Shown here in pieces: positions 1 through 64,000 of a DNA stretch of 64,000 bases. Within the stretch, counting starts at the first letter, position 1. Every line of letters begins with the position of its first letter. This DNA comes from Haliclystus octoradiatus (taxonomy: Eukaryota; Cnidaria; Staurozoa; Stauromedusae; Haliclystidae). The translations under genes and the position numbers were made by a program. The DNA lies in contig OU744447.1 in assembly GCA_916610825.1 (NCBI GenBank), forward strand, positions 25,173,037 through 25,237,036. Direction: 5' to 3'. Below the pieces are notes generated by a model. It searched no databases. It was given only the letters and a program-made list of their open reading frames with translations, and had not been told where the DNA came from.

Positions 1-2340
1 AAATATTTTTTAAATGTGTTGAATTTTTACCCTTGATGATATTATGCAGAAACAGTAATACGACTTTAGAAGCGTAAAGATCCTTCGAAAATTGTTTTGG
101 CGTGCGAAAATTAATGAGTCACAGCTAAAGTTGAAGCTAAATACTGTGGCTGCAATATGATATTATTTTTGAAATATGTGCAGAATTTGGATTACGTGAG
201 TTCCCTCTACTTTATAAACTAGCTGTTTATGATGGACGTATTCAATAAAGATTGCAAAATATTTAAACGAAGTGCAAAAACATTGAAAATTAAAATTCAC
301 ACACAATCAAAAAAGAAATACGTGGATATACTTAATAAAGTAATAAATATTCTCAACGTCTTATTTCAAATATTGTATAATATTTCAACGAGATAGCTGT
401 CATAGCTATCACCTCCATACAGCGGCCACCTGTCTATAATGATCACTTTTGATATGCCTAAAATTTGTATATTCTATCGAACAAATCTATAGTATAGTCA
501 ACCCTGTATATAAAGGCCACCTGTCTATAGAGACCAAACTGTCTACCTATCATGTATATCAGAGAATGGAAAATAGCACAATCTTTATATGTTTACATGT
601 TATCGTTTATGCTCATTGATTTATCTAATGAATAGCACATGAACTGATATAAAAATTGTCCATAAACTTGTTCATTAAAAGTCCACGAAATGGTTCATGA
701 GTTTTCCATGGATATTTCAAGAGTTTGTTCATGACCTAGATCAGGATTTATTTGAAATTCTTTCAAAAGAAGTTCATGTTAATGTTCATAAACTAGACGT
801 GTAAATGTATTTAAACTTAAGAGGAACGGGTTGTTCAATTAAACAAAACCGTCTACAAGTATATATTTAATCTAGTTCATGAACAGTCAATGAAATATCT
901 CAGGAGTGGATTCTCAGTACCTGCGTTTCTCATAGAGATTGCTATTCATTGAATAACCCACCTCTGTCGATAAATTAACGATTTTGAACCCATAATATTA
1001 TATAAGAATAACTAGTTTAAGTTTAAAGTGCTAATGGCATCTGAGATGGGGCTCCTTCGGGGTGCAATTCTAGGAATGTAAATAATTTTATTTTAATTCA
1101 TGTTTCACGCATGTCAACATCTCCCTATTCATGTTGCTAGAAATCATTGGTTTTATTCTCCTGAGGTGGTTGCTTTTGAACCTAAGAAAACAAGTAATTC
1201 TTTCTATAGCAAAAGTGTTATTTCTTTCATATTTTAGTATCAATTTTAAACAGAAAAATGTTTTTATAGCAATTTCACCACTATCTTTGACAAGTTTCCG
1301 TTTCACACCTATTATTGAGCAAGGGTGATTATCTGTTCCAAATTAATTGGAGCATTTGATATCCAATGTATGGGACAGAACACATTGAAGGAAAGACCGA
1401 TGTGGATATCTCGATATTAAAAATTTCAACCATCAGCAGATCAATTTAATTAATAATTTATTATAACATTGTGGTCATGAAGGGCGTCTGATTTCAGTTT
1501 TACTTTTATAGAAGACTAGAAATTAGTCACCTGCGTTGCTGGGCTAATTTAAATAACAAATGAGATAGCCAATAAGAAATGTTTCAACTATTAAGTTGAT
1601 GTGTTAAGTTGATGAGTTAATCTGATTAACTTGGAATTCGACGTATGTTGAAATCTGATATTGAATAATTGAAATCCATACAATTTTTAAAGTTGAAATT
1701 CTATATATTTTCTTTACTTATGCAAAGACAAATGGAAAAATATCGAAGCCTGTCCAAACCACGATTAGAAAACAGTGATTCTAATTATGAATCTGGAAAA
1801 CCAACTGAGGAAACAGCAGAAGACTGGACCACATGACAAACCACACACACACACACGCACACATTATTTCGTATTTATAGATATAGGTATAGATCATATA
1901 TATCAATCTTCATAACGGCTGAGATGCCGATTATTGAAACTATGCTTCAACTTTGTTGTTTCCGACTTTGCTAGTGGTTCTTTTATCGAATTCATCTACA
2001 CAGCCTTGAATGACTCCAAATTTTTTTGGCTAACACCACTCACGCCCCTTTCTTTTGATAAAATATCAGTGGAAAACATTGTTCAATTGTTCAGCTTTGG
2101 CGAATCACCACACATGTCGCACCTCAAAACTGCCACTAAATGGTGGAATATCATATAAGTTTTTATTTCCACTGTTCCGCATACACATTGACGAAAACGA
2201 ATAACTGTCGTATCTTAACTTGTATTGCTGCTCCATTGGAATACTACAATTTTTTCAGTCAGGGTATCAGGCGGCAGAAACTTTGAATTTGTTACCTCGA
2301 TCTATATTTAAAAAATCTGCATTTTATGCTTTTAGCAGAA
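1..2340. other. Upstream intergenic / 5' flank of gene A
   Basis: No coding region could be supported here. The stretch is AT-rich, with a short CA microsatellite near 1843-1864 and loosely repeated GTTCATGA-type words around 600-900. The last ~120 bases before the gene A start codon probably include its 5' UTR. A pyrimidine-rich tract ending in TTTTAGCAG at 2330-2338 lies two bases before the ATG and resembles a 3' splice site. No TATA box or other promoter element could be assigned with confidence. Confidence 0.5.
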
Positions 2341-2389
2341 ATGAAGAATCCATATGCCTTGCTGCTAGCATCATCATTACTTCTAAATG
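2341..2389 (+). CDS. Gene A exon 1: start codon and signal peptide
   Basis: ATG at 2341 opens 16 codons with a short charged start (MKNPY) followed by a Leu/Ala/Ser-rich hydrophobic run, as in a secretory signal peptide. The exon ends in phase 1 at a GTAAGT donor (2390) that matches the phase-1 acceptor of exon 2. It was chosen because it is the nearest upstream ATG-signal segment that splices in frame. An additional upstream untranslated exon is possible. Confidence 0.72.
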
Positions 2390-5300
2390 GTAAGTTTTAG
2401 CATGTACTGAAAGCTGGATATCTTAGACTTAGACGAGGGCATTTTAATGTGCAAATCTCACACATTATATGTTACGAGACTGTCGTGAAAGACCATGCCA
2501 AGAAATTAGCATTCCAAATTTCAGTTTTTCTTGATGAGGCGTTCTTCCTATAAGTTACAGCCTAAACAGCCTTCATAAATTTTCAATTGCTATAGTTCAA
2601 TGGCTATTAATTGGATTTATTAAAATTATTCTTGGAACGAAACAAAATGTTTTACAAAACGTCATATTACATTTATATAGCTTTAAAAGATGTGCGTACA
2701 CGTAAATTATGTTGGTAAAGATTATGAATTGTTTTTAAATAACATATATTTAAATTAAATAGATTATACGCATCCCGTAATATCTGCATACCTATCAGGT
2801 TTCAGCTTTGTCATATTATAGGTCCTAATTGAGTCAATTGACCCCTTGATTTTAATGTTTTATGGGTTCTTAAATGTAGATCATGATTGCTTTGCTAGGA
2901 TGCCAATGCTATTTGATCTCAAATAACAGTAGTGATGAGCAGAAATACGCAATTCATTTACAAATATGGCAAGACCATCCCAGCTGTTTGATTGGATGTG
3001 GCTTGAATTCTCTGAGATCCAGATGCCCTGATGCGGAATGCCAATCGATAACAACGTGCAGTAATAACAATATCGATATGGTTGTATTGAGAGCTATTTA
3101 TTGCAAATACTCAGGTAAATGCTATATAGAAGAGTTTCAGAAAAATATTTGTTCAGTTTTGCTTTTGCCCTATACAGCCCAGTGAGTGATGTGGCCCAGT
3201 CGTGTCCACTACTCCAGAATTCCATGCACATGACTTCATCTTATAATGATATTCAGTTTCTTGAAGAAAAAAATTGAATGGATCTTCCTTAGTGCCTCAC
3301 TACAGGGTAACGAGAATTTCATGGAAATGTATCGGTTATGTGACTCATCGCTCCTAGTCCATGTATTCACTCATTTATTCTGAAGTTTATGGGCATAGTC
3401 CAAATTGTCTGACATTCAAGAATATTCACTTTCTTGTCATGCTGTCATAGCATAAGGAAGGAGGTACCACTTCATTCAAATTACCATGCTCTATCTTACT
3501 GGCTTCCATCACTTTTACATATGGACGTTCAATCACTGGTAATTAATTATGCGCTGAGTATGGAGATATTGAACCATAAAAACTACACAATATTTGACAG
3601 ATGCGTTTTGATTATAGGTTGAACTTTAAAATGCTTTAAACCCAGTAAAGTTTCATGGTTGCATATAATTTCAACCGGCTGAAAAGTACATTTTTAGAAA
3701 TTTTGCCATTCGAGGAATAAGTTTTCACAGTAGAAAATAACACCCATGCTTTCGAATACTCCAGCAACAGGTGTTTTGATCAGATAAATCATTTCATGTT
3801 TTAAATCAATAAAATTATTTTTGTGAAGGTTGGGATAATTGGTTGCCATGGAGTAATTGTACAGCGAGTTGTACAGCAACATGGCGAACCAGACACAGAA
3901 GATGCTTGGATGTAAACGGATGCAATGGAAATCCGACAGAACATATTCCATGTGCATTGTCGTGCAATGGTAAGAGTATATTCGTTCATGCCCTTGTCAT
4001 GTGAAGCCCAGTCAAGTCAATTTATAACCTTCTTGGATAATTAATGCTTGGAGAATAACTGTATTGGAATCACCAAGTAATAAATGAGTAGAAATTAAAG
4101 TTAGCTTTATCATACAGTGATACAAGACCGCACACAGAAGTGGATCTTAATAATGTTACAGACATCTCTAAACAGTAATCTAGCTATATGACCTATCATT
4201 CATTGACTTACCTTTTCAGCCACACCTATCTCAACGCCAATGTGGTCTTTATGGGGTCGATGTACAGCTACAGATGGAGACAATGAATGTGGATTTTCTA
4301 TAAGAGAAAGAGTAACTAGATCATGCAGCACAAGCCATTGTGTTGAATTATCGAGAGAAAGGGAATCATGTGGATCCATACCTTGCAAAGGTACAATACT
4401 GAGCGAGGGGGGACTTCAGTAGTTTTTGAACTGAAGTGTGCCATTTTCAGACATCGGCGAAGATAGTAAAATTTCACAGGAGGCAAAAATTGAAATGCAA
4501 TGTTTTTACGATCAAAACAAAGGAAAAGTTCTAAACTTTTCTAAATTGATACCGTAAAATTTCACTGGGATCTGGAAAAAGCATCCCTTAAACATGACAC
4601 GTCATGTATAACCGATGTAAAGAAGAACACCCCTCCGGAGACTGAGCACAACTGATTCCATTGATAAAACCTCATAATTCATTTAAAGAAATTGATCAGT
4701 TTTACTTTTATAATTATTCGATTTTAATCCATTTGATTATAAGATCGGATTCACATTCAGCATTATAATATGCATGCTTCGTTGCGTCGCGTTTCTATTA
4801 TTTGATAGTAAAATTCACGTGTTCTCCGATTTAATTTCACCTCAAATGTAGTTTTAATTTAGGCGAAATTTTCCAGCAATGCGAGTAAAACATTGCTAGT
4901 AGATTATATTTTTAGTTAGTCTGACATATATAGCCCTTTCCTATGTTTTTTGTTTTAAAGTCCGTGGCAAATGGTCTGGTTGGACGTCTTGGGTTGCTTG
5001 CAATCAATCATGCGGTGGAGGATTTACATTTCGTTATCGGTTGTGTAACTCACCAGGACCTCAGGGAAATGGTCAAGATTGCAAAGGAAATTCTGAAGAT
5101 AAAGAGTATTGCAATTCACACGAGTGCCCAGGTATCTCTTAACGCTATACAGTTTTAACAAAAGGCATTTTAGAGCTTTTTCATAGCTGACTCCCTCGAT
5201 AATTATTTAAAGAAAAGAATATAGTCTAAATGTAGCTGTATCATACATATTTTAAGGATTTCTCTATATCAGCAGGAAAGTCGCGGAAATTCAAATCCCA

Positions 5301-8300
5301 ACAAAATGTAGTGAAATTTATCATATATGCAAATTCATAACTTGAATATTATACATTGACAGTTAATAGCCTGTTTGGTCCTTGGAGCGATTGGTCGACG
5401 TGTGCGCTGCCATGTGGAAAAGGATCACAGTTCCGCAAACGCTATTGTTTATCATCGAGATACGGAGAAATGGGTTGTCAAGGAGATTTTAGTGAAGCAA
5501 GGAATTGTACTGCAATAGGAGGAACTACTTGTTCAAGTAAGATTTGACATGAACGGAGAACTTTTACTTATTCCATTTCCTTCAGAAGCATATTCGAAAG
5601 GAATGTTGTGTTGAATTAAATATGGAGCTCTAAAGGTTTTTCCAAGATAAGTTTAGAAAATTTATCTTTCGTAGAGGATCTAGTAAACTATCGAACGGAA
5701 CCATGGTGAAGACATCATGTTGTGCTATCACCAGTTTATTAATCGTTGCTATATATGAAATTAATGTCATTTTAGATGGGCTAAGGTATCCCATCCAGCA
5801 TATGGGAACATGTGCTATTTTGGTTTATGTTGTTAAAGTCAGAAGCGGCCTGTCAAGATGTAACAAGGCAGGCGCAGAATTGTTTCCAGGGAATGAAAAA
5901 CCCCAAACTTTAGACTACACAGCCATTGTAACATTTCACTCATAAATCCTACTGATTCCATTGTAACATTCGCGTTTCTGATTGGTGTAGCATTGACAAT
6001 TAGAAAATTAATAATTTTGCTTATATTTTATATTGTTTTCTTCAATTAGGCTACATTATAGCAGCAGTGACTTTGAAGCTCACATCTCTTCAATTCAACC
6101 CATTGCTTGGCACTACAGGTTCACCCATCTATAACAACATGACAAATGAACTCACTTCAAAGGTATACAGTAAAAACACACAAATTATAAATAGCAACTA
6201 TAATGGGTTATTTAAGTTCACGTTTGGATCTTACTATGTGGACTGTGTGTAACTCCCTGAAGTACGTCGACGGAAGTGCGCCACTCTAAAAGAAATCCAC
6301 ATACCTATAAAGTTTAACAAAGAAGGAATTTACATACATGAAACAATTATTTTTTGTGTCTTCAGTTATTCCATCAATTTTCGGATCTGTTTGCTTGGTT
6401 TCGTTCCCTTTCTAGAAAATGTTGAAAAAAATAAGAAACTTGAAAAAGGGCCAGGAACTATTCATCCTTCTTAAAATTTGATAAAGCTATACACAGACTT
6501 TGAAAAGTGAACCATACAAGTGGCACCATCACAGATATCATGAAAATAATCGATAAAATACTGTATAGATTTATTCATCCCGATCCATAACAATTGTTAT
6601 ATTTATAACATGATATTAATAAGTAAGATAAAATAAGTAAGATCTATAAATATTCTTACTAAAGGCAAATCGCTACAGCAGTACGGATAAAACTCAATTT
6701 CAATTTGTACGGGCTTGTGCAATTTTGAAACTTTTTGAATAACCCACTTGGTGCAAATTAATTATGAATTGAGCTCAACACCGTATGATTCCCTTTCAAT
6801 AACATGCCTGAAAGAATGTAAAAGGGAATAAGTTACGTTTTGTGCGAAGACCTTGAAAGGAAATTGTAATAGTATGAGAATACTGTGTGAGCAGGATTAA
6901 GATATATGATACAACAGATTGATATGAGTTGAGATGTTATTCGTGAGAGCACCAAGCAAGGAATGAGTTTACAAGTACACGAGTTACAATGAATGGACGA
7001 TAATTAGTAATATGACGTTACAGGAAGTTACGACAATGATTACAACACGATTACAATACTACTACAGAAATGTACACGTCATCAAATGAATTATTTATTT
7101 TCGAACGCTATAATCATTCACAAACTGAAAATAACTGAAACCATAAAATTACTTCAAACTAAATTTCATAACTTTTAATGATTCTGGCTCATATTCCTCT
7201 CCTTGCTTGTTACGTATGTCTGCATAAACCTCTCTAACAGTGCATTTAGTTCAGCTGGATTTTATCTTTTATCGCTCCTTGCAGGTTTTTCTCATTACAC
7301 CAACTCTGTAACACATTGAGCCATAATGTTGTACTTTTTGTTGTGTTCATATTTTAGAACCATTTTTTAATTACAATATTGTTTCTTCGGTTGCAGCTGA
7401 AAATCGATCATTTAAATTAAATTATGCCATACTTATATTCCGCCATTTACAAATCTGAAGGGATTTATTTTGTCCGCGACGATTTTAATACGATTGTTCT
7501 ATCGGCCAATCATATTCAAATTTCATTTTTTTGCACTGCAGTGCAACTTGGATTTGATTTCAACTTTTTGTACAGGAAATCCCTCGAAATTCGCTCTTTT
7601 CAAAGCCAATCAGAATCGAGTAATTTTTTCTTAACACACATGACTCATGTCCTACTATAGATGTAACTTCACTCATAAATACAACACTGCAATATCTTCC
7701 CTGCATATGTCAGGCACGTCAGATCTCATGCAGTATACACCAAAACGCATAGTACAATCGAATCCAGTTAATAAATTTCTTCCTTAGCAACAGATGTTCA
7801 ATTTCGCACGTGTTTATTAATTTGTTGTCGTGAAATCGCTTGATAGTTCGACATTGTCTCGATTGGAAACTTTCTTACTCTTGCGATACGGAAGGTTCAA
7901 ATATTAGAGGGTACTAAATGGTAAAAAATGATTTAAAAGGAAAAATATTTGAGGTATACAACACCTAAATGTTTAATTACAAAACTAAATTATTTTCTTA
8001 TTTCATTTAATCCTTTCATTATTTTTTGCTTATATTTTTTCAAGGTACTGTAATATGGAACTTAAAAAAAAAAATATGCTTGATATCTTTTTCATGACCT
8101 GAAGCATTTTTATGGTCATCCTCCCAAAGTTCTATTTGAGCAACCCCATCGAAGTTACTCCCATATCAGCGGGGTCACTGTATCAAGTAAAGAAAAATAT
8201 TGTGAATTATAATGTGTTTATTGTGTAGATCACCTGTAAATTGTTGAGAATCAGTACATGTTTTATTCGTTTCATGTAGTGGGAACATGTTTTGAAAGCA

Positions 8301-11300
8301 TTAAATAATTTACAATAGTTATATTTCAATCTTAGTTAACACAAGCAATGGCATCTGTCTCAGCTACTGTGGATTCAATTTACTCAATGTCATTCCAGTA
8401 AGTAAATAAAAAGTGGGATGCAATGCTTCAATATAAAAATGAAACTGTAAATCGAGCATTTAATTCGTTATGACTCATATTTAAAGCAGCTTAAATATAG
8501 CGTTCGATAAAAGTGGACTCATCAAGTCTTTCAATCAAAGAAAAGAGTTAGCCAAAATGGATTTAAGTTGATTAAATGAGTTTATTCCTTAACTTGACGA
8601 CATCCTTCAATTCTGCAGGATAGATCAGCAAGTATACATGGATTTGACTAAAATGAGGATATTCACGCCAACAATGTTCTATAAAATATATAACTTGTGA
8701 CCAATTTTGTTCTATTTCTTCTCTGTTAATTAAATGTTCTTCTCTGTCACACATCAGGACTGGAAGTATCATTGCGTCTTTCAATATCAGATTTGTCAAT
8801 AATATTGGAATCGAAGTGAACCTACTACAAAATCTACTCGATGAAACTCAAGCAATTGATAATTGGCCGGTTGCCAACCCACTTGTTTCGATTAGTGCAT
8901 CAAGCCCAGGTAAAGCGACACACAGTTTGAGATTTAAGTAGGATTTCCCATGGGCAAGTCATGCAATGGCCAATTTCTCTGACTGGTTTGCTGTTTCAAG
9001 TTGTTAGTCTTCACTACTCATCGGCCAGTGATGATAATTGAAACATTGTGAAGACCTTATGTCCATTAATCCGAGCATTGTCTAAGATTATAAATCTTGA
9101 AATCGAATTGAAAAATAGTGATTTTGCTGTTATTAATTTCACATTTTTAGTGTTTCCCCATGTTATGCAATATTCCACACTCATTTGATTGATTGACTGC
9201 TGAATTCAATTGAATTGAATTTTCATTGTACTGCACATTGTTCAGAAGTGGGTCTATTTGAATAGCATAGCCAATCACAAGCCAAATGATACCAATATAG
9301 GGTTCAACACTATAAGCTAGTATCAGATGTCTAACATAAAAAAGATATAAGGGCTGATGTAAAATCAACAAAATAAAACTAGTTTGTGTGTAAGTACCGG
9401 CCTTTATGATTTTCATGTGCAGGCTACTGTAAATTTTGAATCGGAGAAATTAAGAGTAAGAACAAAAAGAGAGTCAGCTCAAAATAGGAACAATTTCAAA
9501 AGACCGCGTCTATATCACAGCAAGTTCAATAAGTCTAAAATATTGTATGGTATACTAAGGGACTACATCACTCTTGTGCCCGACGAACAATAGTGATGTA
9601 ATTATTTTTCTAATCTTGTAACATAACATTTGTCTGGAATATCAATTATCTCTCGTCAATTTCGCTACAACAATCATTTTTTTCTTATTTAATGGGTGAT
9701 TGATTTTTCATTAAATACATTTTGAATGAAATTCCTACAAATATCATTCAAAAATAGAACGAAGAAATTCAACATGATTGTTTTTCAATGTATTAACATG
9801 TTTGCATTATTAAACATATAGTAATAGCTACATCTGAATATCATAATTCTCAAGCTGCTACTTTTTTTGAATTTTTCAAGTTGGATTTTCAGTTAGAGTA
9901 CATTTGATTTAATTTTATGAAAAATTATTCAATCTGTCGCAGCTAGTCACCATTTCAAAACATGTGTTCGAGCTATTTGGCTAAAGCTGTGCAGGTATAT
10001 AGGTATATACCCGCACAGCGAGGGAATTGACCTATACCTGCACAGTCTACACCCGACATAGCATGAAAATCCACATACTTTTAGTCGTTGCCATGAAATG
10101 TCGTGAACTTTCTTGGCGTTTTTCAAGTGATTATCAAATTGCGATAAAACACTCACAATAGTGATGTAACCCCTTATCACACTATTATATTCACAACTGT
10201 TGAATCAATACTAACAAAATAGACTATCGATTATCAATATATGGCTACAGACAATTGATTCATCTACAAAGCATGGATAACATAAGCTACATAAAAATAT
10301 AAATTTACCTTCATTGCATTATCTACAGATAATTAATAACTTTTTAAATCGGCTTTTTAATCCAATAAATAACGCTTACAATATGTTCACATATCAAATG
10401 AATAAGGATCTCAATTGCATTTAAATTGCATTTCCCGGGTTGCATTTATAAACTATTCAGCGTAGTAGAAATGCACGAAACAAGATGGCGTCCTGCTGGT
10501 TTTCATAATACATTGAGCACCAACAAAGATGGCTGCCACATGAAAACGAATATTGAAAGCCGTATACAGTTTTCGAAGATGTAACTGAAATGTGACCACC
10601 GGTTCGCACAGAACTTTTAACTTGTCAAACTGTGACTAATTTCTGGTTATGAAATGTTTAAGAATGAATGAAAGAAACCACATAAAACTTTCCTTGGGTG
10701 AACCATGCATATCTCTTTGGTCTTGTTTTAATTTATTCAGAAATAATTAGTTTGAGTAAAAAATCTGTCTGAAGATCCCAGCGAGTTGAAAAAAATTGGA
10801 GTAACAGTATAGGATCTGTATGCTTTTACTCTTTCACCCTAAATTATTTTACATAATAATTATATATACTTAATTTTAGACATGAGCTTATTTCATTGGA
10901 CGGATTAAACTATAAAAAACAAGGCTAAACTAGCAAATTAAAAAGACTAATGAAAATGATTTGCCACAAAAATTAATGATCATCTGTAAAAGAAGTTGTT
11001 GATTACATTATACACTGATAATAATTTGCAAATAATTTTTGAGAAGATGATCAAAAATACAAGTTTCATAGTTTCTATATATGTTATGCTTGATATCGTA
11101 GTTCCACCTCCTTTGTCGAGACCAACAGTCGAAGCAATTTCAAATACAGAAATCCACTGTTCATGGGATGAGCTACCATTCACAACACCATTAATCACAG
11201 GATATGTTGTATTTTATAAAGAATTATTACTTCCATTTACGAACTGGTCAGTCATTGGCGTACCACAAGGATACACAAACATAACGATAAAATATTTGAA

Positions 11301-14300
11301 ACAGTATACACCATACACCATACGCGTTGCAGCTGTTACTTCTAATGATGTTGGATTATCATCACCTTATGTCGATATCAAGACGTTGGAAGGAAGTAAG
11401 TACATTTTTTTTGGCGCCTATTGTTTTATATATCCATTGTTCTTATTCAGCGTTGAGACGGTATTGCCTTACCGAACGCACCCGCACCACTCCTCTGTTT
11501 CTAGAGGAGTGGCTCTATTTGCTGAGAGCAATGATGTTAAATGCTCCTTGTTGATCTCAATCACGACATTGCAGATCAATTTCAACAGATTTCATGGCAG
11601 ATAGGTCTGTCAATGTGCTATGATGCGCCGCAGCTACTCACAAGGCATTTCCTTCTGAGCCATTCGATCCATCATCAGAAGATGGTACTCATTTGATGTT
11701 TCAGATTAAATCAAGGTTGAGTCGAGCAACGGTCGACTAGAGTCGAACAACAGGGTGACCACAGATGATCTGATCTGAAGTTCGGTTGCTCTCGACATTT
11801 GTGCTAAACGATTATCTTTTAGCTTTAAAGGTAGAATAACATTGCCTGTTACTTATTATTGCATTTCCGGCTCTGTAACACCATTTTAACTTTGAGTTTA
11901 GGGTCTCAAACATAAGAAAATATTGTAATGTAAACAGTTGATAATATTTTGAGAAATCGCAGCGTGTTTGAAACTATGAAATTCGAAGTTGAAATGACAT
12001 CACAGAGCTCTAAATAAAACGACGAAGAAGAAATATTTTGTGTTTGTGTGTCAGTTTGTGTTTACCTGCTAAATACTTGATTATTCTGCTTTAGTAAGCT
12101 TCGTTTTTAAAAGTTAATTGACCCGCAGCAACTATTATTTTGAATGAAATGGCCTACAAATATCCTGAAAATGGGATTAGCTCTAAAATGGTCTGCAAAT
12201 TGTCGAGTGACAGCAAGTCCTTTACAGAAGTGTGATAGCTGTTATGCCAGAGTAATATAAGTTCTTTTTATGATATCAAGTTCCAAATATTTCTCCCCAT
12301 TTGTTTTTGTTTAAAGTGCACATGACACAAATAGATCTTTTTTATTCCGGAATCGAGCAGTAAATGCAAAATAAATAGGAATGGAGACAATGATTTTTTG
12401 ATTTGGACTCTTATAAGCTGAGTTATTTAATGTTGAAAGTAGTGCTCCTTTTGTGTTGAAATGACAAGAGAGTCCACTATGGAAAAATAACAAAGTTCAG
12501 ACTTCAACAAATCGTAACTTTTTTCTCGAGTAAAAGAAATTGTCTGACTTCCAAGAATAGATATGTCCATAGACACCACACCTTGTTGGCCATATATGAC
12601 TAAAATTGAATGTGAATTGTAGAGTTTAGAAAGGTTTTATTCCCAGGTTTTATTAGACTTCTATGCAGTTTTTTGTCAAATAGGTGTTAAAACACTGGAT
12701 GAACACGTGTAATAGAACAAGGTGTTGAGTGCTTGAACAGCGGCAAAACGCTTTGTATTCACGGGAGATTGACCAAAAGTTTGACCAAGGAGTTTTGAAC
12801 GTTTTGATCATCATCCGCGGTGAAGAGAATACAAAGTGTTTTGCCGCTGTTCAAGTACACACCACCTTGTTCGATGACATGCACTTTGAAAACTATATAA
12901 TATGAATCTGAAAGACTTAAAATTTAAAAGTTGCTAAAATTTAAACAGGTAACTGAATGTTAAAAAATTAATACATAAACCTTATAAAACTTGTCTTGCA
13001 TTTTGATTATTATCATTCTTCTTTTTTGCAGAACCTGTTTCTCCCCCAGATCATATTTATTGTTTACCAGCCAACCATGAGACCATATTTGTTTCATGGA
13101 ATGGACCAGATTGTTATGCTTGGAACGGGTTACAAAAAGGATATATCGTTCGTTTTAGTAAATATCCATATACTGCATTTACTGCATGGCAATCATTCCA
13201 AGTCAATGCAATCATTGTGCAAGTTTTATTAGATGCTCTTGATTCTTTTCAATGGTATATAATTGAAGTTGCAGCCGTGACGGTATTTGGTACTGGACCA
13301 TTCATACAGACTCAATGCAAAACTTTCAGTGCAAGTGAGTTTACAATTTATATTCCCACCAGTGACTTATTTTTGAATATTCACATCGCATAAAGTTGAC
13401 TACCTTGGTGCCATAAAACTTGCAAAATAGGTTCCTTGATTCAGCGATAGTTTAATTCATCGAGCTTTTGTAATTGGTTTTATTGCCTTTATCAAGAGTA
13501 TAGAAAGAAAACAAATTTTGTTTCTTTTATCGAATTCCAGGCACTCTTACGAGTATAATATACTAGCAATTGTTGAAGGTCCAGTACTTGACCTTGGATG
13601 ATAACACGTTCTGATTACTAAATAGCAAAAATAATTATAAACTTGTTACACTCTGAGAACAAGTAAAATGTAAGTCCTTGACTTTAAGAAGTCAAAAACA
13701 CGAATAGATCGTTTAATCAAAATTGTCTTGTCTTATTCGAATATTGTCCGCTACAGCTTGACCTTTTTATGCTCTATACCATGGGCGGATCTGGGATTTC
13801 CCAGTCATAGGCGCAAATTTCTCTGAGGAGGGGGCGATATTTACAGACATTATTTGAAAAATTGCTCGAAATACCAAAAGTTTCCTGTCAGACAAAATAC
13901 TTTCTCCAAAGAACTTGCTGAGAATCCTTTAAGGTAAATTGTAACACAAGCCCCTCTAGTTTCACGCTGATCTTTAAGATTATTATCAACGTAGTCGATG
14001 CCATGTGTTTTGTCATTCACTGGACACACATCAAGGTATCCCTTTTGAGCCATTCATTCCTCAATCAAAATCCAGATATGTCCCACCCACAAAATAATAG
14101 CTATTTCAATAGTGTTTCCATTGCCGGAATTATACCTGGTTGGAATTGTCTGTCTTAGCATGAATTATCTGTTGTATGATTCGATTATCATCTTCATATT
14201 TTTAATCGTCATCATCAAGTTAATTTATTCAGCTTAGAATATTCAGATTTTAAATTACTATTTTGATTTTGATTTGCTACTTAATAATATATTGATATAT

Positions 14301-17300
14301 TGATATATAATTTTCTGTTTCAGTATTGTATAATCTATATACTTGAAATCTAGAGCAAAAATGTCCTGCAATCATATACATCTGATTTAATGTATAGCCT
14401 ATATGGCTATATTAGTATATTTATCCTCGTTAATTATTATATAACATTGAATTTATTGCTGTAATAAATCGCTATAATAATTCGATATTGATATAATGTT
14501 GCATCTTGTTGTCAATATTTCTAGGCGCTATATATAAAACATTACAGCTGATGTAGAATGAATGAAAAGACGACTATGAATAAATTAGTTATTTGATAAA
14601 AAAACGAAAGCAATTCATTTTGCCAGATTCGTGATATGCATATTTATTCAGAACTTCTTGAAACGGACGCGATGATTTATAGAGTATAGAAATGTTTAGT
14701 GCAGCTTCAAAGATATATAAATAATATTTAAATACTCATGTTGTGATGTATGATGAAAAGGATTTACTTATATAGAAAATGAATCTACTTTACAATGCAT
14801 ACGATCGCGATATGAAATCTATCTTCGTCAGAATTATTTCGAATAAAATATAATTTATATTTTATTCTTATCGGATTTATACTCTCCTTCGATGAAATAT
14901 GATAGTTAGTAACATATTATTGATTGTTTTATACCTTGAATCATATAACCCTCAATTATCTATGTTGTTCGGAGATTATGCTGCTCGTAATTATTATTAG
15001 GATCTCATTCTTCTTTCTTATTTGTATCTTATTTTGGAAATGGTAAGTTATATTTTATGAAATAATGTCGGCTATGATCGATTATTATATGCAAACTGTT
15101 TCGCTTTTTGACAAGGTTTGTTACACTTATCGAAACTATTGAAATGCTTTTGAATTCATTTTATTTCTTCATCATTGAATCAAAGTTGAACGAAGTTATT
15201 TGAAAGCTATTTTTGAACGCTATTTTTAAATCTTACAATTTACATATTTAACACAAATCATACGCTTGATTTCCAATTCAATTTAATTTTGTTGAATTAT
15301 ATATACTTGAATTACACTTCGATAAATATTGATTAACGATAAGAACAAGACTATTCCCAGTTTCGAAACTATAGCAAGATATTGTGTCTTGTTATTATCG
15401 CTGTTCAACATAATGAAATTCCATTTAAATAACTTTTACAATTCTTTCGTTAATTATGGGAGAAAAATCTTAAAATCGAACCAAATGATACTCCGCCCGG
15501 TCATAAACCAAGGTTTTCGTATCGTTGTATTAAATTATAAATTATATAAATATTCTTGTATAATGCCTTGATTAATTCTGAACTATATAACTTTAGACTG
15601 ATACACGCGTTTGATAGTCTCCTCGAACTTGGATGAATTGTTTTCGAATTAGTCGAACACCGACGTCATTTCAAACATTTTCTTCCAAGTTCATTTATTT
15701 TTAACACCCCCCCCGCTATATTGTTGATTCCAAACCACATTTGGAATAGGGGTTGTCTTGATTTCAAAACGTATTGATTTATCAATGTTTCCACAAACTA
15801 TATATTAAAGTAGCCCATTTAAAAGAATTGGAATGTTTGTATTTCAGTTTTAAGAAAAGTAACGAACGGCTTTTCTTTTATTAATAAATTATAGACATTA
15901 AAAATCTGTTTAATTTTCAAAGCCTTTGTGCCCCGTTCTAGATTGTTGATATCACCACGGCCACTTGAAATACGTCTACGTTTCATTGATTTTAAAACAT
16001 ATTTTGTTTGGCTTAGTTATCCTGGTGATTCAATGCAAGTCAGTATTTTATATTATTTTCATTGTCATAAAACTGATTAACTTATGTAATTTAATTAAGT
16101 TGTTCAAGTTTTTTATCGCAACTTAAATTCAAACAAGACGTTTTCCTTCTGGAGATTTCAATTCGCCTTTGATTTTATCTATCCGCTAGATTATCAACCA
16201 TGAAATTTTTCAAATCTCTAAATCTGTTAATACGAGATATCAAATAAAGTATCGGGAAGCATTCAGAACAACGCCAGAATATGATAATATTCATACAACA
16301 AATATTTTACTGTGCATGGCTATCTAGACACAAATGTTTGCATAATTTCCCGACAATAAAATATCTGTATTATTTCGCTAGTGAGACGTACATACGTCGC
16401 GGGCAGACACAGAAACAATTTATTTACAAACAGACAATAGTATTAATATAAAAAGATGAGTTAGTAGTCCATGCGCTCACGAAATATAAATAGGACTTTT
16501 GGTGTAAACAAGAAATCTTACAATTAACACATAGAAAGTGCTGATCATTTTTATGTACTTTGATACGAACACGCTTAAAATTATGATCAAATGTAATTTC
16601 TTCTAAGATGAACTCATCGTGGAGACTAGAAGGAGTGAGGATTTTTAATAGATACAACCTGCACATTTTCAGAAAAGCTACGTCAAAGATTAAAAATTGA
16701 AGAAAATAGATTAAAATAACGCGAAGAGTTTAGTCTGAGTACAATATTTTTACAGACGATTTAGAGAAAACACTAATTGTTATTTAGCTATTTGTATACG
16801 GTATCCTATGCGTTTACCCTTTTGGAGCAATGAAACTCTAAAGTTTATCGTATCGTAACATGCCGCGTTCGGTGTCTGTAGCTTGCGTGCTGCGTGCGTT
16901 TACAGGAAGTACACCATAATCTAGCACCCTTTTGACTACGACCTTCGATTCCGAATTTTAGCGTCTCGATGTTATGAAAAAGTTCTGGTTTGGCTAAATT
17001 TTGCACATTGTCGGGGACTTTATATAATGGGATTTATATTCCAGACTTGATTAATATATTGATATTCTGATTTATTAAACATTCATTATTCGACATCTAA
17101 ATAATGATACTAATGACAGCTATAATGTTTTATGATATCACCCTTTTATATACAGTATTGAATATATACATACATTGTATGTGTCATACTGGTGATATTG
17201 ATACAGACTTCGATAAACATTTCAGGAGTTTCTAACCCCTACAAATAATTGCGTTTTCGTGTGATGGATTTCCTGCCAAATCAGGTTCAACAGTTCATGG

Positions 17301-20300
17301 ATAATTCTTAGCTATACGGCATTACATTTTCATCTCTTAATAAATTAATTAAGTCTGGAATTTGGTCTGGAATAAAGTCCCCGTCAATTACGACATGACA
17401 GCAACTGCCAAATTTAGACAAGCCAGAACCATTTTCATAACATCGAGACGCTAAAATTCGTAAGCGAAGGTCGTATTCAAAAAGGGGGTAGACTATGGCG
17501 TACTTCCTGTAAACGCATGTAGCACGCACGCATGCACGCAAGTTACAGACACCGTGCCACTTTGGTGTTTATCAACAAACAAAACGGCTGTAAGAACTAC
17601 GAACAGAGACATTGAACAAGGAAATTGTATATAGTGATGTTTAATTTATGATTTTATTTTAAAGCTATTGTGTGTTCTTGTTGTTAATTGAATTTTATGA
17701 GTATTTTTAAGCGCTCTATCAACAAAGTTTTTCTTCATATGAACGCCATTTTATTTCTGTTGCTAATGTGTTTGTGACTTCACGCCAAAAGCCTTAATTT
17801 TACGATCTTATGCAACAACCAATCAATGATCAGTATCACATTCAATGATTTTACAATATAAAAATAAAGTATATAAAAATCAACAGTCGATGGACCACTT
17901 GTGGGATGGGCATCGTATAGTTTTACTTCTTTGCATCCAACATTTCTCAGCCGACATTACTTTAAAAGTCTAAAATAATTCGTACGCGGCATAGATTCAC
18001 ATAGATTTACATAGACAACCAATATGTGACGTCACGCGTATCCATCATGGGGAGTCAAAAATCAACAAGATGGCTGGTGATTGCGATCGAGTGTGCATTA
18101 TTGAACGCTGTTTTACTTGTAATAAAGGGTTACTGCACTCGAAAGCTGAAAACACTCGCCCTACGGGCTCTTGTTTTTCTGATGCTTTCTCGTGTCTCCT
18201 AACATCCCAAGTGTTGGTATGAGAGAACCCAAACACAAGGCTGCCGTGCAGTAGCCCTTTTGTGAAATAAAATCATATTTGTACTATTTTTAAACAAATT
18301 TAACATAAAAGATTTGACTGATTAGATCTATTTTATCCTATAATTCTCACGTCTTCGTAATATTTTGCCTTTCTTCGAATCACTGATCCGGAGTTCTACT
18401 TTCGAAACACTTTCGATTCTTTCGAACGCTATGATTTTGATCTGTCTTGTTTCTCATTTCTGCTGTGTCGCAAGTTTTTCCCGGTTTTGTAGGGCATTTT
18501 TGTCTCGGAATAGCCACCATAACCCAATAAATGACGCAAAGAAAAAGAATGCCTTGAATTATGATACTGTACTCTGAAATATATATCATCAACGATGTTA
18601 ATAATGCAATTTTTTATTTGCAATTATTAGAAATTTTGGATGTTTTTTCTCTCATGATGTCCAAGCTGTTTTGGCTTGCGTGATCGATCCGAGCAAGGGA
18701 GTAAGCCAATCAAATCACTAGATCAGCATTCGAAAATCTCTCGAGTTTTACAAAAATATTTGAAAAATCCCTTTATAATATAAAATTTGATCGCTCTGCT
18801 GGTATCAAAACATGGAAACTACTGATTAGTTTTTACTGTACATTACTACACAATATATTTTCTCCATTTTAATTGAAATTGCGTATTTATCGAAGCAGCT
18901 TTCTTATTTCAATTCTATATTTTGATTTGATTTTGATATTTTGAGTCTTTTCAAACTATTCAAAACTTTTGGACATAAATAAGCTGAATATACCATCATG
19001 GAACGATTTGATTTATTTTACTATTCTGTTAATATTTGTCCATCTATCAAGAGTCATTTTGTTTGTTCATTTTGATGTTTTGCATGCTGCTCTTCCTGTA
19101 ATAGGCAATTACCCGAACATAGACAATTAATAAAAATAATAAATCAATGAAAACAGGTTGATTTTCACTTAAAAAATTCCAATCACCTTTCTTCTTTGTT
19201 TTGAAGAAAAAATTGTTTTAACTCCAGTTCCCAAAATTATTGCAACTTCCATGTTTGGTCGGAATTGTCAGCCATTATGGGTCCCCATGGTGAATGAAGT
19301 TTTTCTTTTAAAGTATGTCAATGTGATTGGCAGTCTATGTAGGTCTATGGTAAGCACCTCCTGTTCACCCTTGTTAAATCTATTATACATTCTATTGGTA
19401 TGAAAGATAATACAATTTAACTCTCTTAAAGGTATCGATATTTCACCAAGAAGAATTCGTTCAGCTAATGAAGCAACACCGAATAGTGTAACAATCGAAT
19501 GGGAATCTATGGATTCCAGGCTTTTTGGGATTGATATATCAGGATACAAAGTCGAATATGCTATTATAAAAGTTGGCGTAAATGACGTTATACCAGTGAT
19601 GGTGAAAGAAAGAGTCGTTAGTCCCCATACAACGTCATATGTAATTGATGACTTACAGGAAGCTTCAGATGTTCAATTTCGTGTTTATGGATTTTCTAGC
19701 CTGGGAGATGGACCAATTAGTCGTGCATACACCACAGGTAAAATTAATTAAAGCAAGATAAGCATTAATAAACAATTTCGTAAAGCAGTATATTCTCTAA
19801 CTGATTGCACAATGGTGAGTAACATTTTTCGTAAGCAGCTTTGAACTTCAGAGCTGTTGTAAATTATGACCAGGCATTTAGGCGTTGATATTTTACCCTC
19901 GTTGTTTATGTATACTGCTATGACCTCCGTCATATACTCACACGGCATTCTAACATAATCTCCCTTAAGTCTTTGTGTTAAAATAGTTTAACAATAATGA
20001 ACAATTAGCATTTTATCCCAGCATCAGAGTGAACTTTGTGTGATCTATAATATTACAAATGTAAAACGATTTTCATAACAGATTGAGTAGTTTATATGGC
20101 TCATGTGTACTTCTATTGATACTTAATGCCCTTACTAATGATTTCAAACGATTATATTTCACCTAGAATCATGTTGGTGTCATTATGATTATTATGTTTC
20201 TTGGGTATCTAAACCACCAATTATGTTCAGTGAAACATCGAGCTTAAACCCTGTTGGACCATTGGTGGAATATATCGAAAATCTATTTACTGATGTATGT

Positions 20301-23300
20301 GGCTTGTGTCAAGCATACAGATCATTAGAGCTACAATCAGGCTTGAAGTATCCTAGGATGCACTTCAACCAAACCAAAGATGGATCATTCGCCTTTCAGC
20401 CAAGTGAGTCAATTATTTTGGATTATTTAAACTTGTTTGTAGCTGTCTAACTTCACACGACATCAAAATTCTGCAACCTGTGTAGTATAGTCCCATAGAT
20501 TTATTATAGAATTATTCACCATGATATTCTGAACTAATTATAGTTAAAAAATGGTTTGAAATGTTTACTGAAACTAGTTCGAGGCTACTTTCATTTTTAC
20601 TGAGTTTTAACAAGAAGAGCCTGGAGCAAGCTCCGTTGCACATTTCAAATTATATTTTGATTCTAATTAGTTTAGAGCATCATGCTGAATAGTTATAAAC
20701 TATATCCAATAACTATCAGATTCTGAAATTTTTCTATGATTGGGTTGCATTTTTCTATGGGACCATACTTTTATACACAGATTGTATTCTCTGTGGCCTT
20801 ATTCGACATTCTCATTTTTGTTTTAGATGAAAACATAATGAAAGACTCAGTGTCAATTAATTCCGACATCTATTTGCCAATCAATGGACATTTTAATGTT
20901 GATGTTTTTCAAAAAGATTACAAGTTTGTTCCTTTGATGGAAGAATCCAACATTTTATTATTAGTGAGGCCATCTGATTATGAATCACAAGGCAGTCTAA
21001 TTATTGGTTCCATTATAAGTCTGTGGCCAATGGTCCTGTTCATGACCCTATCTGCATACGCAGCGGGACTTGTTATCATTATTTTGGTGAGCATGCATGA
21101 AGATCAGAAATTATGCTTCATAACTCAATATTGATTAGAATCTATCAATATTCAGATCGTCCTAAAAAAGGAAATTAATTTCCTGACCCATTGAGATGCC
21201 TCTTTTTCATATACAATATACATATCAGTAAGTTTCTACTTATTAATTTTGTAATAAAAGTAAACGACAAAATAGATGTTGATTGAGCTTTCGACATTGC
21301 TTATGTCATCTTCAGAAATATATTTAAAAAGAAAAATTATTTAAAATACATGGGTTAAAAGTGTAAAGTTACACAAAGTGCTAGAAACAGGATGCGTTAA
21401 TAACAATAGACTATTATAGACAAAGGCAAGAACAATAGTTTTTCAATATCCTGCTGGGAAAAGCCGAGATTTGATTGAGTCAGACTGAGTGTTGAGGTTT
21501 GGCTTGATTCACCTGATTGCAAGCATTGGTGAATTAAGCAGTCAAACTTGTCTTTGCATTTTTTCAAAATTTTAAAATTGTTTTCAGAAACAGATTTTCC
21601 GTGTTGTTGATTTACATGTGCGTAAACAGCAGACCCTTTTCTATTGTGCTCGTCAATGCGTTGATGCAACTGTCGGAAAATCTGTTTCTGAAAACAGCTT
21701 TAAAATTTTGAAAAAATGCAAAGACAAGTTTGACTGCTTAATTCACGAAATGCTTGCAATCAGGCGAATCAAGCCAAACCTCAACACTCAGTCTGACTCA
21801 ATCAAATCTCGGCTTTTCCCAGCAGGATATTGAAAAGCTATTGTTCTTGCCTTTGTCTATAATAATATATTGTTATTAACGCATCCTGTTTCTAGCACTT
21901 TGTATAACTTAACACTTTTTAACACTTTTAAACCCATGTATTTTAAATAATTTTTCTTTTCAAATATATTTTTGAAGATGACGTAAGCAACGTCGAAAGC
22001 TCAATCAACGTCTATTTTATCGTTTACTTTTATTACAATATACTTAATCCGTAAAAATAGCTCAGCCGATATGCAAGCCCAATCATCTGTAGAATGACAG
22101 CAAATCCCATGTAAATGTCAATTAGGTATAATTAATCAACTATGCCATGTAAACAACAATTACGTGTGAACTATTACGTCAACCTATTTCCTTTTGGAAG
22201 TTTTTGTACTAAAGTATCACTTATTTTATAACGATTTTGATATGTTGGTATTTTGGAAGACGTAATTTTTTTTGAAAACAATGAGATCAGACAAGCAGGC
22301 GTTGGGCAGATTCCTGCCCAACACTTAGCAGAGGACATAAGTCCTGCTTACCATCCATCAAAATTCAGCAAATCAAAGCAAGCGAGACTTGGGCCAGTCA
22401 ATACGACGGAACCACGAAATATCTCAGTTTTATCATTACAGTTTTGAATTCTTCTTCATCTTACTCGACTGATTTATAGCCTGTGCGAAAGTTTTTATCG
22501 CGTGACTTCATTGGTCACAACCAATTTCAAATTAAAGCATAATTCCTGTGCTTGATCAACAGAAAGATGAATTCATGTAACTTCCACTTGAATAACCTGT
22601 TCCCGAAACAGATAAACATGCTACAGTTAAGGGTAGTTCCATGTAGGAATGCTTTTTCCGCTTCGTTTTTAATTTAGAAAACATACTGCTTGAATATCTG
22701 CTGGAAAGAGCGCAAGGGTTGATAATGAGTCGGTGTTTTTTAGTTAACTGTTATCGTTTCCAGATCGTGAATTTCTCATGAATATATGAATTGCCCTTTT
22801 CAGGATCGCTTTAAAAGTGAAAAATTTTCATATGGCAAGAATGCAATAAATCTCTCCTTTGAAGGTTTTTGGTGTGCTTTCATTTCAATGACAACGGTTG
22901 GGTAAGGGTAAAAGAGCAACTAACAAAGTAGTTCATATTTTATCCCATTGAAATATTTTACCATTGTCATGATGTAATCCTGCTTGTCTATATTTAGGCC
23001 TATGATATGTGCCATGCTTTTGAGAGGTGAACCATAATGTGTTGCCACGTATGAGACTTGTTCATTGAAATTGAATATCAAAGTTAATGTATTATTGGCA
23101 TTTCTCATAACATGGATTGCTTTCTCATTAGATTTTTTTAACAAATTACTTTAATTTAAATTGTCAATATTCACTAAAAAAGAGACTCTTCAAAGTTCCA
23201 TATTAAACTACAATGGTCGTCGATTAGAAGTTTTGAACGGGCATGCTTATGCTGCTTCACAGGTGTTGAATTCCGTTTGGTGTTTTACAATCGATCATTT

Positions 23301-26300
23301 TCGTAAATTTGCATATTTTTTGGAGATAAAAATAGCATATTTAACGGATAGTAATATTTCGACTCGACCTTTGGTGAAAAACTTACTCAAAAGTGTTATA
23401 AACATTTACTTTTTGATAACGAAATTATAAATTAATAATTATTATCACTTGCATTTCTGTTGAGAAGTAATACCATTAATTGACTTGTCAATCATCCTTA
23501 CTAGATATGGTGATTTCATTCCAATTGGTCAGGCAACAAGAATGTTTACCATGGTGTGGATATATAGCGGAATTGTGATGATATCAATATTGCTTGGATC
23601 TTTAACATCTGCAATCACACTAATTACTGATAATGAGGTGCCAACAATATTTGGCAGAAAGGTAAGCTGTTTATGATAAACGATACTATTCGTATTGATG
23701 TCCTTAATCCTTGTTTCTAAGATGGGTTTATCCTTCCCGATCTTTACCCAGGCTTATTTCACATGTAAATATCTTGGATATTACATTGTCAGCCATTTAC
23801 ATTTATGCTGGCGAAGCCAGCACTTTTCTCCAAAACTCTGGAAGCATCTTGTTACATTTTCAATCTTGGTACGTTAGGTGCCTACTAGGTAATATTTCCT
23901 TTACTACAACATGAAATCATTGTTTTTATTCATTGAGTCAGTACTGGTTATAGTGCACACTTCCATAAATGTTAACATAACGTTTTAATGACGACTTAAT
24001 CTTTTTGAAGATTGGATATTCTATATCGTGATCTTAGCCTTTATATATATCACTTTAGCCTTTATCAGGTGGTTGAGGTTAACTTGTATTCTATTTTATA
24101 AAATAATTGAATGTGATAGTGATCGCTGATTGGTTGTGGTTGGTGTTTGTATAAGGCTATACGCAAAGTCAGAAATTACTGCTTTTGGCTTAAAGCCCCA
24201 AAACGCGACAAAATAGTAAAAAAAAATACAAAATCGTATTACTAACAAGAGTTTTGTTTGATAGAGCGAATAAAAATACCCTTCAAATTCAATTAGCAAA
24301 AAGAAAACACAGTTACTTTCAAATCAAATCATAAATAAAAAACGATATATAAAACTCCCTTGTTCAATGTCCCTGTCCGTAGTTGTAAATCATTTTTGTA
24401 TTGTCGATAAACGCCAAAGCCAAATCGCACGTTACTTTACGATACATTTCAGTATTTCGTTGCTTCAAAAACATAAAAGCCTAGGTTCTGTATACGAATA
24501 GATTAATAATGCTTTAAATCTTCAATACAAATACTGTATTCAGACTTAACCAATGCCGTTTGCGTTTATTTCCAAACTGATTTATTCCATTTTTATAACT
24601 TATCATATAGCTTTTCTAAAAGGCACAGCGTGTTTATATTGAAAATCCGCGCTCGTTCTTATATCATTTTAAGAGAGTTTAGATATGATTGCTATTTTAA
24701 GCTCTTTAATGTCAAATTAAACAGGTCACTTATTATTTTATAAAACAAATAGAAAACGGTTATTCGTGTTAAGAACTCGGATACAAACACTTTAGTTGCT
24801 ACGAGACACTCAAGAGGCTAATATCAGTCACCCTGGCGGCACTTCAATTTTGAAATCTCTTTCATGTCTCATTACGCACCCAGCGTGTTTATAACAGAGT
24901 ACATAGAACTCAGCACCGTTTTCTATTTAGCAATTAGACAACGAAACAGAGTAGGCTACCGTCGAATAGTCATCGAGGTCCTCTGAGGTGACTATTCGAA
25001 ACAGTAGACAACAAGGGCAAGTTGTCTAATTGCTTTAGTAGAAACCAACTAGTGGTACAAGCCAAACATATCAAAAGGAAAACAAATTCCAACTACTTTT
25101 TCGCTTCTTGCATAATTAATTTCAAATACAACCTTCAGCATCCATGACAACTGCAGCGTCGTGATTTGGAGAATGAATTTTAATTCGACTTGATTCAGAT
25201 TTAATTTTGAAAACAAAACAGTTGGATATTAATACTGGCTACAAAATACAGCCCCTCAAATTAGCAAACTTGAGCAAGGTAACTATTGAGTATCTAAAAA
25301 TATTTAAATGTTTGCGGTTTGTAATAAAAAAGTTGTTTGTTTATAAACTTTACCTGACTAGCGAACTAATCTGCAATAAAATAGCGACGGAAAATGGCAA
25401 AAAGAGTGTAAATAAGATTAAAATTAGTATATGCATAGCCTACCATTGAGCAACCTCATCTCATATTTTTCCTTGGATTCTTTTATCGGGCACGGAATTT
25501 ATAAGACTCTCGTATAAAATTGATTCAAAAACATTTGCGAATCGATTGCTTACTTTTTAGAATTTGAGAGGGAGCTTGCCAGCGTTCACTATGAGAAATG
25601 GTATTATTCTCAATATTTTATGATTCCAAATAATAGAACTTGAAAACTATGATAACATGTGCACTTTCATCAATAAAAACATTTCAAGATGTAAATCATG
25701 ATGTTAAATAGTTTAGTTAACTTACATTTTATAATTATAGTTTCAAGTACCATTATTTGATATTACAAATTAGCACGTTAATAAAGTCAATTCTTTTTCT
25801 GATAATATTTTCTCTATCGCTTGTTTTCTTACGATTTGTTCTCGAATTTTGAAAAATTCATAAAAAATAATTCAAAAATGTTGGTTTTTATGCTTATGTC
25901 AACTCAACCACGCTGTACTAAAGTACTAGGGAATGAGATATTGATTTTCATTGGATCAAAAGAAATACGCCGAACAAATCAATATCTCGAGGTATGACGT
26001 GTTTTAGTTTGGAATATCGTGTTTTCTTCCGAATACTTGGAATTATCTCGGGGCTAATTAGTTAAGATCATAATTGAGTTGGAAATCTCAAATAGTAATA
26101 AAAACTATTATAGGCTATGTATGCACCATCTATGATGAAAACCTGATCATCCCTCTATTGTTCTTCTCTTGCTCTCATAAAATCGGAGGGAAATCTGAAT
26201 CTGTATAGTTTTCTGTAAAGTTTTTCATCAAACTTTGTGTTATTCCTTATGGACTTTGAATCAAAATAGTCTCACTCGAATTTACCAAACTATTATACCA

Positions 26301-29300
26301 ACATTAGGATCAATACGTAACATTCACTTGGAGAAAAAATAAACGGTTTACCATCAGTATATTCTCAAGGTGGCGTTATCAATAAAATCTGTGGTCTTCA
26401 ATTTACGCATTATGACTACATGCTGTTTTAATGGATAGTTTGAATAGTACTAACATATTTTATCAGATTTCATGGGCATTCCAGTTGCCGAAGTTTCTAT
26501 GTAAGGTTTTTAACTTCTGAGAACCGAAATTCAATTTTTATCACTTCAGACTATTATCCAGAAACACGGGTAATCCAATGCGACTGGTACGAACCTATTA
26601 TCAGCGTTGAGTTACTTGCTCTTTAACTATCATCAAGATTCTATCGAAACTGCCGCAAACAACTGAGCTTTTTATTTACTGCTGATCTACACGATGAAAT
26701 GTAACGAAAGTATTACTCATTCTATCAAAACTTAATTCCGTAGCATTATTATAATTCGATTATAATGATTTCGCAAGAAGTAATTAATTTAAATTGATTC
26801 CCCTTTGTTTCTTTCCAAAATTTTTAGGTTGCTGTATTGAATTCGTCGTATGAATATCAATTTGTGCTAAGAAAAAATGGCAAAGTAGATGGTATATACA
26901 ATGAATTTTAACTGTATCAGTCACTACATTATTTTTGTGGTGTTTTAGATATATTTTTCTGAGTTTCAGAAATGTTTATGCGTGCTCTGGGAATGTCTAT
27001 GTGTGTTTCAGAAACGTTCATCCGAGTTTCAGAAATGTTTATGCTTGTTTTGAGAATGTCTATCTGTGCTTCATAAATGTCTATTTGTGTTTCAGAAATG
27101 TTTACATGAGTTTTAGAATTATTTATGCATGTTTTGAGAATGTTTAACTGTGTTTCAAAAATTTCTGTGTCCATGTGTTTCAGAAATGTCTATGTGTGTT
27201 TGCAGAGTCTCTATATGTGTGGTTCAGAAATTATACGATTTGAAATCCTGAATTTCCAAAGTGGTGTTTGTTATTCAGGCTTGATTAGATTAAGTACACA
27301 TAAAGGAGAATTCCATTCAACTGAGTCCCACACTTCGTCCGTTTTATATCAATTTCTTTCCTTTGAATTCACAGGGAATGTTTATTTCGATCCAAAAGAT
27401 ATGCTACGTGCTTTGATTGAAAAAGTTGTTGATGGTGTTGCAATTGACAAAGTGATGGCAATCGATTTGAAAACTGAAATTGATGAACTAAATATCAAAA
27501 TAGGCCAGGAATACGAAAAGCAATATGGTTATGGCATGGTGGTAACTGGAGATTTGCTAACTATTTATCCCTACTTGAAGAAGGCTATTTCAGAGAAACC
27601 ATTCAAATTGGATACATCAAAGGTTTGGCTCTTATATCCTAACACATTGCCTACCAACACATTTTACTAAGTCAACCACATTACTATAGATTGAGTGCCG
27701 CAGATCTAAACAGAAGGTTCCTCCGTGCAACTCGAAATTCACATAACATTGTCAACAAGAGTGTATTAAATATGTTAACCCTTTTTGTTTTAGTCAAAGT
27801 AGAGCTCTTCAAAGAGAAATTTACAAATAAGATTTCGGTAAGAGCCCTCTTAATACAGAAGGTTGTTATCCTTGTTGTTTTCGTCATGCTTTCGTGCAAA
27901 ATCATGGGAAAACATACGAGTCAGAGACCACGAAACTGAAATGTTCCATTTTCCAAAAATGCCATAAAGGCTTTGTTTGTGAATCATGAAATAATTCCCC
28001 CAACAATAGATTATTCTTCTAGTTTTCGTGTCTCGAAATGCTATTTTTAATACAATATTCATTCAATAAAGGTAAAAAGACAGCTACAAGAGAATTTTCT
28101 TGATGCTGAAACAAGGCATATATATCTTCTTCTAAGATTCTAATATATAAATGAGCATAGCTTACATGATTTGAATGATTTGTAATATACAATTGATTAT
28201 AATTAGGGTACCATTCGATGTTTCATAATTGCTTGCATTCGACATTATTTTATCCTAGGCTTACCTTGATGCAAGTGGAAGTAGCAATGAAGCAGTTATC
28301 AGCTTCATCGAAGGTAGTTTGCCTGTGATGATTCTTGTGCTCGCATGTTCCGCTTTTGTTGGTTTCATTGTTGCTTATATAATGGAGCGATGGAGCATAC
28401 AAATTTTGACGTTTTATGATAAAGTTCTTGAAAAATTGAACAAGCAAAGAATCAAAAAAGGTAAGCTGATCATCAATTATTTGATGGTTTATATATAATT
28501 AAGGATAGGTTAAATATACACTATCTTGGTTTTAATCATGTAATGTTTTGAATGGAGACAAAAGTTCTTGAGAATGAGACTAGTTGCATATAGAAAGTGT
28601 ATGCTTTAATAAATCAAGTTTTCTGCACTGTCGTCAACATGCGTGTCTGCGTGCCTATTGTATTGTTTCCAGAAATTTACGTAATTCAGCCTCCTTTGGA
28701 ATGAGGGGAGTGTGTGTTGAAATGAAAACAAAATTACCACTTCCTGCAACAACAGTTTCTATATCATCATGAATTTCCTTCAAATCGTGATTTACATAGA
28801 ATGTCAGGGAATTATGGATAATCAAATCTACAGCGCAACCCCTAGACTCAAAGCGCTCATTGTAAACATAAGTACATTCAGGAAGAGAAATGTCTCCATC
28901 ATGCCAAATTTCCTTACAGTTAGATCTTCGATACATGAATAAATTCATAGATGCTGTCGTGATTTTCAAGCAAACTTCTAACGTTTTGTGTGGCGATTCG
29001 CCACTGGCGAAAGACATTTACCTCACAGGAACTTTATCAGTTGTTATATATCATAAGAGTTTTATTAAATCACACTTATTGTAAACCTCTTCTAAGTTGT
29101 CGTTCATCATATAAAATTGAGATGAAAATTATTGTGAAAATTAATAATAATAATAGAATCGTCCTAGTTTGCAATAACTGCAGTTCCAGCAAACAGGAAA
29201 TGGTAATATAGGGAATAGAAGTTGTAAACAGATCAGTAACTGCCCATTATCGTACAACTCAATTCAAAAGCACGAAGAACGTGCAGCCTATTGAGAATAT

Positions 29301-29673
29301 ATTTTCACAGAGGAGACACGCGACCGCGAGTTATTCGATCCAACAGTTGGTGACTGAGCTTTTGCACAATGTTTAATTTTCAGTTGCTAATAAAAGACGT
29401 ATAGAGATGGAAGAGCTAACAGAAGTAGTTAAAGAATTGAACGAAAATATCAAGAAACGAATGAAAGAATTAGATCGAAAGCAAACGCTGAATCTGTACC
29501 ATTGTCTTGTACTAAAACGCTGTGTCCATTATATCAAAGGATATGACGTGAAATATTCATACGCTGTTGTAACCAAGCCACGGCCTAGTTTTAGCGAAGA
29601 AAAGACATCACAGAACTTGCAATATGTCCAACTAGGCTATGATATGCAGTTTTCTCAAGAAGGTATTGATTAA
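2341..29673 (+). CDS. Gene A: adhesion-type ionotropic receptor with K+-channel selectivity filter (20 exons)
   Basis: Coding exons: 2341-2389, 2899-3114, 3829-3969, 4220-4390, 4961-5131, 5363-5536, 6050-6162, 8336-8397, 8758-8909, 11102-11395, 13032-13334, 19432-19737, 20167-20403, 20827-21086, 22804-22901, 23505-23661, 26828-26891, 27375-27622, 28259-28460, 29384-29673. All junctions are GT-AG, phases agree and the total is 3708 nt (1235 aa plus stop). Domains: signal peptide 1-16; eight-Cys module 17-88; four TSP1 89-307; SEA about 308-413; three FN3 417-717; S1 about 718-850; M1 853-883; pore loop with TTVGYGD at 913-919; M2 929-953; S2 968-1085; M4 1093-1115; cytoplasmic tail. The S1-M1-P-M2-S2-M4 order is that of ionotropic glutamate receptors. 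The GYGD filter is that of K+ channels, as in bacterial GluR0 and rotifer AvGluR1. I infer a surface receptor-channel that may conduct K+. Ligand and expression are unknown. The paralogue (gene B) supports most channel exon boundaries. Confidence 0.85.
2390..2898 (+). other. Gene A intron 1
   Basis: A spliceosomal intron in phase 1, GTAAGT to CTAG. AT-rich, with no coding or repeat content that I can name. Confidence 0.7.
2899..3114 (+). CDS. Gene A exon 2: unrecognised eight-cysteine module
   Basis: A symmetric phase 1-1 exon of 72 codons. The acceptor (TTTGCTAG) and the donor GTAAAT at 3115 leave one open frame with eight cysteines, beginning GCQCY and ending near IYCKY, and candidate N-glycosylation sites (NNSS). 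I do not recognise the fold. Its place between signal peptide and TSP1 repeats makes it an extracellular disulfide-rich module. An alternative acceptor at 2880 puts an in-frame stop soon after, so the 2899 start is preferred. Confidence 0.75.
3115..3828 (+). other. Gene A intron 2
   Basis: A phase 1 intron, GTAAAT to GAAG. It contains no recognisable exon, RNA gene or repeat. Confidence 0.7.
3829..3969 (+). CDS. Gene A exon 3: TSP1 repeat 1
   Basis: A symmetric phase 1-1 exon of 47 codons. It opens with the TSP1 signature WDNWLPWSNCTASC (tryptophan ladder, then CxxxC) followed by the Arg-rich strand WRTRHRRC and further cysteines. Repeat 1 is shorter than the usual ~55-60 residues. It is an extracellular adhesion or matrix-binding module. 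The intron that follows is only 250 bp. Confidence 0.85.
4220..4390 (+). CDS. Gene A exon 4: TSP1-like repeat 2
   Basis: A symmetric phase 1-1 exon of 57 codons with WSLWGRC, a basic strand (IRERVTRSC) and six cysteines. The spacing after the first cysteine is irregular for TSP1 (an acidic insert DGDNEC), so it is called from its exon phase, position and Trp/Arg/Cys pattern. Acceptor CTTTTCAG, donor GTACAA. Confidence 0.78.
4391..4960 (+). other. Gene A intron 4
   Basis: A phase 1 intron separating TSP1 repeats 2 and 3. Nothing recognisable inside. Confidence 0.7.
4961..5131 (+). CDS. Gene A exon 5: TSP1 repeat 3
   Basis: A symmetric phase 1-1 exon of 57 codons and the most canonical TSP1 in the gene: WSGWTSWVACNQSCGGG, then RYRLC and NGQDC, six cysteines in standard order. 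The WxxWxxW motif is a typical site for C-mannosylation in this family. Acceptor TTTTAAAG, donor GTATCT. Confidence 0.92.
5363..5536 (+). CDS. Gene A exon 6: TSP1 repeat 4
   Basis: A symmetric phase 1-1 exon of 58 codons: WSDWSTCALPCGKG, then FRKRYC and three more cysteines. It is the last of four consecutive single-exon TSP1 repeats, a pattern that suggests exon duplication. It is followed by the SEA domain exons. Donor GTAAGA. Confidence 0.9.
5537..6049 (+). other. Gene A intron 6
   Basis: A phase 1 intron between TSP1 repeat 4 and the SEA domain. No feature seen. Confidence 0.7.
6050..6162 (+). CDS. Gene A exon 7: SEA domain, first part
   Basis: Phase 1 in, phase 0 out, 113 nt. It encodes an alternating hydrophobic strand (AAVTLKLTSLQF) followed by the SEA hallmark segment in which a new strand leads to SPIYNNMTNEL. 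It continues in frame into exons 8 and 9 to complete a SEA module of about 105 residues. Donor GTATAC. Confidence 0.8.
6163..8335 (+). other. Gene A intron 7
   Basis: A phase 0 intron of 2.2 kb inside the SEA-coding part. AT-rich. I found no domain-encoding exon and no clear transposon signature. Confidence 0.65.
8336..8397 (+). CDS. Gene A exon 8: SEA domain, helix
   Basis: A short 62-nt exon, phase 0 in and phase 2 out, encoding an amphipathic stretch ending SIYSMSF. It joins exon 7 (SPIYNNMTNEL) and exon 9 (TGSIIASF) into the ordinary SEA layout. Acceptor CTTAG, donor GTAAGT. It has no useful ORF of its own and was found by following phase. Confidence 0.78.
8758..8909 (+). CDS. Gene A exon 9: SEA domain, cleavage-type motif and C-terminal half
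   Basis: Phase 2 in, phase 1 out. The exon begins with TGSIIASFNIRF: in SEA domains this strand carries the autoproteolytic G-S-V-V-V-type site, here G368-S369-I-I. The following segment (INLLQ-like helix, then a strand) completes the fold. If cleaved, the TSP1 part would stay non-covalently attached to the FN3-channel part, as in MUC1-type SEA proteins. That is inference from the motif. Confidence 0.82.
8910..11101 (+). other. Gene A intron 9
   Basis: A phase 1 intron of 2.2 kb. It contains a small palindrome built on GTGCAGGTATA/TATACC near 9988-10016 and two copies of the word AATAGTGATGTAA (9589 and 10157 areas). No coding content. Confidence 0.6.
11102..11395 (+). CDS. Gene A exon 10: fibronectin type III domain 1
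   Basis: A symmetric phase 1-1 exon of 98 codons holding one complete FN3: VPPPLSRPTVEAIS, CSWDEL, the GYVVFYKE strand, YTPYTIRVAAVTSNDVG and a closing SSPY. Candidate N-glycans (NWS, NIT) are present. Extracellular. The open frame runs past the donor at 11396, but the GTAAGT and domain end mark the exon end. Confidence 0.93.
11396..13031 (+). other. Gene A intron 10
   Basis: A phase 1 intron of 1.6 kb. A less AT-rich block at about 11450-11800 differs from its surroundings and could be an old insertion of unknown class. A foldback sequence lies at 12718-12875. Confidence 0.6.
12718..12875. repeat. Short inverted repeat (hairpin)
   Basis: The left arm AACAAGGTG...TTGAACAGCGGCAAAACGCTTTGTATTC is matched by the right arm GAATACAAAGTGTTTTGCCGCTGTTCAAG...CACCTTGTTCG in inverse orientation, with about 65 bases between the conserved cores. 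It is probably a small non-autonomous foldback element. No target duplication was found. Confidence 0.6.
13032..13334 (+). CDS. Gene A exon 11: fibronectin type III domain 2
   Basis: A symmetric phase 1-1 exon of 101 codons. FN3 signatures: PVSPPDHIYC, the VSWNGP strand, GYIVRF, and WYIIEVAAVTVFGTGP near the end. Acceptor TTTTTTGCAG is strong, donor GTGAGT. The intron that follows (6.1 kb) is filled by repeats. Confidence 0.92.
14290..16440 (+). repeat. Long noncoding dispersed repeat, copy 1
   Basis: This segment recurs in inverted orientation at about 49400-51560, and part of it again at about 62553-63130. Shared landmarks include GATGATTTATAGAG (14670), TTATTCAGAACTTCTTGAAACG, TGTTGTTCGGAGATTATGCTGC (14960) and the block from TGTTTGCATAATTTCCCGACAA to GGGCAGACACAGAA at 16330-16410. 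No protein is encoded. The class is unknown; it behaves like a non-autonomous transposon of about 2 kb. Confidence 0.65.
16862..17565. mobile_element. Foldback / MITE-like element with ~180-bp inverted arms
   Basis: The left arm (about 16862-17030) contains GGTGTCTGTAGCTTGCGTGC, GTTTACAGGAAGTAC, TTTTAGCGTCTCGATGTTATG and CGGGGACTTTAT. The right arm (about 17370-17565) contains the same blocks in inverse order and orientation, around a 340-base AT-rich loop. There is no transposase ORF, so it is non-autonomous. The superfamily is not determined. Confidence 0.7.
18124..18753 (+). repeat. Hairpin-bearing repeat family, copy 1
   Basis: Three copies are seen: here, 34881-35590 (+) and 47468-48142 (-). 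Shared parts: an opening hairpin built on GGGTTACTGCACGGCAG...CTGCCGTGCAGTAACCC with GTTGGTATGAGAGAACCC, then a body with GCCTTTCTTCGAATCA, TCGATTCTTTCGAACGCTATG and an end at GAAAATCTCTCGAGTTTTACAA. Noncoding. In this copy the left side of the hairpin is partly deleted. Confidence 0.75.
19432..19737 (+). CDS. Gene A exon 12: fibronectin type III domain 3 (membrane-proximal)
   Basis: A symmetric phase 1-1 exon of 102 codons. FN3 signatures: VTIEWESM, the GYKVEYAI strand, VIDDLQEASDVQFRVYGFS and LGDGPISR. It aligns with the FN3 in gene B (54980-55282), which has the same phase and the same late SDVxxxVYxxSxLxDGP pattern, so it predates the duplication. Confidence 0.92.
19738..20166 (+). other. 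Gene A intron 12
   Basis: A phase 1 intron between the last FN3 and S1. No recognisable content. Confidence 0.65.
20167..20403 (+). CDS. Gene A exon 13: ligand-binding domain S1, first half
   Basis: A symmetric phase 1-1 exon of 79 codons. It begins ESCWCHYDYYVSW and carries a G-x-x-x-x-Y-I/V helix start (VGPLVEYIENLF) then CGLCQAYR, resembling the first lobe of a periplasmic-binding-type or iGluR S1 domain, but diverged. Gene B exon 48421-48654 matches in phase and at the CGxCxAYR, LxPRLHFN/PRMHFN and KTRDGS/KTKDGS stretches. The S1 call rests mainly on its position before M1. Confidence 0.78.
20404..20826 (+). other. Gene A intron 13
   Basis: A phase 1 intron. The ORF that precedes exon 14 in frame is hydrophobic but lies before a good TTTTGTTTTAG acceptor, and the gene B phase agrees with splicing at 20827. 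No other feature. Confidence 0.65.
20827..21086 (+). CDS. Gene A exon 14: S1 second half and M1
   Basis: Phase 1 in, phase 0 out, 260 nt, the same length as gene B exon 42788-43047. The YKFVPLMEESNILLLVRP stretch resembles the iGluR segment that precedes M1. It is followed by a hydrophobic helix of about 28 residues (IIGSIISLWPMVLFMTLSA and on to VIIIL) with the family-like conserved Trp. No arginine sits where the glutamate-binding Arg of iGluR S1 would be expected. Confidence 0.87.
21087..22803 (+). other. Gene A intron 14
   Basis: A phase 0 intron of 1.7 kb between M1 and the pore loop, largely occupied by the Penelope-like palindrome. The 22100-22800 part shows no coding evidence. Confidence 0.65.
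21251..22036. mobile_element. Head-to-head pair of Penelope-like element 3' ends
   Basis: A large palindrome: the left arm 21251-21601 (reads -) and the right arm 21673-22036 (reads +) are near copies, with the left copy extended by about 70 bases into the centre. Each arm encodes a segment like KKCKDKFDCLIHEMLAIRRI followed by KPNLNTQSDSIKSRLF, which resembles the C-terminal GIY-YIG nuclease part of Penelope-like elements. Both arms are decayed fragments. The noncoding end contains TGACGTAAGCAACGTCGAAAGC. It lies in the intron before the pore exon of gene A. Confidence 0.65.
22804..22901 (+). CDS. Gene A exon 15: pore helix and first half of K+ filter
   Basis: Phase 0 in, phase 2 out. It ends SFEGFWCAFISMTTVG, the pore helix and first half of the K+ selectivity filter. 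The second codon base of the first filter glycine is the last exon base: the intron falls between GG and A. Gene B exon 40481-40575 has SFEGFWFAFVTMTTVG split at the identical place. Confidence 0.92.
22902..23504 (+). other. Gene A intron 15, splitting the K+ filter
   Basis: A phase 2 intron placed inside the first glycine codon of GYGD. GTAAGG donor, ACTAG acceptor. The matching gene B intron is 40147-40480. No other content. Confidence 0.8.
23505..23661 (+). CDS. Gene A exon 16: rest of K+ filter, M2 helix
   Basis: Phase 2 in, phase 0 out, 157 nt, identical in length to gene B exon 39990-40146. It completes the filter as GYGD, then FIPIGQATRMF and a pore-lining helix (MVWIYSGIVMISILLGSLT). 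The residues after the filter resemble K+ channels more than animal iGluRs: no SYTANLAAF-type gating motif is present. It ends at FGRK before lobe 2. Confidence 0.93.
23662..26827 (+). other. Gene A intron 16
   Basis: A phase 0 intron of 3.2 kb between M2 and S2. It contains one copy of a direct repeat shared with 53155-53710 (here about 24990-25610). The rest is AT-rich without recognised features. A missed S2 exon cannot be fully excluded, but gene B also goes directly from M2 to VAVLN. Confidence 0.6.
24990..25610 (+). repeat. Dispersed repeat, copy 1 (partner 53155-53710)
   Basis: Shared landmarks with the partner: GTTGTCTAATT, GCATAATTAATTT, ATCCATGAC, CGTGATTTGGA, TTTAATTTGATTTGATTCAGATTTAA-like and ATTCAAAAACATTTGCGAATC. 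Both copies lie in + orientation. Noncoding, class unknown. Confidence 0.65.
26828..26891 (+). CDS. Gene A exon 17: S2 start (linker strand)
   Basis: A short 64-nt exon, phase 0 in and phase 1 out, encoding VAVLNSS and a tail KNGKVD. Gene B has the matching exon at 36889-36937 (VAVLNGS and RNGETK). Without this parallel the exon would be easy to miss. The donor GTATAT is weak, so the exact 3' end is less certain. Confidence 0.75.
26964..27235. repeat. 21-bp minisatellite in gene A intron 17
   Basis: About 13 imperfect tandem units with consensus TTTCAGAAATGTTTATGTGTG. The 21-bp period equals seven codons, so long stretches stay open on both strands and give heptad-like translations. It lies between S2 exons 17 and 18 of gene A. 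The gene B intron at this point (36536-36888) lacks it, which argues for an intronic satellite and not an exon. Confidence 0.85.
27375..27622 (+). CDS. Gene A exon 18: ligand-binding domain S2
   Basis: Phase 1 in, phase 0 out, 248 nt, the same length as gene B exon 36288-36535. It encodes the second lobe of a binding-protein fold: VVDGVAIDKVMAIDL (like the iGluR segment bearing the acidic ligand contact, here an Asp near residue 1014), then QYGYGMVV, equivalent to the conserved K-G-Y-G-I strand, and a closing helix. The donor GTTTGG is non-consensus, but the phase and the paralogue support it. Confidence 0.88.
27623..28258 (+). other. Gene A intron 18
   Basis: A phase 0 intron between S2 and the M4 exon. 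No recognised content. Confidence 0.65.
28259..28460 (+). CDS. Gene A exon 19: end of S2 and M4 helix
   Basis: Phase 0 in, phase 1 out. After a short segment (AYLDASGSSNEAVISF) comes a strongly hydrophobic helix LPVMILVLACSAFVGFIVAY, then ERWSIQ and a basic, probably helical cytoplasmic run ending KQRIKK. This third transmembrane helix matches M4 of eukaryotic iGluRs. Bacterial GluR0 lacks it. Confidence 0.87.
28655..29017 (-). pseudogene. LINE-type endonuclease fragment in gene A intron 19
   Basis: Antisense to gene A, a 120-codon open stretch contains a tract like IWHDGDISLPECTYVYNERF followed by ESRGCAVDLIIHNSLTF. This is the pattern of the exonuclease-endonuclease-phosphatase domain of non-LTR retrotransposons (E-x-W, then R-x-x-R-G-G-G-V). 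It begins and ends without the rest of the element and is a truncated remnant. The class (CR1/Jockey-like) is a guess. Confidence 0.6.
29384..29673 (+). CDS. Gene A exon 20: cytoplasmic C-terminal tail and stop
   Basis: Phase 1 in and ends at TAA 29671-29673. It encodes a charged helix (NENIKKRMKELDRK) followed by HCLVLKRCVHYIKGY and a low-complexity end. Gene B exon 31853-32055 shares the pattern N-x-x-I-K-x-R-M-K-x-L-D, then C-(5)-K/R-C-x-H-Y. The conserved tail suggests a binding or assembly role, but I recognise no known domain. Confidence 0.88.
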
Positions 29674-31852
29674 AATAATTATAATGTAAATCACCTTGAA
29701 GAATGACGAGCGAACATAAAAGTTAACATCGAATGATTAAACAGCTTAAAAGTAACGTAGAAAACTGACAGCTACGTAAAGAATTGTAGAAAAAAGATTT
29801 ATAAATGCCTTAGTGCTTGTTTTTAGTCGTGAATGTTGTATGTTTTGTTTATTGAACTCGGAAGGCTCAATTGTGCTACGTTTTATGTGCCTAGAACGTG
29901 TAACGTAAATATGACTGATAAACGTGGTATGTAACTTTTTGTCTGACAATTAATTCTTAATAGGAGTAATAATGGTACATGTCCATTAACATTCTCTGGG
30001 GATCAATTTTAACAGGTTTCACGGGAGATAGGATCTGCATGCCTGTCAAGGTGTACATGGTTACACTGCATTAAACCCTTTATCTCGAATCCTTAACATC
30101 ACAATAAATTTGGCCTAGGTGCTTGGTTGGTGGGAGGTTGGCAGCAAAATACAATAGCTAGTTGAGCAATAGCAGACCTGACACCACCAACCAAGCTCCA
30201 GTCACACTGCTAAGTCAGTGGAATTCCTAGTTATACTTACCTTTATCGACCAACAAAGGGATGGGTGGGGAGGTTAAAGTAAACAATGAGCAGCGTAAAA
30301 TATCAGCAGCACATAAATCAACCGCTTCAACAAATACAATAGCAACAGCATAACAATTGTTTTCATATACAAACTTGACATCATTGTTTAGATGAAAGGC
30401 TTTTACATAACAGATCATAGGCATACATGCAGTCACAGATCAAACGAGCCATTCAATAAGCATAAACCCTCATCAACTTTCCTCGACCATTCAGCGGTGC
30501 GTTGAAGCAAAGAAAGAACAGTATCGCCCTGAGCCGCAACGATAATTAGCTTAATCTAGGGTCCTAGGAATAAGGAACTGACAGGGTCATGCTGTTACAT
30601 GTGCTCAATTCAACACTAAGGCAGATTAGTGTCTATAAGAAAACTTTGTGCCATTTAACAGGAGAGCTTGCAGCGGGATTCAAAGATAGTGTTTAACCTC
30701 AGTAAAATTTCATTTAACTACAATAAATTTGTTTATCACATGCGTACAGAGATTTACACAGTAGAATTCAGTAACGTAGACAATGTATTTCACTCCTCTC
30801 GACAGTGAAAAGGCATCGAATTCGTTTTTCTCAATTGTGAGAAAGTGATAATCCTCAATGATTGGCAAAGATAAATTGTCAAAACTATTGTGGCAGGTAA
30901 GCAAGGCTAAATTGTAATGATGCTCTGCACTTTCAGTGACTGGATTTTATATTTGTGGAGATGTTTTTACGATGGGACAATAGAGTGTCTGAACAGGTAC
31001 GATGAAATTACAATAAAATGATATTTGATATAATGAAAGCATTGTCACTCTATCAGGTCTATCAAGGGATGGTGATTTCTAAACGCTTTTGTTCCAGTGT
31101 ACACTGCTTTGTTACTGCAAAAGAACAATAAATTTATACCAATTGCAAAGTCAAATTTAATATTTATTCCACGCCTGATTGTCAAAATACAAGCGAGACG
31201 GCAAACGAGTTTCTATTGATTATAAAAGTTGGTATAACTGAAAAGAGTCATTGATTGCCTTGAACGAAAACTGAATATAATTAAAATAATAAAAATGCCA
31301 TTTACCAAAAGCAACCATTTAGCTTTTATTGCTCCATTCAATATTATATCAGTGTTTTTTTTTCACAATTTTAATTATGTAGAGTAATTGTAGCAGCAAT
31401 TTCACAAATTCTGATCGAAATAAATGTAAAACTCATTTACAAATACAAACATTGTAGAACTTATACATATGTAGTGGATTGTTTTATGTCTATTGTCTTA
31501 CACATAATCTATTTCCTTTGTTGACTGTAAAGCTTCCGTTTGTAATTACGTATACCTTGTAATGTAAATCACTGTATGTAATCTATTAAACCTCTTCACG
31601 CCTGCCCTTCATGGCGACAACATCTACATTAAAGCTGGTCCACCTTCATAGAGGCTCTGTTTATCAACGGTCATATTAACCCTCATTCATCCTCTCCCTG
31701 TTGGTGGCCAGCTACAGTTATTATTATATCAAATACATCTAATCAACGTCTATGTACGCGAGTGGTAATCTATCAATACATCGACTCGTTCCACTCTCTA
31801 CACATATCCATTGTAATATGGCTAATTATCAGGCATATAATAATCTATAGTG
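29674..31852. other. Convergent 3' intergenic region between genes A and B
   Basis: 2.2 kb between the stop codons of gene A (+) and gene B (-). It should hold both 3' UTRs. An AATAAA occurs at 30103-30108 on the + strand, but whether gene A uses it is unknown. An inverted pair CTTGGTTGGTGG/CCACCAACCAAG lies near 30122-30195. No additional gene was recognised. Confidence 0.55.
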
Positions 31853-32055
31853 CTACAATTTAGTAGTTATGCCTGAACGAGAAGTTTTATTATTTATCTT
31901 GTATTCAATCGCATAATGCGGACATTTTTCTTCAATGAAACATCGGCATATATCTGTTGAAATTCTATTGTCCAATTTCTTCATTCGTATCTTGATATCA
32001 TTATTAAATTTACCAATCACTGAGCCAAGCTGTTGCATTTCAAGAAGTTTGTTAG
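31853..32055 (-). CDS. Gene B exon: cytoplasmic tail and stop
   Basis: 203 nt, phase 1 in, TAG stop at 31855-31853. It carries NNDIKIRMKKLDNR and CRCFIEEKCPHYAIEY, matching the conserved tail of gene A. It ends about 25 residues earlier than gene A. Confidence 0.87.
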
Positions 32056-35000
32056 CTAAAATAGAAAGCACATATCATTTTAAAAAGTCACACACTCCCT
32101 CAATTCAATATTCCTGGCATAAGAGATCTAAGGAATAGATGAATTATTCTACTCTGATTCAGGGAGAAAAATGTTTGAAAAAACTCACGAGACGATGATA
32201 TACGGCGAAGAGAAATTGCACCTAAAAAACTCAAAGATATTTTTAGATTGTCCGCTATCTCCCGAGTCATACTTTACTAACTCGATATCTTGCAGAATAG
32301 TAAAACGACTTTGCAAGGGAGTATTCCAAAACATAAGGATGATCATTCCTAACACCGTACTAACAGGGCCGTCCCGAGAAATTTTCTTTGAGGGGGGTGT
32401 TGAGTAATAAATTTGCCGACTTCACCGAGTCCAACCCCGATAATTATGTAGCCGTAATTAATTGGAAGCAAGCTAAGGTGCAGTATCCGGAGTTGAATCC
32501 ACCACACAAAGTTTTTTCCATGCGTGCTTAAATTGTACTTTACTGTAAAGTGATCATCGATCATCGTAATAGTCTTCGAGCGTAGTGAGGAAAAGTTTTC
32601 GGACCATGTTTTTATGAGATCCCATCCCAAATTACTCTCGTCTGTCTTGATTTCAAACACCAAGAGTTGAAGATAACTATCTCTATATACAGTATTCATG
32701 ATTTGAGTGAACAATTATAAATGGACAATAATAAAAAGAACTCTCTTACTTAAAGGAGCTTAACGCCCCCAATATCCCCATACTAGAAACCGCCCAGCGT
32801 ACTAATTCCTTACATGCAGCTGATGCGCTTGTATTCATATCATATTTATGACAAGATAATTGTTGGGATATAGCAGAGGGTTTGTTTAATTAATCCATCA
32901 GAATCCAAGAGAATTACTTTCAGCATTTCCTTAAGTGCCTTCAATTTTTTTAATGTGTCGTAAGTATAATACAAAGGTGAAGCAGCTATTAAGGAATAAA
33001 TGTTATAAAATGAAATTAGTTTATTAATGAAACTTGTCTATGGAGTATCGTTTGATTTTGAAATAATTTGAAATTCAACTTCAATTTTTCTTTAAACCCT
33101 TTCAATAACCTTAATAAATAAATCAACAATTAAAACCTTGCATTTCATAAAAATACTTATCTAGAATGAATGTTATACTTATACAATAGAAGCGATTCTT
33201 TATCACATTATGTTCAAATTAATCAAAAAAGTATTCGATTCTGAACGAAATATTCTTAGGTGCTAATAGCGCTTCTTCTCTGTATTGCTATTGATAATCT
33301 CTGTCATAAGAAAACTTTTGATCGTTTCTTACCTGTGGGATTAATAATAAATCTCCCTAACTTGATTATAGACACTTTTCCCGTATCCCCAAAAGTCCCT
33401 CCACTCTCTTTCAAACGCTCAATGCAGACTGATTGATAATTAGCAATTTACTTAGAACTATCATATAAGTATTCGGCAATCTATGGCTACAATGTCCGCC
33501 TCTACAATCTTCATGCACATTCGTCTCCATAACGTCGTCTCAAAAATTGAGATAGGCCACTTGAACACAATAAACGCTTTCATGACACAAATGTCCTAAT
33601 CAATGTTGGACGAAAAGAGAAGGATGAGGAGAAGATAGCGGGTTAATTGCTCGTGGCAATTCCCATACTTGGTTACAAAAGCATATTCTCGTAGTTACTT
33701 GATATTAAAATGTTTCATTTCAAAAAATGTATACCTGCTTATGTCTGCCTTTAAAACATATGTCAGGCCCTTATTGGAATCATCGAGCCCGGTTTGGAGC
33801 CCGCATTTGGCTAAAGACATCAAATTACTTGAAAGTGTGCAAAGGTCATTTACCCGTAGAGTTTGCGGTTTTGCAAATATCAATTATGTTGACTATCCAG
33901 ATCGATTAAATAAATTAGACATTGAATCGCTAGAAGTTCGGCGTATCAAAGCTGATCTTTCCCTTGTTTACAAAATTTTACATGGAATTGCGGATGTTCC
34001 ATTTGATCAATTGTTTAAAATTGAATCATCAAAATATTGCTTGAGGTCACATTCATTAACATTAAAATCAATATGTATTGCTAAAACTGACTGTGTTCGG
34101 TACCAGTTTTGTTGTAGAGTAATACCTTGGTGGAATTCTCTATCAGAAAAACTTGTAACCTCAGCCAGTTTTTCTACCTTTAAAAGGGGTCTTGATGAGA
34201 CAAGACTCTCATCTTTTTGCAAGGTATTTTCGTAATTTACGGCACTTAGTAATTATAAAACAACGTAATGTAAATCGATCAATAAGTTTGCATGCTTAAA
34301 TTTATATCAATTTTTATTAACATCAGTTGTAACTAGGCTACATTTTAGTGAGAGATCATATTATGTGACTCTCCTTTGTTTTGCCTGTCAATTTTGACAA
34401 AATAAATAAATAAAAAATAAATGAAATAGAAGCTGATATCGCTTAGATGTAGATCTCTTAAATCGGCTAGAAAATTATATTGAACTAAGAAATTAAAACT
34501 ATAGCTGGCTGATTATTATCTATAAGCAGAGTCGTGTGATCATTTACTACAGAATGCAGTCTTGATTAAATCCGATATGAGTCATTCCCCATCAGAACCA
34601 ATGTCCAAAAACGTGATGTCAAAATACATACGATATCAATACCTAAATAAATCAACATCTATGGTGTACTAGATAATGATTATCCTTCTTACAGACATGA
34701 TTGGGCATGGATGGTATCCGTCCTATAGAGCTCAGTGATATGCCAAGTACAAATACAATGAGATAGACAGCGAAGAAATATTTCAGTCCATTAGCTATAT
34801 ATTTCATAACAGGATCATAATCTTTCATTTCCGGATTATGGACCACCTGCAAAATAAAGATGAACATTATTGAAATCATTAAAGGGGTACTGTACGGCAG
34901 CCATGTATGGGTTCTCTGATACCAACATGCGAGATGTTGAAGAATCAGACACGGGCAAGCATCAGAAAATAAAGAGCACGTACGGCGAGTGTTTTTCCGA

Positions 35001-38000
35001 CTTTGAATGGTTCCCAACATGGTTGAATGGTTAAATGTTGATATCAGAGAACCCAAAACAAGGCGGCATGCCGTGCAGTAACCCTTCTGTTAAATAAAAC
35101 TTATTTCACTTATTTTATACGAATCTAACATGAAAGGTTTGACTGATTAGATCAATTTTCTCCTATAAATCCTCATGTCTTCGTCATATTTTGCCTTTCT
35201 TCGAATCATAGATCCAGAGTTATACTTGCGAACCGCTTTCGATTCTTCGAACGCTATGGTTTTGATCTGTCTCGTTTCTCATTTCTGCTGCTTGCAAGAT
35301 TCTGCCGGTTTTGAAGGGCTAATTTCTTTGTCTCGGAATAGCCACTATAATTAAACAAAGTGACACAGAGAAGTCAGAGGAAGAATGCATTGAATTAATA
35401 ATATTCGGAAATATATATCATCAACTATTTATAACATAGTTCAAATTTTTATTTACAATTATTTAGAAATTTTGGGTGATTTTATCTCTCACGATGATCA
35501 AGTTGTTTTGGCTTGTATGATCCAAACACTGGAGTTAGCGAATCAAATAATTAGAACATCATTCGAAAATCTCTCGAGTTTTACAATATTATACCCTGTA
35601 GAGTACTATTGATTGATCTGAATTTTGATTGGTTTTGCAGTCACCCATTATTTCTGATGAAATTGCCCAATAAATTTCAAACGAATTAGATAAATAATAA
35701 ATGCAAATAAAGATAGATAATAGTCAGAATTTTCATACTCCGAATCCGAAAAAAGTCCTTATAGAAGCGTCTGACTCCGAGTCCACCTCCGAAAATGTGA
35801 GAAAAATCGAATCCTACTCCGACTTCGGCTCTAAAATGTTTCAGACAAACTCCTGTGAAAAATCCAAAACGGATTAATTTATCAACCTAACATTTAGCAA
35901 ACATAGAAAAGTACATAATAAATTAACATCAATTGAAATATGTAGCCATTCCAACATTTATGTAGAAATATCTAGACAATTTTCAACTTTGCAATGTTTG
36001 TTAAGAAATTAAGAGGAGTGAATTCTAGACTCCGACTCCGACTCCTGCTCCTGTTTGGAAAAAATTCACTCCATTCTGGCTCCTGTTGAAGTACAGATAC
36101 TCCTGCCGGATTCGGAGTTTGACTCCGGCTCCTGTACACCTCTGGTGGACCTCATTGGCTATATTCGACAGTTGGAATTTGGTTTAGGCGTGGCATAATT
36201 ATCATAAAGTCTCACTAATTAATGCAAGGTATTCAGTGTAATCGAATAGTGAATCGAAATAATTTATTTTATGGTATAGAAATTTACCTTTTTCGAGATT
36301 AGCATGAAAGGATTCTCTTCAATGTATTTCTTGACATTTCCGTGCAACGCCAGTAGCTCTGAGCCGATAATTATCCCATAGCCGAATGGTTTATGGTATG
36401 TTGCTCCTACTTTAAGTTGAATCTCTGATATTTCAGAGAAGCTTCTGATCATTTGAACTTCGTCTAAAACTGCTCCAAAAGCTTTCCCATCTTTCACAGC
36501 CAGCAATGTTTCATCTAATGTGTCATAGATGTTATCTGAAAATCATCCATAATGTTGAAGTTTGAATTTAATATTATTGAATGTTATGCAAAACATGACA
36601 TGGCCACTAGGTACAGTATCTTTGTCTGAACATTTTGTAAATGTTCTCCTCGTCATTCTTTCAATAAAATGTTTTGTTAAACCTTACAAAAATTTTAAAA
36701 GTAAAAAGTTTACAGTAAGCTTCATCCATCTAAAGCATTTAAGCTATCTATATTTTCAGAACGCAAACTTTCAGTATTCAAGTAGAAGAAGTATCGAGTA
36801 AGCAGGCGAATTCACTATGTGAGACGTTTGTACACTGCCATCAACAATATAAGCTATGGGTTATCCATGTTACGAAATTAGTTCTTACCTTTTGTTTCCC
36901 CATTTCTAAGTATGGCGGAACCGTTCAAAACCGCAACCTGTTGAAAGAGATTAGATGAGATAATCCAGAATACTAAACTTTGAAGGCTTTCATATTCTTT
37001 ATAAAGAATAGTGAGAAAGGGATGAATGTTTTTACAAAATATTTGAAAATTGGGTTAGAAGCATTACTAATTCCATTTTCCCTTAACATTTCGATCCCTC
37101 TCAACCCATAACTAAATTCTCAACTCTCAACACAAATATTTGAAACATTAACAAAAAATAAACAACGTGCGTACCATTGTGCATACCTCAACAAAGCTGA
37201 ACAATCTGCGCACTACTCAGACCAGGGTTGCCAGATATTTTTCCCAGCAAGAATCCAAAAATGGGTTCAAAAGCATCCAAATTGTATCAAACTTTTCACA
37301 AAATAACCAAAATATATCCAAATCGTCGAAAGCATCAACGTTGTTACAGGTTAAAATGAAAAATACAGCTAAATTTGAAAGAGATTTGGGCTGAATATTC
37401 CCTCCATGTATAAATGACACCAACCACGGATTTTCAAAATATAAAAAACGTATTTGGTCTCATTCTCCTAAAAAGCCAATAGAGTTGCTTATTTTTGTTT
37501 CGTATTTTTTTAGACGGGGTAGCCACTTAGCGTCATAAGGTTGAAAAGTAATTTAATAATTTTTCATTGAGATTTTGGAATTAGAAATTATATTTGTTTT
37601 GAAAGTTTGGATATTTTGGATATTTTTGATCCAAATAAAATATCTTGGATCCATACTGGCAACCCTGACTCAGACAAAGCCGTAATCCTGACACAACACT
37701 AGGCTCAAGAAGACTTTGACCCAATTGATGTAGCCTGGGACTGAGAGAGTCCTCGAGGCACATTATATTAACCTTGATATTCAAGATACAGTTCACGTTT
37801 ATGCTCAACCAGAGTCCTAGCTATATTACTGTTGTCTATCTTTACTACGAACATAACATGGCGCAGTTGATAGGATGGGCATGATTCACCATCTTGGGAA
37901 TTGTCATTAGTCATTCCTGGCCAGTAAGCAGCTTGACGTGCTCGATGTTTACTACGGTCGATGCCTTGATGTGGAAGATGGAGTCGTTGAATGATGGTTG

Positions 38001-41000
38001 GACGCATACTTGTGGGAATGATTATACGGGCACCATAGAGAACAAGTTCATCCTGGACAGATAAATCGTCAAATATCTTCTTGTATGGCAGTAATGCTTG
38101 AGGCCAAGGTTGATGTGGTTTCAATTGCAATGGGGAAGCAGATGGTGTTTGTACAGCGTGACGGAGATGTTGATAACAAGGATCAGTTGTAGCGGCTCTG
38201 CGAAGAAGAGCAAGGACTGGATCAGGAAATAGTTGTTCATCGACTGTTGAGCAGTTTTCGCTTATGACAGATCTGACATGTGCAGCGGTTGCTAATTCAT
38301 CGAGCGAAGAAAGGGCTGGACTGGAGGAGGACATATAGTGCATCGGGTATTGTATTGTTGTATTATTGTATTGTATTGTATTGTTATATAATATACGTCG
38401 ACCGGTTATCTGGATGGCCAATAACCTTTCATTTTGGTGCAGATCCTACATCAAGTCAAGACATTGATCAATTGAAGAGAGCATTTCGTGATACTGGCGT
38501 TCCAGTTCTCTTCAGAAGCGATGGTGGCCCTCAATTCAAGTCAGCTGAATTCGCGACATTCATGACAGAATGGTTCATCACTCACCGTCAATCAGCGCCA
38601 TATCATGCCCGATCCAATGGCCACGCGGAGGACGCCGTAAAGGCTATGAAGACATTTATCAAAAAGTTTACTACTGATGGAGATCTTAACCCATCTGGCT
38701 TTGACGAAGCAGTCCTAGAATGGTGAAATATTCCTCGTTCGCATGGACTATCACCATCTCAAGTGTTATTTGGTCGCCCATTATGGACTCGTCTACCTGC
38801 ACACTATCGCTCATTTGCATCAAACCGGCAACAGTGTGCCTCTGAAACTGAAAGACGTTCAACGCACCATGATGAATATACTACACAATATTATAATGTC
38901 AAGGCCCACACTCTGCAACCGTTATCAATAGGGAATCATCCTCCAAAATCCACACAACAAAGAATGGGACCGCCTTGGAGTGATCCTATCTGCAAACGCT
39001 TATCGGAAATATGACGTCAAACTGGATTCAGGGCGCCTGCTCAGCCGTAACAGGAACACTTCAACAAATGAACAAGATGCCTAACGTCTTATTACTTATC
39101 ATTACACTTTCATATAGATTACCTAAAATTTACAATCATGTATAACCATCTCCTCATTCCAATATAATTCCTGGAAGGGAGAGATCATGTAGCCTGGGAC
39201 TGAGAGAGTCCTCGAGGCACATTGTATTAGCCTTGATATTCACGAAACAGTTCACGTTTATGCTCAACCAGAGTCCTAGCCATATTACTGTTGTCTATCT
39301 TTACTACGAACATAACACCAATCAAAACGAGTTTAAGTTGTCATTAGCCTTATTCCGTTCTGGCCCTCATTTCCGCGCAGCGCTTCACTGAGGGCCATAT
39401 AAACAGTTCATCTGTTTTTGTTGTTTTTCAGCTTCTGTATCGTCAAATAAATTCTGTTAGTTTTTTATCTTCATTATATTATTTTTGTTTGTCGTTAAAC
39501 CATGCTAGAATATCGTAATCCATTTTTTTGCAAAGCTTCGATTTTATGCGGGAATCAAAGGCAAGTTAAACCCTTCTGCCTGTCACTTTTATTGCGACAT
39601 ATTCTTGAACAGATCACCTATCAAAACGACCACATTATTTACAAACCACTATCAATAAACAACTTGAAAATTTGCCAGTTAAAATAACTAAAAAAGCATA
39701 ATATCTCGTACAATGAAAGGTTTTCAGTACCTTCACTGTTGTTTTCACACGGCACGGCATGTATGGAGGAATTTACACAAATATCAACATACAAGTGAAA
39801 CCGGGAATTAAAAGTTTTCTCAGGCGCTAGTGCTGTGTCAGCATAACGGCTTCTCTGAACAGTGCACAGACTTTACACTCTCATTAAGATTGGTTTTAGA
39901 TTGAACGCAGGCTAGTTTTAGTCGGTCTCCGCTGCTGCAGACCAATACCCCTACCAGTGCTCCCCTATTCTAATATCTGTAAATGATACCTTTTCCCCGT
40001 ATATTGTAATCGGCGTTTTCCTTTTCAAAATAGTACCAGCAGTTGCTAATGATCCAATCAAAATAGCTGTGATAACTAATCCCATATATGTCCAGATAAT
40101 TGTGAAAGCACGTGCGAGATTACCACGAGATATCATATCCCCATATCTGTAAACAATATTGATGTTATTAATCAAGAAATGCTTAGATAATCTTATTTAT
40201 ATTTTTAACTGATTTGCACAAGGGGAGCCCTATTGAGACGAGATAAATTTACCATAACTCAATAGAAGCCGCTAATAGTATTCTAGTAAGTTGGCAGTAT
40301 TTTAAACCAGAATCGGAGACGTGATTCATTGTATAATTACATTTTACAACTACATTTTAATACCCATTGAATGTTATTCTTCAGAATAACATCGAATTGT
40401 TGTAGGCTCTGCATTGGTCCATGGCCCACTTTCGTGCTACACCAAACACAAAATCAAATGGTAATAATAATAATAATCACCCGACAGTTGTCATGGTCAC
40501 GAAGGCAAACCAAAAACCTTCAAATGATGCATACAGTGGGTTTCTTGTATTGAAATCTGGATTTTTACGCCATTCCTGACGAAAAAAACAAATGCTCTGG
40601 TTATTGATGAACATATAATACATTGTGACATGACACATAAATCTTAAACAGTTTTTGAATAATTTAATAAGGGAATGGGTTTTCATGAGCTAAGTTATAT
40701 ATGTAAAAGCTCATTTTAAAAATCAAAATTTAAGTTTGATATGCATAGCAGGATACTTATCAAATTTCCTAAAACACAGAAGGTTATAATAAAAAATCAA
40801 TGGCAACGTAGAATTTGTAAAAAATAACTATTGGAGCTATACGGCCTCTGATTTATGCAAAATAGCTCATGATTCATCGCATATCTGTGAGTTAAACGCA
40901 AATGTATTAAAACAACTTTGTGGTTGTGAAATCATGTAAACTCATAATAAAGCTATAGTCGTTGATTGGATTATGTCAGACAATTTAAATGGATTCTGGA

Positions 41001-44000
41001 ATCCTATTTAAATTCCACGGGAAAAATAAAATCAGCAAAGTACAATCTAATAGTGAATTGGTAGCTATGTAACCCAGAGCCATCTATTTAAAAGGGCTGG
41101 GACACACAAATTTTTGGGCTCAAAACTGCCATTCTAGTTCCATTGAAAACGAGGTTTATCTTTTGACCAAAATTGTTTTCAAATTGATGACAATATTTTT
41201 GAGTTCTCTTTTCAAATTCGCGAGCCTGGACTTGAAGGAATGAAAATGGCTCCATAAAATTACGTAACTGTGCCCAATTGGAGATAAGTGCGGCACATGA
41301 GAGAATGTCCTCACACAAGTAAGAGATGACTTTGATGTAAAGATCATAAACATTTAATTACCGTATAAACCGTCTGATGAAGTTCGAGTAACGGAAAAGG
41401 CTTTTGCCTTGGCTTCATTCCATGACGGCCCTCAATTCCACGCAGACGCTCCGGTGAGGGCCTAATAAAATTCAGCTAGCAAGGTGATGCGTTCAAAATG
41501 GCTCAGACGGAAAAATCGTCCTGGCCAATCACAGAGCAGAAAGCTCTGTGGTGGGCATAAACTCAATGATGATTGGCTCTTATACTTCAAGAAAACAAAG
41601 GAAGTTTTTTTGCGTCTAGGGTTTCAAAACTTATGTTTTGCAAATAAACAACAAACTTCGATTATGAAAATGTATTAATTTAATCTAACTGCAGTCTTCA
41701 AGCATGAACGAAGGAAAAATAGAAGAATATTTTGGATTGAATTCCACACACACAATATTGAGCAACATTCAAGAGGTATTTCTAATTTAATATGGCAAAT
41801 CATGGGGATATCTTAACTATTCAACAAGGCGAGATGTGAGGAGATCTTCGATAGTAACCTTTTGTGGCTGCCGCGGGCAAAATCAAACAACTTATGAATA
41901 CTTTATTTTATTCCAATATAAAACCGATATCGAAACTCCACAATATTCACCCCTAATGGACCAATAAAGAATATCTAATTTATGGATTTTACGGGCTGAT
42001 GGATTATATATAAACTTTGATACTTCGAACAGCGAACAGCGTTTCAAAATCGAACAGCGTTTGTACATTTTCAAATAGATATCAATAGTCCACAATATTT
42101 ACGCACAAGCAGCACCAATAAATCTATCTGATTAATGGGATGGTACATATAAACTAATTAGATAATGTGCTTGTGGATGTTGTAGCCAAATTTTCTCAGC
42201 GTGTGTATCTTTTTCCTCGAAAGATAAAATCATATTCATGATATTGAAAATCGAAATTTGAAACAAAAATTCAAAAAAGGGTCATACGATCGAATCCTAC
42301 ATGATAAAATACCGAGTTGTGATTGGCCAGGACGAATTTTCCTGCTTGGCAGCCATTATGAACGCATCAGCTTGCTAGCTGAATTTTATTAGGCCCTCAC
42401 CGGAGCGTCTGCGTGGAGTTGAGGGCAGTTATGGAATGAGGCTACTTTTGACTCATCTTCAATATTTTTGTAGCTCGAAGGTATTAAGTCTCACATTGAT
42501 GTTAGGTGTAGTCTCTTGGACCACGTGGAATAACTTAAACTTATGGCTAATGGTTATGAAGGTGGAGATACTAAACCAGAAACTTTACAATGTGTTCCAT
42601 TATTTGTTGTCAACATTTGGTGGTCTTCTATCTTAAGAATTGATGATCACAAGAATCAGATAAGATACATTTGCTATATGCCATAATATAGAATAAATGT
42701 TGTTGAACAGTACACTACAAAATAGTGGATCCTTTTATTTCATTGCAAAAGAAAGTATCAACAATTTAGCCAGAAAAAGATACCCACTAGTAAAACTACA
42801 ATTGTTCCAGCGATGTAGGCCAATAGGATTGAAACAAAAATCAGCGGCCACAATCGAAAGATCGATACAAATATCTCATTTCCTATAAAATTTGTCTTGT
42901 CTGCTTTGATAAGTAGGAAGATTCTATTCTTATTCAAGATTGGGACGAATCGGTAATGCTTTTCATAGATATCTGTTTTGAAAGGTTCTAAAACAGGCAT
43001 GAAGATATGGGCTGTATTTGAGATGGAATTACGTAGCAATCTTTCATCTACAAAAAAACAACAATAGTGAACAATAGAAATTAGATCGTGAGACAGCATT
43101 AAAAATTATTTGATATGGAAATTAATGTAGCACAAGCACGATAGTTTTGTACAAATGTTCAACGAAGTAAAGGTATCCTATTAATTAAATTGGAAATGTA
43201 TTTCCTGCTCTATAGTATCGAGTAATGTTGAGAATTGTCATGAGAGTAAAATGATTGAGAGAGATAAAATAAAATAGCATCCACTCTCGTAGAGAATTCA
43301 AAACGGAGTCAAATGTAATTCTAAAATATCACGAAGGTTTTCTGCGATATGATAGGTCGAACGAGCGTGCATGAAATCTTAGGGTAAAATAGCTCCGAAA
43401 CATGGCTCCGAAGCCGGGAAAAACTACTAGTTTCAAAAAGTTTGATCTGTGATAAAATAAAGAAATTATAACTTTCCGATAGCAATCCAATAAATATCTC
43501 AAAATTATGGCAATGATTTACAAAACGATATTTAGCCCAAGATGTTTATGTTTATTGAAAAGCGTGGTAAATGAGTTATTGGTCGTGCAGCATGCAAAAT
43601 AAAAGCATAGAATGATAGACAATTATAGGCAACCCTGTTTCAAGGTAAACCTAAAATTTAAATAACAATTAGTACATTAACTTCCTATAGGACAATCGCG
43701 CAATTTATGTAACAGACGTTCTTCTATATGTCTTCCTTTATTCAACAATATGTATTTCGTTTTGGATGTGCAAAACCCTTTGCTTGGTTCATGAATTAAA
43801 ATTGAATTTTATATTTTGAATTTCGTGAATTGAAAATTCGCGATCGAATGAGAATCCGAGGTTTGTTTTATTTTAGGAAAGGGTTACCACACGCTTGCCA
43901 ATGTTTGTATTCATATTTACTAACTCGAAAAAGTTAGGAGACACTCGGGATGCTAAAAATCACTCGCTAGGAGCTCTTGATTTTTCAGCGCTTCACTCGT

Positions 44001-47000
44001 GTCTCTCAACTTTTTCTCGTTTATTAAATATGAATACAAACATGGCAAGTATGTGGTAACCCGTTAATAACATAACTATACGGCAATACACAGGGGAAAG
44101 GGAAAATCGATATTATTCTAGTTATGCTAATACGCATTAGCTTAACATACCCCCCACTGTTAAAAAGCATCATCCAGTTGGTTAATATCTACATTGAATT
44201 TAATACAGAATAAAAGTAGAATATATGATTATTTAAAATGAATGTAAACCATGTAGAATAAATTTATAAAAATAATGGTTCACTATTCGATAAAGTGAAA
44301 AATGTTTAAATGTCACAGCAAATTGATAAAGCGATGATCAATTATAATATAACAAAAATGTTTAAATAGTTGGTCCTTTAGAAATTGTCTTTTAGTGTTT
44401 GTGTGTTCTTTGTACTGACTACCGGAAGAAATGTCATAAATTGCAGGGTCTCTCACGCGATTGGTGGGCCATACAAGTAATATTTTTTCTTGATTAAATA
44501 AATTATTTGGCTTCCTGGAATTCTATTCTACCAGGCTTACATTCAATTGTATTAACACTAATGTCATTAATGCAATTAATAAAATCGATAATACAAGTTG
44601 TAAATGCATTGAAATTTCATGGTAATATTTTTGGTTTGGGGATCTTATCACCCTTGTTCATTTGATAATGTTATGTTTGCTGTATCACCAATATAACACT
44701 TTTTTGTTGATGGTACGTTGCTTCTAAAATCATTGTTTCCATTAACGCTATTAACGTCATTGTCAACTGCTACAGCAGAAGGCGTAGCTTCCATTCTCCG
44801 CTGGAAAAAGCAAGGTTTAGTGCAGCGAATATAGATACAATTGTATTCGCTTGCCATTTTTCGTTTGGGTAAGGTAGAATTATTTCGTTTGGTGTTGGAT
44901 GATAATTCAGCCATAAACGTTTTTGTTTCAGCACGGGACTCGTTTATAATACTTACAGCTAAATTTCTAAGTTCATTTACAAATTTAAAAAATTTCTTTA
45001 AGCTGTTTAATGGAATAAAAGTTATAAATAATAAGCCATGAGAATACTAATTATGATACAAGCAAAATGTATAATAAAATAAAATTATTTGAATCTGAAT
45101 TGAATCCCCGCTACGAGATTAAAAACAGGTGGTAAGCACATTTAATTCGAGCTCATTGGCTCAATATTTTTCTCGAAACAAACTCGCAGAGGTGCTGAGA
45201 AAAATTACAGTTCTTTCGTTTGAAAATTGTCCCAATTGTTTAAAAAGCAAAATATTTATTTTGAATACCGTTGCGACACATTTATTCAAGTTACAAAACT
45301 TAGCGATGTCGACGATTTAAACTAGAACCTCAAATCGATAATGAACTATTGATAGAATGGTATAAAATGTGTTTGCTAACTTCACATTTTCATCGATAAC
45401 ACATCCAAGCACTAGATTGCGAGAAAGTTGGAGCAAATGAATTTGTTTTAAATATGAACATTATGAAATGCTTGCTAGCTTCACTTCCACTCAAATATAT
45501 TATAACCATATATTTATGCTGTTTATATTTAGTTCCGGATGGAAGCAAAATTAATAATGATTCGACAATTAGGATGTTCCGTATGTGTTCACGAGAGTCA
45601 TTCAATACGAAATTTTCAACCAAAGAACTTATGTTATTAATAAAAAACAAAACTGATAATCAAATAAAACTATCTAAGACATGTATTTTATCGTTCTAAA
45701 CTATCATAACAATAAACAACTATTCCCAAAAACGATGCCGCATCCTTTCTTAAAACCCTTTTATCTTAGCCTCTCTTTTTACTATTGTGTCTCTAGTCCA
45801 GTATGAATAATGTGTAGACTCATAGAAAGATCCTCCCTGTTTATTGTCATAAAATAGTAAATTGTCAATCAAAATAATATGTTTCCATTTCAATAGATCT
45901 GTCTATTAGCAGCAGTGTAAAATCAGTTGTAAAGCAATAAATAGTTGGAGGGTCAATCCAAACATACGTCGATTTTAACAAATGTACAAGCATATACAAA
46001 TGTATATTTAAGGAGGTTCGGAACAGTAGACACCATTTTGAAATAGAAATAGTGCCACACGACCGGTGTTGGTTGTAAATACTCGTTACTTTTAGAGTAA
46101 TTTTAGGAGTGTTTAGTTACTTTTTTGAGAAAGGTAATAAGTAATCTAATTAATTAATTTTTGAAGTAACGAGTATTATTTGAGAGAAAGTAATTGACGT
46201 TACTTTTCAAATTACTTTTCCGATGATAAAATATTCGTTTTGTGGTCTTGTGACAATTTGTTCTGTCTACAATGCAATCTCACATTATTAGCAGCTTTCA
46301 CGATATTTTAAACCAGGTGAATTGTGTGATATCTGACCAATAAACCCTATCCCAAATCCTATTCTTCCCTGTTCTGACGTTGTTCTGTTGATCAATAGTT
46401 TGTCACTTGTTATTTGAGTGAGCTCCAAATATTGAAAAGATGTAAAATTTATGACTATTATGAATAGATTGATCCGACGAAAGTAAAACATTTTGATAAA
46501 TCCAATGAAACCATTTCTTTGACAACATTATTAAAAACTTTTCAAATCAATCTATCTGCCGCCGCAGTCGCCAGTATTAAATTAATACTATTAAATCGAT
46601 CGTTCTCCTTCGTAAGAAAACAAGATGGCTGCCGTCGATTGTCAAAACGAGACATGTAATTATCGAAAGAGAGGCAATCTCTTTTGTTTGCAAAAGTGAA
46701 AGTAATCATGAAGTACTTAGTAGTTAATTACTTTCTTTGGGAAAGTAATTAGTAAATGTAATCAAATACTTTTGAGGAGAAGTAATTTGTAATGTAAGTT
46801 ATTACTCTTTTAAAGTAATTCTCACATCACATTTTAACTATTCGCGCAGTTCAGATGAAATCATGTAACCTGGTTCTGTTTGACTTTTGCCACTTACGAC
46901 ATTTGAAAACATATTGAATATCAACAATGTATAGTAAATGTTTAACTTTTCAAAGTAGCTAAGTTTGTTTGTTTGATAGTCTGAACCCTGGAAACTTTTG

Positions 47001-50000
47001 GCATCAAAACGAGATGATCTTAAAATAGCTTTTGAGTCCAATTCTCACTGATTCTGCCGTGTCGAAAGGGATCGAAATGTTTGGAAATGATTGATATTGG
47101 GTCAACAAAGATAATATTATGGCTTGCTTAAAACTCTTTAAAACTCAAATCTGAGTTCGACTATCTTGGTTCTAAAATAATATCTTAATAACATGTATTA
47201 TTATTGATGTAACAAATGGGGTGACTTCAAAGCCCCATAGCCCCAAAGTTAATCTGCGTAACTTTTGTTTTTCTATTCCAAAAAAATGAAGTTCTAAGCG
47301 TCTGAATCCTATTCTGAAATTTTAATTAATTCAACAGAAGCAAAATTTTAGCTGTTCCAAACCTCCTTAATTTGGATTCAATATAGTTACCAAAGTCAAT
47401 GTTAAAAACCCACCGATGAAAGCATTAATATTAGATATTAAATGATAGATAAAAAATTGTATGTTGTATTGTAAAACTCGAAAGATTTTCGAATGCTGTT
47501 CTAGTAATTTGATTGGCTCACTCCCGTGTTTGGATCACGCAAGCCAAAACAACTTAGATAACATGAGACAAAAAACATCCAAAATTTCTAAATAATTACA
47601 AATAAAAAATTGCATTATTAACACCGTTGATGATATATATTTAAGAGTACAGTATTATAATTTAAGGCATTCTTCTTCTTTGCGTCATTTGTTTGGTGGC
47701 TATTCCGAGACAAAAATGCCCTACAAAACCGGCAAAAACTTTTGAAAGAGCAGAAATGAGAAACAAGACAGATCAAAATTATAGCGTTCGAAAGAATCGA
47801 AAGTGTTTCGAAAGTAGAACTCTGGATCTGTGATTCGAAGAAAGGCAAAATATGATGAAGACGTGAAGATTTATAGGAGAAAATTGACCTAATCAGTCAA
47901 ATCATTTATGTTAAATTCGTTTAAAAATAGTAAAAATATGTTTCATTTCACAAAAGGGTTACTGCACGGCAGTCTTGTGTTTGGGTTCTCTGATACCAAC
48001 ACTTGGGATGTTGGGAGACACTCGAAAGCTAAAAAACACTCGCCCTACGGGCTATTGTTTTTCTGATACTTTCTCGTGTCTCCCAACATCCCGCGTGTTG
48101 GTATGAGAGAACCCAAACACGGCTGCCGTGCAGTAACCCTTTATTCTTATATAGTTTACGTCTTATACTTATCTGTTTCCATTGCATCTGTTTTTATTGG
48201 ATTACAGTAGATATATTTGTAATAAATCAAGTCAAACTTCAACGGCATTATAGTTTTCATCTGTGTTTCGTAACAACATTCAATGATGCCTTTCTCGTGT
48301 TCTCTCACTGCACGTACTGCGCTCTGTGTTATTTTCACGTATAATTTTGTTTAGAAAATCGATAGAGTTGTATATTTAAAGGCTATACAGATGTTTCATC
48401 TGCATTCTGCATGTACTTACTTGGAAATTGGGACAGTGATCCATCACGAGTTTTGTTAAAATGAAGTCTTGGCAATTTTGTTCCTGTTCCTCTTTCAATC
48501 TTTCTGTAAGCATAGCAACTGCCACATATACTAGTCATCATATCAGATACATAGTCTACCATTGAGCCAGTAGGCATTAAAGTATCATCAGTTATCACAA
48601 AAGGATTTTGTTCTGTCCATTGAATATAATATTCATTTCTGCATCTGCACGTTTCTATAAAATTATAAGAAAAAGTTTATCTGTATTCATGGTAGTGAAA
48701 CAGGATATTATTAATAACCTAGTATTTCATATTGGCTAATGCAGTCAGGTTTTAGACTTCTACATGACAAAAAGGCGGCAACTATTTAAAGTGGGAATAA
48801 ACCCCCAGGCTATCTTTACATATGTAGTAGAACCCGACGTGAAAAAACAATGGCGAATGTATTAGTGGCGAATGTATAATCAGGAACAAGACTTCACATT
48901 GTAAAACCATAATTTTGTAAATCAGATAACGTTGATAGAGAGGATAATAAATACAGATATACCGCAAAACCGAAAAACGATAGAATTTGAAGTACTGTAA
49001 TTCTAATACGGCAGTAAATTTGAATAAGAACGTTCGAGCCCTCTATCGGTTTGTACTACTTTCTGATATTTTATAGAATTTTACAGTGTAATGTACTGAA
49101 GAATTTTGAATGGTTTTATAATAATTGAATGCTTGGTAAATGAATGATGAACACCTTGTTAGACTATTAAGCATAATATATCTATATACAGTCGTATAAA
49201 CTATACGATTACATGGTTAAAGAATAACTAGACAAACATCAATTTCAAATTTAAACTTTGAAATGACAATTGAGATATGTCTATTTAATAATTTAGTAAT
49301 CTACTTATATTAATAATACTGTCTGTTTATATATCACAATATTTCTATCTACTTATATTAATAATACTGTCTGTTTATATATCACAATATTTCTATATTT
49401 CTATATTTCGATATTTCTGTGTCTGTCCGCGACTTATGTACGTCTTACTGGCGATATAATACGGATAATCCGTTGTCGGGAAATTATGCAAACATTTGTG
49501 TCGAGATAACCGTGTACAGTAACAAATTTGTTGTATGAAAAGTATGGGTCTATGACGTTGTTTTAAAATAATATACTTCATCTGATAATTTATTTGATAT
49601 CCTTGCATTAAAAAATTCAGAGATTTTGAAAAATTTCATAGGTCGATAATCTAGCGGGCAGCCAAATCGAATTCAAATTGAAATCCCCAGAACAAAAATA
49701 TTTTGCTTTGAATTTAAAAGCTGCGTGTAAATTGTTTGAGCAAGTGAAACTTGAAAATGAATCAGTTTTATGATAATTAAAACAATACGAAATACTGAAT
49801 TACATTGAATTACCAGTATAACTAGGTCAAACAAAATATTTTTTTGAAATCAAAGAAACGTAGACCTATTTCATGTAGTGTTGATATCATCAATACATAT
49901 AGCGCGGCACAAACGCTATGAAAATTAAAGAGACTTTAGGTCTTAATTTAATTTATTAATGAAACAAAATGCCGTTCATTACTTTTATCAAAATCGAGAT

Positions 50001-53000
50001 ATAAAACATTTCACTTTTAAAAAGGCTATTTTGATATATAATTTGTGAGAACACTGAGCAAACAATCTGTTTTGAAATGAACAATCTATCGCGGGGCATA
50101 AAAACAAATTAACTTGCAAGAATTTTCAAAATGACGTTGGCGTTCGACTAATTCGAAAAATATTCAAAGTTCGAATAGATTATCTGTCTACAGTCTAAAA
50201 TTACAGAGTTTAGAATCAATCAAGGCATTGCACAAAAGTATTTCTATAATTTATTATTTAATATAAAAACATGAATCATTTGGTTTTGAGCAGGCAGGCT
50301 TTTATTTTCAGATTTTGCTTCCATAATTAACGAAGGAATTATAGGCATCGATTAAAATTAAAATTTCATTTTGTTGACTTGCTATACGAATAAGACACAG
50401 TATGTTACTACAGTTTTGAGAATAAAAATAGCGGTGTCTTGTTATTATCGTTGATCAACATTTAATAAAGTTAATTTCAGGTATATCAAATTTAACAAAG
50501 TTAAATTGAATTGAGCGTATGATTTGTGATAAACAATAATAATTATAATATTTTCAGCGTTCAAAAATTTTGCTTTGAATTTAAAAGCACAAAAACATAA
50601 TTTAAAAACACTTTTAAATAGTTAATACAGTTTGGATGAGTGTAACAAACCTTGTGTTACAAAAATAAAAAGCGAAAAGGTTGCATGAAATAATCGATCA
50701 TAGCAAACAATATTTATTAAAATACAACTTACCATTTTCCAAATGAGATCCAAATAAAAACTATACGAGCGGCATAATCTCCGAACAACATTTAAATACA
50801 TAATAGCGGGTTCTCTGAGTTAATACACCAATCAATAATAAGTTAACAACCATATTTTATCGAAGGAGAATGTACGCCCGATAAGAATAAAATAAAGATT
50901 GTCTTTTATTCGAAATAATTCTGACAAAAATGATCATTTCATATCGTGATCAAATGCATGGTAAAGTAGATTCATTTTCTACATAGTAAATTATCCTTTT
51001 CGTCAGACATCATAACATGAGCATTTAAATATTACCATCGGCTGTGGTATTATATATCTTTGAAGCTGCACTAAACATTTCAACTCTATAAACCATCGCG
51101 TACGTTTCAATAAATTCTGAATAAATATGCATATCACGAATCTGGCAAAATGAGTTGTTTTCGTTTTCCTATCAAAATAATTAATTTATTCATAATCATC
51201 TTTCCTTTCATTCGACATCTGTAATGTTATAAATAGCGCGTAGAAATATTGACGACAAGATGTAACATAATATCAATATCGAATTAGTATAGCGATTTAT
51301 TATAGAATTTTATTTCCTTTTAAAAGAATGTTGATGCTATTATTCTGGAAAATTTGATAACAAGAACCCCTATCAGACCAATTTTTCAGATCTTTTTTTT
51401 ACTTATAAAATTTTATTTTCAACGAACTCTTAGTATTTTGATAGACTGCCATGAAAATCACAGGCATACTTGCTGAGATTGCAAAGATCAAAAATATAGG
51501 CTCATATAGTATCATATCATAATATTTTCAGATTATATATATAATTTGAAATTCAATACACGCGCGTGGGTCGGCCTTGTTCAATAATACGTTGTCGAAG
51601 CAGTAGGTTTGTTGATAAGGTCAGTCAAAGCGCTTATGTCAGTAAGTAACGCAGTGGCTAATTGGTTAGTGCTCTGGTATAATAATTTCAGGGTCGTCAG
51701 TTCAAATCCGCCGTTCGGTTTTTTTAAAATGAAGCAGTAAATCATTTTTAATTAACAAAAGATATCGTTTGATCATGTTAATAACAGAAATCAGTGGACC
51801 ATGTGTCTTGTTTAAGCTAAATTAATTTAATATTGAATCTATCGCATGCAATGCCACGAGTTTCACTGGCCACACTTTGACGGCGGCGTTATTTTGTGAA
51901 CACCACATTAGTGTTGTATATATTGCAATAAAGATTTATGAATCCGAACCGAACGCGATCCGATCGTATCGGGTCAGATTCGGGTTAATATTTTAGATCT
52001 TCGGATCGGATCGGATTTGTAGTGATTTTTTATGGATAGTTTCAGATTTCGAAATTTGACTGAGTATTTGTAATTTATAATAATTAATGTGTTCTGGCCT
52101 CCTTTCAGCACATAAAATATTGTTTTTCTATGTAGATATAGCTACGTTAAATTATACATTTCAATCGACTCAATTGATGTGAAATAAATTAAACTTTTAT
52201 TAAAGGAATGATTAAGATGTATTGATTAATGCTACATCGTTTCAATGCATATTGTCTCTCATGTTCTCCTCCAGAGTTCATACTCCGTATTATACAGCGA
52301 TAGAAAGCTTAGTCAATTGTTTAATTATAAGTGATCTGAAAGTTTTATCATAGAAGGTCCATTATGGACTACACTCATAGCTAGTACTTAAATAAATCCG
52401 AAAAAGTACAATTCATACTTTGTAGTACCAACTATCTCGAAGAAAAGTCGTCTGTGCATGCCTGTGCAAATCGCGTCAGTTTACACTCACATTTAGATCA
52501 TGAAAAGGATATCTTGTAGAAATATTTACTCAATAACAACTTGCTGATGGAGTTAAAAATAGTTATTAACTTATATAGCATAGGATAAAGCTATTTCGAA
52601 GGGCATGTGTCTGCTAATTAAGATTTGAGAAGTACTGCGTTCACACAGTATACGTAACTAATATATGGCACTAGACTAGTCACAAAGGAACAGTCGCACC
52701 ACCTGACATTTGTGTTAATCCACAATCTATATCAGATTCATCGCGCTTCACGACGCTACGAGAATTATTTCGACCGAGCGTTTCAATAGATATTATTCTG
52801 CTCCTGAAATCACAAATTGCACATTTTTTACGTAATTCGCAAGTTTATATCTTTTTTCTTGGCTCATCCTTGTCAGATTGTTTGTTGTGCGACTTCGCGG
52901 AGCTAGGTCACCTCAAAGATAACGTCGCCTGATCAGCCCACTCTTAAGTCTGTTAGACAAACCGCACGACTTGTGATTTTGTCGTCATAAAGCAAGATCC

Positions 53001-55282
53001 AATCCCCTTTTTTCTCAGCTTTGAACACCACTTTGAAGGCATTTTTCACCAAGAAATAATTTCCAGATCGAAAAAAAAATTACGCCATTGTTTTTTTCAA
53101 GTCGGGTTCTACTATATATGTAACGATAGTCTGGGGTTTTTTTCCCACTTCGACAATTAGACAACGAGCCCGAATTGTCTAATTATTTTAGTGGAAAGCA
53201 ACTAGTGTACAAGCAAAACACATCAAAAATTCAAACTATTTATTCGCTTTCTGCATAATTAATTTTAAATACAACCGTCAATCAAAGGCATCCATGACGA
53301 CTAAAGCTTCGTGATTTGGAGGATGAGTTTTAATTTGATTTGATTCAGATTTAACTTTTAAAACAAAACAGACTTGAGAAGGTAACTATTGAGTATCTAA
53401 AAATACATAAATGTTCGCAGTTTGTAATATAAAAATGTGTTGTTTATAAACTTTAGTTAACTAGCAGACTAATTTATATCTGCAATAAAGTAGCAAGAAG
53501 TTGGAGAAGATTGTTAAATAAGATTAAAATTGTATATGCACTGCTTACTATTGAGCAACTTCATCTCATAGTTTTTTACTTGTTTTGTTTTCTCGGGGAC
53601 GGAAATTATAACTTACTCTCGCAATTCGTATAAAATTTTGATTCAAAAACATTTGCGAATCACTTGTTTACTTTTTGGAATTTGCGAGGGAACTTGCGAG
53701 AAAATAGAAAAGATGTGAGAAATGAGAAAAAAGTGAACGATGGAGCAACCAATCAGAATGCAGATCATCGAATAGTACCATAGTCGGTTTCAACTAAAGT
53801 ACAATAGTCAATGTAGTTTACGCTTTTCTTTTTATTTTCGTATATTGTTATATTTTATTTTATTTTATTATATTATCTTTATAATTGTATAAATTTCAAA
53901 TAATTGACATAATTTACATACTTTGCTATTGATGTCTACTACGACGTTTTAAGCCCCAGCCAAATAAAGTCAACATTTTCATAGCATTTGATGATATTCC
54001 TATGTTGCGAGACTGCTGGCAAATTGCTGACTAGGGTGGCCAACTGAAGTGAGCATTTCTAAACCAGCCGATGCTGGATGAAAATCTATAAAACTGAGAG
54101 GATATCGTCTTTGTCGTCCGATTTGGATTTATTCAAGGTGTTATCGTTCAATAATGTCATTTTGCTTGACCTTATTTGCTCTGCTTCGTAGGCAATCTTA
54201 ATATTAATCTCAACACATTTTGAAATCCCTCTCTGTTGAATCGCAGGTACATTCTTCGTCCCAATTTTTGCTGAGATTTGTTGATCGGGGTGGCTAAATG
54301 AAAACAGCTTTTCACCAGCTTTCTCACAACATTGATCACAATGGCCAAATCAGGCTGGGGTTGTCAAATAAAGCCCAATTTTATTTCCAGCATTTGATGA
54401 AAATGTCTATAAATGTTGTGAAAATTCTTTGTAAAATGTTGGCTTTATTCGGCCAAGGCTTTAGATAAAGTGAAGACTTGGATGACCTTCAGGAGACTTG
54501 AGACACAGTCCAGGTAATATCAGATCTGGAATGAGGTTGCTCTGACACTCTGCCATGTTACCTAATCCTCCCATAACATGAAAATCCGATTCACTAAACA
54601 CTAATTACAAAACTTTGCTCTTTAAAATGTTCCAAAGAATACTCATTGAGTGCACTTCTCGCCCAAACAAGTTATTCAAGACAAACGAGAATGGACATTC
54701 TACTTTGGCTATTTTGGTTCATTATACTATATTGTATAATTGATGGCTCTGTATTACTTTGAAATTTAATAATCATAATCCTGGATGCTCTAATAATTTC
54801 TTTATTTATGATCCAGAAGTACGTAGCTTAAAACAGTACAGTTTGACCTGTAAATAATCGAAACGGCTGTCAATAAGAGATAATAATCAAAAACTGTGTG
54901 TCATTAAATTTAAATGGTCCATTACATTATAAAGTTTCTTTCTACTTGCAAAGATACATACTTATTGGACGTTCCTCACCTGCATAAATTAATGGACTCT
55001 TTGGTCCATCTGAAAGCTTTGAATAAGCGTAAACAACAGCAGAAACGTCCGAATTTTCACTTAAACCTTTGATTCTGCACGTGGTCTCATATGGTCCAAC
55101 CGTGACATGGTGAAACTTTGGTAGTGGTATAGTAGTTGAACCGATTCTAGTAATCCTATAGTCAATCTTGTACCCAGAAAATTGGCCATAGTTATCTCTG
55201 TTAATTGGATCCCATGCTATAGACACACTGCTGGCAGATGGCTGATTAATAGATCGGAAACCAGAAGGAGGGACATTGATAT
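31853..55282 (-). CDS. Gene B: paralogous ionotropic receptor with K+-channel filter, 5' end not in window (9 exons)
   Basis: Exons in transcript order on the minus strand: 55282-54980 (FN3), 48654-48421 (S1), 43047-42788 (S1 end, M1), 40575-40481 (pore helix), 40146-39990 (filter, M2), 36937-36889 (S2 start), 36535-36288 (S2), 34846-34693 (M4), 32055-31853 (tail, TAG stop). All junctions are GT-AG and in phase, giving 567 residues plus stop. Every junction falls at the same place and phase as in gene A. The filter is again TTVGYGD. Sequences outside the pore are well diverged, so the duplication is old. The FN3 begins at a phase-1 acceptor, so upstream exons must exist beyond 64000, or they were lost. 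The 8.7 kb between 55283 and the window end carries only mobile elements. Confidence 0.85.
32056..34692 (-). other. Gene B intron before the tail exon
   Basis: A phase 1 intron of 2.6 kb. It contains a truncated LINE (33669-34425) inserted antisense to gene B. The remainder (32056-33660) shows no coding evidence that I trust. Confidence 0.65.
33669..34425 (+). pseudogene. 5'-truncated non-LTR retrotransposon (reverse transcriptase C-terminus)
   Basis: A 188-codon open frame (33669-34235) reads AFKTYVRPLLESSSPVWSPH, then LLESVQRSFTRRVCG and VYKILHGIAD: the C-terminal region after the RT palm of CR1/Jockey-type LINEs. It is followed by about 165 nt of 3' UTR and an AAATAAATAAATAAAAAATAAA tail at 34399-34421, typical of LINE 3' ends. 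Truncated at the 5' end, so inactive. Its open frame suggests a fairly recent insertion. Confidence 0.82.
34693..34846 (-). CDS. Gene B exon: M4 helix
   Basis: 154 nt, phase 0 in and 1 out. YDPVMKYIANGLKYFFAVYL and on to IVFVLGISL is a hydrophobic helix after a short polar lead, then GRIPSMPNH. It is 16 codons shorter than gene A exon 19 because the cytoplasmic helix is reduced. The longer ORF around it continues into a repeat and is not coding. Confidence 0.82.
34881..35590 (+). repeat. Hairpin-bearing repeat family, copy 2
   Basis: It begins GGGGTACTGTACGGCAGCC, has AGAGAACCC on both sides of the hairpin and GCCGTGCAGTAACCC closing it, then the family body, ending CGAAAATCTCTCGAGTTTTACAA. 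It is more diverged than the other copies and starts 34 bases from the M4 exon of gene B. Confidence 0.72.
35740..36145. repeat. TCCGACTCC-type element
   Basis: Clusters of CTCCGAATCCG and GACTCCGAGTCCACCTCCG at the left and GACTCCGACTCCGACTCC, TTCGGAGTTTGACTCCGG at the right enclose AT-rich DNA. The arrangement resembles short non-autonomous DNA elements whose ends are rich in this word. Class uncertain. Confidence 0.55.
36288..36535 (-). CDS. Gene B exon: ligand-binding domain S2
   Basis: 248 nt, phase 1 in and 0 out. VKDGKAFGAVLDEVQM strongly resembles the iGluR lobe-2 segment (V-x-x-G-K-x-x-A, then the acidic contact, here Asp). It is followed by PFGYGIIIGSELLAL and a final helix. It is the clearest iGluR-type ligand-domain signature in the window. 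Confidence 0.9.
36889..36937 (-). CDS. Gene B exon: S2 start
   Basis: 49 nt, phase 0 in and 1 out: VAVLNGSAILRNGETK. Acceptor CAACAG, donor GTAAGA. It is the counterpart of gene A exon 17, five codons shorter. Confidence 0.82.
37223..37667. mobile_element. hAT-like MITE with perfect 8-bp target-site duplication
   Basis: The element starts CAGGGTTGCCAG and ends CTGGCAACCCTG, terminal inverted repeats of 12 bases or more, and is flanked on both sides by ACTCAGAC (37215-37222 and 37668-37675). An 8-bp duplication and CAGGG-type ends fit the hAT superfamily. It is 445 bp, noncoding and non-autonomous. The ends also contain inverted copies of CAAAATATATCCAAA-like sequence. Confidence 0.88.
37860..38340 (-). 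pseudogene. Integrase zinc-binding fragment (inverted)
   Basis: The minus-strand frame includes VLYGARIIIPTSM, HLPHQGIDRSKHRA and YWPGMTND followed by a Cys, the HHCC-type N-terminal domain of gypsy integrases. It is inverted relative to the core domain next to it and is non-functional. Confidence 0.72.
38390..38995 (+). pseudogene. Integrase core fragment
   Basis: The plus-strand frame has the catalytic signatures DRLSGWP, FRSDGGPQFKSAEF and APYHARSNGHAE, in the usual order for DDE integrases of Ty3/gypsy elements. A stop follows VLEW at 38726, after which the frame continues SQVLFGRPLW. Decayed. Confidence 0.8.
39347..39480. repeat. Partial end of the TAGCCTCATTCC foldback family
   Basis: TTAGCCTTATTCCGTTCTGG and CCCTCATTTCCGCGCAGCGC match the terminal arms of the elements at 41409-42444 and 55315-56102. 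No opposite arm was found, so this is a solo end. Confidence 0.6.
39990..40146 (-). CDS. Gene B exon: rest of filter and M2
   Basis: 157 nt, phase 2 in and 0 out. It completes GYGD, then MISRGNLARAF and a helix IIWTYMGLVITAILIGSLAT, ending IYGEK. It has K+-channel-like post-filter residues and no SYTANLAAF motif. Confidence 0.92.
40481..40575 (-). CDS. Gene B exon: pore helix and first half of K+ filter
   Basis: 95 nt, phase 0 in and 2 out. It ends SFEGFWFAFVTMTTV plus GG of the glycine codon. The donor GTGATT is weak, but its position is identical to that in gene A. Confidence 0.9.
40576..42787 (-). other. Gene B intron between M1 and pore loop
   Basis: A phase 0 intron of 2.2 kb. It contains the foldback element 41409-42444. 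Gene A also has a large palindromic element in the equivalent intron (21251-22036), of a different class. Confidence 0.65.
41409..42444. mobile_element. Foldback element, TAGCCTCATTCC family, copy in gene B
   Basis: Inverted arms of about 150 bp: the left starts GGCTTCATTCCATGACGGCC and includes CAGACGCTCCGGTGAGGGCC and GTCCTGGCCAATCACA. The right is the reverse with TGTGATTGGCCAGGAC, GGCCCTCACCGGAGCG and GGAATGAGGC. The flanks CTTTTGCC (left) and CTTTTGAC (right) look like an imperfect 8-bp target duplication. No transposase. About 1 kb. Confidence 0.78.
42788..43047 (-). CDS. Gene B exon: S1 second half and M1
   Basis: 260 nt, phase 1 in and 0 out. YRFVPILNKNRIFLLIKAD precedes a hydrophobic helix (FRLWPLIFVSILLAYIAG and on to VVLL). 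The exon ends at CTA before a GTGGGT donor, set by alignment to gene A exon 14, which has the same length. As in gene A, no S1 ligand-binding Arg is apparent. Confidence 0.87.
43886..44063. repeat. Imperfect hairpin flanked by GGGTTACCACA / TGTGGTAACCC
   Basis: The arms GGGTTACCACACGCTTGCCA with TTTGTATTCATATTTA and TAAATATGAATACAAACATG with GGCAAGTATGTGGTAACCC pair in inverse orientation around ACACTCG...CGAGTGT-like inner sequence. It is similar in plan, but not closely in sequence, to the hairpin of the 18124 family. Confidence 0.6.
46050..46830. mobile_element. Element with GTAATTACTTT-rich inverted ends
   Basis: The left part has TACTCGTTACTTTTAGAGTAATTTTAGGAG and AAGTAATTGACGTTACTTTT; the right part has TTAATTACTTTCTTTGGGAAAGTAATTAG and TTATTACTCTTTTAAAGTAATT. 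Such ends occur on non-autonomous hAT-type elements in animals. No target duplication was resolved, and no transposase. Confidence 0.55.
47468..48142 (-). repeat. Hairpin-bearing repeat family, copy 3 (best hairpin)
   Basis: Reverse orientation to the copies at 18124 and 34881. Its hairpin (about 47955-48142) is nearly intact: AAAGGGTTACTGCACGGCAG on one side and CTGCCGTGCAGTAACCCTTT on the other, with the inner pairs GTTTGGGTTCTCTGATACCAACA and TGTTGGTATGAGAGAACCCAAAC-like. It would fold strongly in single strands. Confidence 0.78.
48421..48654 (-). CDS. Gene B exon: S1 first half
   Basis: 78 codons, phase 1-1, starting ETCRCRNEYYIQW and containing TGSMVDYVSDMMTSICGSC, then YAYRK and LPRLHFNKTRDGS. 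It matches gene A exon 13 in cysteine placement (CxC at the start, CGxC later). It is a likely periplasmic-binding-type lobe 1. Confidence 0.8.
49301..49396. repeat. Exact 48-bp tandem duplication
   Basis: Two head-to-tail copies (49301-49348 and 49349-49396) beginning CTACTTATATTAATAATACT, identical by eye. A very recent slippage or duplication event (or assembly artefact) at the edge of a dispersed repeat. Confidence 0.88.
49400..52395 (-). repeat. Long noncoding dispersed repeat, copy 2
   Basis: About 49400-51560 is the inverse of 14290-16440. About 50765-52395 is a direct counterpart of 62553-63965 (shared GAGCGGCAT, ATCTCCGAACAACATTTAAATAC, CAATAATAAGTTAACAACCATATTTTATCG, AATCCGAACCGAAC, CGATCCGATCGTATCG). 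The copy is interrupted by an insertion absent from copy 3. Confidence 0.68.
51542..51913 (+). mobile_element. tRNA-derived SINE-like insertion
   Basis: This ~370-bp block is missing from the parallel copy (63320-63335 junction), so it is an insertion. It contains a tRNA-like stretch (51644-51719) with box A-like TGGCTAATTGG and box B-like GTTCAAATCC, followed by a T-run at 51719-51725. Stem pairing is too poor for a working tRNA. A tRNA-headed SINE is the best explanation. Confidence 0.62.
53155..53710 (+). repeat. Dispersed repeat, copy 2 (partner 24990-25610)
   Basis: Same orientation as its partner in gene A intron 16. Landmarks: TTGTCTAATTATTTTAGTGG, GCATAATTAATTTTAAATACAACC, CTTCGTGATTTGGAGGATGA and ATTCAAAAACATTTGCGAATC. 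Noncoding. Confidence 0.65.
54980..55282 (-). CDS. Gene B exon: fibronectin type III domain (membrane-proximal)
   Basis: 101 codons, phase 1-1. It reads INVPPSGFRSI, VSIAWDPI, GYKIDYRITRIG and SDVSAVVYAYSKLSDGP, a full FN3. It is the counterpart of gene A exon 12. Acceptor CTTTAAG and donor GTGAGG (minus strand). Confidence 0.9.
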
Positions 55283-55314
55283 CTTAAAGTAAAAATAGAT
55301 AGCATGGTACATTC

Positions 55315-56102
55315 TTAGCCTCATTCCATCACGACCCTCATTTCCGTGCGGCGCTCCAGTGAGGGCCTAACAAAATTTAAGGTTAAAAAGTGTGCCAGAA
55401 ACTAAAAATATGGTGTGCCCAATCACAGTGCACCTTTGTATCACGTGAAGTTTTATCGAGCGCTGGTTGGTGAATAAAACACTAAAAATGTGAACAAACG
55501 AGCTGGAATAATTTTCAAAGTTTATATTTCAATCGTTTATTCTGTCAGATTGGCAATTTTTAATTATATTTTTACCTAGAAATGGAATTTTGAATCAGAG
55601 TAATGCTTTATGTTGGAGAATTGATCTTTAATTTAGATTCAATACGACGGAAGTGCTTACTATTTTCCAACGATGGCGATCGTTCCGTCAAAACATGATG
55701 TTTTATTCTTTTATTTTGTTTTCTACGCCCACAGAAACCTTCATAATGTTGATACAGTCCTTCGAGTTAACGTAATCTATTATTTATAATTCTGTTGCTC
55801 CAATCTGATGCAAAAGAATGCCGTAAACTTCATGTTTTTAGTTTTCTTCGACAGTTTGTTTACAAAATGTTGAAATTCATAATAGCTGAATTCAGCAAAT
55901 TTCAATTTCTGTTCACACCTAGTTGTATTGTTCTTCGATGGGCCGACCAACCAACACCTGGCTGTAACTCACATGACACCAAGGTGCACTGTGATTGGGC
56001 ACACAATATTTTTGGTTTCTGGCACATTTTTTAACCTTAAATTTTATTAGACCCTCACTGGAACGCCGTGCGGAAATGAGGGTCGCAATGGAATGAAGCT
56101 AA
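55315..56102. mobile_element. Foldback element, TAGCCTCATTCC family, with target duplication
   Basis: Inverted arms of about 165 bp: TTAGCCTCATTCCATCACGA, CCCTCATTTCCGTGCGGCGC, TGCCCAATCACAGTGCACC on the left, mirrored on the right (GGTGCACTGTGATTGGGCA, CGGAAATGAGGGTCG, GGAATGAAGCTAA). The flanks TACATTC (55308-55314 and 56103-56109) form a 7-bp duplication. Non-autonomous. It sits 32 bp upstream of the gene B FN3 acceptor. Confidence 0.85.
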
Positions 56103-56170
56103 TACATTCTTATATATACTATCTGCTAAAACCACTGCCAGATCACATGCTTGGTTGATGATCTTATATC

Positions 56171-56322
56171 TGTAGTGTTGTGATTGTTATATTAATGTAG
56201 TATTGTTATATTCATGTCCTTTGACTTCTTGGGAGTTTGTGGAGAGAGACACATAATAAACCAAGATGGCTGATAGCATGTGCTTGTTTACGTTATCTCT
56301 TGTTATATATGAGAATACTTCA
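56171..56322 (+). repeat. 5' LTR of the Ty3/gypsy element
   Basis: Starts TGTAGTGTTG and ends ATACTTCA. About 40 bases shorter than the 3' LTR because of an internal length difference near TTATATTCATG. Confidence 0.72.
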
Positions 56323-56522
56323 ATTGGCGACGAGGATAAACTATTATATTATTTAAATTGAGTGCTTTTATGGCTAAAAGTCACCAATGATTACAATGAT
56401 TACACAAATTTGATCCTGAAGCACATACAGATAATGTCTTTCATGGATTTTGTGACTTCATTGATTCTTTTGCATAAAAGCATGAAGCTGTCGCAAAGGA
56501 TCCATCTGAAGGCACAGATGAG

Positions 56523-57233
56523 TTGCAGCTTCTATGGGTGCAACAAGATAAAAGGATATTGCTTCTAGGAAGATTCTCTTCAAGAAATCTCAAAAAGGAT
56601 TTTGAAGACACAGTACCTTTGGAGGAAAGAACATCAATTACATTTGATGACCTGGTAGTAGCATTAAAAGGCAGATACAGACCAACAAGGAACACCACCT
56701 TATCAAATTTCGAAATTCATCAGATACAACAAAGGGCAGAGGAATCTTTTGATGCCTATTCCAATAGAGTGAAACATGAAGCAACATATTGTCAAATTGT
56801 ATGTGCTTCAGTAGATTGCAATGTACGCCAGGTAATAGTAAGAGATCAAATCATTGTTGGAACAACGAGCAACGAAATCAGAAATACCACTTTGAAAAAC
56901 CAATGGGAAATAGAAGACCTAAAAAAAAATGGAAGACAATCGGAAGCAGCATTCAGAAGGGCAAATAAGATCACAGAAAACAGAGACATTGGCCACGTAA
57001 ACCAATTAAAAAGCCTGGAAAATATTCGAGAAAACAAGAATCAAAGAAAAGATTCAATCACAAGCAAGCCAAAAAGCAGAAAGAAGCTACAGAAGAAGAA
57101 AAGAGAAGTGCTATTATTACTTATATGCTTCTTGCCAAGAAGGAAAAAGATGTCCTATAAAAAATGTTGCTATAAACAGGTAATGCTTTTAATGCAAGAA
57201 AAAGGGTCATTTCAGTGGATCCAGAGTCTGTAA
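56523..57233 (+). pseudogene. gag-like fragment
   Basis: An open frame of 236 codons with the retrotransposon gag pattern: FDDLVVALKGRYRPTRNTTL, FEIHQIQQRAEESFDAYSNR, then VRDQIIVGTTSNEIR and a basic region. The zinc-knuckle cysteines lie in another frame after about 57110, so the C-terminus is frameshifted. It would form the particle shell in an intact element. Confidence 0.78.
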
Positions 57234-57340
57234 AATAAGGAGAGACAAGACTCGCAGGACTTATGGAAAAGACGCAGATGACACGGAATCCTCATCAGGG
57301 AGCGACATAAGAAACAACAAGTACCAGGGAAGAAGAACCG

Positions 57341-57601
57341 GTGAACCGAGCATTCTCAAGAAGACTTGTATCAGCCAGACGTCTAGGAGCAGTCAGGAAA
57401 GCTCATTTAATAAGCAGAACGAAGACACGACCGAGATACCAGGTAATGGTTGTTGTCAAAGAACAGGAAATTGTGACATTTGATGATACAGGTGCAGATG
57501 TCAATGTTATGTCACTGCGTCAAGAAAAAGAGCTCAATCTACCTTCCTTAAAATCAGAACGAAAATCAAACCATATTGTTCAAAGTCACTACAGTGTGTA
57601 G
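57341..57601 (+). pseudogene. Aspartic protease fragment
   Basis: An 86-codon frame with the retropepsin active-site signature FDDTGADVNVMS (Asp-Thr-Gly). The rest of the domain is lost to a stop at 57600. It belongs to the same element as the gag and RT fragments. Confidence 0.75.
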
Positions 57602-57789
57602 GTTACTATCTAGGAACTGTGATGTGCGGGGAAGCAGTGGCTTACATATGCATATATATATTTGACAACGACTTGGAATTCTATTTGAATGGACACACCT
57701 CAGAAGACCTTGGTATATTGATAATTTAAAGCTCCGTCAACGGCCACGACAGCAAAACCCCTGAGACGTATGAATGTGAGAAAGAACTC

Positions 57790-58266
57790 AACAATATAAG
57801 AAAGTATTCAGAAATACAAAAGTATATTTCAAGCTTGAAGAATTATGAAGTCAACTTCCTCATTGATGAATGCAAACATCCAATAGCATCACCAGCACGA
57901 ATTGTTCCTTTTTATTTGCGTGCAAAGTTTGATGCTGAAATCGAAAAGATGGAAAAAGATGACATCATTGAAGAGCATGATGGCCCTGCCCCATGGGTGT
58001 CGAATAATGTTCCAGCTAATACAAGGCCATAAAAGATACACATTTGCCTATTCCAAGGCCAGAAAAAATCAGATCAAGCTTGTCTGGTTGTTGTTGTTTC
58101 ACTAATTGGATTTTAAATCAGCATTTCATCAGCTAGTATTGAATCCATCTTCGAGGTACATCAGAAGATAGAATAATGCACTACAAGCGACTCACAGAGA
58201 ATTGAATAGAGCATTACGACCAATCTTTCTTCCAATAGAGGGTGGAACGTAATTCATGATGACGTT
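57790..58266 (+). pseudogene. Reverse transcriptase N-terminal part, broken
   Basis: NFLIDECKHPIASPARIVPF followed by EIEKMEKDDIIEE and APWVSN is the start of a gypsy RT. Further RT pieces are out of frame to 58266, where a MITE interrupts the catalytic YxDD region. Confidence 0.75.
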
Positions 58267-58364
58267 TCAAATTTTTTTTAACAAACCAATGAAGCGCATC
58301 CCTGGCCATCAATGCATGCGTATAATGAACGAACAGTAACTTTGTAAACATTTCGGGAAAAATT

Positions 58365-58470
58365 AAAACTTCGTCTCGACCAGGACTCGAACCAGCATAC
58401 CCTGCACTCTCTACCCATACCCTGCAACTTCGTCTCGACTTAATCCGAATGAGCTACGCCAACCGACGAA
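58365..58470 (-). repeat. tRNA-like (SINE-like) block inside the MITE
   Basis: On the minus strand, box A-type TAGCTCATTCGG (58456-58445) and a perfect box B GGTTCGAGTCC (58393-58383) lie in tRNA order, but about 50 bases apart with a duplicated GTCGAGACGAAG, so no functional tRNA can fold. A tRNA-derived SINE head captured by the MITE is likely. Confidence 0.6.
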
Positions 58471-58526
58471 AACTCATGAAACAGAAATGAATTTATACTC
58501 GACCGAGTGGTTATCACGTGACTTGA

Positions 58527-58545
58527 CCCTAACCCTAACCCTAAA
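58527..58545 (+). repeat. Interstitial (CCCTAA)3
   Basis: Three telomere-type units inside the MITE. Too short and too internal to mark a chromosome end. Confidence 0.85.
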
Positions 58546-58669
58546 CGGGTGGATCACGTGATGGGATGGATTACGCCTCATGTTCACCCAAATAGACCAA
58601 ATGCAAACGAGACAGGGAAGCGCTTGATGGCCAGGGATGCGCTTCATGGGTTTGTTAATAAAAATCTGC

Positions 58670-58875
58670 GATGACGTTATCATTGGTGCAAAAACAAAAA
58701 AGACCACAATAACATTCTTGAACAAGTGTTATCAGAGATGGAGAAATCTGGCCTCACCTGAACCCTGAAAAATGTATGTTTGGCAAGAAGTCAGTGAAAA
58801 GTCTGGGGAATGATCGTCAGCAGTGAAGGAATCAAACCAGACCCACGAGAAGTAGAAGCGTTAGAAATGGCAGAA
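58670..58875 (+). pseudogene. Reverse transcriptase C-terminal part
   Basis: It resumes with DDVIIGAKTKKDH and ILEQVLSEMEKSGLT, then SSEGIKPDPREVEAL, the RT palm and thumb of gypsy elements, with stops between. It follows the MITE directly. Confidence 0.72.
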
Positions 58876-59439
58876 CGTCTGCATGATACAAACCAACGCA
58901 GAGCTTATTCCCAATTTGCTTAAAGAGACAGTAAATCTACGGAAATTAACAGAAAAACATGCCAGGTTTATATGGTCAACAGCATGCAGACAAAAACAGG
59001 AATAAATGCAATTCTAGAACAAGAACAATTTTAGCACAAGCACATTCTAGCACAAGCATTATGACGTCCTGTTGCCTTTGTGCTAGTAGGGCAACTAGTC
59101 CAGTGGAACGATGGTATGCTCAACTAGATCTTGCAAAATTGGCAGTAGATTTTTCATTTCGCCATTTCCGTAATTATTTGGTACTTCCTACCAATTGCTA
59201 TAATATACACTGACCACAAGCACCTAGTTAGCATATTTTTAATGCTAGAAAAGGCTCAGTTCGCACTGATTGCATCAAACTACATCACTGAGACATCAAT
59301 TACAAAATTGTGTGGGAAACGGCAAAGAAATCCTGCAGACTTCATCTCCCGGCATTGTACCCCTTCCATCATGTTCCAGTCCACATAAGAAAAGTATCAG
59401 AAGATTCTACAAACTGTGTGGATGCTGCATTATTCACCA

Positions 59440-60260
59440 TATACAGATTTTCTATCCATGGAGTGCATTATTAGTTATACGAAACAATATGAGATTCTAC
59501 AAACGATACAGCTCTGTATCCAAAATAACAAACAATTGCCAAACACAGATGAATTCAAATCCTACAGGAAAGGGGTTTCACAGCTCACAACGTCAGATGA
59601 AGGCCTGCTAATGAAGCAGGATAGGATTGTAATTCCACAAAGATTATGGGTGAAAGCGGTTCAGAAAGCTCATCAAGGTGGCCATCCGGGAATTGACAGG
59701 GTATCCAAGAACTAAATGCGATTGCTGAGAAATATATCAAAGAATGTGCAACGCAAACCTGTTCTTGCTGCCTTTGAGGATCTATGAGGACTACGGTACT
59801 CCTAAATGTCACAGGACAGACAATGGACCTCCTTTCATCAACAGTATTGAATTCCAAAAGTACTCCATATGACACAAAACTATTCTTCCGTATCATCCAC
59901 AAGCTAACCCTGCAGAAAATTTTATGAACCCTCTTGGAAAATCCATGAAAGCAGCTTTTTCAACTACCAGCATCCAGAACAAGAACTTTTAAAGTTACTC
60001 TCAGGCTACCGCACCACTCCTCGTCCAGCTACAGTTGTTCCACCACGCAAAGCATTATTTCGGGTTGGATACAGGAGTGAATTTCCAAGGCAGAAAATCA
60101 ACGATGAGAACATCCTGTTAACATTTGAAAAAGCTAAAGAACAGCACCAGGTGCGTACAGAACATATTAACTCAAACTCCAGGCAAAAACACGCCACACT
60201 TGATATCGAACAATTGGTATTAGTTTTGGATCCACAAAGACAATCAAATTTTCACCGCTA
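59440..60260 (+). pseudogene. Integrase remnant (zinc finger and core)
   Basis: RIVIPQRLWVKAVQKAHQGG followed by HPGIDRVSK is the zinc-binding region. After a stop come pieces with RTDNGPPFINSIEF and LPYHPQANPAENF, the second Asp and Glu regions of a DDE integrase, and YRTTPRPATVVPPRKALF further down. Several frameshifts and a deletion near the first Asp. Confidence 0.75.
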
Positions 60261-60350
60261 TAACTACCTACTCAATATTTAGTAGTTGGTTACCAAGGTG
60301 ATACTAGTCTCATTCTGCAGAACATTCGCCGTCACAAAGATGATGTCAAA

Positions 60351-60617
60351 ATGTATGCGAAACCAAGGAATTTAATACCGATACCTGATGTCTCACAAAG
60401 TAATCAACAAGAAGAAAACATCTGGCTATGGGCTACCACGCACCAGCTACTATCAGCACAACAACAACCGGTGACCCAAATCTTGCCAAGAATTGATGCT
60501 CCTCAACACCAGCCAGTTCAACAACAACAAGCGCTGCAGCCATCTTTGAATATCGAATGCAACGAAGGCCAACTTGATGCTCAAGCAGACCAAAGACGCC
60601 CAAGTAGAGTTATTTGA
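60351..60617 (+). pseudogene. Gln-rich C-terminal tail of the element
   Basis: 88 codons rich in Gln/Pro, ending RRPSRVI, a frequent ending of gypsy polyproteins just upstream of the 3' LTR. Confidence 0.55.
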
Positions 60618-60688
60618 AGGCCTGCTAAGCTAAATGACTTCGTATAAATAATTGTTACAGTATAGTCTAGAATAGTACCGATTGTAAA

Positions 60689-60880
60689 TGTAGTAAGACG
60701 TGTTGTTATATCTGTAATGTTGCTGTTGTTATATTCATGTAGTATTCTTATATTTTAATGTTGTAATAATGTATTGTAATGTCCTTTGACTTCTTGGGAG
60801 TCTGCTGGGAGAGAGACAGAATAAACCAAGATGGATGATAGCATGTCCTTGTTTATGTGATCTCTTGTTAGAATACTTCA
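60689..60880 (+). repeat. 3' LTR of the Ty3/gypsy element
   Basis: Starts TGTAGTAAGACG and ends GAATACTTCA. It shares the central block GTCCTTTGACTTCTTGGGAG with the 5' LTR. Divergence between the LTRs fits an old insertion. Confidence 0.72.
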
Positions 60881-61923
60881 GATGACAATACAAATAATTT
60901 GTCAAAAAAGACATTTTATTGGATAAGATTGTGTCCATGCACCGTATGAAAGATAAACGTTTATTTAGAATAAAAATACATACAACCTGTCTGAATACGT
61001 ATAGCTTCCTATAGTGGACTGCATACACGAATTTATTACTTTTTAACATTTAAGCTATATAAGTTTGAAATTTTTTGTTTGAACAGCCTGTGTAGCTTGC
61101 AATAACCTATTTGAAATGATCAAAAACGGTGACAGATTTCGATGTGGTTTGTGCTTTTTCTTCTGAATGCAGACCTGATTTTAAATGAAAACAGAAGTCT
61201 AATGATTGGTAATATTGAGTGTCTCTCTAAGTAAAATCATCTTTTTAATGGACGTTCTACTTTAAATGAACATTCTTCAACAATTATTTCCTTTCATGGC
61301 TTCTGACAGACAAATAGTTTAATCAGTTGTGAATTATTTAAAAAATTATACAGCTATGAAAATATGCTTCTTTGAAAAGTTATAATTATATCTTATTTTC
61401 GTAAAAACTAATAAGTAGTCGAATAATTGGCTACCAAAGAACAAACAACAACAACAAGGAAATATCTGACCTGAAACTGGAAGTTTTTATCAACATGGAG
61501 GGCAGGTATGGCTCTATTAATCAATGATGGCTACCAAAACAAACTAGGGATATATGCGTTTCTTTAAACAAGAAACAAAGAAAACATAGTTTTCTACAGA
61601 AGTAGAGAAATTACCCAAATAAGATACTATTGATATCAAATTTGGAGTAGTTATACATCGGCATAAATAAAAATACAACATATACGAAAGATTAATGGGA
61701 AAACGTGGTAACAATTTAGTTTTTTTGATTGGTGGAATGCAAATAAATACGTTCCAAGGTGACAGCTTGACTTTAAATACGGTCGATATAAACAAATCAA
61801 ATATTAAGGTTGCAAAATAATTGTTTTACCATACATTTGTTTTAAAACATGTCGACTCACACCATCCTTACATACAATCTGTCTCCACGTGTCTGTCAAT
61901 TGGAGGCCAACAAAATGTAAACG

Positions 61924-61947
61924 AGATAGATAGATAGATAGATAGAT
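61924..61947 (+). repeat. (GATA)n microsatellite
   Basis: About six GATA units, simple sequence. Confidence 0.9.
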
Positions 61948-62552
61948 GGTAAGCAGAATATTCAACAGGCTGCAGGTCCATCACGCAAAGTAGCACCCTG
62001 CCCCGTCTGATACTTTGACCACATCTGATAACATCTCGCACTTTACTTCGCTCTGACTTGACTTTGAGATTTCGTATGACCTGAAAAAATGGCGGTCTTG
62101 TCGGAAAGTGATGAGACTATAATGAGATTGAAGATTCAACATAAAGACCTTCGACAATCGTCATATAATATTTTTTTTGTAGATATGAAGTTCTTATCCT
62201 GCTCATCGTAGAATTCCCGTATAGTTGATGTTTTATTTGCTCGTCTACGCAGCCTCTCGATTAAAAAGTAAGTTGGGAATTCTCAATCAACTAAGCTGTA
62301 AACTATATTATAACGTGACAAACTTATATCTAATATCAAACAAATCTTAACATTGAAGGGTGTATAAAGGAAAGCTTTTGGCCTCCACTTAAAGATAGCC
62401 TTAAAGGGCAGAAGAATCGTTGGCAGAAGAGCTTCAATCAAAGGTTAATGAGGCGTTACGTGTTGATTACGAAAATGTTTTATCAGAATTCCAATGTAGC
62501 TTCAAGGCATTTACTGAACTTGCATCTTAGCCAAAATTGCAGAATGACCAAT

Positions 62553-63965
62553 TGAGCGGCATGATCTCCGAACAACATTTAAATACAGATTTGCAGGTTC
62601 TCTGAGTTAATACAACAATCAATAATAAGTTAACAACCATATTTTATCGAAAGAGAAGGCAAACCCGATAAGAATAAAATATAAATTGTCTTTTATTTGA
62701 AAAAATTCTGACAAAGATAGATCATTTCATATCGTGATCAAATGCATGGTAAAGTAGATTCATTTTCTATATAAGTAAATCCTTTTCATCAGACATCATA
62801 ACATGAGCATTTGAATACTGCCATCAGCTATGGTATTTATATACCTAATATAGCTCCACTGAACATTTCCACTCTATCAATCATCGCGTCCGTTTCAAGA
62901 AATTCTGAATAAATATGTATATCACGATTTTGGCAAAATGAGTTGTTTTCGTTTTTCTATCAAAACAATTAATTTATTCATAATCGCCTAATCTTTCATT
63001 CTACATCTGTAAATTTTTATAAATAGCGCTTAGAAATATTGACAACAAGATGTAACATAATATCAATATCGAATTACTATAGAAGTTTATTATAGAATTT
63101 TATTTCATTTTAAAAGAATGATGATCTATGCTCTTATTTGAAATTTGATAACAAGAAGCACTATGAGGCCATTTTTTCACATCTTTTTGTTACTTATGAA
63201 GTTCTATTTTCTAACAACTCTTAGTATTTTGAGAATGCCATGAAAATCACAGGCCTACTTTCTGAGATTGTTAAGATCAATAATATATAGGCTCATATAC
63301 TATCATATGATAATATTATCAGATGTTATATATATATTGCAATAAAGATTTGAAAATCCGAACCGAACACGATCCGATCGTATCGAGTCAAATTTGGGTT
63401 GATATTTTAGGTTTTCGGATCGGATTTGAAGTGCATTTTTATGGATAATTTCAGATTTCAACATTTGACTGAGTATTTGTAATTTGTAATAATGAATGTG
63501 TTCTAGCTTCCTTTGAGCACATAAAATAAAGTTTTTCTATGTAGATATAGCTGTGTTAAATGCACAAAATTTCCCGGCGGCCTTTGCGCTTGGTCTTCAA
63601 ATATGCACTGATGTACACAGCTATTTGTATCTTGAAAAATTGCACACTCTTTTCAATTTGAGCTTGCAAGGCGCGTTGATCTATTTTATGCCTTTAGTAT
63701 GCCGTTCTCTATACAGTTCAATCGACTCAATTGATAAGAAATGAATTCAAGTTTGTTGAAGGTAATGATTAAGTTCTCTTGATTAATTGTACATCGTTGT
63801 TTTGTACTGTATATTGTGTCTCATGTTCTGCTCCAAAGTTCAATCTCCGTAGTACACAGTGATAGTCAGCTTAGTCAACTGTTTATATATTTTTGCTATT
63901 TAGTGATCTGAAAGGTTTATCACACAAGGTCCAGTTTCTGGACCTACATTAATTGCTAGTTAAAC
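62553..63965 (+). repeat. Long noncoding dispersed repeat, copy 3
   Basis: Direct counterpart of 50765-52395 without the SINE-like insertion. Beginning GAGCGGCATGATCTCCG, it passes CAATAATAAGTTAACAACCA and AATCCGAACCGAACACGATC and ends near AAGGTCCAGTTTCTGGACC. It reaches almost to the window edge. Confidence 0.68.
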
Positions 63966-64000
63966 TATAATTGTTGTGAATTGAATGTTTATTCTCCTTC

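Follow-up and report, generated by a model that had tools for sequence, protein, structure and literature searches.

A stretch of 64,000 nucleotides from the stalked jellyfish Haliclystus octoradiatus (contig OU744447.1, positions 25,173,037 to 25,237,036; here called the window) carries a gene, gene A, whose product is probably a subunit of the ionotropic glutamate receptor (iGluR) superfamily that has kept a K+ selectivity filter and bears an adhesion head in place of the amino-terminal domain, working by the mechanism proposed below. The predicted protein runs from a signal-peptide-like start through a Cys-rich module, four TSP1 repeats (one of them divergent), a SEA domain and three FN3 domains to an S1-M1-P(TTVGYGD)-M2-S2-M4 core and a tail. 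A sequence-only reading of the window had proposed this order, and it is supported by Pfam and by the paralogs, with the signal peptide judged by eye. What the sequence supports is a single gene, the order of its modules, the filter, the relatives of the core, the SEA motif and purifying selection.

Gene A occupies positions 2341-29673 of the + strand, between the same ends as in the sequence-only reading, whose single in-phase 20-exon gene was borne out: the 20 exons are joined by GT-AG introns into 3765 nt including the stop and encode 1254 amino acids with one terminal stop codon. Exons 1-15 (2341-23661) alone give 976 stop-free codons through in-phase joins. Exon 16 was placed at 26828-26891 using paralog templates (alignment score 64, runner-up 7), which completes the open model, and its counterpart ranks first or is the sole candidate by splice score in all six paralogs when the phases are fixed. 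Another candidate for this exon, at 25924-25991, was dropped as it breaks the phase on both sides. Exon 18 (27805-27837, 11 codons) follows a poor acceptor, none of the four paralogs checked shows a clear counterpart, and a search within gene A for a better candidate found none; we regard it as tentative, and the reading frame would survive its removal. A fold-back element, a long inverted repeat with arms of up to 171 nt that are 96% complementary, lies in intron 13 (21246-22041), and a degenerate 21-base tandem repeat (26961-27231) directly precedes exon 17.

The S1b-M1-P-M2 part of gene A gave 48 matches in the same genome. From these, 18 matches to the S1b-M1 exon were picked, and 12 of them are followed on the same strand by a pore-exon match at most 6 kb downstream. 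Seven of the 12 paired loci were examined: genes A, B and C on one chromosome and C5a-d on another. On this other chromosome seven of the paired matches form a cluster at C5:20.95-21.31 Mb, in which the four examined have 6-8 TSP1, more than gene A.

Gene B is a neighbour of gene A, arranged tail-to-tail with it on the minus strand (31856-64000). Its TSP1, SEA and first two FN3 domains lie beyond the window, in a continuation up to C2:25251055. The parts inside the window, all on the minus strand, are FN3 no. 3 (54980-55282), the first part of S1 (48421-48654), the second part of S1 with M1 (42788-43047), the pore helix with TTVG (40481-40575), YGD with M2 (39990-40146), the start of S2 (36889-36937), S2 (36288-36535) and a tail region similar to gene A exon 20 (31895-32059; tblastn 6e-6). 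The span of gene B also holds pieces of retrotransposons on both strands, at 37768-38726 and 56478-57233 (integrase zinc-binding, rve and gag).

The head of gene A begins with exon 1 (2341-2389; ATG, GT donor, phase 1), whose product looks by eye like a signal peptide. Exon 2 (2899-3114) encodes the Cys-rich module ahead of the TSP1 array; it has no Pfam match, a similar module is present upstream in gene B, and it is perhaps an undescribed domain. TSP1 no. 1 (exon 3, 3829-3969) scores 17.2 bits on its own against Pfam TSP_1, which is below the cut-off, and 1.8e-15 with a family HMM that was self-trained. TSP1 no. 2 (exon 4, 4220-4390) is divergent, with no Pfam match when searched alone, and matches the paralogs. 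TSP1 no. 3 (exon 5, 4961-5131) matches Pfam TSP_1 at 7.8e-13, and no. 4 (exon 6, 5363-5536) was identified by the in-phase splice model, paralog comparison and the family HMM. The three FN3 domains are encoded by exon 9 (11102-11395; Pfam fn3 1.9e-8), whose acceptor scores under the limit applied in the paralog exon search, exon 10 (13032-13334; 2.3e-4, at 21.8 bits alone below the cut-off of 25) and exon 11 (19432-19737; 3.1e-9).

The sequence-only reading had proposed a Pfam HMM search as a check. A scan of near-complete gene A, in a version with exon 16 at the rejected position 25924-25991, gave strong matches to fn3 (1e-21, three stretches) and TSP_1 (2.2e-20, three stretches) as well as to Ion_trans_2 (4e-12), with Lig_chan (7.5e-5; 23.0 bits against a cut-off of 30.8) and SEA (0.097) matched below their cut-offs. 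No LIVBP-type amino-terminal domain was among the Pfam families listed for gene A at E ≤ 1. Hydropathy exceeds the cut-off used only at residues 861-891, 937-964 and 1114-1132, as expected for M1, M2/M3 and M4, and the signal peptide stays under it. Given that no stretch in the first 850 residues passes the cut-off, the head is predicted to be extracellular.

The SEA domain is divided between exon 7 (6050-6248), whose Pfam SEA match of 0.00096 is below the cut-off (19.2 bits against 26.4) and covers the first half only, and exon 8 (8758-8909), which encodes the second half with the motif GSIIA. SEA is the top Pfam family in all six pieces searched (gene A and five paralogs, gene B being left out), again over the first half only, and passes the cut-off in one of them (C5a, 31.7 bits). 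Strict splice sites gave an empty listing of SEA first halves in all six paralogs, and an automatic upstream-exon search yielded no convincing candidate for exon 7 or 8 in them and chose another acceptor for gene A exon 9. The paralog halves were located by phmmer and the motif, with weak first-half matches (E 0.007 to about 1) accepted by eye; a single exon encodes both SEA and FN3 no. 1 in some paralogs. An autocleavage-type motif, G-S-[VI]-[IV]-x, is present in six of the seven genes, as GSIIA in A, GSVIV in C, GSVIA in C5a and GSVIT in C5b-d. In the available portions of PMC6954182, the motifs GSVVV or GSIVA are described as leading to SEA autoproteolysis, after which the halves remain associated until parted by force. 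We therefore hold with moderate confidence that SEA domains of this family may cleave themselves. Gene B has SGKLQ in place of the motif, so that cleavage would not be general in the family.

The channel core starts with S1, encoded in its first part by exon 12 (20167-20403; paralog templates, core alignment and hhalign) and in its second part, together with M1, by exon 13 (20827-21086; genome matches, paralog templates and hydropathy). An intron splits the filter: exon 14 (22804-22901; in-phase splice model and paralog templates) encodes the pore helix and ends with TTVG, and exon 15 (23505-23661; Ion_trans_2 4e-12) starts with YGD and continues into M2, which is M3 in iGluR numbering. S2 begins in exon 16 and continues in exon 17 (27375-27622; paralog templates). 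M4 is encoded by exon 19 (28259-28460), with a hydropathy of 2.67 at residues 1114-1132, and exon 20 (29384-29673) encodes a tail, similar in genes B and C, and the stop. None of the six paralogs gave a tblastn match to this M4 exon; a hydropathy search then found an exon in C5b and C5c that is similar by eye, and none was located in B, C, C5a or C5d.

All seven genes carry the TTVGYGD filter, within an invariant TMTTVGYGD, which argues strongly for a K+-selective channel. An origin of the core within the iGluR superfamily is supported by sequence comparison and by a structure model of a relative. Lig_chan matches all seven cores at E ≤ 1 (best 3.6e-11), with gene A alone at 20.7-23.0 bits, under the cut-off of 30.8, and Ion_trans_2 outscores Lig_chan on the cores. 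In hhalign the core profile aligns, from S1 through S2, both with GluR0-like proteins of bacteria and with short K+-filter proteins of cnidarians. A structure model of one of the latter, P0002 (28% identity), resembles glutamate receptors, with GluR0 ligand cores the best match. Thus the K+ filter and iGluR-type core proposed from the letters alone are both supported, and the absence of an iGluR fold, named at that stage as a ground for refutation, is countered by a glutamate-receptor fold in the model of the nearest relative rather than of the gene A core itself. Exon 17 of gene A folded alone reached a pLDDT of 68 and had no PDB match at E ≤ 0.001. No glutamate receptor was among the 60 matches listed (of 236 and of 385) in PDB sequence searches, nearly all of which were K+ channels; the ligand domains of the cores therefore appear to have diverged strongly, and Pfam listed no SBP or ligand-domain family for them.

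In S1 of amino-acid-gated receptors an arginine holds the carboxylate of the amino acid. The column aligned to it reads N, K, S, S, T, T and S in A, B, C and C5a-d, in strands divergent enough to make the alignment uncertain. Since this arginine is missing in all seven genes, the ligand is probably not a standard amino acid, a conclusion of moderate strength. A K+ channel that is truly gated by amino acids, in the manner of GluR0 or AvGluR1, with the head a mere spacer, would fit the GluR0-like proteins among the relatives of the core, the acidic S2 residue kept in all seven genes (VDGVAID in gene A) and the lysine in the arginine column of gene B; given the replacement of the bacterial-motif arginine throughout, albeit in an alignment of divergent strands, we consider it unlikely.

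Both parts of the protein look to be under purifying selection, the core more strongly than the FN3 domains of the head. Among C5b, C5c and C5d, dN/dS is 0.13-0.16 for the core and 0.22-0.25 for FN3 nos. 2 and 3, at dS of 0.97-1.56. Pairs with C5a gave 0.14-0.15 for the core (one pair saturated) and 0.27-0.45 for the FN3s, and dS exceeds 2 for A-B and A-C; ratios involving C5a, B or C rest on high or saturated dS. These values bear on the idea that the protein serves mainly in adhesion, its channel part being non-conducting or having a regulatory role. The head does make up more than half of gene A, the core starting near residue 727 of 1254, and the number of TSP1 varies, with 4 in A and B, 3 in C and 8, 6, 8 and 7 in C5a-d. 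These counts come from an HMM whose training data were drawn in part from these loci, so that they lend no independent support, and the C and C5 regions may be incomplete. Against the idea of a mainly adhesive protein stand the invariance of TMTTVGYGD and the lower dN/dS of the core, and we judge it decidedly unlikely.

In gene A and all six paralogs, TSP1, SEA, three FN3 domains and the core succeed each other in this order, all on a single strand, FN3 no. 1 of gene C being only partial. Since the loci were picked by their channel core, the head is an independent observation; the exon phases of the paralogs, fixed in advance by using gene A as the template, do not add independent support. This collinearity speaks against the wrong joining of two adjacent genes, one for a matrix protein (TSP1-SEA-FN3) and one for a channel, the finding that would have undone the sequence-only reading: some introns are long (e.g. 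13335-19431), but the same modules precede the core on two chromosomes and every join in gene A is in phase, so that we hold a false join to be very improbable and conclude from the genomic sequence that the fusion is not an accident of gene calling. It is equally improbable that gene A is a decaying or mis-assembled copy, for all the weak exon 18, the weak exon 9 acceptor and the fold-back element in intron 13, given 3765 nt open to a single final stop and sister genes of the same plan.

The likely reading thus remains an iGluR-type K+ channel subunit with an adhesion head, for which we propose the following mechanism. Four subunits would form a K+-selective pore, and the S1/S2 clamshell would shut on a ligand and pull the inner helices open, leading to K+ efflux, hyperpolarisation and silencing of the cell. 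The head would attach before S1, at the same point as the amino-terminal domain of other iGluRs. Within it the TSP1 array may anchor the channel to the matrix or a neighbouring cell, or help to present the ligand; the FN3 domains may serve as a stalk, and SEA as a self-cleaving, non-covalently held joint that may release the head under force. We place moderate confidence in the tetramer and clamshell gating, and little in tethering and in release by, or coupling to, force.

A more far-reaching reading, which we think doubtful, is a family of contact- or force-sensing K+ channels on the plan of adhesion GPCRs, in which the TSP1 head would grip, SEA would release under load and the FN3 stalk would relay to the clamshell. 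If this were true, adhesion or its loss would directly set membrane potential, and cells could draw on a repertoire of contact sensors from some 12 or more genes that differ in their number of TSP1. The likely reading itself would add an animal lineage of iGluR-type channels that retain the K+ filter, so that such receptors in animals would no longer seem a peculiarity of a rotifer, and would show an adhesion head, with a possibly cleavable joint, standing in for the amino-terminal domain of a receptor channel. It makes two questions testable, namely the kinship of K+-filter and cation-filter iGluRs in animals and the direct gating of a channel by matrix or cell contact.

Among known sequences, the core resembles that of short iGluR-like proteins with a K+ filter, three of them from named cnidarians: Hydractinia LOC130625765 (P0003), Stylophora ‘Kv A member 1-like’ (P0005) and Desmophyllum OS493_015779 (P0011), together with P0002, P0004, P0007 and P0008. 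As in gene A, a TTVGYGD pore lies between S1 and S2 parts with membrane helices (some of the proteins, such as P0003, P0005 and P0011, being partial), and the model of P0002 has a further C-terminal helix. These proteins, along with P0006 and P0010, are annotated, where named, as uncharacterised, hypothetical or voltage-gated K+ channel, and their sequences suggest a so far unrecognised family of K+-filter receptors. Unlike gene A, the short proteins are 301-500 amino acids long; Pfam found no TSP1, SEA or FN3 in seven of seven (P0002, P0003, P0004, P0006, P0007, P0008 and P0011), nor does the precomputed domain list of P0005 contain any. They are not one group in a tree of fused, short and bacterial rows only, made without the ordinary iGluRs of this genome, rooted for drawing only and carrying a long-branch warning. 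P0001, the sole match to the gene A core alone, has a glutaredoxin part that looks like a false gene join.

A search for homologs of the SEA-FN3-core part gave 13 proteins; each has fn3, and Lig_chan, Ion_trans and Ion_trans_2 are absent from their listed domains. Because scoring was restricted to the 7992 candidates with the most shared words, the lack of fused relatives elsewhere is weak evidence. Literature searches found no description of an adhesion head on a K+-filter iGluR core, and the available portions of two papers on the evolution of animal iGluRs (PMC6307864, PMC12226733) do not mention a cnidarian K+-filter core branch. As far as these searches reach the combination is undescribed, and its proposal as a new architecture finds support in gene A and all six paralogs. 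The core itself is apparently a branch of the known K+-filter iGluRs, common to corals, a hydroid and a stalked jellyfish.

The K+-filter receptors named in the sequence-only reading were GluR0 and the rotifer AvGluR1. Both are indeed known, but headless proteins of this type in corals and a hydroid make the set wider. GluR0 and bacterial GluR0-like proteins (P0009, P0012-P0015, P0018, P0019) share with gene A the split ligand clamshell and the K+ filter; they lack an adhesion head, and their ligand-site arginine is missing in the gene A family. In the available text of PMC12332018 GluR0 has two membrane segments, whereas gene A has M4 in addition, and AvGluR1 of Adineta vaga has an ordinary iGluR architecture; as judged from that description, AvGluR1 differs from gene A in having no TSP1-SEA-FN3 head. 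Ordinary animal iGluRs (AKDF, NMDA and epsilon) have an LIVBP-type domain and the S1 arginine, neither of which was found in gene A. The ionotropic receptors of protostomes resemble gene A in having a divergent ligand domain and no ordinary amino-terminal domain; unlike gene A, they are not known to have a K+ filter. Finally, adhesion GPCRs (ADGRF1/ADGRF5, GPR126) share with gene A a modular adhesion head with a SEA before the membrane part, which is cleavable in these receptors according to the available portions of PMC6954182 and putatively so in gene A. Gene A has no GAIN domain among the Pfam families at E ≤ 1, and unlike these receptors it carries a channel core: where they have seven helices, it has a K+ pore and three long hydrophobic stretches. 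The likeness to adhesion GPCRs suggested at the outset is strengthened by the autocleavage-type SEA motif.
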